The notes beneath the pieces are model-generated. The model worked only from the letters and a program-made list of their open reading frames with translations, did no database searches and was not told the DNA's origin. DNA of 64,000 nt from Muricea muricata. Lineage: Eukaryota; Cnidaria; Anthozoa; Malacalcyonacea; Plexauridae. Where the stretch lies: positions 6,869,330-6,933,329 of the forward strand of contig OY979728.1 in NCBI GenBank assembly GCA_963855995.1. Reading direction: 5' to 3'. How positions within the stretch are numbered: the first letter of the stretch is position 1; each line of letters begins with the position of its first letter. The position numbers and the translations under genes are program-made. Below are positions 1 through 64,000 of the stretch, one piece after another.

Positions 1-41
1 AAAATTGCCGTCTTAAATGCATAAGGACGACGTTTTAGAGC

Positions 42-59
42 TTATTATTATTATTATTA
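42..59. repeat. (TTA)6 tail of the LINE
   Basis: Six TTA units at the 3' end of the minus-strand element. The count reads as six in all 11 copies. The first TTA overlaps the target (GAGCTTA), so the exact border between duplication and tail is ambiguous by one or two bases. Confidence 0.85.
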
Positions 60-73
60 AAACTATATATATT

Positions 74-117
74 CACGCTTACCCCTTCAGCAATAGCTGA
101 TTTCCAAGGGGGGCGTG
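74..117 (-). other. 3'-UTR stem-loop of the LINE
   Basis: Three nested stems: CACGC with GCGTG, CCCCTT with AAGGGG, and CAGC-AATA-GCTG. In the element's RNA this is a compact hairpin about 15 bases before the TTA tail. In several LINE groups a 3' hairpin is what the RT recognises, which is the likely role here (inference). It sits at the same offset (+30 to +73 from the left end) in the other ten copies. Confidence 0.8.
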
Positions 118-178
118 ACAATAAAAAGAAAACTATATACATAAATACAAATAAAGACAGTAAAACTCAAGTACGATG

Positions 179-502
179 TTAGGATAGATTAATATCAGAA
201 ATTAAAGAATTAAAGGTATTTATCGATATTGAATCTCTAACTTCCGATGGTAAATTATTCCAAAGTTTTGCACCACTATAACTAATACTTTTTCTCATAT
301 ATTCAGTTTTAGGCTTTGTCAGATAAAACCCATAATCTGAATTACGTAAATTGTAATCATGTTGAGGAGCATTTGGATTTCGAAATGATTCGATTAGAAC
401 AGCTGGTGCTTGCATGTGAATTATTCTAAACATGAGTCTGGCTTTCATAACAAGTCTACGTTGCTTCAACGTTTTCCATTGAAGATCATTTAAGGCTGCT
501 TC
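179..502 (-). pseudogene. LINE reverse-transcriptase C-terminal remnant, copy 1
   Basis: Open for 107 residues from EAALNDLQWKTL to SDINLS, ending at TAA. It is the tail beyond the RT domain in LINE ORF2 proteins: a basic LKQRRLVMKARLMFRIIH segment, a QAPAVL turn, YNLRNSDYGF, PKTEYMRKSI, then the typical GAKLWNNLPSEVRDS and a final helix. There are no finger or palm motifs, no YADD-type catalytic box and no endonuclease. The only in-frame initiator-like codon near the 5' part is TTG at 469, not a credible animal start. Copies 1 and 2 carry HMQAP where others have HGQAP, and SDINLS where others have SDISLS. Confidence 0.88.
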
Positions 503-945
503 CGAGCTTAAAATGGTGTTTTCAGTGCTAAAGTGAACGAGTTGAGCGCAATGATGTACTGCAATTCACGGACCTAAAAGAGACCTTCTAAATGGAAATT
601 GCAGAACTTAGCAAGTGGGGAATCATGTTTTCGGCGCTCAAACCATCGAGATGAGCGAAATAACATGTTGAAATGAGAAACCTATAACTTGCTTGTAAAC
701 TGAAAAGAAACGATCTTAGAACCATCAAAATCGCGTTTTAAGCGTTCTAGAAGCGATTTGAGCCTAAAAACATGCTCTAATCACAAACTAAAAACTGCCG
801 TCTTAGATCGATCACGACGACGTTGTAGAGCTTAAAATGGTGTTTTCAGTGCTAAAGTGAACCAGTTAAACGCAATGATGTACTGCAATCACGGACCTAA
901 AAGAGACCTTCTAAATGGAAATTGAAAACTTAGCAAGTCGGGAAT

Positions 946-989
946 CATGTTTTCGGCGCTCAAACCATCGAGATGAGCGAAATAACATG
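946..989. repeat. 44-bp imperfect inverted repeat in the monomer
   Basis: CATGTTTTCGGCGCTCA pairs with TGAGCGAAATAACATG across an 11-base spacer, at monomer positions about 150-193. CATGTT/AACATG and CGCTCA/TGAGCG pair exactly, with a mismatch or bulge between. The element occurs in nearly every monomer; some subtypes carry GGCTCTCA or GAGACGAGCG, which weaken the inner stem. As DNA it could form a cruciform and as RNA a hairpin; function is unknown. Confidence 0.75.
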
Positions 990-1077
990 TTGAAATGAGA
1001 AACCTATAACTTGCTTGTAAACTGAAAAGAAACGATCTTAGAACCATTCAAAATCGCGTTTTAAGCGTTCTAGAATC

Positions 1078-1105
1078 GATTTGAGCGTAAAAACATGCTC
1101 AAATC
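1078..1105. repeat. 28-bp inverted repeat in the monomer
   Basis: GATTTGAGC and GCTCAAATC form a perfect 9-bp stem around the 10-base loop GTAAAAACAT, at monomer positions about 282-309. Monomers ending CTCTAATCAC or CGCTAATCAC, or with GAGCCTAAC, lose pairs, so the perfect stem belongs to a subset. It lies just before the monomer junction. Confidence 0.75.
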
Positions 1106-1119
1106 ACAAACTAAAAATT

Positions 1120-1441
1120 GCCGTCTTAAATCGATAAGGACGACGTTTTAGAGCTTAAAATGGTGTTTTCAGTGCTAAAGTGAACGAGTTAAGCGCAATG
1201 ATGTACTGCAATCACGGTCCGAAAAGAGACCTTCTAAATGGAAATTGACAACTTAGCAAGTCGTGAATCATGTTTTCGGCTCTCAAACCATCGAGATGAG
1301 CGAAATAACATGTTGAAATGAGAAACCTATAACTTGCTTGTAAACTGAAAAGAAACGATCTTAGAACCATCAAAATCCCGTTTTAAGCGTTCTAGAAGCG
1401 ATTTGAGCCTAAAAACATGCTATAATTACAAACTAAAAACT
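1120..1441 (+). repeat. Representative type A monomer
   Basis: A 322-bp monomer beginning GCCGTCTTAAATCGATAAGG. Sub-variants include GACGTTTGAGAG, GACGTTTGAGTG, GAAGACG, GACGTGTTAG and the LINE-bearing form with ATGCAT in place of ATCGAT. The rest of the monomer is shared with type B, so A and B look like the two halves of an old dimer and not unrelated repeats. Confidence 0.9.
1146..1160. repeat. Near-palindrome at the LINE target site
   Basis: TTTTAGAGCTTAAAA is a near-palindrome centred on AGCT, about 27 bp into each monomer. In the LINE-bearing monomers the insertion splits exactly this motif, with GAGCTT duplicated on both sides. This copy is an uninterrupted example of the target. Confidence 0.7.
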
Positions 1442-1800
1442 GCCGTCTTAGATCGATCACGGCGATGTTTTAGAGCTTAAAATGGTGTTTTCAGTGCTAA
1501 AGTGAAGGAGTTAAGCGCAATGATGTACTGCAATCACGGACCTAAAAGAGACCTTCTAAATGGAAATTGACAACTTAGCAAGTCGGGAATCATTTTTTCG
1601 GCTCTCAAATCATCGAGATGAGCGAAATAACATGTTGAAATGAGAAACCTATAACTTGCTTGTAAACTGAAAAGAAACGATCTTAGAACCATCAAAATCC
1701 CGTTTTAGGCGTTCTAGAAACGATTTGAGCGTAAAAACATGCTCAAATCACCAACTAAAAATTGCCGTCTTAAATGCATAAGGACGACGTTTTAGAGCTT

Positions 1801-2260
1801 ATTATTATTATTATTAAAACTATATATATTCACGCTTACCCCTTCAGCAATAGCTGATTTCCAAGGGGGGCGTGACAATAAAAAGAAAACTATATACATA
1901 AATACAAATAAAGACAGTAAAACTCAAGTACGATGTTAGGATAGATTAATATCAGAAATTAAAGAATTAAAGGTATTTATCGATATTGAATCTCTAACTT
2001 CCGATGGTAAATTATTCCAAAGTTTTGCACCACTATAACTAATACTTTTTCTCATATATTCAGTTTTAGGCTTTGTCAGATAAAACCCATAATCTGAATT
2101 ACGTAAATTGTAATCATGTTGAGGAGCATTTGGATTTCGAAATGATTCGATTAGAACAGCTGGTGCTTGCATGTGAATTATTCTAAACATGAGTCTGGCT
2201 TTCATAACAAGTCTACGTTGCTTCAACGTTTTCCATTGAAGATCATTTAAGGCTGCTTCC
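1801..2260 (-). mobile_element. 5'-truncated LINE, copy 2
   Basis: Reads as identical to copy 1 and lies exactly 1757 bp after it. GAGCTT flanks it at 1795-1800 and 2261-2266; the stem-loop is at 1831-1874. Confidence 0.9.
1936..2259 (-). pseudogene. LINE RT C-terminal remnant, copy 2
   Basis: Same 107-residue remnant as copy 1, with the same private HMQAP and SDINLS changes. The shared CC-to-AT double change at the HGQ/HMQ position supports duplication of the whole 1757-bp unit. Confidence 0.87.
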
Positions 2261-2266
2261 GAGCTT

Positions 2267-3557
2267 AAAATGGTGTTTTCAGTGCTAAAGTGAACGAGTT
2301 GAGCGCAATGATGTACTGCAATTCACGGACCTAAAAGAGACCTTCTAAATGGAAATTGCAGAACTTAGCAAGTGGGGAATCATGTTTTCGGCGCTCAAAC
2401 CATCGAGATGAGCGAAATAACATGTTGAAATGAGAAACCTATAACTTGCTTGTAAACTGAAAAGAAACGATCTTAGAACCATCAAAATCGCGTTTTAAGC
2501 GTTCTAGAAGCGATTTGAGCCTAAAAACATGCTCTAATCACAAACTAAAAACTGCCGTCTTAGATCGATCACGACGACGTTGTAGAGCTTAAAATGGTGT
2601 TTTCAGTGCTAAAGTGAACCAGTTAAACGCAATGATGTACTGCAATCACGGACCTAAAAGAGACCTTCTAAATGGAAATTGAAAACTTAGCAAGTCGGGA
2701 ATCATGTTTTCGGCGCTCAAACCATCGAGATGAGCGAAATAACATGTTGAAATGAGAAACCTATAACTTGCTTGTAAACTGAAAAGAAACGATCTTAGAA
2801 CCATTCAAAATCGCGTTTTAAGCGTTCTAGAATCGATTTGAGCGTAAAAACATGCTCAAATCACAAACTAAAAATTGCCGTCTTAAATCGATAAGGACGA
2901 CGTTTTAGAGCTTAAAATGGTGTTTTCAGTGCTAAAGTGAACGAGTTAAGCGCAATGATGTACTGCAATCACGGTCCGAAAAGAGACCTTCTAAATGGAA
3001 ATTGACAACTTAGCAAGTCGTGAATCATGTTTTCGGCTCTCAAACCATCGAGATGAGCGAAATAACATGTTGAAATGAGAAACCTATAACTTGCTTGTAA
3101 ACTGAAAAGAAACGATCTTAGAACCATCAAAATCCCGTTTTAAGCGTTCTAGAAGCGATTTGAGCCTAAAAACATGCTATAATTACAAACTAAAAACTGC
3201 CGTCTTAGATCGATCACGGCGATGTTTTAGAGCTTAAAATGGTGTTTTCAGTGCTAAAGTGAAGGAGTTAAGCGCAATGATGTACTGCAATCACGGACCT
3301 AAAAGAGACCTTCTAAATGGAAATTGACAACTTAGCAAGTCGGGAATCATTTTTTCGGCTCTCAAATCATCGAGATGAGCGAAATAACATGTTGAAATGA
3401 GAAACCTATAACTTGCTTGTAAACTGAAAAGAAACGATCTTAGAACCATCAAAATCCCGTTTTAGGCGTTCTAGAAACGATTTGAGCGTAAAAACATGCT
3501 CAAATCACCAACTAAAAATTGCCGTCTTAAATGCATAAGGACGACGTTTTAGAGCTT
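2267..3557. repeat. Satellite between LINE copies 2 and 3
   Basis: Rest of the LINE-bearing monomer plus starts 2554 (B), 2877 (A), 3199 (B) and the head of 3521. It is the 1757-bp partner of 510-1800. From about 2520 this stretch is also the left end of a block repeated about 23 kb away. Confidence 0.93.
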
Positions 3558-4017
3558 ATTATTATTATTATTAAAACTATATATATTCACGCTTACCCCT
3601 TCAGCAATAGCTGATTTCCAAGGGGGGCGTGACAATAAAAAGAAAACTATATACATAAATACAAATAAAGACAGTAAAACTCAAGTACGATGTTAGGATA
3701 GACTAATATCAGAAATTAAAGAATTAAAGGTATTTATCGATATTGAATCTCTAACTTCCGATGGTAAATTATTCCAAAGTTTTGCACCACTATAACTAAT
3801 ACTTTTTCTCATATATTCAGTTTTAGGCTTTGTCAGATAAAACCCATAATCTGAATTACGTAAATTGTAATCATGTTGAGGAGCATTTGGATTTCGAAAT
3901 GATTCGATTAGAACAGCTGGTGCTTGCCCGTGAATTATTCTAAACATGAGTCTGGCTTTCATAACAAGTCTACGTTGCTTCAACGTTTTCCATTGAAGAT
4001 CATTTAAGGCTGCTTCC
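3558..4017 (-). mobile_element. 5'-truncated LINE, copy 3
   Basis: Same site, truncation and tail as copy 1, with GAGCTT at 3552-3557 and 4018-4023. It lacks the changes private to copies 1 and 2 and is the close partner of copy 6 (offset 22,979). Confidence 0.9.
3693..4016 (-). pseudogene. LINE RT C-terminal remnant, copy 3
   Basis: 107-residue remnant with HGQAP and SDISLS, the likely ancestral states because both the copy 6 branch and the seven-copy branch share them. It keeps LKQRR, MKARL, YSGAK and EVRDS, which define the four-copy group (1, 2, 3, 6). Confidence 0.87.
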
Positions 4018-7000
4018 GAGCTTAAAATGGTGTTTTCAGTGCTAAAGTGAACGAGTTGAGCGCAATGATGTACTGCAATTCACGGACCTAAAAGAGACCT
4101 TCTAAATGGAAATTGCAGAACTTAGCAAGTCGGGAATCATGTTTTCGGCGCTCAAACCATCGAGACGAGCGAAATAACATGTTGAAATGAGAAACCTATA
4201 ACTTGCTTGTAAACTGAAAAGAAACGATCTTAGAACCATCAAAATCGCGTTTTAAGCGTTCTAGAAGCGATTTGAGCCTAAAAACATGCTCTAATCACAA
4301 ACTAAAAACTGCCGTCTTAGATCGATCACGGCCACGTTTTAGAGCTTAAAATGGTGTTTTCAGTGCTGAAGTGAACGAGTTAAGCGCAATGATGTACTGC
4401 AATCACGGACCTAAAAGAGACCTTCTAAATGGAAATTGCAGAACTTAGCAAGTCGGGAATCATGTTTTCGGCGCTCAAACCATCGAGACGAGCGAAATAA
4501 CATGTTGAAATGAGAAACCTATAACTTGCTTGTAAACTGAAAAGAAACGATCTTAGAACCATCAAAATCGCGTTTTAAGCGTTCTAGAAGCGATTTGAGC
4601 CTAAAAACATGCTCTAATCACAAACTAAAAACTGCCGTCTTAGATCGATCACGACGACGTTTTAGAGCTTAAAATGGTGTTTTCAGTGCTAAAGTGAACG
4701 AGTTAAGCGCAATGATGTACTGCAATCACCGACCTAAAAGAGATCTTCTAAATGGAAATTGAAAACTTAGCAAGTCAGGAATCATGTTTTCGGCGCTCAA
4801 ACCATCGAGATGAGCGAAATAACATGTTGAAATGAGAAACCTATAACTTGCTTGTAAACTGAAAAGAAACGATCTTAGAACCATCAAAATCCCGATTTAA
4901 GCGTTCTAGAAGCGATTTGAGCGTAAAAACATGCTCAAATCACCAACTAAAAATTGCCGTCTTAAATCGATAAGGACGACGCTTTAGAGCTTAAAATGGT
5001 GTTTTCAGTGCTAAAGTGAACGAGTTGAGCGCAATGACGTACTGCAATCGCGGACCTAAAAGAGACCTTCTAAATGGAAATTGCACAACTTAGCAAGTCG
5101 GGAATCATGTTTTCGGCGCTCAAAGCATCGAGATGAGCGAAATAACATGTTGAAATGAGAAACCTATAACTTGCTTGAAAACTGAAAAGAAACGATCTTA
5201 GAACCATCAAAATCACGTTTTAAGCGTTCTAGAAGCGATTTGAGCGAAAAACATGCTCTAATCACAAACTAAAAACTGCCGTCTTAGATCGATCACGGCG
5301 ACCTTTTAGAGCTTAAAATGTTTCTTTCAGTGCTAAAGTGAACGAGTTAAGCGCAATGATTTACTTCAATCACGGACCTAAAAGAGACCTTCTAAATGGA
5401 AATTGCACAACTTAGCAAGTCGGGAATCATGTTTTCGGCGCTCAAACCATCGTGATGAGCGAAATAACATGTTGAAATGAGAAACCTATAACTTGCTTGA
5501 ACACTGAAAAGAAACGATCTTAGAACCATCAAAATCCCGTTTTAAGCGTTCTAGAAGCGATTTGAGCTTAACATGCTCTAATCACAAACTAAAAACTGCC
5601 GTCTTAGATCGATCACGGCGACGTTTTAGAGCTTAAAATGGTGTTTTCAGTGCCAAAGTGAACGAGTTAAGCGCAATGATGTACTCCAATCACGGACCTA
5701 AAAGAGACCTTCTAAATGGAAATTGACAACTTAGCAAGTCGGGAATCATGTTTTCGGCTCTCAAACCATTGAGATGAGCGAAATAACATGTTGAAATGAG
5801 AAACTATAACTTGCTTGTAAACTGAAAAGAAACGATCTGAGAACAATGAAAATCCCGTTTTAAGCGTTATAGTAGCGATTTGAGCGTAAAAACATGCTCA
5901 AATCACCAACTAAAAATTGCCGTCTTAAATCGATAAGGACGACGTTTTAGAGCTTAAAATGGTGTTTTCAGTGCTAAAGTGAACGAGTTGAGCGCAATGA
6001 CGTACTCCAATCGCGGACCTAAAAGAGACCTTCGAAATGGAAATTGCACAACTTAGAAAGTCGGGAATCATGTTTTCGGCTCTCAAACCATTGAGATGAG
6101 CGAAATAACATGTTGAAATGAGAAACTATAACTTGCTTGTAAACTGAAAAGAAACGATCTGAGAAAAATGAAAATCCCGTTTTAAGCGTTCTAGAAGCGA
6201 TTTGAGCGTAAAAACATGCTCAAATCACCAACTAAAAATTGCCGTCTTAAATCGATAAGGACGACGTTTTAGAGCTTAAAATGGTGTTTTCAGTGCTAAA
6301 GTGAACGAGTTGAGCGCAATGACGTACTGCAATCGCGGACCTAAAAGAGACCTTCTAAATGGAAATTGCACAACTTAGAAAGTCGGGAATCATGTTTTCG
6401 GCGCTAAAACCATCGAGATGAGCGAAATAACATGTTGAAATGAGAAACCTATAACTTGCTTGTAAACTGAAAAGAAACGATCTTAGAACCATTCAAAATC
6501 GCGTTTTAAGCGTTCTAGAAGCGATTTGAGCGTAAAAACATGCTCTAATCACAAACTAAAAACTGCCGTCTTAGATCGATCATGACAACATTTTAGAGTT
6601 TAAAATGATGTTTTCAGTGCTAAAGTGAACGAGTTAAGCGCAATGATATACTGCAATCACGGATTTAAAAGAGACATTCTAAATGGAAATTGAAAACTTG
6701 GCAAGTCGGGAATCATGTTTTCGGCACTCAAACCATCGTGATGAGCGAAATAACATGTTGAAATGAGAAACCTATAACTTGCTTGTAAACTTAAAAGAAA
6801 CGATCTTAGAACCATTCAAAATCGCGTTTTAAGCGTTCTAGAAGCGATTTGAGCGTAAAAACATGCTCAAATCACAAACTAAAAATTGCCGTCTTAAATC
6901 GATAAGGACGACGTTTTAGAGCTTAAAATGGTGTTTTCAGTGCTAAAGGGAACGAGTTAAGCGCAATGATGTACTGCAATCACGGACCGAAAAGAGACCT

Positions 7001-10000
7001 TCTAAATGGAAAATGACAACTTAGCAAGTCGGGAATCATATTTTCGGCTCTCAAACCATCGAGATGAGCGAAATAACATGTTGAAATGAGAAACCTATAA
7101 CTTGCTTGTAAACTGAAAAGAAACGATCTTAGAACCATCAAAATCGCGTTTTAAGCGTTCTAGAAGAGATTTGAGCGTAAAAACATGCTCAAATCACAAA
7201 CTAAAAATTGCCTTCTTAAATCGATAAGGACGACGTTTTAGAGCTCAAAATGGTGTTTTCAGTGCTAAAGTGAACGAGTTGAGCGCAATGATGTACTGCA
7301 ATCACGGACCTAAAACAGAGCTTCTAAATGGAAATTGCAAAACTTATAAAGTCGGGAATCATGTTTTCGGCGCTAAAACCATCGAGATGAGCGAAATAAC
7401 ATGTTGAAATGAGAAACCTATAACTTGCTTGTAAACTGAAAAGAAACGATCTTAGAACCATAAAAATCCCGTTTTAAGCGTTCTAGAAGCGATTTGAACG
7501 TAAAAACATGCTCAAATCACCAACTAAAAATTGCCGTCTTAAATCGATAAGGACGACGTTTTAGAGCTTAAAATGGTGTTTTCAGTGCTAAAGTGAGCGA
7601 GTTGAGCGCAATGATGTACTGCAATCATGGACCTAAAAGAGACCTTCTAAATGGAAATTGAAGAACTTAGCAAGTCGGAAATCAAGTTTTTGGCGCTCAA
7701 ACCATCGAGATGAGCGAAATAACATGTTGAAATGAGAAACCTATAACTTGCTTGTAAACTGAAAAGAAACGATCTTAGAACCATAAAAATCCCGTTTTAA
7801 GCGTTCTAGAAGCGATTTGAGCCTAAAAACATGCTCTAATCACAAACTAAAAACTGCCGTCTTAGATCGATCACGACGACGTTTTAGAGCTTAAAATGGT
7901 GTTTTCAGTGCTAAAGTGAACGAGTTAAACGCAATGATGTACTGCAATCACGGACCTAAAAGAGACCTTCTAAATGGAAATTGAAAACTTAGCAAGTCGG
8001 GAATCATGTTTTCGGCGCTCAAACCATCGAGATGAGGGAAATAACATGTTGAAATGAGAAACCTATAACTTGCTTGTAAGCTGAAAAGAAACGGTCTTAG
8101 AACCATCAAATTCCCGTTTTAAGCGTTCTAGAAGCGATTTGAGCGTAAAAACATGCTCAATTCACCAACTAAAAATTGCCGTCTTAAATCGATAAGGACG
8201 ACGTTTGAGAGCTTAAAATGGTGTTTTCAGTGCTGAAGTGAACGAGTTGAGCGCAATGATGTACTGCAATCACGGACCTAAACGAGACCTTTTAAATAGA
8301 AATTGCACAACTTAGCAAGTCGGGAATCATGTTTTCGGCGCTCAAACCATCGACATGAGCGAAATAACATGTTGAAATGAGAAACCTATAACTTGCTTGT
8401 AAACTGAAAAGAAACGATCTTAGAACCATCAAAATCGCGTTTTAAGCGTTCTAGAAGCGATTTGAGTGTAAAAACATGCGCTAATCACGAACTAAAAACT
8501 GCCGTCTTAGATCGATCACGGCCACGTTTTAGAGCTTAAAATGGTGTTTTCAGTGCTGAAGTGAACGAGTTAAGCGCAAGGATGTACTGCAATCACGGAC
8601 CTAAAAGAGACCTTCTAAATGGAAATTGCACAACTTAGCAAGTCGGGAATCATGTTTTCGCCGCTCAAACCATCGATACGAGCGAAATAACATGTTGAAA
8701 TGAGAAACCTATAACTTGCTTGTAAACTGAAAACAAACGATCTTAGAACATTCAAAATCGCGTTTTAAGCGTTCTAGAAGCGATTTGAGCCTAAAAACAT
8801 GCTCTAATCACAAACTAAAAACTGCCGTCTTAGATCGATCACGACGACGTTTTAGAGCTTAAAATGGTGTTTTCAGTGCTAAAGTGAACGAGTTAAGCGC
8901 AATGATGTACTGCAATCACCGACCTAAAAGAGACTTTCTAAATGGAAATTGAAAACTTAGCAAGTCAGGAATCATGTTTTCGGCGCTCAAACCATCGAGA
9001 TGAGCGAAATAACATGTTGAAATGAGAAACCTATAACTTGCTTGTAAACTGAAAAGAAACGATCTTAGAACCATCAAAATCCCTTTTTAAGCGTTCTAGA
9101 AGCGATTTGAACGTAAAAACATGCTCAAATCACCAACTAAAAATTGCCGTCTTAAATCGATAAGGACGACGTTTTAGAGCTTAAAATGATTTTTTCAGTG
9201 CTAAAGTGAACGAGTTGAACGCAATGATGTACTGCAATCACGGACCTAAAAGAGACCTTCTAAATGGAAATTGCACAACTTAGAAAGTCCGGAATCATGT
9301 TTTCGGCGCTAAAACCATCGAGATGAGCGAAATAACATGTTAAAATGAGAAACCTATAACTTGCTTGAAAACTGAAAAGAAACGATCTTAGAACCATCAA
9401 AATCACGTTTTAAGCGTTCTAGAAGCGATTTGAGCGAAAAACATGCTCTAATCACAAACTAAAAACTGCCGTCTTAGATCGATCACGGCGACCTTTTAGA
9501 GCTCAAAATGATGTTTTCAGTGCTAAAGTGAACGAGTTAAGCGCAATGATTTACTTCAATCACGGACCGAAAAGAGACCTTCTAAATGGAAATTGACAAC
9601 TTAGCAAGTCGGGAATCATGTTTTCGGCTCTCAAACCATCGAGATGAGCGAAATAACATGTTGAAATGAGAAACCTATAACTTGCTTGTAAACTGAAAAG
9701 AAACGATCTTAGAACCATCAAAATCCCGTTTTAAGCGTTCTAGAAACGATTTGAGCGTAAAAACATGCTCAAATCACAACCTAAAAATTGCCGTCTTAAA
9801 TCGATAAGGACGACGTGTTAGAGCTTAAAATGATTTTTTCAGTGCTAAAGTGAACGAGTTGAGCGCAATGATGTACTGCAATCACGGACCTAAAAGAGAC
9901 CTTGTAAATGGAAATTGCACAACTTAGAAAGTCGGGAATCATGTTTTCGGCGCTAAAACCATCGAGATGAGCGAAATAACATGTTAAAATGAGAAACCTA

Positions 10001-10110
10001 TAACTTGCTTGAAAACTGAAAAGAAACGATCTTAGAACCATCAAATCACGTTTTAAGCGTTCTAGAAGCGATTTGAGCGAAAAACATGCTCTAATCACAA
10101 ACTAAAAACT

Positions 10111-13100
10111 TCCGTCTTAGATCGATCACGGCGACCTTTTAGAGCTCAAAATGATGTTTTCAGTGCTAAAGTGAACGAGTTAAGCGCAATGATTTACTTC
10201 AATCACGGACCTAAAAGAGACCTTCTAAATGGAAATTGCACAACCTAGCAAGTCGGGAATCATGTTTTCAGCGCTCAAACCATCGACATGAGCGAAATAA
10301 CATGTTGAAATGAGAAACCTATAACTTGCTTGTAAACTGAAAAGAAACGATCTTAGAACCATCAAAATCCCGTTTTAAGCGTTCTAGAAGCGATTTGAGC
10401 GTAAAAACATGCTCAAATCACAACCTAAAAATTGCCGTCTTAAATCGATAAGGACGACGTTTTAGAGCTTAAAATGATTTTTTCAGTGCTAAAGTGAACG
10501 AGTTGAGCGCAATGATGTACTGAAATCACGGACCTAAAAGAGACCTTCTAAATGGAAATTGCACAACTTAGAAAGTCGGGAATCATGTTTTCGGCGCTAA
10601 AACCATCGAGATGAGCGAAATAACATGCTAAAATGAGAAACCTATAACTTGCTTGAAAACTGAAAAGAAACGATCTTAGAACCATCAAAATCACGTTTTA
10701 AGCGTTCTAGAAGCGATTTGAGCGAAAAACATGCTCTAATCACAAACTAAAAACTGCCGTCTTAGATCGATCACGGCGACCTTTTAGAGCTCAAAATGAT
10801 GTTTTCAGTGCTAAAGTGAACGAGTTAAGCGCAATGATTTACTTCAATCACGGACCGAAAAGAGACCTTCTAAATGGAAATTGACAACTTAGCAAGTCGG
10901 GAATCATGTTTTCGGCTCTCAAACCATCGAGATGAGCGAAATAACATGTTGAAATGAGAAACCTATAACTTGCTTGTAAACTGAAAAGAAACGATCTTAG
11001 AACCATCAAAATCCCGTTTTAAGCGTTCTAGAAGCGATTTGAGCGTAAAAACATGCTCAAATCACAAACTAAAAATTGCCGTCTTAAATCGATAAGGACG
11101 ACGTTTTAGAGCTTAAAATGGTGTTTTCCGTGCTAAAGGGAACGAGTTAAGCGCAATGATGTACTGCAATCACGGACCGAAAAGAGACCTTCTAAATGGA
11201 AATTGCAGAACTTAGCAAGTCGGGAATCATGTTTTCGGCGCTCAAACCATCGAGACGAGCGAAATAACATGTTGAAATGAGAAACCTATAACTTGCTTGA
11301 ACACTGAAAAGAAACGATCTTAGAAGCATCAAAATCCCGTTTTAAGCGTTCTAGAAGCGATTTGAGCCTAACATGCTCTAATCACAAACTAAAAACTGCC
11401 GTTTTAGATCGATCACGGCGACGTTTTAGAGCTTAAAATGGTGTTTTCAGTGCCAAAGTGAACGAGTTAAGCGCAATGATGTACTGCAATCACGGACCTA
11501 AAAGAGACCTTCTAAATGGAAATTGACAACTTAGCAAGTCGGGAATCATGTTTTCGGCTCTCAAACCATTGAGATGAGCGAAATAACATGTTAAAATGAG
11601 AAACCTATAACTTGCTTGAAAACTGAAAAGAAACGATCTTAGAACCATCAATTCACGTTTTAAGCGTTCTAGAAGCGATTTGAGCGAAAAACATGCTCTA
11701 ATCACAAACTAAAAACCGCCGTCTTAGATCGATCACGGCGACCTTTTAGAGCTCAAAATGATGTTTTCAGTGCTAAAGTGAACGAGTTAAGCGCAATGAT
11801 TTACTTCAATCACGGACCTAAAAGAGACCTTCTAAATGGAAATTGCACAACCTAGCAAGTCGGGAATCATGTTTTCGGCGCTAAAACCATCGAGATGAGC
11901 GAAATAACATGTTAAAATGAGAAACCTATAACTTGCTTGAAAACTGAAAAGAAACGATCTTAGAACCATCAAATCACGTTTTAAGCGTTCTAGAAGCGAT
12001 TTGAGCGAAAAACATGCTCTAATCACAAACTAAAAACTGCCGTCTTAGATCGATCACGGCGACCTTTTAGAGCTCAAAATGATGTTTTCAGTGCTAAAGT
12101 GAACGAGTTAAGCGCAATGATTTACTTCAATCACGGACCTAAAAGAGACCTTCTAAATGGAAATTGCACAACCTAGCAAGTCGGGAATCATGTTTTCGGC
12201 GCTCAAACCATCGAGATGAGCGATATAACATGTTGAAATGAGAAACCTATAACTTGCTTGAACACTGAAAAGAAACGATTTTAGAAGCATCAAAATCCCG
12301 TTTTAAGCGTTCTAGAAGCGATTTGAGCGTAAAAACATGCTCAATTCACCAACTAAAAATTGCCGTCTTAAATCGATAAGGACGACGTTTGAGAGCTTAA
12401 AATGGTGTTTTCAGTGCTGAAGTGAACGAGTTGAGCGCAATGATGTACTGCAATCACGGACCTAAAAGAGACTTTCTAAATAGAAATTGCACAACTTAGC
12501 AAGTCGGGAATCATGTTTTCGGCGCTCAAACCATCGACATGAGCGAAATAACATGTTGAAATGAGAAACCTATAACTTGCTTGTAAACTGAAAAGAAACG
12601 ATCTTTGAACCATCAAAATCGCGTTTTAAGCGTTCCAGAAGCGATTTGAGTGTAAAAACATGCGCTAATCACGAACTAAAAACTGCCGTCTTAGATCGAT
12701 CACGGCCACGTTTTAGAGCTTAAAATGGTGTTTTCAGTGCTGAAGTGAACGAGTTAAGCGCAATGATGTACTGCAATCACGGACCTAAAAGAGACCTTCT
12801 AAATGGAAATTGAAAACTTAGCAAGTCGGGAATCATGTTTTCGGCGCTCAAACCATCGAGATGAGCGAAATAACATGTTGAAATGAGAAACCTATAACTT
12901 GCTTGTAAACTGAAAAGAAACGATCTTAGAACCATCAAAATCCCGTTTTAAGCGTTCTAGAAGCGATTTGAGCGTAAAAACATGCTCAAATCACAACCTA
13001 AAAATTGCCGTCTTAAATCGATAAGGACGACGTTTTAGAGCTTAAAATGATTTTTTCAGTGCTAAAGTGAACGAGTTGAGCGCAATGATGTACTGAAATC

Positions 13101-13327
13101 ACGGACCTAAAAGAGACCTTCTAAATGGAAATTGCACAACTTAGAAAGTCGGGAATCATGTTTTCGGCGCTAAAACCATCGAGATGAGCGAAATAAGATG
13201 TTAAAATGAGAAACCTATAACTTGCTTGAAAACTGAAAAGAAACGATCTTAGAACCATCAAATCACGTTTTAAGCGTTCTAGAAGCGATTTGAGCGAAAA
13301 ACATGCTCTAATCACAAACTAAAAACT
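10111..13327 (+). repeat. 10-monomer HOR, deleted relative of the 3540-bp unit
   Basis: 3217 bp with the same monomer order as 34702-38241 minus one monomer. The first monomer (10111) is a hybrid: up to about 10245 it matches 34702 (CAACCTAGC), and from 10270 it matches the following monomer 35025 (TTTTCAGCGCTC, ATCGACATG). The offset to the partner steps from 24,591 to 24,914, a change of 323, exactly one monomer. Confidence 0.8.
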
Positions 13328-13650
13328 TCCGTCTTAGATCGATCACGGCGACCTTTTAGAGCTCAAAATGATGTTTTCAGTGCTAAAGTGAAGGAGTTAA
13401 GCGCAATGATTTACTTCAATCACGGACCTAAAAGAGACCTTCTAAATGGAAATTGCACAACCTAGCAAGTCGGGAATCATGTTTTCGGCGCTCAAACCAT
13501 CGAGATGAGCGAAATAACATGTTGAAATGAGAAACCTATAACTTGCTTGAACACTGAAAAGAAACGATCTTAGAAGCATCAAAATCCCGTTTTAAGCGTT
13601 CTAGAAGCGATTTGAGCGTAAAAACATGCTCAATTCACCAACTAAAAAAA

Positions 13651-14296
13651 TCCGTCTTAAATCGATAAGGACGACGTTTGAGAGCTTAAAATGGTGTTTT
13701 CAGTGCTGAAGTGAACGAGTTGAGCGCAATGATGTACTGCAATCACGGACCTAAAAGAGACTTTCTAAATAGAAATTGCACAACTTAGCAAGCCGGGAAT
13801 CATGTTTTCGGCGCTCAAACCATCGACATGAGCGAAATAACATGTTGAAATGAGAAACCTATAACTTGCTTGTAAACTGAAAAGAAACGATCTTAGAAGC
13901 ATCAAAATCCCGTTTTAAGCGTTCTAGAAGCGATTTGAGCGTAAAAACATGCTCAATTCACCAACTAAAAAAATCCGTCTTAAATCGATAAGGACGACGT
14001 TTGAGAGCTTAAAATGGTGTTTTCAGTGCTGAAGTGAACGAGTTGAGCGCAATGATGTACTGCAATCACGGACCTAAAAGAGACTTTCTAAATAGAAATT
14101 GCACAACTTAGCAAGCCGGGAATCATGTTTTCGGCGCTCAAACCATCGACATGAGCGAAATAACATGTTGAAATGAGAAACCTATAACTTGCTTGTAAAC
14201 TGAAAAGAAACGATCTTTGAACCATCAAAATCGCGTTTTAAGCGTTCTAGAAGCGATTTGAGTGTAAAAACATGCGCTAATCACGAACTAAAAACT
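13651..14296 (+). repeat. Tandem duplication of one monomer
   Basis: Monomers 13651 and 13974 both start with the altered junction AAAAAAATCCGTC, both have TTTGAGAG and both carry AGCAAGCCGGG. The equivalent at 42105 is single. The offset to that second region changes from 28,454 to 28,131 across this point. Confidence 0.8.
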
Positions 14297-17200
14297 GCCG
14301 TCTTAGATCGATCACGGCCACGTTTTAGAGCTTAAAATGGTGTTTTCAGTGCTGAAGTGAACGAGTTAAGCGCAATGATGTACTGCAATCACGGACCTAA
14401 AAGAGACCTTCTAAATGGAAATTGAAAACTTAGCAAGTCAGGAATCATGTTTTCGGCGCTCAAACCATCGAGATGAGCGAAATAACATGTTGAAATGAGA
14501 AACCTATAACTTGCTTGTAAACTGAAAAGAAACGATCTTAGAACCATCAAAATCCCGTTTTAAGCGTTCTAGAAGCGATTTGAGCGTAAAAACATGCTCA
14601 AATCACAACCTAAAAATTGCCGTCTTAAATCGATAAGGACGACGTTTTAGAGCTTAAAATGATTTTTTCAGTGCTAAAGTGAACGAGTTGAGCGCAATGA
14701 TGTACTGAAATCACGGACCTAAACGAGACCTTCTAAATGGAAATTGCACAACTTAGAAAGTCGGGAATCATGTTTTCGGCGCTAAAACCATCGAGATGAG
14801 CGAAATAACATGCTAAAATGAGAAACCTATAACTTGCTTGAAAACTGAAAAGAAACGATCTTAGAACCATCAAATCACGTTTTAAGCGTTCTAGAAGCGA
14901 TTTGAGCGAAAAACATGCTCTAATCACAAACTAAAAACTGCCGTCTTAGATCGATCACGGCGACCTTTTAGAGCTCAAAATGATGTTTTCAGTGCTAAAG
15001 TGAACGAGTTAAGCGCAATGATTTACTTCAATCACGGACCGAAAAGAGACCTTCTAAATGGAAATTGACAACTTAGCAAGTCGGGAATCATGTTTTCGGC
15101 TCTCAAACCATCGAGATGAGCGAAATAACATGTTGAAATGAGAAACCTATAACTTGCTTGTAAACTGAAAAGAAACGATCTTAGAACCATCAAAATCCCG
15201 TTTTAAGCGTTCTAGAAGCGATTTGAGCGTAAAAACATGCTCAAATCACGAACTAAAAATTGCCGTCTTAAATCGATAAGGAAGACGTTTTAGAGCTTAA
15301 AATGGTGTTTTCAGTGCCAAAGTGAACGAGTTAAGCGCAATGATGTACTGCAATCACGGACCTAAAAGAGACCTTCTAAATGGAAATTGACAACTAAGCA
15401 AGTCGGGAATCATGTTTTCGGCTCTCAAACCATTGAGATGAGCGAAATAACATGTTGAAATGAGAAACTATAACTTGCTTGTAAACTGAAAAGAAACGAT
15501 CTTAGAACAATGAAAATCCCGTTTTAAGCGTTCTAGAAGCGATTTGAGCGTAAAAACCTGCTCAAATCACGAACTAAAAATTGCCGTCTTAAATCGATAA
15601 GGAAGACGTTTTAGAGCTTAAAATGGTGTTTTCAGTGCTAAAGTGAACGAGTTGAGCGCAATGACGTACTGCAATCGCGGACCTAAAAGAGACCTTCTAA
15701 ATGGAAATTGCACAACTTAGAAAGTCGGGAATCATGTTTTCGGCGCTAAAACCATCGAGATGAGCGAAATAACATGTTGAAATGAGAAACCTATAACTTG
15801 TTGAAAACTGAAAAGAAACGATCTTAGAACCATCAAAATCACGTTTTAAGCGTTCTAGAAGCGATTTGAGCCTAACATGCTCTAATCACAAACTAAAAAC
15901 TGCCGTCTTAGATCGATCACGGCGACGTTTTAGAGCTTAAAATGGTGTTTTCAGTGCCAAAGTGAACGAGTTAAGCGCAATGATGTACTGCAATCACGGA
16001 CCTAAAAGAGACCTTCTAAATGGAAATTGACAACTTAGCAAGTCGGGAATCATGTTTTCGGCTCTCAAACCATTGAGATGAGCGAAATAACATGTTTAAA
16101 TGAGAAACTATAACTTGCTTGTAAACTAAAAAGAAACGATCTGAGAACAATGAAAATCCCGTTTTAAGCGTTCTAGAAGCGATTTGAGCGTAAAAACATG
16201 CTCAAATCACCAACTAAAAATTGCCATCTTAAATCGATAAGGACGACGTTTTAGAGCTTAAAATGGTGTTTTCAGTGCTAAAGTGAACCAGTTGAGCGCA
16301 ATGACGTACTACAATCGCGGACCTAAAAGAGACCTTCTAAATGGAAATTGCACAACTTAGAAAGTCGGGAATCATGTTTTCGGCGCTAAAACCATCGAGA
16401 TGAGCGAAATAACATGTTAAAATGAGAAACCTATAACTTGCTTGAAAACTGAAAAGAAACGATCTTAGAACCATCAAAATCACGTTTTAAGCGTTCTAGA
16501 AGCGATTTGAGCGAAAAACATGCTCTAATCAAAAACTAAAAACTGCCGTCTTAGATCGATCACGGCGACCTTTTAGAGCTCAAAATGGTGTTTTCAGTGC
16601 TAAAGTGAACGAGTTAAGCGCAATGATTTACTTCAATCACGGACCTAAAAGAGACCTTCTAAATGGAAATTGCACAACTTAGCAAGTCGGGAATCATGTT
16701 TTCGGCGCTCAAACCATCGAGATGAGCGAAATAACATGTTGAAATGAGAAACCTATAACTTGCTTGAACACTGAAAAGAAACGATCTTAGAAGCATCAAA
16801 ATCCCGTTTTAAGCGTTCTAGAAGCGATTTGAGCGTAAAAACATGCTCAATTCACCAACTAAAAATTGCCGTCTTAAATCGATAAGGACGACGTTTGAGA
16901 GCTTAAAATGGTGTTTTCAGTGCTGAAGTGAACGAGTTGAGCGCAATGATGTACTGCAATCACGGACCTAAAAGAGACTTTCTAAATAGAAATTGCACAA
17001 CTTAGCAAGTCGGGAATCATGTTTTCGGCGCTCAAACCATCGACATGAGCGAAATAACATGTTGAAATGAGAAACCTATAACTTGCTTGTAAACTGAAAA
17101 GAAACGATCTTTGAACCATCAAAATCGCGTTTTAAGCGTTCTAGAAGCGATTTGAGTGTAAAAACATGCGCTAATCACGAACTAAAAACTGCCGTCTTAG

Positions 17201-18195
17201 ATCGATCACGGCCACGTTTTAGAGTTTAAAATAGTGTTTTCAGTGCTGAAGTGAACGAGTTAAGCGCAATGATGTACTGCAATCACGGACCTAAAAGAGA
17301 CCTTCTAAATGGAAATTGCAGAACTTAGCAAGTCGGGAATCATGTTTTCGGCGCTCAAACCATCGAGACGAGCGAAATAACATGTTGAAATGAGAAACCT
17401 ATAACTTGCTTGTAAACTGAAAAGAAACGATCTTAGGACCATCAAAATCCCGTTTTAAGCGTTCTAGAAGCGATTTGAGCGTAAAAACATGCTCAAATCA
17501 CAACCTAAAAATTGCCGTCTTAAATCGATAAGGACGACGTTTTAGAGCTTAAAATGATTTTTTCAGTGCTAAAGTGAACGAGTTGAGCGCAATGATGTAC
17601 TGCAATCACGGACCTAAAAGAGACCTTCTAAATGGAAATTGCACAACTTAGAAAGTCGGGAATCATGTTTTCGGCGCTAAAACCATCGAGATGAGCGAAA
17701 TAACATGTTAAAATGAGAAACCTATAACTTGCTTGAAAACTGAAAAGAAACGATCTTAGAACCATAAAAATCGCGTTTTAAGCGTTCTAGAAGCGATTTG
17801 AGTGTAAAAACATGCGCTAATCACGAACTAAAAACTGCCGTTTTAGATCGATCACGGCGACATTTTAGAGCTTAAAATGGTGTTTTCAGTGCTAAAGTGA
17901 ACGAGTTAAGCGCAATGATGTACTGCAATCACGGACCTAAAAGAGACCTTCTAAATGGAAATTGACAACTTAGCAAGTCGGGAATCATTTTTTCGGCTCT
18001 CAAATCATCGAGATGAGCGAAATAACATGTTGAAATGAAAAACCTATAACTTGCTTGTAAACTGAAAAGAAACGATCTTAGAACCATCAAAATCCCGTTT
18101 TAGGCGTTCTAGAAACGATTTGAGCGTAAAAACATGCTCAAATCACCAACTAAAAATTGCCGTCTTAAATGCATAAGGACGACGTTTTAGAGCTT

Positions 18196-18655
18196 ATTAT
18201 TATTATTATTAAAACTATATTTATTCACGCTTACCCCTTCAGCAATAGCTGATTTCCAAGGGGGGCGTGACAATAAAAAGAAAACTATATACGTAAATAC
18301 AAATAAAGACAGTAAAACTCAAGTACGATGTTAGGATAGACTAATATCAGAAATTAAAGAATTAAAGGTATTTATCGATATTGAATCTTTAACTTCCGAT
18401 GGTAAATTATTCCAAAGTTTTGCACCAATATAACTAATACTTTTTCTCATATATTCAGTTTTAGGCTTTGTCAGATAAAACCCATAATCTGAATTACGTA
18501 AATTGTAATCATGTTGAGGAGCACTTGGATTTCGAAATGATTCGATTAGAACAGCTGGTGCTTGCCCGTGAATTATTCTAAACATGAGTCTGTCTTTCAT
18601 AACAAGTCTACGTCGCTTCAACGTTTTCCATTGAAGATCATTTAAGGCTGCTTCC
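18196..18655 (-). mobile_element. 5'-truncated LINE, copy 4
   Basis: Flanked by GAGCTT (18190-18195 and 18656-18661); stem-loop at 18226-18269. It belongs to the seven-copy group (4, 5, 7-11), marked by TATATTTATTCACGC beside the stem-loop and TATACGTAAAT in the UTR. Confidence 0.9.
18331..18654 (-). pseudogene. LINE RT C-terminal remnant, copy 4
   Basis: 107 residues with the seven-copy group changes LKRRR, MKDRL, YIGAK and EVKDS, plus FRNPSAP (S allele) shared with copies 7 and 10. The frame continues upstream through the target duplication into 22 satellite codons back to a GTG at 18720, making a 129-codon chimeric reading frame with no ATG start. Confidence 0.87.
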
Positions 18656-18661
18656 GAGCTT

Positions 18662-21565
18662 AAAATGGTGTTTTCAGTGCTAAAGTGAACGAGTTGAGCG
18701 CAATGATGTACTGCAATCACGGACCTAAAAGAGACCTTCTAAATGGAAATTGCAGAACTTAGCAAGTCGGAAATCAAGTTTTTGGCGCTCAAACCATCGA
18801 GATGAGCGAAATAACATGTTGAAATGAGAAACCTATAACTTGCTTGTAAACTGAAAAGAAACGATCTTAGAACCATAAAAATCCCGTTTTAAGCGTTCTA
18901 GAAGCGATTTGAGCCTAAAAACATGCTCTAATCACAAACTAAAAACTGCCGTCTTAGATCGATCACGACGACGTTTTAGAGCTTAAAATGGTGTTTTCAG
19001 TGCTAAAGTGAACGAGTTAAACGCAATGATGTACTGCAATCACGGACCTAAAAGAGACCTTCTAAATGGAAATTGAAAACTTAGCAAGTCGGGAATCTTG
19101 TTTTCGGCGCTCAAACCATCGAGATGAGCGAAATAACATGTTGAAATGAGAAACCTATAACTTGCTTGTAAACTGAAAAGAAACGGTCTTAGAACCATCA
19201 AATTCCCGTTTTTAGCGTTCTAGAAGCGATTTGAGCGTAAAAACATGCTCAATTCACCAACTAAAAATTGCCGTCTTAAATCGATAAGGACGACGTTTGA
19301 GAGCTTAAAATGGTGTTTTCAGTGCTGAAGTGAACGAGTCGAGCGCAATGATGTACTGCAATCACGGACCTAAAAGAGACCTTCTAAATGGAAATTGCAT
19401 AACTTATAAAGTCGGGAATCATGTTTTCGGCGCAAAAACCATCGAGATGAGCGAAATAACATGTTGAAATGAGAAACCTATAACTTGCTTGTAAACTGAA
19501 AAGAAACGTTCTTAGAACCATCAAAATCCCTTTTTAAGCGTTCTAGAAGCGATTTGAACGTAAAAACATGCTCAAATCACCAACTAAAAATTGCCGTCTT
19601 AAATCGATAAGGACGACGTTTTAGAGCTTAAAATGGTGTTTTAAGTGCTAAAGTGAACGAGTTAAACGCAATGATGTACTGCAATCACGGACCTAAAAGA
19701 GACCTTCTAAATGGAAATTGAAAACTTAGCAAGTCGGGAATCATGTTTTCGGCGCTCAAACCATCGAGATGAGCTAAATAACATGTTGAAATGAGAAACC
19801 TATAACTTGCTTGTAAACTGAAAAAAAACGGTCTTAGAACCATCAAATTCCCGTTTTAAGCGTTCTAGAAGCGATTTGAGCATAAAAACATGCTCAATTC
19901 ACCAACTAAAAATTGCCGTCTTAAATCGATAAGGACGACGTTTTAGAGCTTAAAATGGTGTTTTCAGTGCTAAAGTGAACGAGTTGAGCGCTATGATGTA
20001 CTGCAATCACGGACCTAAAAGAGACCTTCTAAATGGAAATTGCAGAGCTTAGCAAGTCGGAAATCAAGTTTTTGGCGCTCAAACCATCGAGATGAGCGAA
20101 ATAACATGTTGAAATGAGAAACCTATAACTTGCTTGTAAACTGAAAAGAAACGATCTTAGAACCATAAAAATCCCGTTTTAAGCGTTCTAGAAGCGATTT
20201 GAGCGTAAAAACATGCTCAATTCACCAACTAAAAATATCCGTCTTAAATCGATAAGGACGACGTTTGAGAGCTTAAAATGGTGTTTTTAGTGCTGAAGTG
20301 AACGAGTTGAGCGCAATGATGTACTGCAATCACGGACCTAAAAGAGACTTTCTAAATAGAAATTGCACAACTTAGCAAGTCGGGAATCATGTTTTCGGCG
20401 CTCAAACCATCGACATGAGCGAAATAACATGTTGAAATGAGAAACCTCTAACTTGCTTGTAAACTGAAAAGAAACGATCTTTGAACCATCAAAATCGCGT
20501 TTTAAGCGTTCTAGAAGCGATTTGAGTGTAAAAACATGCGCTAATCACGAACTAAAAACTGCCGTCTTAGATCGATCACGGCCACGTTTTAGAGTTTAAA
20601 ATGGTGTTTTCAGTGCTGAAGTGAACGAGTTAAGCGCAATGATGTACTGCAATCACGGACCTAAAAGAGACCTTCTAAATGGAAATTGCAGAACTTAGCA
20701 AGTCGGGAATCATGTTTTCGGCGCTCAAACCATCGAGACGAGCGAAATAACATGTTGAAATGAGAAACCTATAACTTGCTTGTAAACTGAAAAGAAACGA
20801 TCTTAGAACCGTCAAAATCCCGTTTTAAGCGTTCTAGAAGCGATTTGAGCGTAAAAACATGCTCAAATCACAACCTAAAAATTGCCGTCTTAAATCGATA
20901 AGGACGACGTTTTAGAGCTTAAAATGATTTTTTCAGTGCTAAAGTGAACGAGTTGAGCGCAATGATGTACTGCAATCACGGACCTAAAAGAGACCTTCTA
21001 AATGGAAATTGCACAACTTAGAAAGTCGGGAATCATGTTTTCGGCGCTAAAACCATCGAGATGAGCGAAATAACATGTTAAAATGAGAAACCTATAACTT
21101 GCTTGAAAACTGAAAAGAAACGATCTTAGAACCATAAAAATCGCGTTTTAAGCGTTCTAGAAGCGATTTGAGTGTAAAAACATGCGCTAATCACGAACTA
21201 AAAACTGCCGTCTTAGATCGATCACGGCGACATTTTAGAGCTTAAAATGGTGTTTTCAGTGCTAAAGTGAACGAGTTAAGCGCAATGATGTACTGCAATC
21301 ACGGACCTAAAAGAGACCTTCTAAATGGAAATTGACAACTTAGCAAGTCGGGAATCATTTTTTCGGCTCTCAAATCATCGAGATGAGCGAAATAACATGT
21401 TGAAATGAGAAACCTATAACTTGCTTGTAAACTGAAAAGAAACGATCTTAGAACCATCAAAATCCCGTTTTAGGCGTTCTAGAAACGATTTGAGCGTAAA
21501 AACATGCTCAAATCACCAACTAAAAATTGCCGTCTTAAATGCATAAGGACGACGTTTTAGAGCTT
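18662..21565. repeat. Satellite between LINE copies 4 and 5
   Basis: Remainder of monomer 18159, eight full monomers and the head of 21529. Directly after the LINE the monomer reads CGGAAATCAAGTTTTTGGCG, a subtype typical of this position in the seven-copy group. The junction at 20238 is the ATATCCG variant. No gene seen. Confidence 0.93.
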
Positions 21566-22025
21566 ATTATTATTATTATTAAAACTATATTTATTCACGC
21601 TTACCCCTTCAGCAATAGCTGATTTCCAAGGGGGGCGTGACAATAAAAAGAAAACTATTTTCGTAAATACAAATAAAGACAGTAAAACTCAAGTACGATG
21701 TTAGGATAGACTAATATCAGAAATTAAAGAATTAAAGGTATTTATCGATATTGAATCTTTAACTTCCGATGGTAAATTATTCCAAAGTTTTGCACCAATA
21801 TAACTAATACTTTTTCTCATATATTCAGTTTTAGGCTTTGTCAGATAAAACCCATAATCTGAATTACGTAAATTGTAATCATGTTGAGGAGCATTTGGAT
21901 TTCGAAATGATTCGATTAGAACAGCTGGTGCTTGCCCGTGAATTATTCTAAACATGAGTCTGTCTTTCATAACAAGTCTACGTCGCTTCAACGTTTTCCA
22001 TTGAAGATCATTTAAGGCTGCTTCC
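21566..22025 (-). mobile_element. 5'-truncated LINE, copy 5
   Basis: Same site as the others; GAGCTT at 21560-21565 and 22026-22031. A private change turns the UTR motif ACTATATACGT into ACTATTTTCGT near 21655-21662. Confidence 0.9.
21701..22024 (-). pseudogene. LINE RT C-terminal remnant, copy 5
   Basis: Seven-copy group sequence with FRNPNAP (N allele), shared with copies 8, 9 and 11. It also has the GTG-started chimeric frame, to 22090. Confidence 0.87.
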
Positions 22026-22031
22026 GAGCTT

Positions 22032-25000
22032 AAAATGGTGTTTTCAGTGCTAAAGTGAACGAGTTGAGCGCAATGATGTACTGCAATCACGGACCTAAAA
22101 GAGACCTTCTAAATGGAAATTGCAGAACTTAGCAAGTCGGAAATCAAGTTTTTGGCGCTCAAACCATCGAGATGAGCGAAATAACATGTTGAAATGAGAA
22201 ACCTATAACTTGCTTGTAAACTGAAAAGAAACGATCTTAGAACCATAAAAATCCCGTTTTAAGCGTTCTAGAAGCGATTTGAGCCTAAAAACATGCTCTA
22301 ATCACAAACTAAAAACTGCCGTCTTAGATCGATCACGACGACGTTTTAGAGCTTAAAATGGTGTTTTCAGTGCTAAAGTGAACGAGTTAAACGCAATGAT
22401 GTACTGCAATCACGGACCTAAAAGAGACCTTCTAAATGGAAATTGAAAACTTAGCAAGTCGGGAATCATGTTTTCGGCGCTCAAACCATCGAGATGAGCG
22501 AAATAACATGTTGAAATGAGAAACCTATAACTTGCTTGTAAACTGAAAAGAAACGGTCTTAGAAGCATCAAATTCCCGTTTTAAGCGTTCTAGAAGCGAT
22601 TTGAGCGTAAAAACATGCTCAATTCACCAACTAAAAATTGCCGTCTTAAATCGATAAGGACGACGTTTGAGTGCTTAAAATGGTGTTTTCAGTGCTGAAG
22701 TGAACGAGTTAAGCGCAATGATTTACTTCAATCACGGACCGAAAAGAGACCTTCTAAATGGAAATTGACAACTTAGCAAGTCGGGAATCATGTTTTCGGC
22801 TCTCAAACCATCGAGATGAGCGAAATAACATGTTGAAATGAGAAACCTATAACTTGCTTGTAAACTGAAAAGAAACGATCTTAGAACCATCAAAATCCCG
22901 TTTTAAGCGTTCTAGAAGCGATTTGAGCGTAAAAACATGCTCAAATCACAAACTAAAAATTGCCGTCTTAAATCGATAAGGACGACGTTTTAGAGCTCAA
23001 AATGGTGTTTTCAGTGCTAAAGTGAACGAGTTGAGCGCAATGATGTACTGCAATCACGGACCTAAAAGAGACCTTCTAAATGGAAATTGCATAACTTATA
23101 AAGTCGGGAATCATGTTTTCGGCGCTAAAACCATCGAGATGAGCGAAATAACATGTTGAAATGAGAAACCTATAACTTGCTTGTAAACTGAAAAGAAACG
23201 ATCTTAGAACCATCAAAATCCCTTTTTAAGCGTTCTAGAAGCGATTTGAACGTAAAAACATGCTCAAATCACCAACTAAAAATTGCCGTCTTAAATCGAT
23301 AAGGACGACGTTTTAGAGCTTAAAATGGTGTTTTCAGTGCTAAAGTGAACGAGTTGAGCGCAATGATGTACTGCAATCACGGACCTAAAAGAGACCTTCT
23401 AAATGGAAATTGAAGAACTTAGCAAGTCGGAAATCAAGTTTTTGGCGCTCAAACCATCGAGATGAGCGAAATAACATGTTGAAATGAGAAACCTATAACT
23501 TGCTTGTAAACTGAAAAGAAACGATCTTAGAACCATTCAAAATCGCGTTTTAAGCGTTCTAGAAGCGATTTGAGCGTAAAAACATGCTCAAATCACAAAC
23601 TAAAAATCCGTCTTAAATCCATAAGGACGACGTTTTAGAGCTTAAAATGGTGTTTTCCGTGCTAAAGGGAACGAGTTAAGCGCAATGATGTACTGCAATC
23701 ACGGACCGAAAAGAGACCTTCTAAATGGAAATTGCAGAACTTAGCAAGTCGGGAATCATGTTTTCGGCGCTCAAACCATCGAGACGAGCGAAATAACATG
23801 TTGAAATGAGAAACCTATAACTTGCTTGAACACTGAAAAGAAACGATCTTAGAAGCATCAAAATCCCGTTTTAAGCGTTCTAGAAGCGATTTGAGCCTAA
23901 CATGCTCTAATCACAAACTAAAAACTGCCGTTTTAGATCGATCACGGCGACGTTTTAGAGCTTAAAATGGTGTTTTCAGTGCCAAAGTGAACGAGTTAAG
24001 CGCAATGATGTACTGCAATCACGGACCTAAAAGAGACCTTCTAAATGGAAATTGACAACTTAGCAAGTCGGGAATCATGTTTTCGGCTCTCAAACCATTA
24101 AGATGAGCGAAATAACATGTTGAAATGAGAAACTATAACTTGCTTGTAAACTGAAAAGAAACGATCTTAGAACAATGAAAATCCCGTTTTAAGCGTTCTA
24201 GAAGCGATTTGAGCGTAAAAACCTGCTCAAATCACGAACTAAAAATTGCCGTCTTAAATCGATAAGGAAGACGTTTTAGAGCTTAAAATGGTGTTTTCAG
24301 TGCTAAAGTGAACGAGTTGAGCGCAATGACGTACTGCAATCGCGGACCTAAAAGAGACCTTCTAAATGGAAATTGCACAACTTAGAAAGTCGGGAATCAT
24401 GTTTTCGGCGCTAAAACCATCGAGATGAGCGAAATAACATGTTGAAATGAGAAACCTATAACTTGTTGAAAACTGAAAAGAAACGATCTTAGAACCATCA
24501 AAATCACGTTTTAAGCGTTCTAGAAGCGATTTGAGCCTAACATGCTCTAATCACAAACTAAAAACTGCCGTCTTAGATCGATCACGGCGACGTTTTAGAG
24601 CTTAAAATGGTGTTTTCAGTGCCAAAGTGAACGAGTTAAGCGCAATGATGTACTGCAATCACGGACCTAAAAGAGACCTTCTAAATGGAAATTGACAACT
24701 TAGCAAGTCGGGAATCATGTTTTCGGCTCTCAAACCATTGAGATGAGCGAAATAACATGTTGAAATGAGAAACTATAACTTGCTTGTAAACTAAAAAGAA
24801 ACGATCTGAGAACAATGAAAATCCCGTTTTAAGCGTTCTAGAAGCGATTTGAGCGTAAAAACATGCTCAAATCACCAACTAAAAATTGCCATCTTAAATC
24901 GATAAGGACGACGTTTTAGAGCTTAAAATGGTGTTTTCAGTGCTAAAGTGAACCAGTTGAGCGCAATGACGTACTACAATCGCGGACCTAAAAGAGACCT

Positions 25001-26536
25001 TCTAAATGGAAATTGCACAACTTAGAAAGTCGGGAATCATGTTTTCGGCGCTAAAACCATCGAGATGAGCGAAATAACATGTTAAAATGAGAAACCTATA
25101 ACTTGCTTGAAAACTGAAAAGAAACGATCTTAGAACCATCAAAATCACGTTTTAAGCGTTCTAGAAGCGATTTGAGCGAAAAACATGCTCTAATCAAAAA
25201 CTAAAAACTGCCGTCTTAGATCGATCACGGCGACCTTTTAGAGCTCAAAATGGTGTTTTCAGTGCTAAAGTGAACGAGTTAAGCGCAATGATTTACTTCA
25301 ATCACGGACCTAAAAGAGACCTTCTAAATGGAAATTGCACAACTTAGAAAGTCGGGAATCATGTTTTCGGCGCTAAAACCATCGAGATGAGCGAAATAAC
25401 ATGTTAAAATGAGAAACCTATAACTTGCTTGAAAACTGAAAAGAAACGATCTTAGAACCATCAAAATCACGTTTTAAGCGTTCTAGAAGCGATTTGAGCC
25501 TAAAAACATGCTCTAATCACAAACTAAAAACTGCCGTCTTAGATCGATCACGACGACGTTGTAGAGCTTAAAATGGTGTTTTCAGTGCTAAAGTGAACCA
25601 GTTAAACGCAATGATGTACTGCAATCACGGACCTAAAAGAGACCTTCTAAATGGAAATTGAAAACTTAGCAAGTCGGGAATCATGTTTTCGGCGCTCAAA
25701 CCATCGAGATGAGCGAAATAACATGTTGAAATGAGAAACCTATAACTTGCTTGTAAACTGAAAAGAAACGATCTTAGAACCATTCAAAATCGCGTTTTAA
25801 GCGTTCTAGAATCGATTTGAGCGTAAAAACATGCTCAAATCACAAACTAAAAATTGCCGTCTTAAATCGATAAGGACGACGTTTTAGAGCTTAAAATGGT
25901 GTTTTCAGTGCTAAAGTGAACGAGTTAAGCGCAATAATGTACTGCAATCACGGTCCGAAAAGAGACCTTCTAAATGGAAATTGACAACTTAGCAAGTCGT
26001 GAATCATGTTTTCGGCTCTCAAACCATCGAGATGAGCGAAATAACATGTTGAAATGAGAAACCTATAACTTGCTTGTAAACTGAAAAGAAACGATCTTAG
26101 AACCATCAAAATCCCGTTTTAAGCGTTCTAGAAGCGATTTGAGCCTAAAAACATGCTATAATTACAAACTAAAAACTGCCGTCTTAGATCGATCACGGCG
26201 ATGTTTTAGAGCTTAAAATGGTGTTTTCAGTGCTAAAGTGAAGGAGTTAAGCGCAATGATGTACTGCAATCACGGACCTAAAAGAGACCTTCTAAATGGA
26301 AATTGACAACTTAGCAAGTCGGGAATCATTTTTTCGGCTCTCAAATCATCGAGATGAGCGAAATAACATGTTGAAATGAGAAACCTATAACTTGCTTGTA
26401 AACTGAAAAGAAACGATCTTAGAACCATCAAAATCTCGTTTTAGGCGTTCTAGAAACGATTTGAGCGTAAAAACATGCTCAAATCACCAACTAAAAATTG
26501 CCGTCTTAAATGCATAAGGACGACGTTTTAGAGCTT
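22032..26536. repeat. Satellite between LINE copies 5 and 6
   Basis: Thirteen full monomers from 22318 to 26178 plus the head of 26500. Starts 22318-25210 match 54464-57358 (offset 32,146, then 32,148 after a 2-bp deletion at the 23607 junction). From about 25500 the sequence switches to the block shared with 2521 onward, so LINE copy 6 here belongs to a different lineage from copy 5. Monomer 22640 is a hybrid: TTTGAGTGC in front, GATTTACTTC behind. Confidence 0.92.
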
Positions 26537-26996
26537 ATTATTATTATTATTAAAACTATATATATTCACGCTTACCCCTTCAGCAATAGCTGATTTCCAA
26601 GGGGGGCGTGACAATAAAAAGAAAACTATATACATAAATACAAATAAAGACAGTAAAACTCAAGTACGATGTTAGGATAGACTAATATCAGAAATTAAAG
26701 AATTAAAGGTATTTATCGATATTGAATCTCTAACTTCCGATGGTAAATTATTCCAAAGTTTTGCACCACTATAACTAATACTTTTTCTCATATTTTCAGT
26801 TTTAGGCTTTGTCAGATAAAACCCATAATCTGAATTACGTAAATTGTAATCATGTTGAGGAGCATTTGGATTTCGAAATGATTCGATTAGAACAGCTGGT
26901 GCTTGCCCGTGAATTATTCTAAACATGAGTCTGGCTTTCATAACAAGTCTACGTTGCTTCAACGTTTTCCATTGAAGATCATTTAAGGCTGCTTCC
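26537..26996 (-). mobile_element. 5'-truncated LINE, copy 6
   Basis: Partner of copy 3 at +22,979. GAGCTT at 26531-26536 and 26997-27002. It is the only member of the four-copy group outside the first 4.1 kb. Confidence 0.9.
26672..26995 (-). pseudogene. LINE RT C-terminal remnant, copy 6
   Basis: As copy 3 except for a private Y-to-N change (PKTENMRK for PKTEYMRK). Frame intact for 107 residues. The in-frame TGA just upstream, caused by the extra T in GCAATTCACGG, ends the satellite read-through in this group. Confidence 0.87.
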
Positions 26997-29864
26997 GAGC
27001 TTAAAATGGTGTTTTCAGTGCTAAAGTGAACGAGTTGAGCGCAATGATGTACTGCAATTCACGGACCTAAAAGAGACCTTCTAAATGGAAATTGCAGAAC
27101 TTAGCAAGTCGGGAATCATGTTTTCGGCGCTCAAACCATCGAGACGAGCGAAATAACATGTTGAAATGAGAAACCTATAACTTGCTTGTAAACTGAAAAG
27201 AAACGATCTTAGAACCATCAAAATCGCGTTTTAAGCGTTCTAGAAGCGATTTGAGCCTAAAAACATGCTCTAATCACAAACTAAAAACTGCCGTCTTAGA
27301 TCGATCACGGCCACGTTTTAGAGCTTAAAATGGTGTTTTCAGTGCTGAAGTGAACGAGTTAAGCGCAATGATGTACTGCAATCACGGACCTAAAAGAGAC
27401 CTTCTAAATGGAAATTGCAGAACTTAGCAAGTCGGGAATCATGTTTTCGGCGCTCAAACCATCGAGACGAGCGAAATAACATGTTGAAATGAGAAACCTA
27501 TAACTTGCTTGTAAACTGAAAAGAAACGATTAAGAACCATCAAAATCGCGTTTTAAGCGTTCTAGAAGCGATTTGAGCCTAAAAACATGCTCTAATCACA
27601 AACTAAAAACTGCCGTCTTAGATCGATCACGACGACGTTTTAGAGCTTAAAATGGTGTTTTCAGTGCTAAAGTGAACGAGTTAAGCGCAATGATGTACTG
27701 CAATCACCGACCTAAAAGAGATCTTCTAAATGGAAATTGAAAACTTAGCAAGTCAGGAATCATGTTTTCGGCGCTCAAACCATCGAGATGAGCGAAATAA
27801 CATGTTGAAATGAGAAACCTATAACTTGCTTGTAAACTGAAAAGAAACGATCTTAGAACCATCAAAATCCCGATTTAAGCGTTCTAGAAGCGATTTGAGC
27901 GTAAAAACATGCTCAAATCACCAACTAAAAATTGCCGTCTTAAATCGATAAGGACGACGCTTTAGAGCTTAAAATGGTGTTTTCAGTGCTAAAGTGAACG
28001 AGTTGAGCGCAATGACGTACTGCAATCGCGGACCTAAAAGAGACCTTCTAAATGGAAATTGCACAACTTAGCAAGTCGGGAATCATGTTTTCGGCGCTCA
28101 AAGCATCGAGATGAGCGAAATAACATGTTGAAATGAGAAACCTATAACTTGCTTGAAAACTGAAAAGAAACGATCTTAGAACCATCAAAATCACGTTTTA
28201 AGCGTTCTAGAAGCGATTTGAGCGAAAAACATGCTCTAATCACAAACTAAAAACTGCCGTCTTAGATCGATCACGGCGACCTTTTAGAGCTTAAAATGTT
28301 TCTTTCAGTGCTAAAGTGAACGAGTTAAGCGCAATGATTTACTTCAATCACGGACCTAAAAGAGACCTTCTAAATGGAAATTGCACAACTTAGCAAGTCG
28401 GGAATCATGTTTTCGGCGCTCAAACCATCGTGATGAGCGAAATAACATGTTGAAATGAGAAACCTATAACTTGCTTGAACACTGAAAAGAAACGATCTTA
28501 GAACCATCAAAATCCCGTTTTAAGCGTTCTAGAAGCGATTTGAGCTTAACATGCTCTAATCACAAACTAAAAACTGCCGTCTTAGATCGATCACGGCGAC
28601 GTTTTAGAGCTTAAAATGGTGTTTTCAGTGCCAAAGTGAACGAGTTAAGCGCAATGATGTACTCCAATCACGGACCTAAAAGAGACCTTCTAAATGGAAA
28701 TTGACAACTTAGCAAGTCGGGAATCATGTTTTCGGCTCTCAAACCATTGAGATGAGCGAAATAACATGTTGAAATGAGAAACTATAACTTGCTTGTAAAC
28801 TGAAAAGAAACGATCTGAGAACAATGAAAATCCCGTTTTAAGCGTTATAGTAGCGATTTGAGCGTAAAAACATGCTCAAATCACCAACTAAAAATTGCCG
28901 TCTTAAATCGATAAGGACGACGTTTTAGAGCTTAAAATGGTGTTTTCAGTGCTAAAGTGAACGAGTTGAGCGCAATGACGTACTCCAATCGCGGACCTAA
29001 AAGAGACCTTCGAAATGGAAATTGCACAACTTAGAAAGTCGGGAATCATGTTTTCGGCTCTCAAACCATTGAGATGAGCGAAATAACATGTTGAAATGAG
29101 AAACTATAACTTGCTTGTAAACTGAAAAGAAACGATCTGAGAAAAATGAAAATCCCGTTTTAAGCGTTCTAGAAGCGATTTGAGCGTAAAAACATGCTCA
29201 AATCACCAACTAAAAATTGCCGTCTTAAATCGATAAGGACGACGTTTTAGAGCTTAAAATGGTGTTTTCAGTGCTAAAGTGAACGAGTTGAGCGCAATGA
29301 CGTACTGCAATCGCGGACCTAAAAGAGACCTTCTAAATGGAAATTGCACAACTTAGAAAGTCGGGAATCATGTTTTCGGCGCTAAAACCATCGAGATGAG
29401 CGAAATAACATGTTGAAATGAGAAACCTATAACTTGCTTGTAAACTGAAAAGAAACGATCTTAGAACCATTCAAAATCGCGTTTTAAGCGTTCTAGAAGC
29501 GATTTGAGCGTAAAAACATGCTCTAATCACAAACTAAAAACTGCCGTCTTAGATCGATCATGACAACATTTTAGAGTTTAAAATGATGTTTTCAGTGCTA
29601 AAGTGAACGAGTTAAGCGCAATGATGTACTGCAATCACCGACCTAAAAGAGACCTTCTAAATGGAAATTGAAAACTTAGCAAGTCAGGAATCATGTTTTC
29701 GGCGCTCAAACCATCGAGATGAGCGAAATAACATGTTGAAATGAGAAACCTATAACTTGCTTGTAAACTGAAAAGAAACGATCTTAGAACCATCAAAATC
29801 CCGTTTTAAGCGTTCTAGAAGCGATTTGAGCGTAAAAACATGCTCAAATCACAACCTAAAAATT

Positions 29865-31800
29865 GCCGTCTTAAATCGATAAGGACGACGTTTTAGAGCT
29901 TAAAATGATTTTTTCAGTGCTAAAGTGAACGAGTTGAGCGCAATGATGTACTGCAATCACGGACCTAAAAGAGACCTTCTAAATGGAAATTGCACAACTT
30001 AGAAAGTCGGGAATCATGTTTTCGGCGCTAAAACCATCGAGATGAGCGAAATAACATGTTAAAATGAGAAACCTATAACTTGCTTGAAAACTGAAAAGAA
30101 ACGATCTTAGAACCATCAAAATCCCGTTTTAAGCGTTCTAGAAGCGATTTGAGCGTAAAAACATGCTCAAATCACAACCTAAAAATTGCCGTCTTAAATC
30201 GATAAGGACGACGTTTTAGAGCTTAAAATGATATTTTCAGTGCTAAAGTGAACGAGTTAAGCGCAATGATGTACTGCAATCACGGACCTAAAAGAGACCT
30301 TCTAAATGGAAATTGCACAACTTAGAAAGTCGGGAATCATGTTTTCGGCGCTAAAACCATCGAGATGAGCGAAATAACATGTTAAAATGAGAAACCTATA
30401 ACTTGCTTGAAAACTGAAAAGAAACGATCTTAGAACCATCAAAATCACGTTTTAAGCGTTCTAGAAGCGATTTGAGCGAAAAACATGCTCTAATCACAAA
30501 CTAAAAACTGCCGTCTTAGATCGATCACGGCGACCTTTTAGAGCTCAAAATGATGTTTTCAGTGCTAAAGTGAACGAGTTAAGCGCAATGATTTACTTCA
30601 ATCACGGACCTAAAAGAGACCTTCTAAATGGAAATTGCACAACTTAGCAAGTCGGGAATCATGTTTTCGGCGCTCAAACCATCGAGATGAGCGAAATAAC
30701 ATGTTGAAATGAGAAACCTATAACTTGCTTGAACACTGAAAAGAAACGATCTTAGAAGCATCAAAATCCCGTTTTAAGCGTTCTAGAAGCGATTTGAGCG
30801 TAAAAACATGCTCAATTCACCAACTAAAAATTGCCGTCTTAAATCGATAAGGACGACGTTTGAGAGCTTAAAATGGTGTTTTCAGTGCTGAAGTGAACGA
30901 GTTGAGCGCAATGATGTACTGCAATCACGGACCTAAAAGAGACTTTCTAAATAGAAATTGCACAACTTAGCAAGTCGGGAATCACGTTCTCGGCGCTCAA
31001 ACCATCGACATGAGCGAAATAACATGTTGAAATGAGAAACCTATAACTTGCTTGTAAACTGAAAAGAAACGATCTTTGAACAATCAAAATCGCGCTTTAA
31101 GCGTTCTAGAAGCGATTTGAGTGTAAAAACATGCGCTAATCACGAACTAAAAACTGCCGTCTTAGATCGATCACGGCCACGTTTTAGAGCTTAAAATGTT
31201 GTTTTCAGTGCTGAAGTGAACGAGTTAAGCGCAATGATGTACTGCAATCACGGACCTAAAAGAGACCTTCTAAATGGAAATTGCAGAACTTAGCAAGTCG
31301 GGAATCATGTTTTCGGCGCTCAAACCATCGAGACGAGCGAAATAACATGTTGAAATGAGAAACCTATAACTTGCTTGTAAACTGAAAAGAAACGATCTTA
31401 GAACCATCAAAATCGCGTTTTAAGCGTTCTAGAAGCGATTTGAGCCTAAAAACATGCTCTAATCACAAACTAAAAACTGCCGTCTTAGATCGATCACGAC
31501 GACGTTTTAGAGCTTAAAATGGTGTTTTCAGTGCTAAAGTGAACGAGTTAAGCGCAATGATGTACTGCAATCACCGACCTAAAAGAGACTTTCTAAATGG
31601 AAATTGAAAACTTAGCAAGTCAGGAATCATGTTTTCGGCGCTCAAACCATCGAGATGAGCGAAATAACATGTTGAAATGAGAAACCTATAACTTGCTTGT
31701 AAACTGAAAAGAAACGATCTTAGAACCATCAAAATCCCGTTTTAAGCGTTCTAGAAGCGATTTGAGCGTAAAAACATGCTCAAATCACAACCTAAAAATT
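29865..31800 (+). repeat. 1936-bp six-monomer HOR, unit 1
   Basis: Starts 29865 A, 30188 A, 30510 B, 30833 A, 31156 B, 31479 B. Private tags repeated at +1936 are GATATTTTCAG (30230), CACGTT in place of CATGTT (30983) and CGCGCTTTAAGCG (31091). One difference seen between the units is CACGTTCTCGG here against CACGTTTTCGG in unit 2. Confidence 0.87.
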
Positions 31801-33736
31801 GCCGTCTTAAATCGATAAGGACGACGTTTTAGAGCTTAAAATGATTTTTTCAGTGCTAAAGTGAACGAGTTGAGCGCAATGATGTACTGCAATCACGGAC
31901 CTAAAAGAGACCTTCTAAATGGAAATTGCACAACTTAGAAAGTCGGGAATCATGTTTTCGGCGCTAAAACCATCGAGATGAGCGAAATAACATGTTAAAA
32001 TGAGAAACCTATAACTTGCTTGAAAACTGAAAAGAAACGATCTTAGAACCATCAAAATCCCGTTTTAAGCGTTCTAGAAGCGATTTGAGCGTAAAAACAT
32101 GCTCAAATCACAACCTAAAAATTGCCGTCTTAAATCGATAAGGACGACGTTTTAGAGCTTAAAATGATATTTTCAGTGCTAAAGTGAACGAGTTAAGCGC
32201 AATGATGTACTGCAATCACGGACCTAAAAGAGACCTTCTAAATGGAAATTGCACAACTTAGAAAGTCGGGAATCATGTTTTCGGCGCTAAAACCATCGAG
32301 ATGAGCGAAATAACATGTTAAAATGAGAAACCTATAACTTGCTTGAAAACTGAAAAGAAACGATCTTAGAACCATCAAAATCACGTTTTAAGCGTTCTAG
32401 AAGCGATTTGAGCGAAAAACATGCTCTAATCACAAACTAAAAACTGCCGTCTTAGATCGATCACGGCGACCTTTTAGAGCTCAAAATGATGTTTTCAGTG
32501 CTAAAGTGAACGAGTTAAGCGCAATGATTTACTTCAATCACGGACCTAAAAGAGACCTTCTAAATGGAAATTGCACAACTTAGCAAGTCGGGAATCATGT
32601 TTTCGGCGCTCAAACCATCGAGATGAGCGAAATAACATGTTGAAATGAGAAACCTATAACTTGCTTGAACACTGAAAAGAAACGATCTTAGAAGCATCAA
32701 AATCCCGTTTTAAGCGTTCTAGAAGCGATTTGAGCGTAAAAACATGCTCAATTCACCAACTAAAAATTGCCGTCTTAAATCGATAAGGACGACGTTTGAG
32801 AGCTTAAAATGGTGTTTTCAGTGCTGAAGTGAACGAGTTGAGCGCAATGATGTACTGCAATCACGGACCTAAAAGAGACTTTCTAAATAGAAATTGCACA
32901 ACTTAGCAAGTCGGGAATCACGTTTTCGGCGCTCAAACCATCGACATGAGCGAAATAACATGTTGAAATGAGAAACCTATAACTTGCTTGTAAACTGAAA
33001 AGAAACGATCTTTGAACAATCAAAATCGCGCTTTAAGCGTTCTAGAAGCGATTTGAGTGTAAAAACATGCGCTAATCACGAACTAAAAACTGCCGTCTTA
33101 GATCGATCACGGCCACGTTTTAGAGCTTAAAATGTTGTTTTCAGTGCTGAAGTGAACGAGTTAAGCGCAATGATGTACTGCAATCACGGACCTAAAAGAG
33201 ACCTTCTAAATGGAAATTGCAGAACTTAGCAAGTCGGGAATCATGTTTTCGGCGCTCAAACCATCGAGACGAGCGAAATAACATGTTGAAATGAGAAACC
33301 TATAACTTGCTTGTAAACTGAAAAGAAACGATCTTAGAACCATCAAAATCGCGTTTTAAGCGTTCTAGAAGCGATTTGAGCCTAAAAACATGCTCTAATC
33401 ACAAACTAAAAACTGCCGTCTTAGATCGATCACGACGACGTTTTAGAGCTTAAAATGGTGTTTTCAGTGCTAAAGTGAACGAGTTAAGCGCAATGATGTA
33501 CTGCAATCACCGACCTAAAAGAGACTTTCTAAATGGAAATTGAAAACTTAGCAAGTCAGGAATCATGTTTTCGGCGCTCAAACCATCGAGATGAGCGAAA
33601 TAACATGTTGAAATGAGAAACCTATAACTTGCTTGTAAACTGAAAAGAAACGATCTTAGAACCATCAAAATCCCTTTTTAAGCGTTCTAGAAGCGATTTG
33701 AACGTAAAAACATGCTCAAATCACCAACTAAAAATT
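31801..33736 (+). repeat. 1936-bp six-monomer HOR, unit 2
   Basis: Starts 31801, 32124, 32446, 32769, 33092, 33415. The last ~70 bp differ from unit 1 (CCCTTTTTAAGCG, TTTGAACG) and match the monomer before 9146, so the tandem repeat ends about 33670. Confidence 0.87.
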
Positions 33737-34701
33737 GCCGTCTTAAATCGATAAGGACGACGTTTTAGAGCTTAAAATGATTTTTTCAGTGCTAAAGTGA
33801 ACGAGTTGAACGCAATGATGTACTGCAATCACGGACCTAAAAGAGACCTTCTAAATGGAAATTGCACAACTTAGAAAGTCCGGAATCATGTTTTCGGCGC
33901 TAAAACCATCGAGATGAGCGAAATAACATGTTAAAATAAGAAACCTATAACTTGCTTGAAAACTGAAAAGAAACGATCTTAGAACCATCAAAATCACGTT
34001 TTAAGCGTTCTAGAAGCGATTTGAGCGAAAAACATGCTCTAATCACAAACTAAAAACTGCCGTCTTAGATCGATCACGGCGACCTTTTAGAGCTCAAAAT
34101 GATGTTTTCAGTGCTAAAGTGAACGAGTTAAGCGCAATGATTTACTTCAATCACGGACCGAAAAGAGACCTTCTAAATGGAAATTGACAACTTAGCAAGT
34201 CGGGAATCATGTTTTCGGCTCTCAAACCATCGAGATGAGCGAAATAACATGTTGAAATGAGAAACCTATAACTTGCTTGTAAACTGAAAAGAAACGATCT
34301 TAGAACCATCAAAATCCCGTTTTAAGCGTTCTAGAAACGATTTGAGCGTAAAAACATGCTCAAATCACAACCTAAAAAAATCCGTCTTAAATCGATAAGG
34401 ACGACGTGTTAGAGCTTAAAATGATTTTTTCAGTGCTAAAGTGAACGAGTTGAGCGCAATGATGTACTGCAATCACGGACCTAAAAGAGACCTTCTAAAT
34501 GGAAATTGCACAACTTAGAAAGTCGGGAATCATGTTTTCGGCGCTAAAACCATCGAGATGAGCGAAATAACATGTTAAAATGAGAAACCTATAACTTGCT
34601 TGAAAACTGAAAAGAAACGATCTTAGAACCATCAAATCACGTTTTAAGCGTTCTAGAAGCGATTTGAGCGAAAAACATGCTCTAATCACAAACTAAAAAC
34701 T

Positions 34702-37700
34702 TCCGTCTTAGATCGATCACGGCGACCTTTTAGAGCTCAAAATGATGTTTTCAGTGCTAAAGTGAACGAGTTAAGCGCAATGATTTACTTCAATCACGGA
34801 CCTAAAAGAGACCTTCTAAATGGAAATTGCACAACCTAGCAAGTCGGGAATCATGTTTTCGGCGCTCAAACCATCGAGATGAGCGAAATAACATGTTGAA
34901 ATGAGAAACCTATAACTTGCTTGAACACTGAAAAGAAACGATCTTAGAAGCATCAAAATCCCGTTTTAAGCGTTCTAGAAGCGATTTGAGCGTAAAAACA
35001 TGCTCAATTCACCAACTAAAAATTGCCGTCTTAAATCGATAAGGACGACGTTTGAGAGCTTAAAATGGTGTTTTCAGTGCTGAAGTGAACGAGTTGAGCG
35101 CAATGATGTACTGCAATCACGGACCTAAAAGAGACTTTCTAAATAGAAATTGCACAACTTAGCAAGTCGGGAATCATGTTTTCAGCGCTCAAACCATCGA
35201 CATGAGCGAAATAACATGTTGAAATGAGAAACCTATAACTTGCTTGTAAACTGAAAAGAAACGATCTTAGAACCATCAAAATCCCGTTTTAAGCGTTCTA
35301 GAAGCGATTTGAGCGTAAAAACATGCTCAAATCACAACCTAAAAATTGCCGTCTTAAATCGATAAGGACGACGTTTTAGAGCTTAAAATGATTTTTTCAG
35401 TGCTAAAGTGAACGAGTTGAGCGCAATGATGTACTGAAATCACGGACCTAAAAGAGACCTTCTAAATGGAAATTGCACAACTTAGAAAGTCGGGAATCAT
35501 GTTTTCGGCGCTAAGACCATCGAGATGAGCGACATAACATGCTAAAATGAGAAACCTATAACTTGCTTGAAAACTGAAAAGAAACGATCTTAGAACCATC
35601 AAAATCACGTTTTAAGCGTTCTAGAAGCGATTTGAGCGAAAAACATGCTCTAATCACAAACTAAAAACTGCCGTCTTAGATCGATCACGGCGACCTTTTA
35701 GAGCTCAAAATGATGTTTTCAGTGCTAAAGTGAACGAGTTAAGCGCAATGATTTACTTCAATCACGGACCGAAAAGAGACCTTCTAAATGGAAATTGACA
35801 ACTTAGCAAGTCGGGAATCATGTTTTCGGCTCTCAAACCATCGAGATGAGCGAAATAACATGTTGAAATGAGAAACCTATAACTTGCTTGTAAACTGAAA
35901 AGAAACGATCTTAGAACCATCAAAATCCCGTTTTAAGCGTTCTAGAAGCGATTTGAGCGTAAAAACATGCTCAAATCACAAACTAAAAATTGCCGTCTTA
36001 AATCGATAAGGACGACGTTTTAGAGCTTAAAATGGTGTTTTCCGTGCTAAAGGGAACGAGTTAAGCGCAATGATGTACTGCAATCACGGACCGAAAAGAG
36101 ACCTTCTAAATGGAAATTGCAGAACTTAGCAAGTCGGGAATCATGTTTTCGGCGCTCAAACCATCGAGACGAGCGAAATAACATGTTGAAATGAGAAACC
36201 TATAACTTGCTTGAACACTGAAAAGAAACGATCTTAGAAGCATCAAAATCCCGTTTTAAGCGTTCTAGAAGCGATTTGAGCCTAACATGCTCTAATCACA
36301 AACTAAAAACTGCCGTTTTAGATCGATCACGGCGACGTTTTAGAGCTTAAAATGGTGTTTTCAGTGCCAAAGTGAACGAGTTAAGCGCAATGATGTACTG
36401 CAATCACGGACCTAAAAGAGACCTTCTAAATGGAAATTGACAACTTAGCAAGTCGGGAATCATGTTTTCGGCTCTCAAACCATTGAGATGAGCGAAATAA
36501 CATGTTAAAATGAGAAACCTATAACTTGCTTGAAAACTGAAAAGAAACGATCTTAGAACCATCAATTCACGTTTTAAGCGTTCTAGAAGCGATTTGAGCG
36601 AAAAACATGCTCTAATCACAAACTAAAAACCGCCGTCTTAGATCGATCACGGCGACCTTTTAGAGCTCAAAATGATGTTTTCAGTGCTAAAGTGAACGAG
36701 TTAAGCGCAATGATTTACTTCAATCACGGACCTAAAAGAGACCTTCTAAATGGAAATTGCACAACCTAGCAAGTCGGGAATCATGTTTTCGGCGCTAAAA
36801 CCATCGAGATGAGCGAAATAACATGTTAAAATGAGAAACCTATAACTTGCTTGAAAACTGAAAAGAAACGATCTTAGAACCATCAAATCACGTTTTAAGC
36901 GTTCTAGAAGCGATTTGAGCGAAAAACATGCTCTAATCACAAACTAAAAACTGCCGTCTTAGATCGATCACGGCGACCTTTTAGAGCTCAAAATGATGTT
37001 TTCAGTGCTAAAGTGAACGAGTTAAGCGCAATGATTTACTTCAATCACGGACCTAAAAGAGACCTTCTAAATGGAAATTGCACAACCTAGCAAGTCGGGA
37101 ATCATGTTTTCGGCGCTCAAACCATCGAGATGAGCGATATAACATGTTGAAATGAGAAACCTATAACTTGCTTGAACACTGAAAAGAAACGATTTTAGAA
37201 GCATCAAAATCCCGTTTTAAGCGTTCTAGAAGCGATTTGAGCGTAAAAACATGCTCAATTCACCAACTAAAAATTGCCGTCTTAAATCGATAAGGACGAC
37301 GTTTGAGAGCTTAAAATGGTGTTTTCAGTGCTGAAGTGAACGAGTTGAGCGCAATGATGTACTGCAATCACGGACCTAAAAGAGACTTTCTAAATAGAAA
37401 TTGCACAACTTAGCAAGTCGGGAATCATGTTTTCGGCGCTCAAACCATCGACATGAGCGAAATAACATGTTGAAATGAGAAACCTATAACTTGCTTGTAA
37501 ACTGAAAAGAAACGATCTTTGAACCATCAAAATCGCGTTTTAAGCGTTCCAGAAGCGATTTGAGTGTAAAAACATGCGCTAATCACGAACTAAAAACTGC
37601 CGTCTTAGATCGATCACGGCCACGTTTTAGAGCTTAAAATGGTGTTTTCAGTGCTGAAGTGAACGAGTTAAGCGCAATGATGTACTGCAATCACGGACCT

Positions 37701-38241
37701 AAAAGAGACCTTCTAAATGGAAATTGAAAACTTAGCAAGTCAGGAATCATGTTTTCGGCGCTCAAACCATCGAGATGAGCGAAATAACATGTTGAAATGA
37801 GAAACCTATAACTTGCTTGTAAACTGAAAAGAAACGATCTTAGAACCATCAAAATCCCGTTTTAAGCGTTCTAGAAGCGATTTGAGCGTAAAAACATGCT
37901 CAATTCACCAACTAAAAATTGCCGTCTTAAATCGATAAGGACGACGTTTTAGAGCTTAAAATGATTTTTTCAGTGCTAAAGTGAACGAGTTGAGCGCAAT
38001 GATGTACTGAAATCACGGACCTAAAAGAGACCTTCTAAATGGAAATTGCACAACTTAGAAAGTCGGGAATCATGTTTTCGGCGCTAAAACCATCGAGATG
38101 AGCGAAATAACATGTTAAAATGAGAAACCTATAACTTGCTTGAAAACTGAAAAGAAACGATCTTAGAACCATCAAATCACGTTTTAAGCGTTCTAGAAGC
38201 GATTTGAGCGAAAAACATGCTCTAATCACAAACTAAAAACT
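34702..38241 (+). repeat. 3540-bp eleven-monomer HOR, unit 1
   Basis: Eleven starts from 34702 to 37921. Each has a partner exactly 3540 bp on. Internal tags include the B-B-B run (36312, 36632, 36953), CTAAGACCATCG with GACATAACATGC near 35515-35540, and the GCGATATAAC monomer near 37135. Confidence 0.88.
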
Positions 38242-41200
38242 TCCGTCTTAGATCGATCACGGCGACCTTTTAGAGCTCAAAATGATGTTTTCAGTGCTAA
38301 AGTGAACGAGTTAAGCGCAATGATTTACTTCAATCACGGACCTAAAAGAGACCTTCTAAATGGAAATTGCACAACCTAGCAAGTCGGGAATCATGTTTTC
38401 GGCGCTCAAACCATCGAGATGAGCGAAATAACATGTTGAAATGAGAAACCTATAACTTGCTTGAACACTGAAAAGAAACGATCTTAGAAGCATCAAAATC
38501 CCGTTTTAAGCGTTCTAGAAGCGATTTGAGCGTAAAAACATGCTCAATTCACCAACTAAAAATTGCCGTCTTAAATCGATAAGGACGACGTTTGAGAGCT
38601 TAAAATGGTGTTTTCAGTGCTGAAGTGAACGAGTTGAGCGCAATGATGTACTGCAATCACGGACCTAAAAGAGACTTTCTAAATAGAAATTGCACAACTT
38701 AGCAAGTCGGGAATCATGTTTTCAGCGCTCAAACCATCGACATGAGCGAAATAACATGTTGAAATGAGAAACCTATAACTTGCTTGTAAACTGAAAAGAA
38801 ACGATCTTAGAACCATCAAAATCCCGTTTTAAGCGTTCTAGAAGCGATTTGAGCGTAAAAACATGCTCAAATCACAACCTAAAAATTGCCGTCTTAAATC
38901 GATAAGGACGACGTTTTAGAGCTTAAAATGATTTTTTCAGTGCTAAAGTGAACGAGTTGAGCGCAATGATGTACTGAAATCACGGACCTAAAAGAGACCT
39001 TCTAAATGGAAATTGCACAACTTAGAAAGTCGGGAATCATGTTTTCGGCGCTAAGACCATCGAGATGAGCGACATAACATGCTAAAATGAGAAACCTATA
39101 ACTTGCTTGAAAACTGAAAAGAAACGATCTTAGAACCATCAAAATCACGTTTTAAGCGTTCTAGAAGCGATTTGAGCGAAAAACATGCTCTAATCACAAA
39201 CTAAAAACTGCCGTCTTAGATCGATCACGGCGACCTTTTAGAGCTCAAAATGATGTTTTCAGTGCTAAAGTGAACGAGTTAAGCGCAATGATTTACTTCA
39301 ATCACGGACCGAAAAGAGACCTTCTAAATGGAAATTGACAACTTAGCAAGTCGGGAATCATGTTTTCGGCTCTCAAACCATCGAGATGAGCGAAATAACA
39401 TGTTGAAATGAGAAACCTATAACTTGCTTGTAAACTGAAAAGAAACGATCTTAGAACCATCAAAATCCCGTTTTAAGCGTTCTAGAAGCGTTTTGAGCGT
39501 AAAAACATGCTCAAATCACAAACTAAAAATTGCCGTCTTAAATCGATAAGGACGACGTTTTAGAGCTTAAAATGGTGTTTTCCGTGCTAAAGGGAACGAG
39601 TTAAGCGCAATGATGTACTGCAATCACGGACCGAAAAGAGACCTTCTAAATGGAAATTGCAGAACTTAGCAAGTCGGGAATCATGTTTTCGGCGCTCAAA
39701 CCATCGAGACGAGCGAAATAACATGTTGAAATGAGAAACCTATAACTTGCTTGAACACTGAAAAGAAACGATCTTAGAAGCATCAAAATCCCGTTTTAAG
39801 CGTTCTAGAAGCGATTTGAGCCTAACATGCTCTAATCACAAACTAAAAACTGCCGTTTTAGATCGATCACGGCGACGTTTTAGAGCTTAAAATGGTGTTT
39901 TCAGTGCCAAAGTGAACGAGTTAAGCGCAATGATGTACTGCAATCACGGACCTAAAAGAGACCTTCTAAATGGAAATTGACAACTTAGCAAGTCGGGAAT
40001 CATGTTTTCGGCTCTCAAACCATTGAGATGAGCGAAATAACATGTTAAAATGAGAAACCTATAACTTGCTTGAAAACTGAAAAGAAACGATCTTAGAACC
40101 ATCAATTCACGTTTTAAGCGTTCTAGAAGCGATTTGAGCGAAAAACATGCTCTAATCACAAACTAAAAACCGCCGTCTTAGATCGATCACGGCGACCTTT
40201 TAGAGCTCAAAATGATGTTTTCAGTGCTAAAGTGAACGAGTTAAGCGCAATGATTTACTTCAATCACGGACCTAAAAGAGACCTTCTAAATGGAAATTGC
40301 ACAACCTAGCAAGTCGGGAATCATGTTTTCGGCGCTAAAACCATCGAGATGAGCGAAATAACATGTTAAAATGAGAAACCTATAACTTGCTTGAAAACTG
40401 AAAAGAAACGATCTTAGAACCATCAAATCACGTTTTAAGCGTTCTAGAAGCGATTTGAGCGAAAAACATGCTCTAATCACAAACTAAAAACTGCCGTCTT
40501 AGATCGATCACGGCGACCTTTTAGAGCTCAAAATGATGTTTTCAGTGCTAAAGTGAACGAGTTAAGCGCAATGATTTACTTCAATCACGGACCTAAAAGA
40601 GACCTTCTAAATGGAAATTGCACAACCTAGCAAGTCGGGAATCATGTTTTCGGCGCTCAAACCATCGAGATGAGCGATATAACATGTTGAAATGAGAAAC
40701 CTATAACTTGCTTGAACACTGAAAAGAAACGATTTTAGAAGCATCAAAATCCCGTTTTAAGCGTTCTAGAAGCGATTTGAGCGTAAAAACATGCTCAATT
40801 CACCAACTAAAAATTGCCGTCTTAAATCGATAAGGACGACGTTTGAGAGCTTAAAATGGTGTTTTCAGTGCTGAAGTGAACGAGTTGAGCGCAATGATGT
40901 ACTGCAATCACGGACCTAAAAGAGACTTTCTAAATAGAAATTGCACAACTTAGCAAGTCGGGAATCATGTTTTCGGCGCTCAAACCATCGACATGAGCGA
41001 AATAACATGTTGAAATGAGAAACCTATAACTTGCTTGTAAACTGAAAAGAAACGATCTTTGAACCATCAAAATCGCGTTTTAAGCGTTCCAGAAGCGATT
41101 TGAGTGTAAAAACATGCGCTAATCACGAACTAAAAACTGCCGTCTTAGATCGATCACGGCCACGTTTTAGAGCTTAAAATGGTGTTTTCAGTGCTGAAGT

Positions 41201-41781
41201 GAACGAGTTAAGCGCAATGATGTACTGCAATCACGGACCTAAAAGAGACCTTCTAAATGGAAATTGAAAACTTAGCAAGTCAGGAATCATGTTTTCGGCG
41301 CTCAAACCATCGAGATGAGCGAAATAACATGTTGAAATGAGAAACCTATAACTTGCTTGTAAACTGAAAAGAAACGATCTTAGAACCATCAAAATCCCGT
41401 TTTAAGCGTTCTAGAAGCGATTTGAGCGTAAAAACATGCTCCAATCACAACCTAAAAATTGCCGTCTTAAATCGATAAGGACGACGTTTTAGAGCTTAAA
41501 ATGATTTTTTCAGTGCTAAAGTGAACGAGTTGAGCGCAATGATGTACTGAAATCACGGACCTAAAAGAGACCTTCTAAATGGAAATTGCACAACTTAGAA
41601 AGTCGGGAATCATGTTTTCGGCGCTAAAACCATCGAGATGAGCGAAATAAGATGTTAAAATGAGAAACCTATAACTTGCTTGAAAACTGAAAAGAAACGA
41701 TCTTAGAACCATCAAATCACGTTTTAAGCGTTCTAGAAGCGATTTGAGCGAAAAACATGCTCTAATCACAAACTAAAAACT
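38242..41781 (+). repeat. 3540-bp eleven-monomer HOR, unit 2
   Basis: Near-identical to unit 1. Differences seen are GCGTTTTGAGCG near 39490 (GCGATTTGAGCG in unit 1) and CTCCAATCACAACC near 41440 (CTCAATTCACCAAC in unit 1). A third unit begins at 41782 but leaves register by 42428. Confidence 0.88.
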
Positions 41782-44700
41782 TCCGTCTTAGATCGATCAC
41801 GGCGACCTTTTAGAGCTCAAAATGATGTTTTCAGTGCTAAAGTGAAGGAGTTAAGCGCAATGATTTACTTCAATCACGGACCTAAAAGAGACCTTCTAAA
41901 TGGAAATTGCACAACCTAGCAAGTCGGGAATCATGTTTTCGGCGCTCAAACCATCGAGATGAGCGAAATAACATGTTGAAATGAGAAACCTATAACTTGC
42001 TTGAACACTGAAAAGAAACGATCTTAGAAGCATCAAAATCCCGTTTTAAGCGTTCTAGAAGCGATTTGAGCGTAAAAACATGCTCAATTCACCAACTAAA
42101 AAAATCCGTCTTAAATCGATAAGGACGACGTTTGAGAGCTTAAAATGGTGTTTTCAGTGCTGAAGTGAACGAGTTGAGCGCAATGATGTACTGCAATCAC
42201 GGACCTAAAAGAGACTTTCTAAATAGAAATTGCACAACTTAGCAAGCCGGGAATCATGTTTTCGGCGCTCAAACCATCGACATGAGCGAAATAACATGTT
42301 GAAATGAGAAACCTATAACTTGCTTGTAAACTGAAAAGAAACGATCTTTGAACCATCAAAATCGCGTTTTAAGCGTTCTAGAAGCGATTTGAGTGTAAAA
42401 ACATGCGCTAATCACGAACTAAAAACTGCCGTCTTAGATCGATCACGGCCACGTTTTAGAGCTTAAAATGGTGTTTTCAGTGCTGAAGTGAACGAGTTAA
42501 GCGCAATGATGTACTGCAATCACGGACCTAAAAGAGACCTTCTAAATGGAAATTGAAAACTTAGCAAGTCAGGAATCATGTTTTCGGCGCTCAAACCATC
42601 GACATGAGCGAAATAACATGTTGAAATGAGAAACCTATAACTTGCTTGTAAACTGAAAAGAAACGATCTTAGAACCATCAAAATCCCGTTTTAAGCGTTC
42701 TAGAAGCGATTTGAGCGTAAAAACATGCTCAAATCACAACCTAAAAATTGCCGTCTTAAATCGATAAGGACGACGTTTTAGAGCTTAAAATGATTTTTTC
42801 AGTGCTAAAGTGAACGAGTTGAGCGCAATGATGTACTGAAATCACGGACCTAAACGAGACCTTCTAAATGGAAATTGCACAACTTAGAAAGTCGGGAATC
42901 ATGTTTTCGGCGCTAAAACCATCGAGATGAGCGAAATAACATGCTAAAATGAGAAACCTATAACTTGCTTGAAAACTGAAAAGAAACGATCTTAGAACCA
43001 TCAAATCACGTTTTAAGCGTTCTAGAAGCGATTTGAGCGAAAAACATGCTGTAATCACAAACTAAAAACTGCCGTCTTAGATCGATCACGGCGACCTTTT
43101 AGAGCTCAAAATGATGTTTTCAGTGCTAAAGTGAACGAGTTAAGCGCAATGATTTACTTCAATCACGGACCGAAAAGAGACCTTCTAAATGGAAATTGAC
43201 AACTTAGCAAGTCGGGAATCATGTTTTCGGCTCTCAAACCATCGAGATGAGCGAAATAACATGTTGAAATGAGAAACCTATAACTTGCTTGTAAACTGAA
43301 AAGAAACGATCTTAGAACCATCAAAATCCCGTTTTAAGCGTTCTAGAAGCGATTTGAGCGTAAAAACATGCTCAAATCACAAACTAAAAATTGCCGTCTT
43401 AAATCGATAAGGACGACGTTTTAGAGCTCAAAATGGTGTTTTCAGTGCTAAAGTGAACGAGTTGAGCGCAATGATGTACTGCAATCACGGACCTAAAAGA
43501 GACCTTCTAAATGGAAATTGCATAACTTATAAAGTCGGGAATCATGTTTTCGGCGCTAAAACCATCGAGATGAGCGAAATAACATGTTGAAATGAGAAAC
43601 CTATAACTTGCTTGTAAACTGAAAAGAAACGATCTTAGAACCATCAAAATCCCTTTTTAAGCGTTCTAGAAGCGATTTGAACGTAAAAACATGCTCAAAT
43701 CACCAACTAAAAATTGCCGTCTTAAATCGATAAGGACGACGTTTTAGAGCTTAAAATGGTGTTTTCAGTGCTAAAGTGAACGAGTTGAGCGCAATGATGT
43801 ACTGCAATCACGGACCTAAAAGAGACCTTCTAAATGGAAATTGAAGAACTTAGCAAGTCGGAAATCAAGTTTTTGGCGCTCAAACCATCGAGATGAGCGA
43901 AATAACATGTTGAAATGAGAAACCTATAACTTGCTTGTAAACTGAAAAGAAACGATCTTAGAACCATTCAAAATCGCGTTTTAAGCGTTCTAGAAGCGAT
44001 TTGAGCGTAAAAACATGCTCAAATCACAAACTAAAAATTGCCGTCTTAAATCCATAAGGACGACGTTTTAGAGCTTAAAATGGTGTTTTCCGTGCTAAAG
44101 GGAACGAGTTAAGCGCAATGATGTACTGCAATCACGGACCGAAAAGAGACCTTCTAAATGGAAATTGCAGAACTTAGCAAGTCGGGAATCATGTTTTCGG
44201 CGCTCAAACCATCGAGACGAGCGAAATAACATGTTGAAATGAGAAACCTATAACTTGCTTGAACACTGAAAAGAAACGATCTTAGAAGCATCAAAATCCC
44301 GTTTTAAGCGTTCTAGAAGCGATTTGAGCCTAACATGCTCTAATCACAAACTAAAAACTGCCGTTTTAGATCGATCACGGCGACGTTTTAGAGCTTAAAA
44401 TGGTGTTTTCAGTGCCAAAGTGAACGAGTTAAGCGCAATGATGTACTGCAATCACGGACCTAAAAGAGACCTTCTAAATGGAAATTGACAACTAAGCAAG
44501 TCGGGAATCATGTTTTCGGCTCTCAAACCATTGAGATGAGCGAAATAACATGTTGAAATGAGAAACTATAACTTGCTTGTAAACTGAAAAGAAACGATCT
44601 TAGAACAATGAAAATCCCGTTTTAAGCGTTCTAGAAGCGATTTGAGCGTAAAAACCTGCTCAAATCACGAACTAAAAATTGCCGTCTTAAATCGATAAGG

Positions 44701-46647
44701 AAGACGTTTTAGAGCTTAAAATGGTGTTTTCAGTGCTAAAGTGAACGAGTTGAGCGCAATGACGTACTGCAATCGCGGACCTAAAAGAGACCTTCTAAAT
44801 GGAAATTGCACAACTTAGAAAGTCGGGAATCATGTTTTCGGCGCTAAAACCATCGAGATGAGCGAAATAACATGTTGAAATGAGAAACCTATAACTTGTT
44901 GAAAACTGAAAAGAAACGATCTTAGAACCATCAAAATCACGTTTTAAGCGTTCTAGAAGCGATTTGAGCCTAACATGCTCTAATCACAAACTAAAAACTG
45001 CCGTCTTAGATCGATCACGGCGACGTTTTAGAGCTTAAAATGGTGTTTTCAGTGCCAAAGTGAACGAGTTAAGCGCAATGATGTACTGCAATCACGGACC
45101 TAAAAGAGACCTTCTAAATGGAAATTGACAACTTAGCAAGTCGGGAATCATGTTTTCGGCTCTCAAACCATTGAGATGAGCGAAATAACATGTTGAAATG
45201 AGAAACTATAACTTGCTTGTAAACTAAAAAGAAACGATCTGAGAACAATGAAAATCCCGTTTTAAGCGTTCTAGAAGCGATTTGAGCGTAAAAACATGCT
45301 CAAATCACCAACTAAAAATTGCCATCTTAAATCGATAAGGAAGACGTTTTAGAGCTTAAAATGGTGTTTTCAGTGCTAAAGTGAACCAGTTGAGCGCAAT
45401 GACGTACTACAATCGCGGACCTAAAAGAGACCTTCTAAATGGAAATTGCACAACTTAGAAAGTCGGGAATCATGTTTTCGGCGCTAAAACCATCGAGATG
45501 AGCGAAATAACATGTTAAAATGAGAAACCTATAACTTGCTTGAAAACTGAAAAGAAACGATCTTAGAACCATCAAAATCACGTTTTAAGCGTTCTAGAAG
45601 CGATTTGAGCGAAAAACATGCTCTAATCAAAAACTAAAAACTGCCGTCTTAGATCGATCACGGCGACCTTTTAGAGCTCAAAATGGTGTTTTCAGTGCTA
45701 AAGTGAACGAGTTAAGCGCAATGATTTACTTCAATCACGGACCTAAAAGAGACCTTCTAAATGGAAATTGCACAACTTAGCAAGTCGGGAATCATGTTTT
45801 CGGCGCTCAAACCATCGAGACGAGCGAAATAACATGTTGAAATGAGAAACCTATAACTTGCTTGTAAACTGAAAAGAAACGATCTTAGGACCATCAAAAT
45901 CCCGTTTTAAGCGTTCTAGAAGCGATTTGAGCGTAAAAACATGCTCAAATCACAACCTAAAAATTGCCGTCTTAAATCGATAAGGACGACGTTTTAGAGC
46001 TTAAAATGATTTTTTCAGTGCTAAAGTGAACGAGTTGAGCGCAATGATGTACTGCAATCACGGACCTAAAAGAGACCTTCTAAATGGAAATTGCACAACT
46101 TAGAAAGTCGGGAATCATGTTTTCGGCGCTAAAACCATCGAGATGAGCGAAATAACATGTTAAAATGAGAAACCTATAACTTGCTTGAAAACTGAAAAGA
46201 AACGATCTTAGAACCATAAAAATCGCGTTTTAAGCGTTCTAGAAGCGATTTGAGTGTAAAAACATGCGCTAATCACGAACTAAAAACTGCCGTCTTAGAT
46301 CGATCACGGCGACATTTTAGAGCTTAAAATGGTGTTTTCAGTGCTAAAGTGAACGAGTTAAGCGCAATGATGTACTGCAATCACGGACCTAAAAGAGACC
46401 TTCTAAATGGAAATTGACAACTTAGCAAGTCGGGAATCATTTTTTCGGCTCTCAAATCATCGAGATGAGCGAAATAACATGTTGAAATGAAAAACCTATA
46501 ACTTGCTTGTAAACTGAAAAGAAACGATCTTAGAACCATCAAAATCCCGTTTTAGGCGTTCTAGAAACGATTTGAGCGTAAAAACATGCTCAAATCACCA
46601 ACTAAAAATTGCCGTCTTAAATGCATAAGGACGACGTTTTAGAGCTT

Positions 46648-47107
46648 ATTATTATTATTATTAAAACTATATTTATTCACGCTTACCCCTTCAGCAATAG
46701 CTGATTTCCAAGGGGGGCGTGACAATAAAAAGAAAACTATATACGTAAATACAAATAAAGACAGTAAAACTCAAGTACGATGTTAGGATAGACTAATATC
46801 AGAAATTAAAGAATTAAAGGTATTTATCGATATTGAATCTTTAACTTCCGATGGTAAATTATTCCAAAGTTTTGCACCAATATAACTAATACTTTTTCTC
46901 ATATATTCAGTTTTAGGCTTTGTCAGATAAAACCCATAATCTGAATTACGTAAATTGTAATCATGTTGAGGAGCACTTGGATTTCGAAATGATTCGATTA
47001 GAACAGCTGGTGCTTGCCCGTGAATTATTCTAAACATGAGTCTGTCTTTCATAACAAGTCTACGTCGCTTCAACGTTTTCCATTGAAGATCATTTAAGGC
47101 TGCTTCC
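46648..47107 (-). mobile_element. 5'-truncated LINE, copy 7
   Basis: GAGCTT at 46642-46647 and 47108-47113; stem-loop at 46678-46721. Flanks match copy 4 (offset 28,452) on the left, up to the join near 45774-45830. Confidence 0.9.
46783..47106 (-). pseudogene. LINE RT C-terminal remnant, copy 7
   Basis: Seven-copy group, S allele (FRNPSAP), same protein as copies 4 and 10. Satellite-derived chimeric frame to GTG at 47172. Confidence 0.87.
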
Positions 47108-49012
47108 GAGCTTAAAATGGTGTTTTCAGTGCTAAAGTGAACGAGTTGAGCGCAATGATGTACTGCAATCACGGACCTAAAAGAGACCTTCTAAATGGAA
47201 ATTGCAGAACTTAGCAAGTCGGAAATCAAGTTTTTGGCGCTCAAACCATCGAGATGAGCGAAATAACATGTTGAAATGAGAAACCTATAACTTGCTTGTA
47301 AACTGAAAAGAAACGATCTTAGAACCATAAAAATCCCGTTTTAAGCGTTCTAGAAGCGATTTGAGCCTAAAAACATGCTCTAATCACAAACTAAAAACTG
47401 CCGTCTTAGATCGATCACGACGACGTTTTAGAGCTTAAAATGGTGTTTTCAGTGCTAAAGTGAACGAGTTAAACGCAATGATGTACTGCAATCACGGACC
47501 TAAAAGAGACCTTCTAAATGGAAATTGAAAACTTAGCAAGTCGGGAATCTTGTTTTCGGCGCTCAAACCATCGAGATGAGCGAAATAACATGTTGAAATG
47601 AGAAACCTATAACTTGCTTGTAAACTGAAAAGAAACGGTCTTAGAACCATCAAATTCCCGTTTTTAGCGTTCTAGAAGCGATTTGAGCGTAAAAACATGC
47701 TCAATTCACCAACTAAAAATTGCCGTCTTAAATCGATAAGGACGACGTTTGAGAGCTTAAAATGGTGTTTTCAGTGCTGAAGTGAACGAGTCGAGCGCAA
47801 TGATGTACTGCAATCACGGACCTAAAAGAGACCTTCTAAATGGAAATTGCATAACTTATAAAGTCGGGAATCATGTTTTCGGCGCAAAAACCATCGAGAT
47901 GAGCGAAATAACATGTTGAAATGAGAAACCTATAACTTGCTTGTAAACTGAAAAGAAACGTTCTTAGAACCATCAAAATCCCTTTTTAAGCGTTCTAGAA
48001 GCGATTTGAACGTAAAAACATGCTCAAATCACCAACTAAAAATTGCCGTCTTAAATCGATAAGGACGACGTTTTAGAGCTTAAAATGGTGTTTTAAGTGC
48101 TAAAGTGAACGAGTTAAACGCAATGATGTACTGCAATCACGGACCTAAAAGAGACCTTCTAAATGGAAATTGAAAACTTAGCAAGTCGGGAATCATGTTT
48201 TCGGCGCTCAAACCATCGAGATGAGCTAAATAACATGTTGAAATGAGAAACCTATAACTTGCTTGTAAACTGAAAAAAAACGGTCTTAGAACCATCAAAT
48301 TCCCGTTTTAAGCGTTCTAGAAGCGATTTGAGCATAAAAACATGCTCAATTCACCAACTAAAAATTGCCGTCTTAAATCGATAAGGACGACGTTTTAGAG
48401 CTTAAAATGGTGTTTTCAGTGCTAAAGTGAACGAGTTGAGCGCTATGATGTACTGCAATCACGGACCTAAAAGAGACCTTCTAAATGGAAATTGCAGAGC
48501 TTAGCAAGTCGGAAATCAAGTTTTTGGCGCTCAAACCATCGAGATGAGCGAAATAACATGTTGAAATGAGAAACCTATAACTTGCTTGTAAACTGAAAAG
48601 AAACGATCTTAGAACCATAAAAATCCCGTTTTAAGCGTTCTAGAAGCGATTTGAGCGTAAAAACATGCTCAATTCACCAACTAAAAATATCCGTCTTAAA
48701 TCGATAAGGACGACGTTTGAGAGCTTAAAATGGTGTTTTTAGTGCTGAAGTGAACGAGTTGAGCGCAATGATGTACTGCAATCACGGACCTAAAAGAGAC
48801 TTTCTAAATAGAAATTGCACAACTTAGCAAGTCGGGAATCATGTTTTCGGCGCTCAAACCATCGACATGAGCGAAATAACATGTTGAAATGAGAAACCTA
48901 TAACTTGCTTGTAAACTGAAAAGAAACGATCTTTGAACCATCAAAATCGCGTTTTAAGCGTTCTAGAAGCGATTTGAGTGTAAAAACATGCGCTAATCAC
49001 GAACTAAAAACT

Positions 49013-49658
49013 GCCGTCTTAGATCGATCACGGCCACGTTTTAGAGTTTAAAATGGTGTTTTCAGTGCTGAAGTGAACGAGTTAAGCGCAATGATGTACT
49101 GCAATCACGGACCTAAAAGAGACCTTCTAAATGGAAATTGCAGAACTTAGCAAGTCGGGAATCATGTTTTCGGCGCTCAAACCATCGAGACGAGCGAAAT
49201 AACATGTTGAAATGAGAAACCTATAACTTGCTTGTAAACTGAAAAGAAACGATCTTCGAACCGTCAAAATCCCGTTTTAAGCGTTCTAGAAGCGATTTGA
49301 GCGTAAAAACATGCTCAAATCACAACCTAAAAATTGCCGTCTTAAATCGATAAGGACGACGTTTTAGAGCTTAAAATGATTTTTTCAGTGCTAAAGTGAA
49401 CGAGTTGAGCGCAATGATGTACTGCAATCACGGACCTAAAAGAGACCTTCTAAATGGAAATTGCACAACTTAGAAAGTCGGGAATCATGTTTTCGGCGCT
49501 AAAACCATCGAGATGAGCGAAATAACATGTTAAAATGAGAAACCTATAACTTGCTTGAAAACTGAAAAGAAACGATCTTAGAACCATCAAAATCGCGTTT
49601 TAAGCGTTCTAGAAGCGATTTGAGTGTAAAAACATGCGCTAATCACGAACTAAAAACT
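49013..49658 (+). repeat. 646-bp dimer, first copy
   Basis: Monomers 49013 (B, GGCCACG) and 49336 (A). It carries GATCTTCGAACCGTC at 49251, where related units at 20.8 and 61.6 kb have CTTAGAACCGTC. It is followed at exactly +646 by a second copy with the same change. Confidence 0.87.
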
Positions 49659-50304
49659 GCCGTCTTAGATCGATCACGGCCACGTTTTAGAGTTTAAAAT
49701 GGTGTTTTCAGTGCTGAAGTGAACGAGTTAAGCGCAATGATGTACTGCAATCACGGACCTAAAAGAGACCTTCTAAATGGAAATTGCAGAACTTAGCAAG
49801 TCGGGAATCATGTTTTCGGCGCTCAAACCATCGAGACGAGCGAAATAACATGTTGAAATGAGAAACCTATAACTTGCTTGTAAACTGAAAAGAAACGATC
49901 TTCGAACCGTCAAAATCCCGTTTTAAGCGTTCTAGAAGCGATTTGAGCGTAAAAACATGCTCAAATCACAACCTAAAAATTGCCGTCTTAAATCGATAAG
50001 GACGACGTTTTAGAGCTTAAAATGATTTTTTCAGTGCTAAAGTGAACGAGTTGAGCGCAATGATGTACTGCAATCACGGACCTAAAAGAGACCTTCTAAA
50101 TGGAAATTGCACAACTTAGAAAGTCGGGAATCATGTTTTCGGCGCTAAAACCATCGAGATGAGCGAAATAACATGTTAAAATGAGAAACCTATAACTTGC
50201 TTGAAAACTGAAAAGAAACGATCTTAGAACCATAAAAATCGCGTTTTAAGCGTTCTAGAAGCGATTTGAGTGTAAAAACATGCGCTAATCACGAACTAAA
50301 AACT
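49659..50304 (+). repeat. 646-bp dimer, second copy
   Basis: Monomers 49659 (B) and 49982 (A), with CTTCGAACCGTC at about 49900. The second monomer ends with ACCATAAAAATCGCG, as in the unduplicated nine-monomer units, while the first copy has ACCATCAAAATCGCG; the duplication border is therefore near 49590. Confidence 0.87.
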
Positions 50305-50663
50305 GCCGTCTTAGATCGATCACGGCGACATTTTAGAGCTTAAAATGGTGTTTTCAGTGCTAAAGTGAACGAGTTAAGCGCAATGATGTACTGCAATCAC
50401 GGACCTAAAAGAGACCTTCTAAATGGAAATTGACAACTTAGCAAGTCGGGAATCATTTTTTCGGCTCTCAAATCATCGAGATGAGCGAAATAACATGTTG
50501 AAATGAGAAACCTATAACTTGCTTGTAAACTGAAAAGAAACGATCTTAGAACCATCAAAATCCCGTTTTAGGCGTTCTAGAAACGATTTGAGCGTAAAAA
50601 CATGCTCAAATCACCAACTAAAAATTGCCGTCTTAAATGCATAAGGACGACGTTTTAGAGCTT

Positions 50664-51123
50664 ATTATTATTATTATTAAAACTATATTTATTCACGCTT
50701 ACCCCTTCAGCAATAGCTGATTTCCAAGGGGGGCGTGACAATAAAAAGAAAACTATATACGTAAATACAAATAAAGACAGTAAAACTCAAGTACGATGTT
50801 AGGATAGACTAATATCAGAAATTAAAGAATTAAAGGTATTTATCGATATTGAATCTTTAACTTCCGATGGTAAATTATTCCAAAGTTTTGCACCAATATA
50901 ACTAATACTTTTTCTCATATATTCAGTTTTAGGCTTTGTCAGATAAAACCCATAATCTGAATTACGTAAATTGTAATCATGTTGAGGAGCATTTGGATTT
51001 CGAAATGATTCGATTAGAACAGCTGGTGCTTGCCCGTGAATTATTCTAAACATGAGTCTGTCTTTCATAACAAGTCTACGTCGCTTCAACGTTTTCCATT
51101 GAAGATCATTTAAGGCTGCTTCC
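50664..51123 (-). mobile_element. 5'-truncated LINE, copy 8
   Basis: GAGCTT at 50658-50663 and 51124-51129; stem-loop at 50694-50737. Standard seven-copy group sequence. Confidence 0.9.
50799..51122 (-). pseudogene. LINE RT C-terminal remnant, copy 8
   Basis: Seven-copy group, N allele (FRNPNAP). Chimeric frame to GTG at 51188. Confidence 0.87.
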
Positions 51124-51129
51124 GAGCTT

Positions 51130-53711
51130 AAAATGGTGTTTTCAGTGCTAAAGTGAACGAGTTGAGCGCAATGATGTACTGCAATCACGGACCTAAAAGA
51201 GACCTTCTAAATGGAAATTGCAGAACTTAGCAAGTCGGAAATCAAGTTTTTGGCGCTCAAACCATCGAGATGAGCGAAATAACATGTTGAAATGAGAAAC
51301 CTATAACTTGCTTGTAAACTGAAAAGAAACGATCTTAGAACCATAAAAATCCCGTTTTAAGCGTTCTAGAAGCGATTTGAGCCTAAAAACATGCTCTAAT
51401 CACAAACTAAAAACTGCCGTCTTAGATCGATCACGACGACGTTTTAGAGCTTAAAATGGTGTTTTCAGTGCTAAAGTGAACGAGTTAAACGCAATGATGT
51501 ACTGCAATCACGGACCTAAAAGAGACCTTCTAAATGGAAATTGAAAACTTAGCAAGTCGGGAATCATGTTTTCGGCGCTCAAACCATCGAGATGAGCGAA
51601 ATAACATGTTGAAATGAGAAACCTATAACTTGCTTGTAAACTGAAAAGAAACGGTCTTAGAAGCATCAAATTCCCGTTTTAAGCGTTCTAGAAGCGATTT
51701 GAGCGTAAAAACATGCTCAATTCACCAACTAAAAATTGCCGTCTTAAATCGATAAGGACGACGTTTGAGTGCTTAAAATGGTGTTTTCAGTGCTGAAGTG
51801 AACGAGTTAAGCGCAATGATTTACTTCAATCACGGACCGAAAAGAGACCTTCTAAATGGAAATTGACAACTTAGCAAGTCGGGAATCATGTTTTCGGCTC
51901 TCAAACCATCGAGATGAGCGAAATAACATGTTGAAATGAGAAACCTATAACTTGCTTGTAAACTGAAAAGAAACGATCTTAGAACCATCAAAATCCCGTT
52001 TTAAGCGTTCTAGAAGCGATTTGAGCGTAAAAACATGCTCAAATCACAAACTAAAAATTGCCGTCTTAAATCGATAAGGACGACGTTTTAGAGCTCAAAA
52101 TGGTGTTTTCAGTGCTAAAGTGAACGAGTTGAGCGCAATGATGTACTGCAATCACGGACCTAAAAGAGACCTTCTAAATGGAAATTGCATAACTTATAAA
52201 GTCGGGAATCATGTTTTCGGCGCTAAAACCATCGAGATGAGCGAAATAACATGTTGAAATGAGAAACCTATAACTTGCTTGTAAACTGAAAAGAAACGAT
52301 CTTAGAACCATCAAAATCCCTTTTTAAGCGTTCTAGAAGCGATTTGAACGTAAAAACATGCTCAAATCACCAACTAAAAATTGCCGTCTTAAATCGATAA
52401 GGACGACGTTTTAGAGCTTAAAATGGTGTTTTCAGTGCTAAAGTGAACGAGTTGAGCGCAATGATGTACTGCAATCACGGACCTAAAAGAGACCTTCTAA
52501 ATGGAAATTGAAGAACTTAGCAAGTCGGAAATCAAGTTTTTGGCGCTCAAACCATCGAGATGAGCGAAATAACATGTTGAAATGAGAAACCTATAACTTG
52601 CTTGTAAACTGAAAAGAAACGATCTTAGAACCATTCAAAATCGCGTTTTAAGCGTTCTAGAAGCGATTTGAGCGTAAAAACATGCTCAAATCACAAACTA
52701 AAAATTGCCGTCTTAAATCCATAAGGACGACGTTTTAGAGCTTAAAATGGTGTTTTCCGTGCTAAAGGGAACGAGTTAAGCGCAATGATGTACTGCAATC
52801 ACGGACCTAAAAGAGACCTTCTAAATGGAAATTGCAGAACTTAGCAAGTCGGGAATCATGTTTTCGGCGCTCAAACCATCGAGACGAGCGAAATAACATG
52901 TTGAAATGAGAAACCTATAACTTGCTTGTAAACTGAAAAGAAACGATCTTCGAACCGTCAAAATCCCGTTTTAAGCGTTCTAGAAGCGATTTGAGCGTAA
53001 AAACATGCTCAAATCACAACCTAAAAATTGCCGTCTTAAATCGATAAGGACGACGTTTTAGAGCTTAAAATGATTTTTTCAGTGCTAAAGTGAACGAGTT
53101 GAGCGCAATGATGTACTGCAATCACGGACCTAAAAGAGACCTTCTAAATGGAAATTGCACAACTTAGAAAGTCGGGAATCATGTTTTCGGCGCTAAAACC
53201 ATCGAGATGAGCGAAATAACATGTTAAAATGAGAAACCTATAACTTGCTTGAAAACTGAAAAGAAACGATCTTAGAACCATAAAAATCGCGTTTTAAGCG
53301 TTCTAGAAGCGATTTGAGTGTAAAAACATGCGCTAATCACGAACTAAAAACTGCCGTCTTAGATCGATCACGGCGACATTTTAGAGCTTAAAATGGTGTT
53401 TTCAGTGCTAAAGTGAACGAGTTAAGCGCAATGATGTACTGCAATCACGGACCTAAAAGAGACCTTCTAAATGGAAATTGACAACTTAGCAAGTCGGGAA
53501 TCATTTTTTCGGCTCTCAAATCATCGAGATGAGCGAAATAACATGTTGAAATGAGAAACCTATAACTTGCTTGTAAACTGAAAAGAAACGATCTTAGAAC
53601 CATCAAAATCCCGTTTTAGGCGTTCTAGAAACGATTTGAGCGTAAAAACATGCTCAAATCACCAACTAAAAATTGCCGTCTTAAATGCATAAGGACGACG
53701 TTTTAGAGCTT
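51130..53711. repeat. Satellite between LINE copies 8 and 9
   Basis: Starts 51416 B, then five A monomers in a row (51738, 52060, 52383, 52707, 53030), 53353 B and the head of 53675. Monomer 52707 is a hybrid: TTTTCCGTGCTAAAGGG in front as at 44040, then GGACCTAAAAG and CTTCGAACCGTC as at 49659. This join produces the short 3048-bp spacing. No gene seen. Confidence 0.93.
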
Positions 53712-54171
53712 ATTATTATTATTATTAAAACTATATTTATTCACGCTTACCCCTTCAGCAATAGCTGATTTCCAAGGGGGGCGTGACAATAAAAAGAAAA
53801 CTATATACGTAAATACAAATAAAGACAGTAAAACTCAAGTACGATGTTAGGATAGACTAATATCAGAAATTAAAGAATTAAAGGTATTTATCGATATTGA
53901 ATCTTTAACTTCCGATGGTAAATTATTCCAAAGTTTTGCACCAATATAACTAATACTTTTTCTCATATATTCAGTTTTAGGCTTTGTCAGATAAAACCCA
54001 TAATCTGAATTACGTAAATTGTAATCATGTTGAGGAGCATTTGGATTTCGAAATGATTCGATTAGAACAGCTGGTGCTTGCCCGTGAATTATTCTAAACA
54101 TGAGTCTGTCTTTCATAACAAGTCTACGTCGCTTCAACGTTTTCCATTGAAGATCATTTAAGGCTGCTTCC
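53712..54171 (-). mobile_element. 5'-truncated LINE, copy 9
   Basis: GAGCTT at 53706-53711 and 54172-54177; stem-loop at 53742-53785. Its 3048-bp distance from copy 8 is the shortest in the seven-copy group. Confidence 0.9.
53847..54170 (-). pseudogene. LINE RT C-terminal remnant, copy 9
   Basis: Seven-copy group, N allele, same protein as copy 8. The pair 8-9 is the only case where an N copy is followed directly by another N copy. Chimeric frame to GTG at 54236. Confidence 0.87.
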
Positions 54172-54177
54172 GAGCTT

Positions 54178-57100
54178 AAAATGGTGTTTTCAGTGCTAAA
54201 GTGAACGAGTTGAGCGCAATGATGTACTGCAATCACGGACCTAAAAGAGACCTTCTAAATGGAAATTGCAGAACTTAGCAAGTCGGAAATCAAGTTTTTG
54301 GCGCTCAAACCATCGAGATGAGCGAAATAACATGTTGAAATGAGAAACCTATAACTTGCTTGTAAACTGAAAAGAAACGATCTTAGAACCATAAAAATCC
54401 CGTTTTAAGCGTTCTAGAAGCGATTTGAGCCTAAAAACATGCTCTAATCACAAACTAAAAACTGCCGTCTTAGATCGATCACGACGACGTTTTAGAGCTT
54501 AAAATGGTGTTTTCAGTGCTAAAGTGAACGAGTTAAACGCAATGATGTACTGCAATCACGGACCTAAAAGAGACCTTCTAAATGGAAATTGAAAACTTAG
54601 CAAGTCGGGAATCATGTTTTCGGCGCTCAAACCATCGAGATGAGCGAAATAACATGTTGAAATGAGAAACCTATAACTTGCTTGTAAACTGAAAAGAAAC
54701 GGTCTTAGAAGCATCAAATTCCCGTTTTAAGCGTTCTAGAAGCGATTTGAGCGTAAAAACATGCTCAATTCACCAACTAAAAATTGCCGTCTTAAATCGA
54801 TAAGGACGACGTTTGAGTGCTTAAAATGGTGTTTTCAGTGCTGAAGTGAACGAGTTAAGCGCAATGATTTACTTCAATCACGGACCGAAAAGAGACCTTC
54901 TAAATGGAAATTGACAACTTAGCAAGTCGGGAATCATGTTTTCGGCTCTCAAACCATCGAGATGAGCGAAATAACATGTTGAAATGAGAAACCTATAACT
55001 TGCTTGTAAACTGAAAAGAAACGATCTTAGAACCATCAAAATCCCGTTTTAAGCGTTCTAGAAGCGATTTGAGCGTAAAAACATGCTCAAATCACAAACT
55101 AAAAATTGCCGTCTTAAATCGATAAGGACGACGTTTTAGAGCTCAAAATGGTGTTTTCAGTGCTAAAGTGAACGAGTTGAGCGCAATGATGTACTGCAAT
55201 CACGGACCTAAAAGAGACCTTCTAAATGGAAATTGCATAACTTATAAAGTCGGGAATCATGTTTTCGGCGCTAAAACCATCGAGATGAGCGAAATAACAT
55301 GTTGAAATGAGAAACCTATAACTTGCTTGTAAACTGAAAAGAAACGATCTTAGAACCATCAAAATCCCTTTTTAAGCGTTCTAGAAGCGATTTGAACGTA
55401 AAAACATGCTCAAATCACCAACTAAAAATTGCCGTCTTAAATCGATAAGGACGACGTTTTAGAGCTTAAAATGGTGTTTTCAGTGCTAAAGTGAACGAGT
55501 TGAGCGCAATGATGTACTGCAATCACGGACCTAAAAGAGACCTTCTAAATGGAAATTGAAGAACTTAGCAAGTCGGAAATCAAGTTTTTGGCGCTCAAAC
55601 CATCGAGATGAGCGAAATAACATGTTGAAATGAGAAACCTATAACTTGCTTGTAAACTGAAAAGAAACGATCTTAGAACCATTCAAAATCGCGTTTTAAG
55701 CGTTCTAGAAGCGATTTGAGCGTAAAAACATGCTCAAATCACAAACTAAAAATTGCCGTCTTAAATCCATAAGGACGACGTTTTAGAGCTTAAAATGGTG
55801 TTTTCCGTGCTAAAGGGAACGAGTTAAGCGCAATGATGTACTGCAATCACGGACCGAAAAGAGACCTTCTAAATGGAAATTGCAGAACTTAGCAAGTCGG
55901 GAATCATGTTTTCGGCGCTCAAACCATCGAGACGAGCGAAATAACATGTTGAAATGAGAAACCTATAACTTGCTTGAACACTGAAAAGAAACGATCTTAG
56001 AAGCATCAAAATCCCGTTTTAAGCGTTCTAGAAGCGATTTGAGCCTAACATGCTCTAATCACAAACTAAAAACTGCCGTTTTAGATCGATCACGGCGACG
56101 TTTTAGAGCTTAAAATGGTGTTTTCAGTGCCAAAGTGAACGAGTTAAGCGCAATGATGTACTGCAATCACGGACCTAAAAGAGACCTTCTAAATGGAAAT
56201 TGACAACTTAGCAAGTCGGGAATCATGTTTTCGGCTCTCAAACTATTGAGATGAGCGAAATAACATGTTGAAATGAGAAACTATAACTTGCTTGTAAACT
56301 GAAAAGAAACGATCTTAGAACAATGAAAATCCCGTTTTAAGCGTTCTAGAAGCGATTTGAGCGTAAAAACCTGCTCAAATCACGAACTAAAAATTGCCGT
56401 CTTAAATCGATAAGGAAGACGTTTTAGAGCTTAAAATGGTGTTTTCAGTGCTAAAGTGAACGAGTTGAGCGCAATGACGTACTGCAATCGCGGACCTAAA
56501 AGAGACCTTCTAAATGGAAATTGCACAACTTAGAAAGTCGGGAATCATGTTTTCGGCGCTAAAACCATCGAGATGAGCGAAATAACATGTTGAAATGAGA
56601 AACCTATAACTTGTTGAAAACTGAAAAGAAACGATCTTAGAACCATCAAAATCACGTTTTAAGCGTTCTAGAAGCGATTTGAGCCTAACATGCTCTAATC
56701 ACAAACTAAAAACTGCCGTCTTAGATCGATCACGGCGACGTTTTAGAGCTTAAAATGGTGTTTTCAGTGCCAAAGTGAACGAGTTAAGCGCAATGATGTA
56801 CTGCAATCACGGACCTAAAAGAGACCTTCTAAATGGAAATTGACAACTTAGCAAGTCGGGAATCATGTTTTCGGCTCTCAAACCATTGAGATGAGCGAAA
56901 TAACATGTTGAAATGAGAAACTATAACTTGCTTGTAAACTAAAAAGAAACGATCTGAGAACAATGAAAATCCCGTTTTAAGCGTTCTAGAAGCGATTTGA
57001 GCGTAAAAACATGCTCAAATCACCAACTAAAAATTGCCATCTTAAATCGATAAGGACGACGTTTTAGAGCTTAAAATGGTGTTTTCAGTGCTAAAGTGAA

Positions 57101-59008
57101 CCAGTTGAGCGCAATGACGTACTACAATCGCGGACCTAAAAGAGACCTTCTAAATGGAAATTGCACAACTTAGAAAGTCGGGAATCATGTTTTCGGCGCT
57201 AAAACCATCGAGATGAGCGAAATAACATGTTAAAATGAGAAACCTATAACTTGCTTGAAAACTGAAAAGAAACGATCTTAGAACCATCAAAATCACGTTT
57301 TAAGCGTTCTAGAAGCGATTTGAGCGAAAAACATGCTCTAATCAAAAACTAAAAACTGCCGTCTTAGATCGATCACGGCGACCTTTTAGAGCTCAAAATG
57401 GTGTTTTCAGTGCTAAAGTGAACGAGTTAAGCGCAATGATTTACTTCAATCACGGACCTAAAAGAGACCTTCTAAATGGAAATTGCACAACTTAGCAAGT
57501 CGGGAATCATGTTTTCGGCGCTCAAACCATCGAGATGAGCGAAATAACATGTTGAAATGAGAAACCTATAACTTGCTTGAACACTGAAAAGAAACGATCT
57601 TAGAAGCATCAAAATCCCGTTTTAAGCGTTCTAGAAGCGATTTGAGCGTAAAAACATGCTCAATTCACCAACTAAAAATTGCCGTCTTAAATCGATAAGG
57701 ACGACGTTTGAGAGCTTAAAATGGTGTTTTCAGTGCTGAAGTGAACGAGTTGAGCGCAATGATGTACTGCAATCACGGACCTAAAAGAGACTTTCTAAAT
57801 AGAAATTGCACAACTTAGCAAGTCGGGAATCATGTTTTCGGCGCTCAAACCATCGACATGAGCGAAATAACATGTTGAAATGAGAAACCTATAACTTGCT
57901 TGTAAACTGAAAAGAAACGATCTTTGAACCATCAAAATCGCGTTTTAAGCGTTCTAGAAGCGATTTGAGTGTAAAAACATGCGCTAATCACGAACTAAAA
58001 ACTGCCGTCTTAGATCGATCACGGCCACGTTTTAGAGTTTAAAATAGTGTTTTCAGTGCTGAAGTGAACGAGTTAAGCGCAATGATGTACTGCAATCACG
58101 GACCTAAAAGAGACCTTCTAAATGGAAATTGCAGAACTTAGCAAGTCGGGAATCATGTTTTCGGCGCTCAAACCATCGAGACGAGCGAAATAACATGTTG
58201 AAATGAGAAACCTATAACTTGCTTGTAAACTGAAAAGAAACGATCTTAGGACCATCAAAATCCCGTTTTAAGCGTTCTAGAAGCGATTTGAGCGTAAAAA
58301 CATGCTCAAATCACAACCTAAAAATTGCCGTCTTAAATCGATAAGGACGACGTTTTAGAGCTTAAAATGATTTTTTCAGTGCTAAAGTGAACGAGTTGAG
58401 CGCAATGATGTACTGCAATCACGGACCTAAAAGAGACCTTCTAAATGGAAATTGCACAACTTAGAAAGTCGGGAATCATGTTTTCGGCGCTAAAACCATC
58501 GAGATGAGCGAAATAACATGTTAAAATGAGAAACCTATAACTTGCTTGAAAACTGAAAAGAAACGATCTTAGAACCATAAAAATCGCGTTTTAAGCGTTC
58601 TAGAAGCGATTTGAGTGTAAAAACATGCGCTAATCACGAACTAAAAACTGCCGTCTTAGATCGATCACGGCGACATTTTAGAGCTTAAAATGGTGTTTTC
58701 AGTGCTAAAGTGAACGAGTTAAGCGCAATGATGTACTGCAATCACGGACCTAAAAGAGACCTTCTAAATGGAAATTGACAACTTAGCAAGTCGGGAATCA
58801 TTTTTTCGGCTCTCAAATCATCGAGATGAGCGAAATAACATGTTGAAATGAAAAACCTATAACTTGCTTGTAAACTGAAAAGAAACGATCTTAGAACCAT
58901 CAAAATCCCGTTTTAGGCGTTCTAGAAACGATTTGAGCGTAAAAACATGCTCAAATCACCAACTAAAAATTGCCGTCTTAAATGCATAAGGACGACGTTT
59001 TAGAGCTT
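54178..59008. repeat. Satellite between LINE copies 9 and 10
   Basis: Fourteen full monomers, 54464 to 58650, and the head of 58972. The part to about 57.6 kb matches 22318-25.5 kb (offset about 32,148), and the part from 56097 matches 15284 on (offset 40,813), so both blocks overlap here. No gene seen. Confidence 0.93.
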
Positions 59009-59468
59009 ATTATTATTATTATTAAAACTATATTTATTCACGCTTACCCCTTCAGCAATAGCTGATTTCCAAGGGGGGCGTGACAATAAAAAGAAAACTA
59101 TATACGTAAATACAAATAAAGACAGTAAAACTCAAGTACGATGTTAGGATAGACTAATATCAGAAATTAAAGAATTAAAGGTATTTATCGATATTGAATC
59201 TTTAACTTCCGATGGTAAATTATTCCAAAGTTTTGCACCAATATAACTAATACTTTTTCTCATATATTCAGTTTTAGGCTTTGTCAGATAAAACCCATAA
59301 TCTGAATTACGTAAATTGTAATCATGTTGAGGAGCACTTGGATTTCGAAATGATTCGATTAGAACAGCTGGTGCTTGCCCGTGAATTATTCTAAACATGA
59401 GTCTGTCTTTCATAACAAGTCTACGTCGCTTCAACGTTTTCCATTGAAGATCATTTAAGGCTGCTTCC
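59009..59468 (-). mobile_element. 5'-truncated LINE, copy 10
   Basis: GAGCTT at 59003-59008 and 59469-59474; stem-loop at 59039-59082. Partner of copy 4. Confidence 0.9.
59144..59467 (-). pseudogene. LINE RT C-terminal remnant, copy 10
   Basis: Seven-copy group, S allele. Chimeric frame to GTG at 59533. Confidence 0.87.
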
Positions 59469-59474
59469 GAGCTT

Positions 59475-62378
59475 AAAATGGTGTTTTCAGTGCTAAAGTG
59501 AACGAGTTGAGCGCAATGATGTACTGCAATCACGGACCTAAAAGAGACCTTCTAAATGGAAATTGCAGAACTTAGCAAGTCGGAAATCAAGTTTTTGGCG
59601 CTCAAACCATCGAGATGAGCGAAATAACATGTTGAAATGAGAAACCTATAACTTGCTTGTAAACTGAAAAGAAACGATCTTAGAACCATAAAAATCCCGT
59701 TTTAAGCGTTCTAGAAGCGATTTGAGCCTAAAAACATGCTCTAATCACAAACTAAAAACTGCCGTCTTAGATCGATCACGACGACGTTTTAGAGCTTAAA
59801 ATGGTGTTTTCAGTGCTAAAGTGAACGAGTTAAACGCAATGATGTACTGCAATCACGGACCTAAAAGAGACCTTCTAAATGGAAATTGAAAACTTAGCAA
59901 GTCGGGAATCATGTTTTCGGCGCTCAAACCATCGAGATGAGCGAAATAACATGTTGAAATGAGAAACCTATAACTTGCTTGTAAACTGAAAAGAAACGGT
60001 CTTAGAACCATCAAATTCCCGTTTTTAGCGTTCTAGAAGCGATTTGAGCGTAAAAACATGCTCAATTCACCAACTAAAAATTGCCGTCTTAAATCGATAA
60101 GGACGACGTTTGAGAGCTTAAAATGGTGTTTTCAGTGCTGAAGTGAACGAGTCGAGCGCAATGATGTACTGCAATCACGGACCTAAAAGAGACCTTCTAA
60201 ATGGAAATTGCATAACTTATAAAGTCGGGAATCATGTTTTCGGCGCAAAAACCATCGAGATGAGCGAAATAACATGTTGAAATGAGAAACCTATAACTTG
60301 CTTGTAAACTGAAAAGAAACGTTCTTAGAACCATCAAAATCCCTTTTTAAGCGTTCTAGAAGCGATTTGAACGTAAAAACATGCTCAAATCACCAACTAA
60401 AAATTGCCGTCTTAAATCGATAAGGACGACGTTTTAGAGCTTAAAATGGTGTTTTAAGTGCTAAAGTGAACGAGTTAAACGCAATGATGTACTGCAATCA
60501 CGGACCTAAAAGAGACCTTCTAAATGGAAATTGAAAACTTAGCAAGTCGGGAATCATGTTTTCGGCGCTCAAACCATCGAGATGAGCGAAATAACATGTT
60601 GAAATGAGAAACCTATAACTTGCTTGTAAACTGAAAAAAAACGGTCTTAGAACCATCAAATTCCCGTTTTAAGCGTTCTAGAAGCGATTTGAGCATAAAA
60701 ACATGCTCAATTCACCAACTAAAAATTGCCGTCTTAAATCGATAAGGACGACGTTTTAGAGCTTAAAATGGTGTTTTCAGTGCTAAAGTGAACGAGTTGA
60801 GCGCAATGATGTACTGCAATCACGGACCTAAAAGAGACCTTCTAAATGGAAATTGCAGAGCTTAGCAAGTCGGAAATCAAGTTTTTGGCGCTCAAACCAT
60901 CGAGATGAGCGAAATAACATGTTGAAATGAGAAACCTATAACTTGCTTGTAAACTGAAAAGAAACGATCTTAGAACCATAAAAATCCCGTTTTAAGCGTT
61001 CTAGAAGCGATTTGAGCGTAAAAACATGCTCAATTCACCAACTAAAAATATCCGTCTTAAATCGATAAGGACGACGTTTGAGAGCTTAAAATGGTGTTTT
61101 TAGTGCTGAAGTGAACGAGTTGAGCGCAATGATGTACTGCAATCACGGACCTAAAAGAGACTTTCTAAATAGAAATTGCACAACTTAGCAAGTCGGGAAT
61201 CATGTTTTCGGCGCTCAAACCATCGACATGAGCGAAATAACATGTTGAAATGAGAAACCTATAACTTGCTTGTAAACTGAAAAGAAACGATCTTTGAACC
61301 ATCAAAATCGCGTTTTAAGCGTTCTAGAAGCGATTTGAGTGTAAAAACATGCGCTAATCACGAACTAAAAACTGCCGTCTTAGATCGATCACGGCCACGT
61401 TTTAGAGTTTAAAATGGTGTTTTCAGTGCTGAAGTGAACGAGTTAAGCGCAATGATGTACTGCAATCACGGACCTAAAAGAGACCTTCTAAATGGAAATT
61501 GCAGAACTTAGCAAGTCGGGAATCATGTTTTCGGCGCTCAAACCATCGAGACGAGCGAAATAACATGTTGAAATGAGAAACCTATAACTTGCTTGTAAAC
61601 TGAAAAGAAACGATCTTAGAACCGTCAAAATCCCGTTTTAAGCGTTCTAGAAGCGATTTGAGCGTAAAAACATGCTCAAATCACAACCTAAAAATTGCCG
61701 TCTTAAATCGATAAGGACGACGTTTTAGAGCTTAAAATGATTTTTTCAGTGCTAAAGTGAACGAGTTGAGCGCAATGATGTACTGCAATCACGGACCTAA
61801 AAGAGACCTTCTAAATGGAAATTGCACAACTTAGAAAGTCGGGAATCATGTTTTCGGCACTAAAACCATCGAGATGAGCGAAATAACATGTTAAAATGAG
61901 AAACCTATAACTTGCTTGAAAACTGAAAAGAAACGATCTTAGAACCATAAAAATCGCGTTTTAAGCGTTCTAGAAGCGATTTGAGTGTAAAAACATGCGC
62001 TAATCACGAACTAAAAACTGCCGTCTTAGATCGATCACGGCGACATTTTAGAGCTTAAAATGGTGTTTTCAGTGCTAAAGTGAACGAGTTAAGCGCAATG
62101 ATGTACTGCAATCACGGACCTAAAAGAGACCTTCTAAATGGAAATTGACAACTTAGCAAGTCGGGAATCATTTTTTCGGCTCTCAAATCATCGAGATGAG
62201 CGAAATAACATGTTGAAATGAGAAACCTATAACTTGCTTGTAAACTGAAAAGAAACGATCTTAGAACCATCAAAATCCCGTTTTAGGCGTTCTAGAAACG
62301 ATTTGAGCGTAAAAACATGCTCAAATCACCAACTAAAAATTGCCGTCTTAAATGCATAAGGACGACGTTTTAGAGCTT
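59475..62378. repeat. Satellite between LINE copies 10 and 11
   Basis: Eight full monomers plus the head of 62342. It has GAGCGAAAT near 60588 and GCGCAATG near 60804, where the 18-21 and 46-50 kb equivalents have GAGCTAAAT and GCGCTATG. No gene seen. Confidence 0.93.
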
Positions 62379-62838
62379 ATTATTATTATTATTAAAACTA
62401 TATTTATTCACGCTTACCCCTTCAGCAATAGCTGATTTCCAAGGGGGGCGTGACAATAAAAAGAAAACTATATACGTAAATACAAATAAAGACAGTAAAA
62501 CTCAAGTACGATGTTAGGATAGACTAATATCAGAAATTAAAGAATTAAAGGTATTTATCGATATTGAATCTTTAACTTCCGATGGTAAATTATTCCAAAG
62601 TTTTGCACCAATATAACTAATACTTTTTCTCATATATTCAGTTTTAGGCTTTGTCAGATAAAACCCATAATCTGAATTACGTAAATTGTAATCATGTTGA
62701 GGAGCATTTGGATTTCGAAATGATTCGATTAGAACAGCTGGTGCTTGCCCGTGAATTATTCTAAACATGAGTCTGTCTTTCATAACAAGTCTACGTCGCT
62801 TCAACGTTTTCCATTGAAGATCATTTAAGGCTGCTTCC
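62379..62838 (-). mobile_element. 5'-truncated LINE, copy 11
   Basis: GAGCTT at 62373-62378 and 62839-62844; stem-loop at 62409-62452. Partner of copy 5 but without its private UTR change. Confidence 0.9.
62514..62837 (-). pseudogene. LINE RT C-terminal remnant, copy 11
   Basis: Seven-copy group, N allele. Chimeric frame to GTG at 62903. Confidence 0.87.
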
Positions 62839-62844
62839 GAGCTT

Positions 62845-64000
62845 AAAATGGTGTTTTCAGTGCTAAAGTGAACGAGTTGAGCGCAATGATGTACTGCAAT
62901 CACGGACCTAAAAGAGACCTTCTAAATGGAAATTGCAGAACTTAGCAAGTCGGAAATCAAGTTTTTGGCGCTCAAACCATCGAGATGAGCGAAATAACAT
63001 GTTGAAATGAGAAACCTATAACTTGCTTGTAAACTGAAAAGAAACGATCTTAGAACCATAAAAATCCCGTTTTAAGCGTTCTAGAAGCGATTTGAGCCTA
63101 AAAACATGCTCTAATCACAAACTAAAAACTGCCGTCTTAGATCGATCACGACGACGTTTTAGAGCTTAAAATGGTGTTTTCAGTGCTAAAGTGAACGAGT
63201 TAAACGCAATGATGTACTGCAATCACGGACCTAAAAGAGACCTTCTAAATGGAAATTGAAAACTTAGCAAGTCGGGAATCATGTTTTCGGCGCTCAAACC
63301 ATCGAGATGAGCGAAATAACATGTTGAAATGAGAAACCTATAACTTGCTTGTAAACTGAAAAGAAACGGTCTTAGAAGCATCAAATTCCCGTTTTAAGCG
63401 TTCTAGAAGCGATTTGAGCGTAAAAACATGCTCAATTCACCAACTAAAAATTGCCGTCTTAAATCGATAAGGACGACGTTTGAGTGCTTAAAATGGTGTT
63501 TTCAGTGCTGAAGTGAACGAGTTGAGCGCAATGATGTACTGATATCACGGACCTAAAAGAGACCTTCTAAATGGAAATTGCATAACTTATAAAGTCGGGA
63601 ATCATGTTTTCGGCGCAAAAACCATCGAGATGAGCGAAATAACATGTTGAAATGAGAAACCTATAACTTGCTTGTAAACTGAAAAGAAACGTTCTTAGAA
63701 CCATCAAAATCCCTTTTTAAGCGTTCTAGAAGCGATTTGAACGTAAAAACATGCTCAAATCACCAACTAAAAATTGCCGTCTTAAATCGATAAGGACGAC
63801 GTTTTAGAGCTTAAAATGGTGTTTTCAGTGCTAAAGTGAACGAGTTAAACGCAATGATGTACTGCAATCACGGACCTAAAAGAGACCTTCTAAATGGAAA
63901 TTGAAAACTTAGCAAGTCGGGAATCATGTTTTCGGCGCTCAAACCATCGAGATGAGCGAAATAACATGTTGAAATGAGAAACCTATAACTTGCTTGTAAA
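62845..64000. repeat. Satellite after LINE copy 11 to window end
   Basis: Remainder of monomer 62342, full monomers 63131 (B) and 63453 (A), and a partial monomer from 63776. Monomer 63453 is a hybrid with TTTGAGTGC in front and CATAACTTATAAAG plus GGCGCAAAAACC behind, and has a unique GTACTGATATC. No gene seen. Confidence 0.92.

Follow-up and report, generated by a model that had tools for sequence, protein, structure and literature searches.

Transposon insertions in higher-order-repeat arrays can be copied together with the array, as seen with the copied ATHILA of Arabidopsis centromeres and the copied Alu of human HSat1B. The occurrence of such insertions within centromeric higher-order-repeat arrays is reported in a review (PMC6471113). 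Composite satellites arising from "transposon graveyards", whose units contain segments of transposable elements (TEs), are the subject of another review, which describes the nesting of one TE inside another within a satellite array and calls the origin of these satellites an open question (PMC12628747). The locus described here differs from the centromeric cases in that the host is cnidarian-like and the captured element is a truncated LINE, which is present in 44 copies that appear to trace to one event with one marker and in which a second element is nested. Compared with the "transposon graveyard" satellites, it still allows the site of insertion, the family of the source and the duplicated blocks to be recognized. 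A literature search on octocoral satellite DNA at centromeres found no paper, a statement that is confined to that search.

We put at about 0.85 the probability that a single 5′-truncated LINE insertion on contig C13 was amplified by duplication of satellite blocks, giving up to 44 copies in the assembly. One insertion site, one truncation point, one tail length, private substitutions, multi-kilobase block duplicates and confinement to one contig are all observed directly. The event is of a known kind and is an unusually clear example of it, a second nested capture included. Through one tagged event in a satellite array, block sizes, recombination breakpoints and one-chromosome confinement can be followed, features that are hard to see where all monomers look alike. 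The LINE tag is also a ready marker for the rate of array turnover between individuals and related species.

The Satellite Array and Its LINE Inserts

The stretch analyzed, referred to as the window, comprises 64,000 bp (C13:6869330-6933329) of a 453-Mb assembly of 74 contigs. A 323-bp satellite array with an internal periodicity of ~108 bp hosts the inserts and spans the entire window (1..64000, + strand). Genome-wide, a 41-bp piece of the satellite gave 31,224 matches at up to three mismatches, and among the matches listed the satellite lies on C7 and C10. On C13, which is 13.0 Mb long, it was observed at mid-contig, from 6.25 Mb to an end short of 7.69 Mb. Twenty spot samples of this contig comprised 12 with at least 94% satellite, one with 46%, and seven without satellite, and they showed that the array region also includes stretches of other sequence, strand switches, and 200 consecutive Ns. 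The assembly also includes a 19.3-kb contig (C74) with COX1, a MutS gene, and a COX2-like frame recognized by eye; mitochondrial MutS is an octocoral feature, and the host appears to be an octocoral.

Eleven copies of a LINE 3′ fragment lie in the window, all on the - strand with respect to LINE sense and each preceded by an ATGCAT motif that starts 27 bp before the insert. Copy 1 occupies 44..503 (ATGCAT at 17-22), with the GAGCTT target-site duplication at 38-43 and 504-509. The others are copy 2 at 1801..2260 (ATGCAT at 1774-1779), copy 3 at 3558..4017 (3531-3536), copy 4 at 18196..18655 (18169-18174), copy 5 at 21566..22025 (21539-21544), copy 6 at 26537..26996 (26510-26515), copy 7 at 46648..47107 (46621-46626), copy 8 at 50664..51123 (50637-50642), copy 9 at 53712..54171 (53685-53690), copy 10 at 59009..59468 (58982-58987), and copy 11 at 62379..62838 (62352-62357). 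In every one of them the insert is exactly 460 bp long and bounded by GAGCTT at both sides, and the TT of the duplicated GAGCTT overlaps the first TT of the (TTA)6 tail. This tail occurs 11 times in the window, against a mean of 0.00 in 100 shuffles. The hallmarks of LINE insertion, namely 3′ anchoring, 5′ truncation, target-site duplication, and a repeat tail, are thus present in all 11 window copies, and also in intact copies elsewhere on the contig. The preliminary description had claimed a common insertion base, orientation, 5′ truncation, (TTA)6 tail, and GAGCTT duplication, and all 11 copies agree with it. The inserts are not identical, falling into six sequence types and two groups of four and seven copies. 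A search of positions 1-6000 of the window against Rfam and a search of a plasmid collection gave no match.

Copies of the Insert Across the Genome

A 36-bp pattern spanning the left LINE-satellite junction, searched with up to three mismatches, matched 44 places in the genome, all on C13 within 1.26 Mb (6.42-7.69 Mb) and 43 of them in one orientation. The copy number of 11 given in the preliminary description therefore holds for the window and is superseded genome-wide. The junction is thus restricted to C13 (44/44), which is assumed to represent one chromosome, while the satellite is present on several contigs. Between 6.94 and 7.66 Mb of C13 no junction was found, despite satellite in 7 of 8 samples there.

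The 44 copies consist of 40 that are intact, with lengths of 460 bp (39 copies) or 459 bp (one copy), and four that are interrupted. In the 250,462 bases of C13 examined, which hold 40 full copies and seven pieces, all seven deriving from the four interrupted copies, none was found that is truncated at another point or lies in another site. Tail length is constant among the intact copies, two of which carry a substitution within the tail. The left end is identical in the four interrupted copies, and three of these, which carry a hAT-like insert, also share the identical 5′-truncation junction; the other, at 6770117, stops after 127 bp, and its remainder did not turn up in the 5.7 kb that follow.

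Assembly of satellite arrays is difficult, and a strand switch and 200 consecutive Ns in L017 lie close to the copies at 7.66-7.69 Mb, so the assembler might have multiplied one or a few real copies. This is very improbable given that the 40 intact copies comprise 27 different sequences, that their flanks differ, and that interrupted copies exist. Array copies differ at a mean of 5.49 of 460 positions, with a maximum of 13.

At the outset the ATGCAT motif, in place of ATCGAT, had been noted in LINE-bearing monomers and seen in no LINE-free one. This is true in the window, which has no further ATGCAT, and at 43 of the 44 copies genome-wide, the remaining copy (6809662) having ATGGAT. The 22-bp context of the motif has 43 exact matches in the genome, every one at one of the 44 LINE copies. 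LINE-free monomers with ATGCAT, proposed at the same time as a search target, were likewise missing: the genome-wide search with the 22-bp context at up to one mismatch, which would pass over such a monomer if it had two or more other changes, returned none, and among LINE-free monomers parsed from C13 under a length rule that admitted 38 of the 44 LINE-bearing monomers, 0 of 520 have ATGCAT at the corresponding place. A LINE-free ATGCAT monomer as ancestor of the tagged lineage was therefore not found. The nearest candidates by pattern, the LINE-free matches to the 22-bp context with one mismatch, carry ATGGAT at six places and ATCCAT at four, each one step away, and the LINE-free monomers closest by whole sequence mostly carry ATCGAT.

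The Source Element and a Probable Single Insertion

Esterase-like ORF1 is a feature of LINEs of the CR1 clade, and the source of the insert may be CR1-like. Genomic copies of a longer form were found, as the preliminary description had proposed to look for. A 34-bp pattern with up to two mismatches places the longer form at 43 genomic positions, and seven copies outside C13, on C1, C3, and C22 (those among the best 40 scored of 235 candidates), all continue past the truncation point of the array copies. An open frame of 964 amino acids in genomic copy L010 matches RVT_1 (1.4e-36) and Exo_endo_phos (1.3e-11). In another copy, L015, an upstream frame of 229 amino acids has an esterase-type match to the GDSL family at 28.7 bits (E 2.2e-06), below the Pfam cut-off of 32.9. 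Judged from the frame of L010, the source is a non-LTR retrotransposon (LINE) encoding an endonuclease and a reverse transcriptase. It is like CR1-like non-LTR retrotransposons in the endonuclease and reverse transcriptase of the source frame, the 5′ truncation, the simple-repeat tail, and the target duplication, and it differs in that no more than 460 bp at the 3′ end were captured.

A LINE family this common, with longer copies at 43 places, might have inserted several times at the same site, and the division of the window copies into two marked groups could be read in that way. However, the copies read are all truncated at one point, have tails of one length, and share their target base and marker, whereas the tails of the seven genomic copies vary in length. 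In addition, three positions are fixed differently between the 40 intact array copies and the seven genomic copies, and the three substitutions are common to both groups of array copies. At one of the three sites, all 43 genomic matches in which the element runs on beyond the truncation point carry the non-array base. Independent insertions are therefore rejected as extremely improbable. The 40 array copies form one side of a branch with 93/93 support, below the star level of the tool. The seven genomic copies differ from one another by a mean of 1.14 and a maximum of four positions. Against one amplified insertion, a T found in another lineage is also present in copy 6556904 and in genomic copy C1_11398421. 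The interrupted copies are outside the 40, and the tree and distances were computed without 6679035, the right half of an interrupted copy.

The view, already taken from the window alone, of a single insertion amplified with the satellite is thus borne out by 44 of 44 junctions on C13, ATGCAT at 43 of 44, and three private substitutions in the 40 intact copies. The 3′-most 460 bp of the LINE, tail included, would have been inserted once into one 323-bp monomer on the present C13, duplicating GAGCTT, and established LINE biology suggests target-primed reverse transcription as the route. The ATGCAT variant may have been in the target monomer already or may have been gained soon after.

Duplication of LINE-Bearing Blocks

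The 217 monomers of a contiguous 76.9-kb segment that includes the window were compared with one another; the background difference between two monomers has a median of 21 positions. At least 45 repeated runs of 5-20 similar monomers occur in this region, with mean differences of 0.4 to 11. Among the 45 runs listed, 27 have a LINE at a matching place in both members, 17 have no LINE, and in one the LINE is confined to a single member. One-sided LINEs are seen in three of the 45, two of which are also among the 27, and always at the left edge of the run. The longest run listed is a block of 20 monomers with two LINE copies at 15293..22670 (+ strand), whose partner at 56106..63483 (+ strand) differs by 0-2 positions per monomer and carries its two LINEs at matching places. 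The edges of this block are abrupt, the difference jumping from 0-2 to 26 and 17. Certain block edges coincide with a LINE (monomers 12 and 79; 27 and 198). Recent duplicate runs include 186 of the 217 monomers, indicating that the whole stretch turns over.

Long BLAST matches reach 12.2 kb, but their lengths overstate the blocks, because in all ten at least one end coincides with a LINE boundary. Block lengths derived from BLAST were therefore set aside in favor of the monomer runs, the edge monomers of the longest match being at background difference.

The LINE had been described as now part of the repeat unit, which is correct only locally. At 1..4341 (+ strand), a composite repeat has a 1,757-bp unit consisting of the LINE and four monomers; the run starts at C13:6866966, to the left of the window, and holds four successive LINE copies, three of them inside the window. 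Successive LINEs in the 76.9 kb are 4, 4, 4, 44, 9, 14, 61, 11, 8, 15, 9, 11, and 13 monomers apart. Only in the first stretch do the LINEs recur at the even spacing of a composite repeat; beyond it, at 8 to 61 monomers, the description is not supported.

According to the preferred reading of one insertion multiplied with its array, the array would have duplicated blocks of several monomers, of which up to 20 are seen, and blocks that held a LINE would have multiplied it. Unequal exchange or replication-based repair is the probable means. Later recombination with LINE-free monomers may then have replaced the flanks, so that old pairs now share just a short core at the LINE.

Flanking Sequence and Possible Gene Conversion

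Flanks were compared for 11 of the 30 copies that have long flanking sequence; 13 of the 110 pair alignments, which broke at the LINE edge, were left out. Copies from different lineages have a short flank in common, about one monomer at the left and one to three at the right, with edges that differ among pairs. This is the pattern expected in old pairs if exchange with LINE-free monomers had eroded older blocks.

Alternatively, gene conversion may have acted early, with a tract of ~1.1-1.5 kb around the LINE of the single insertion being copied to other monomers and only the recent copies arising by block duplication. When lineages are compared, similarity in the left flank extends ~320 bp and then drops to background, and in pairs of LINEs separated by more than 20 monomers the adjacent left monomer differs by a mean of 1.5 positions while those further left differ by 12 to 21, as such conversion would leave them. 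However, where two flanking monomers match on each side at up to 12 differences, 26 site pairs have the LINE in both members, 183 lack it in both, and none is discordant. At up to 15 differences the numbers are 36, 262, and six, all six discordant pairs being inside the 1,757-bp repeat, so that the discordant share of pairs involving a LINE is 6/42. Moreover, some distant pairs have longer shared flanks, ~1.4 kb at the left and 1 kb at the right in 6611239/7685301 and ~1 kb at the right in 6935722/6611239, which fits erosion of longer blocks. Early gene conversion is considered unlikely on this balance, and block duplication followed by erosion of the flanks is retained.

Relatedness and physical distance were compared for the 35 copies located from 6.54 to 6.95 Mb. 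They are only weakly correlated (Mantel r = 0.139, n = 35), with 347 of 9999 permutations giving a value as high, and for 20 of the 35 copies a physical neighbor ranks among the closest relatives.

Passenger or Favored Repeat

We lean toward the LINE being a passenger in the turnover of the array. This reading is weakened because the monomers to the left of a LINE have more near-identical partners, on average 12.7 within three differences compared with 3.7 for other monomers, of which only 4.8% have at least ten; this comparison is biased toward the left-of-LINE family, which was chosen by its shared tag. These 14 monomers also form the largest family at up to two differences. Together with the four successive copies at 1,757-bp spacing, this could mean that the LINE-bearing repeat is favored and on its way to a new composite satellite. 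Such an advantage seems quite improbable, since the family was picked by its tag, since LINE-free families are larger at up to four and up to six differences (15 and 18 vs. 14), and since the junction is absent from 6.94 to 7.66 Mb, though satellite is plentiful in the samples from that interval.

A Nested hAT-Like Element

The LINE has in turn been entered by another element. In copies 6668822, 6673644, and 6677825, the same element of ~1.1 kb interrupts the LINE at the same base. Its ends are inverted repeats, with CAGTGGCGAAGCCAG at the left and GGCTTCGCCACTG at the right, and an 8-bp duplication, CGTGACAA, flanks it on both sides in all three copies. Terminal inverted repeats and an 8-bp target duplication are hAT features, and from its ends and duplication the element is classed as a hAT-like DNA transposon. 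It would have landed later than the LINE, in one LINE copy, and then have been copied to three in the same way as the LINE itself.

It might be supposed that a satellite common to several chromosomes has exchanged within one chromosome only since the insertion, and that the 1,757-bp unit and the nested hAT-like copies represent a new composite satellite at its birth, a tentative proposal that we regard as more doubtful than probable. Relatives of the nested element are found on many contigs, with at least 63 matches (best 40 of 324 candidates).

Within the 323-bp satellite monomer, a periodicity of about 108 bp is visible at 56-57% matches (window positions 4018-58859), and the monomer may therefore have arisen from an ancestral trimer. 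Among LINE-free monomers, ATGGAT occurs in six and ATCCAT in four, these being located at C13:6533853-6554337 and in the window near ~23611, ~44044, ~52711, and ~55759. Both variants lie one substitution away from ATCGAT, the usual LINE-free form, and likewise one substitution away from ATGCAT, the marker of LINE-bearing monomers.

Three LINE copies on the same contig (C13:6668822, 6673644, and 6677825) contain a nested hAT-like element of ~1.1 kb, which occupies the identical insertion base in all three and is accompanied by an 8-bp duplication. Relatives of this element are spread across many contigs, as judged from the 40 of 324 candidates that were scored. In a further interrupted copy, at C13:6770117, the LINE sequence stops at 127 bp and gives way to DNA with tandem repeats of ~66 and ~131 bp; a search of the following 5.7 kb did not recover the remaining LINE sequence.

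The satellite changes orientation in C13:7658000-7667999, which also contains a run of 200 Ns, and in samples at 7.55 and 7.63 Mb. The position of the four LINE copies at 7.66-7.69 Mb may result from scaffolding. Separately, a nuclear contig carries a region resembling COX1 that contains a single in-frame TAA (C1:38414782-38416095); this region may be mitochondrial DNA that was transferred to the nucleus.
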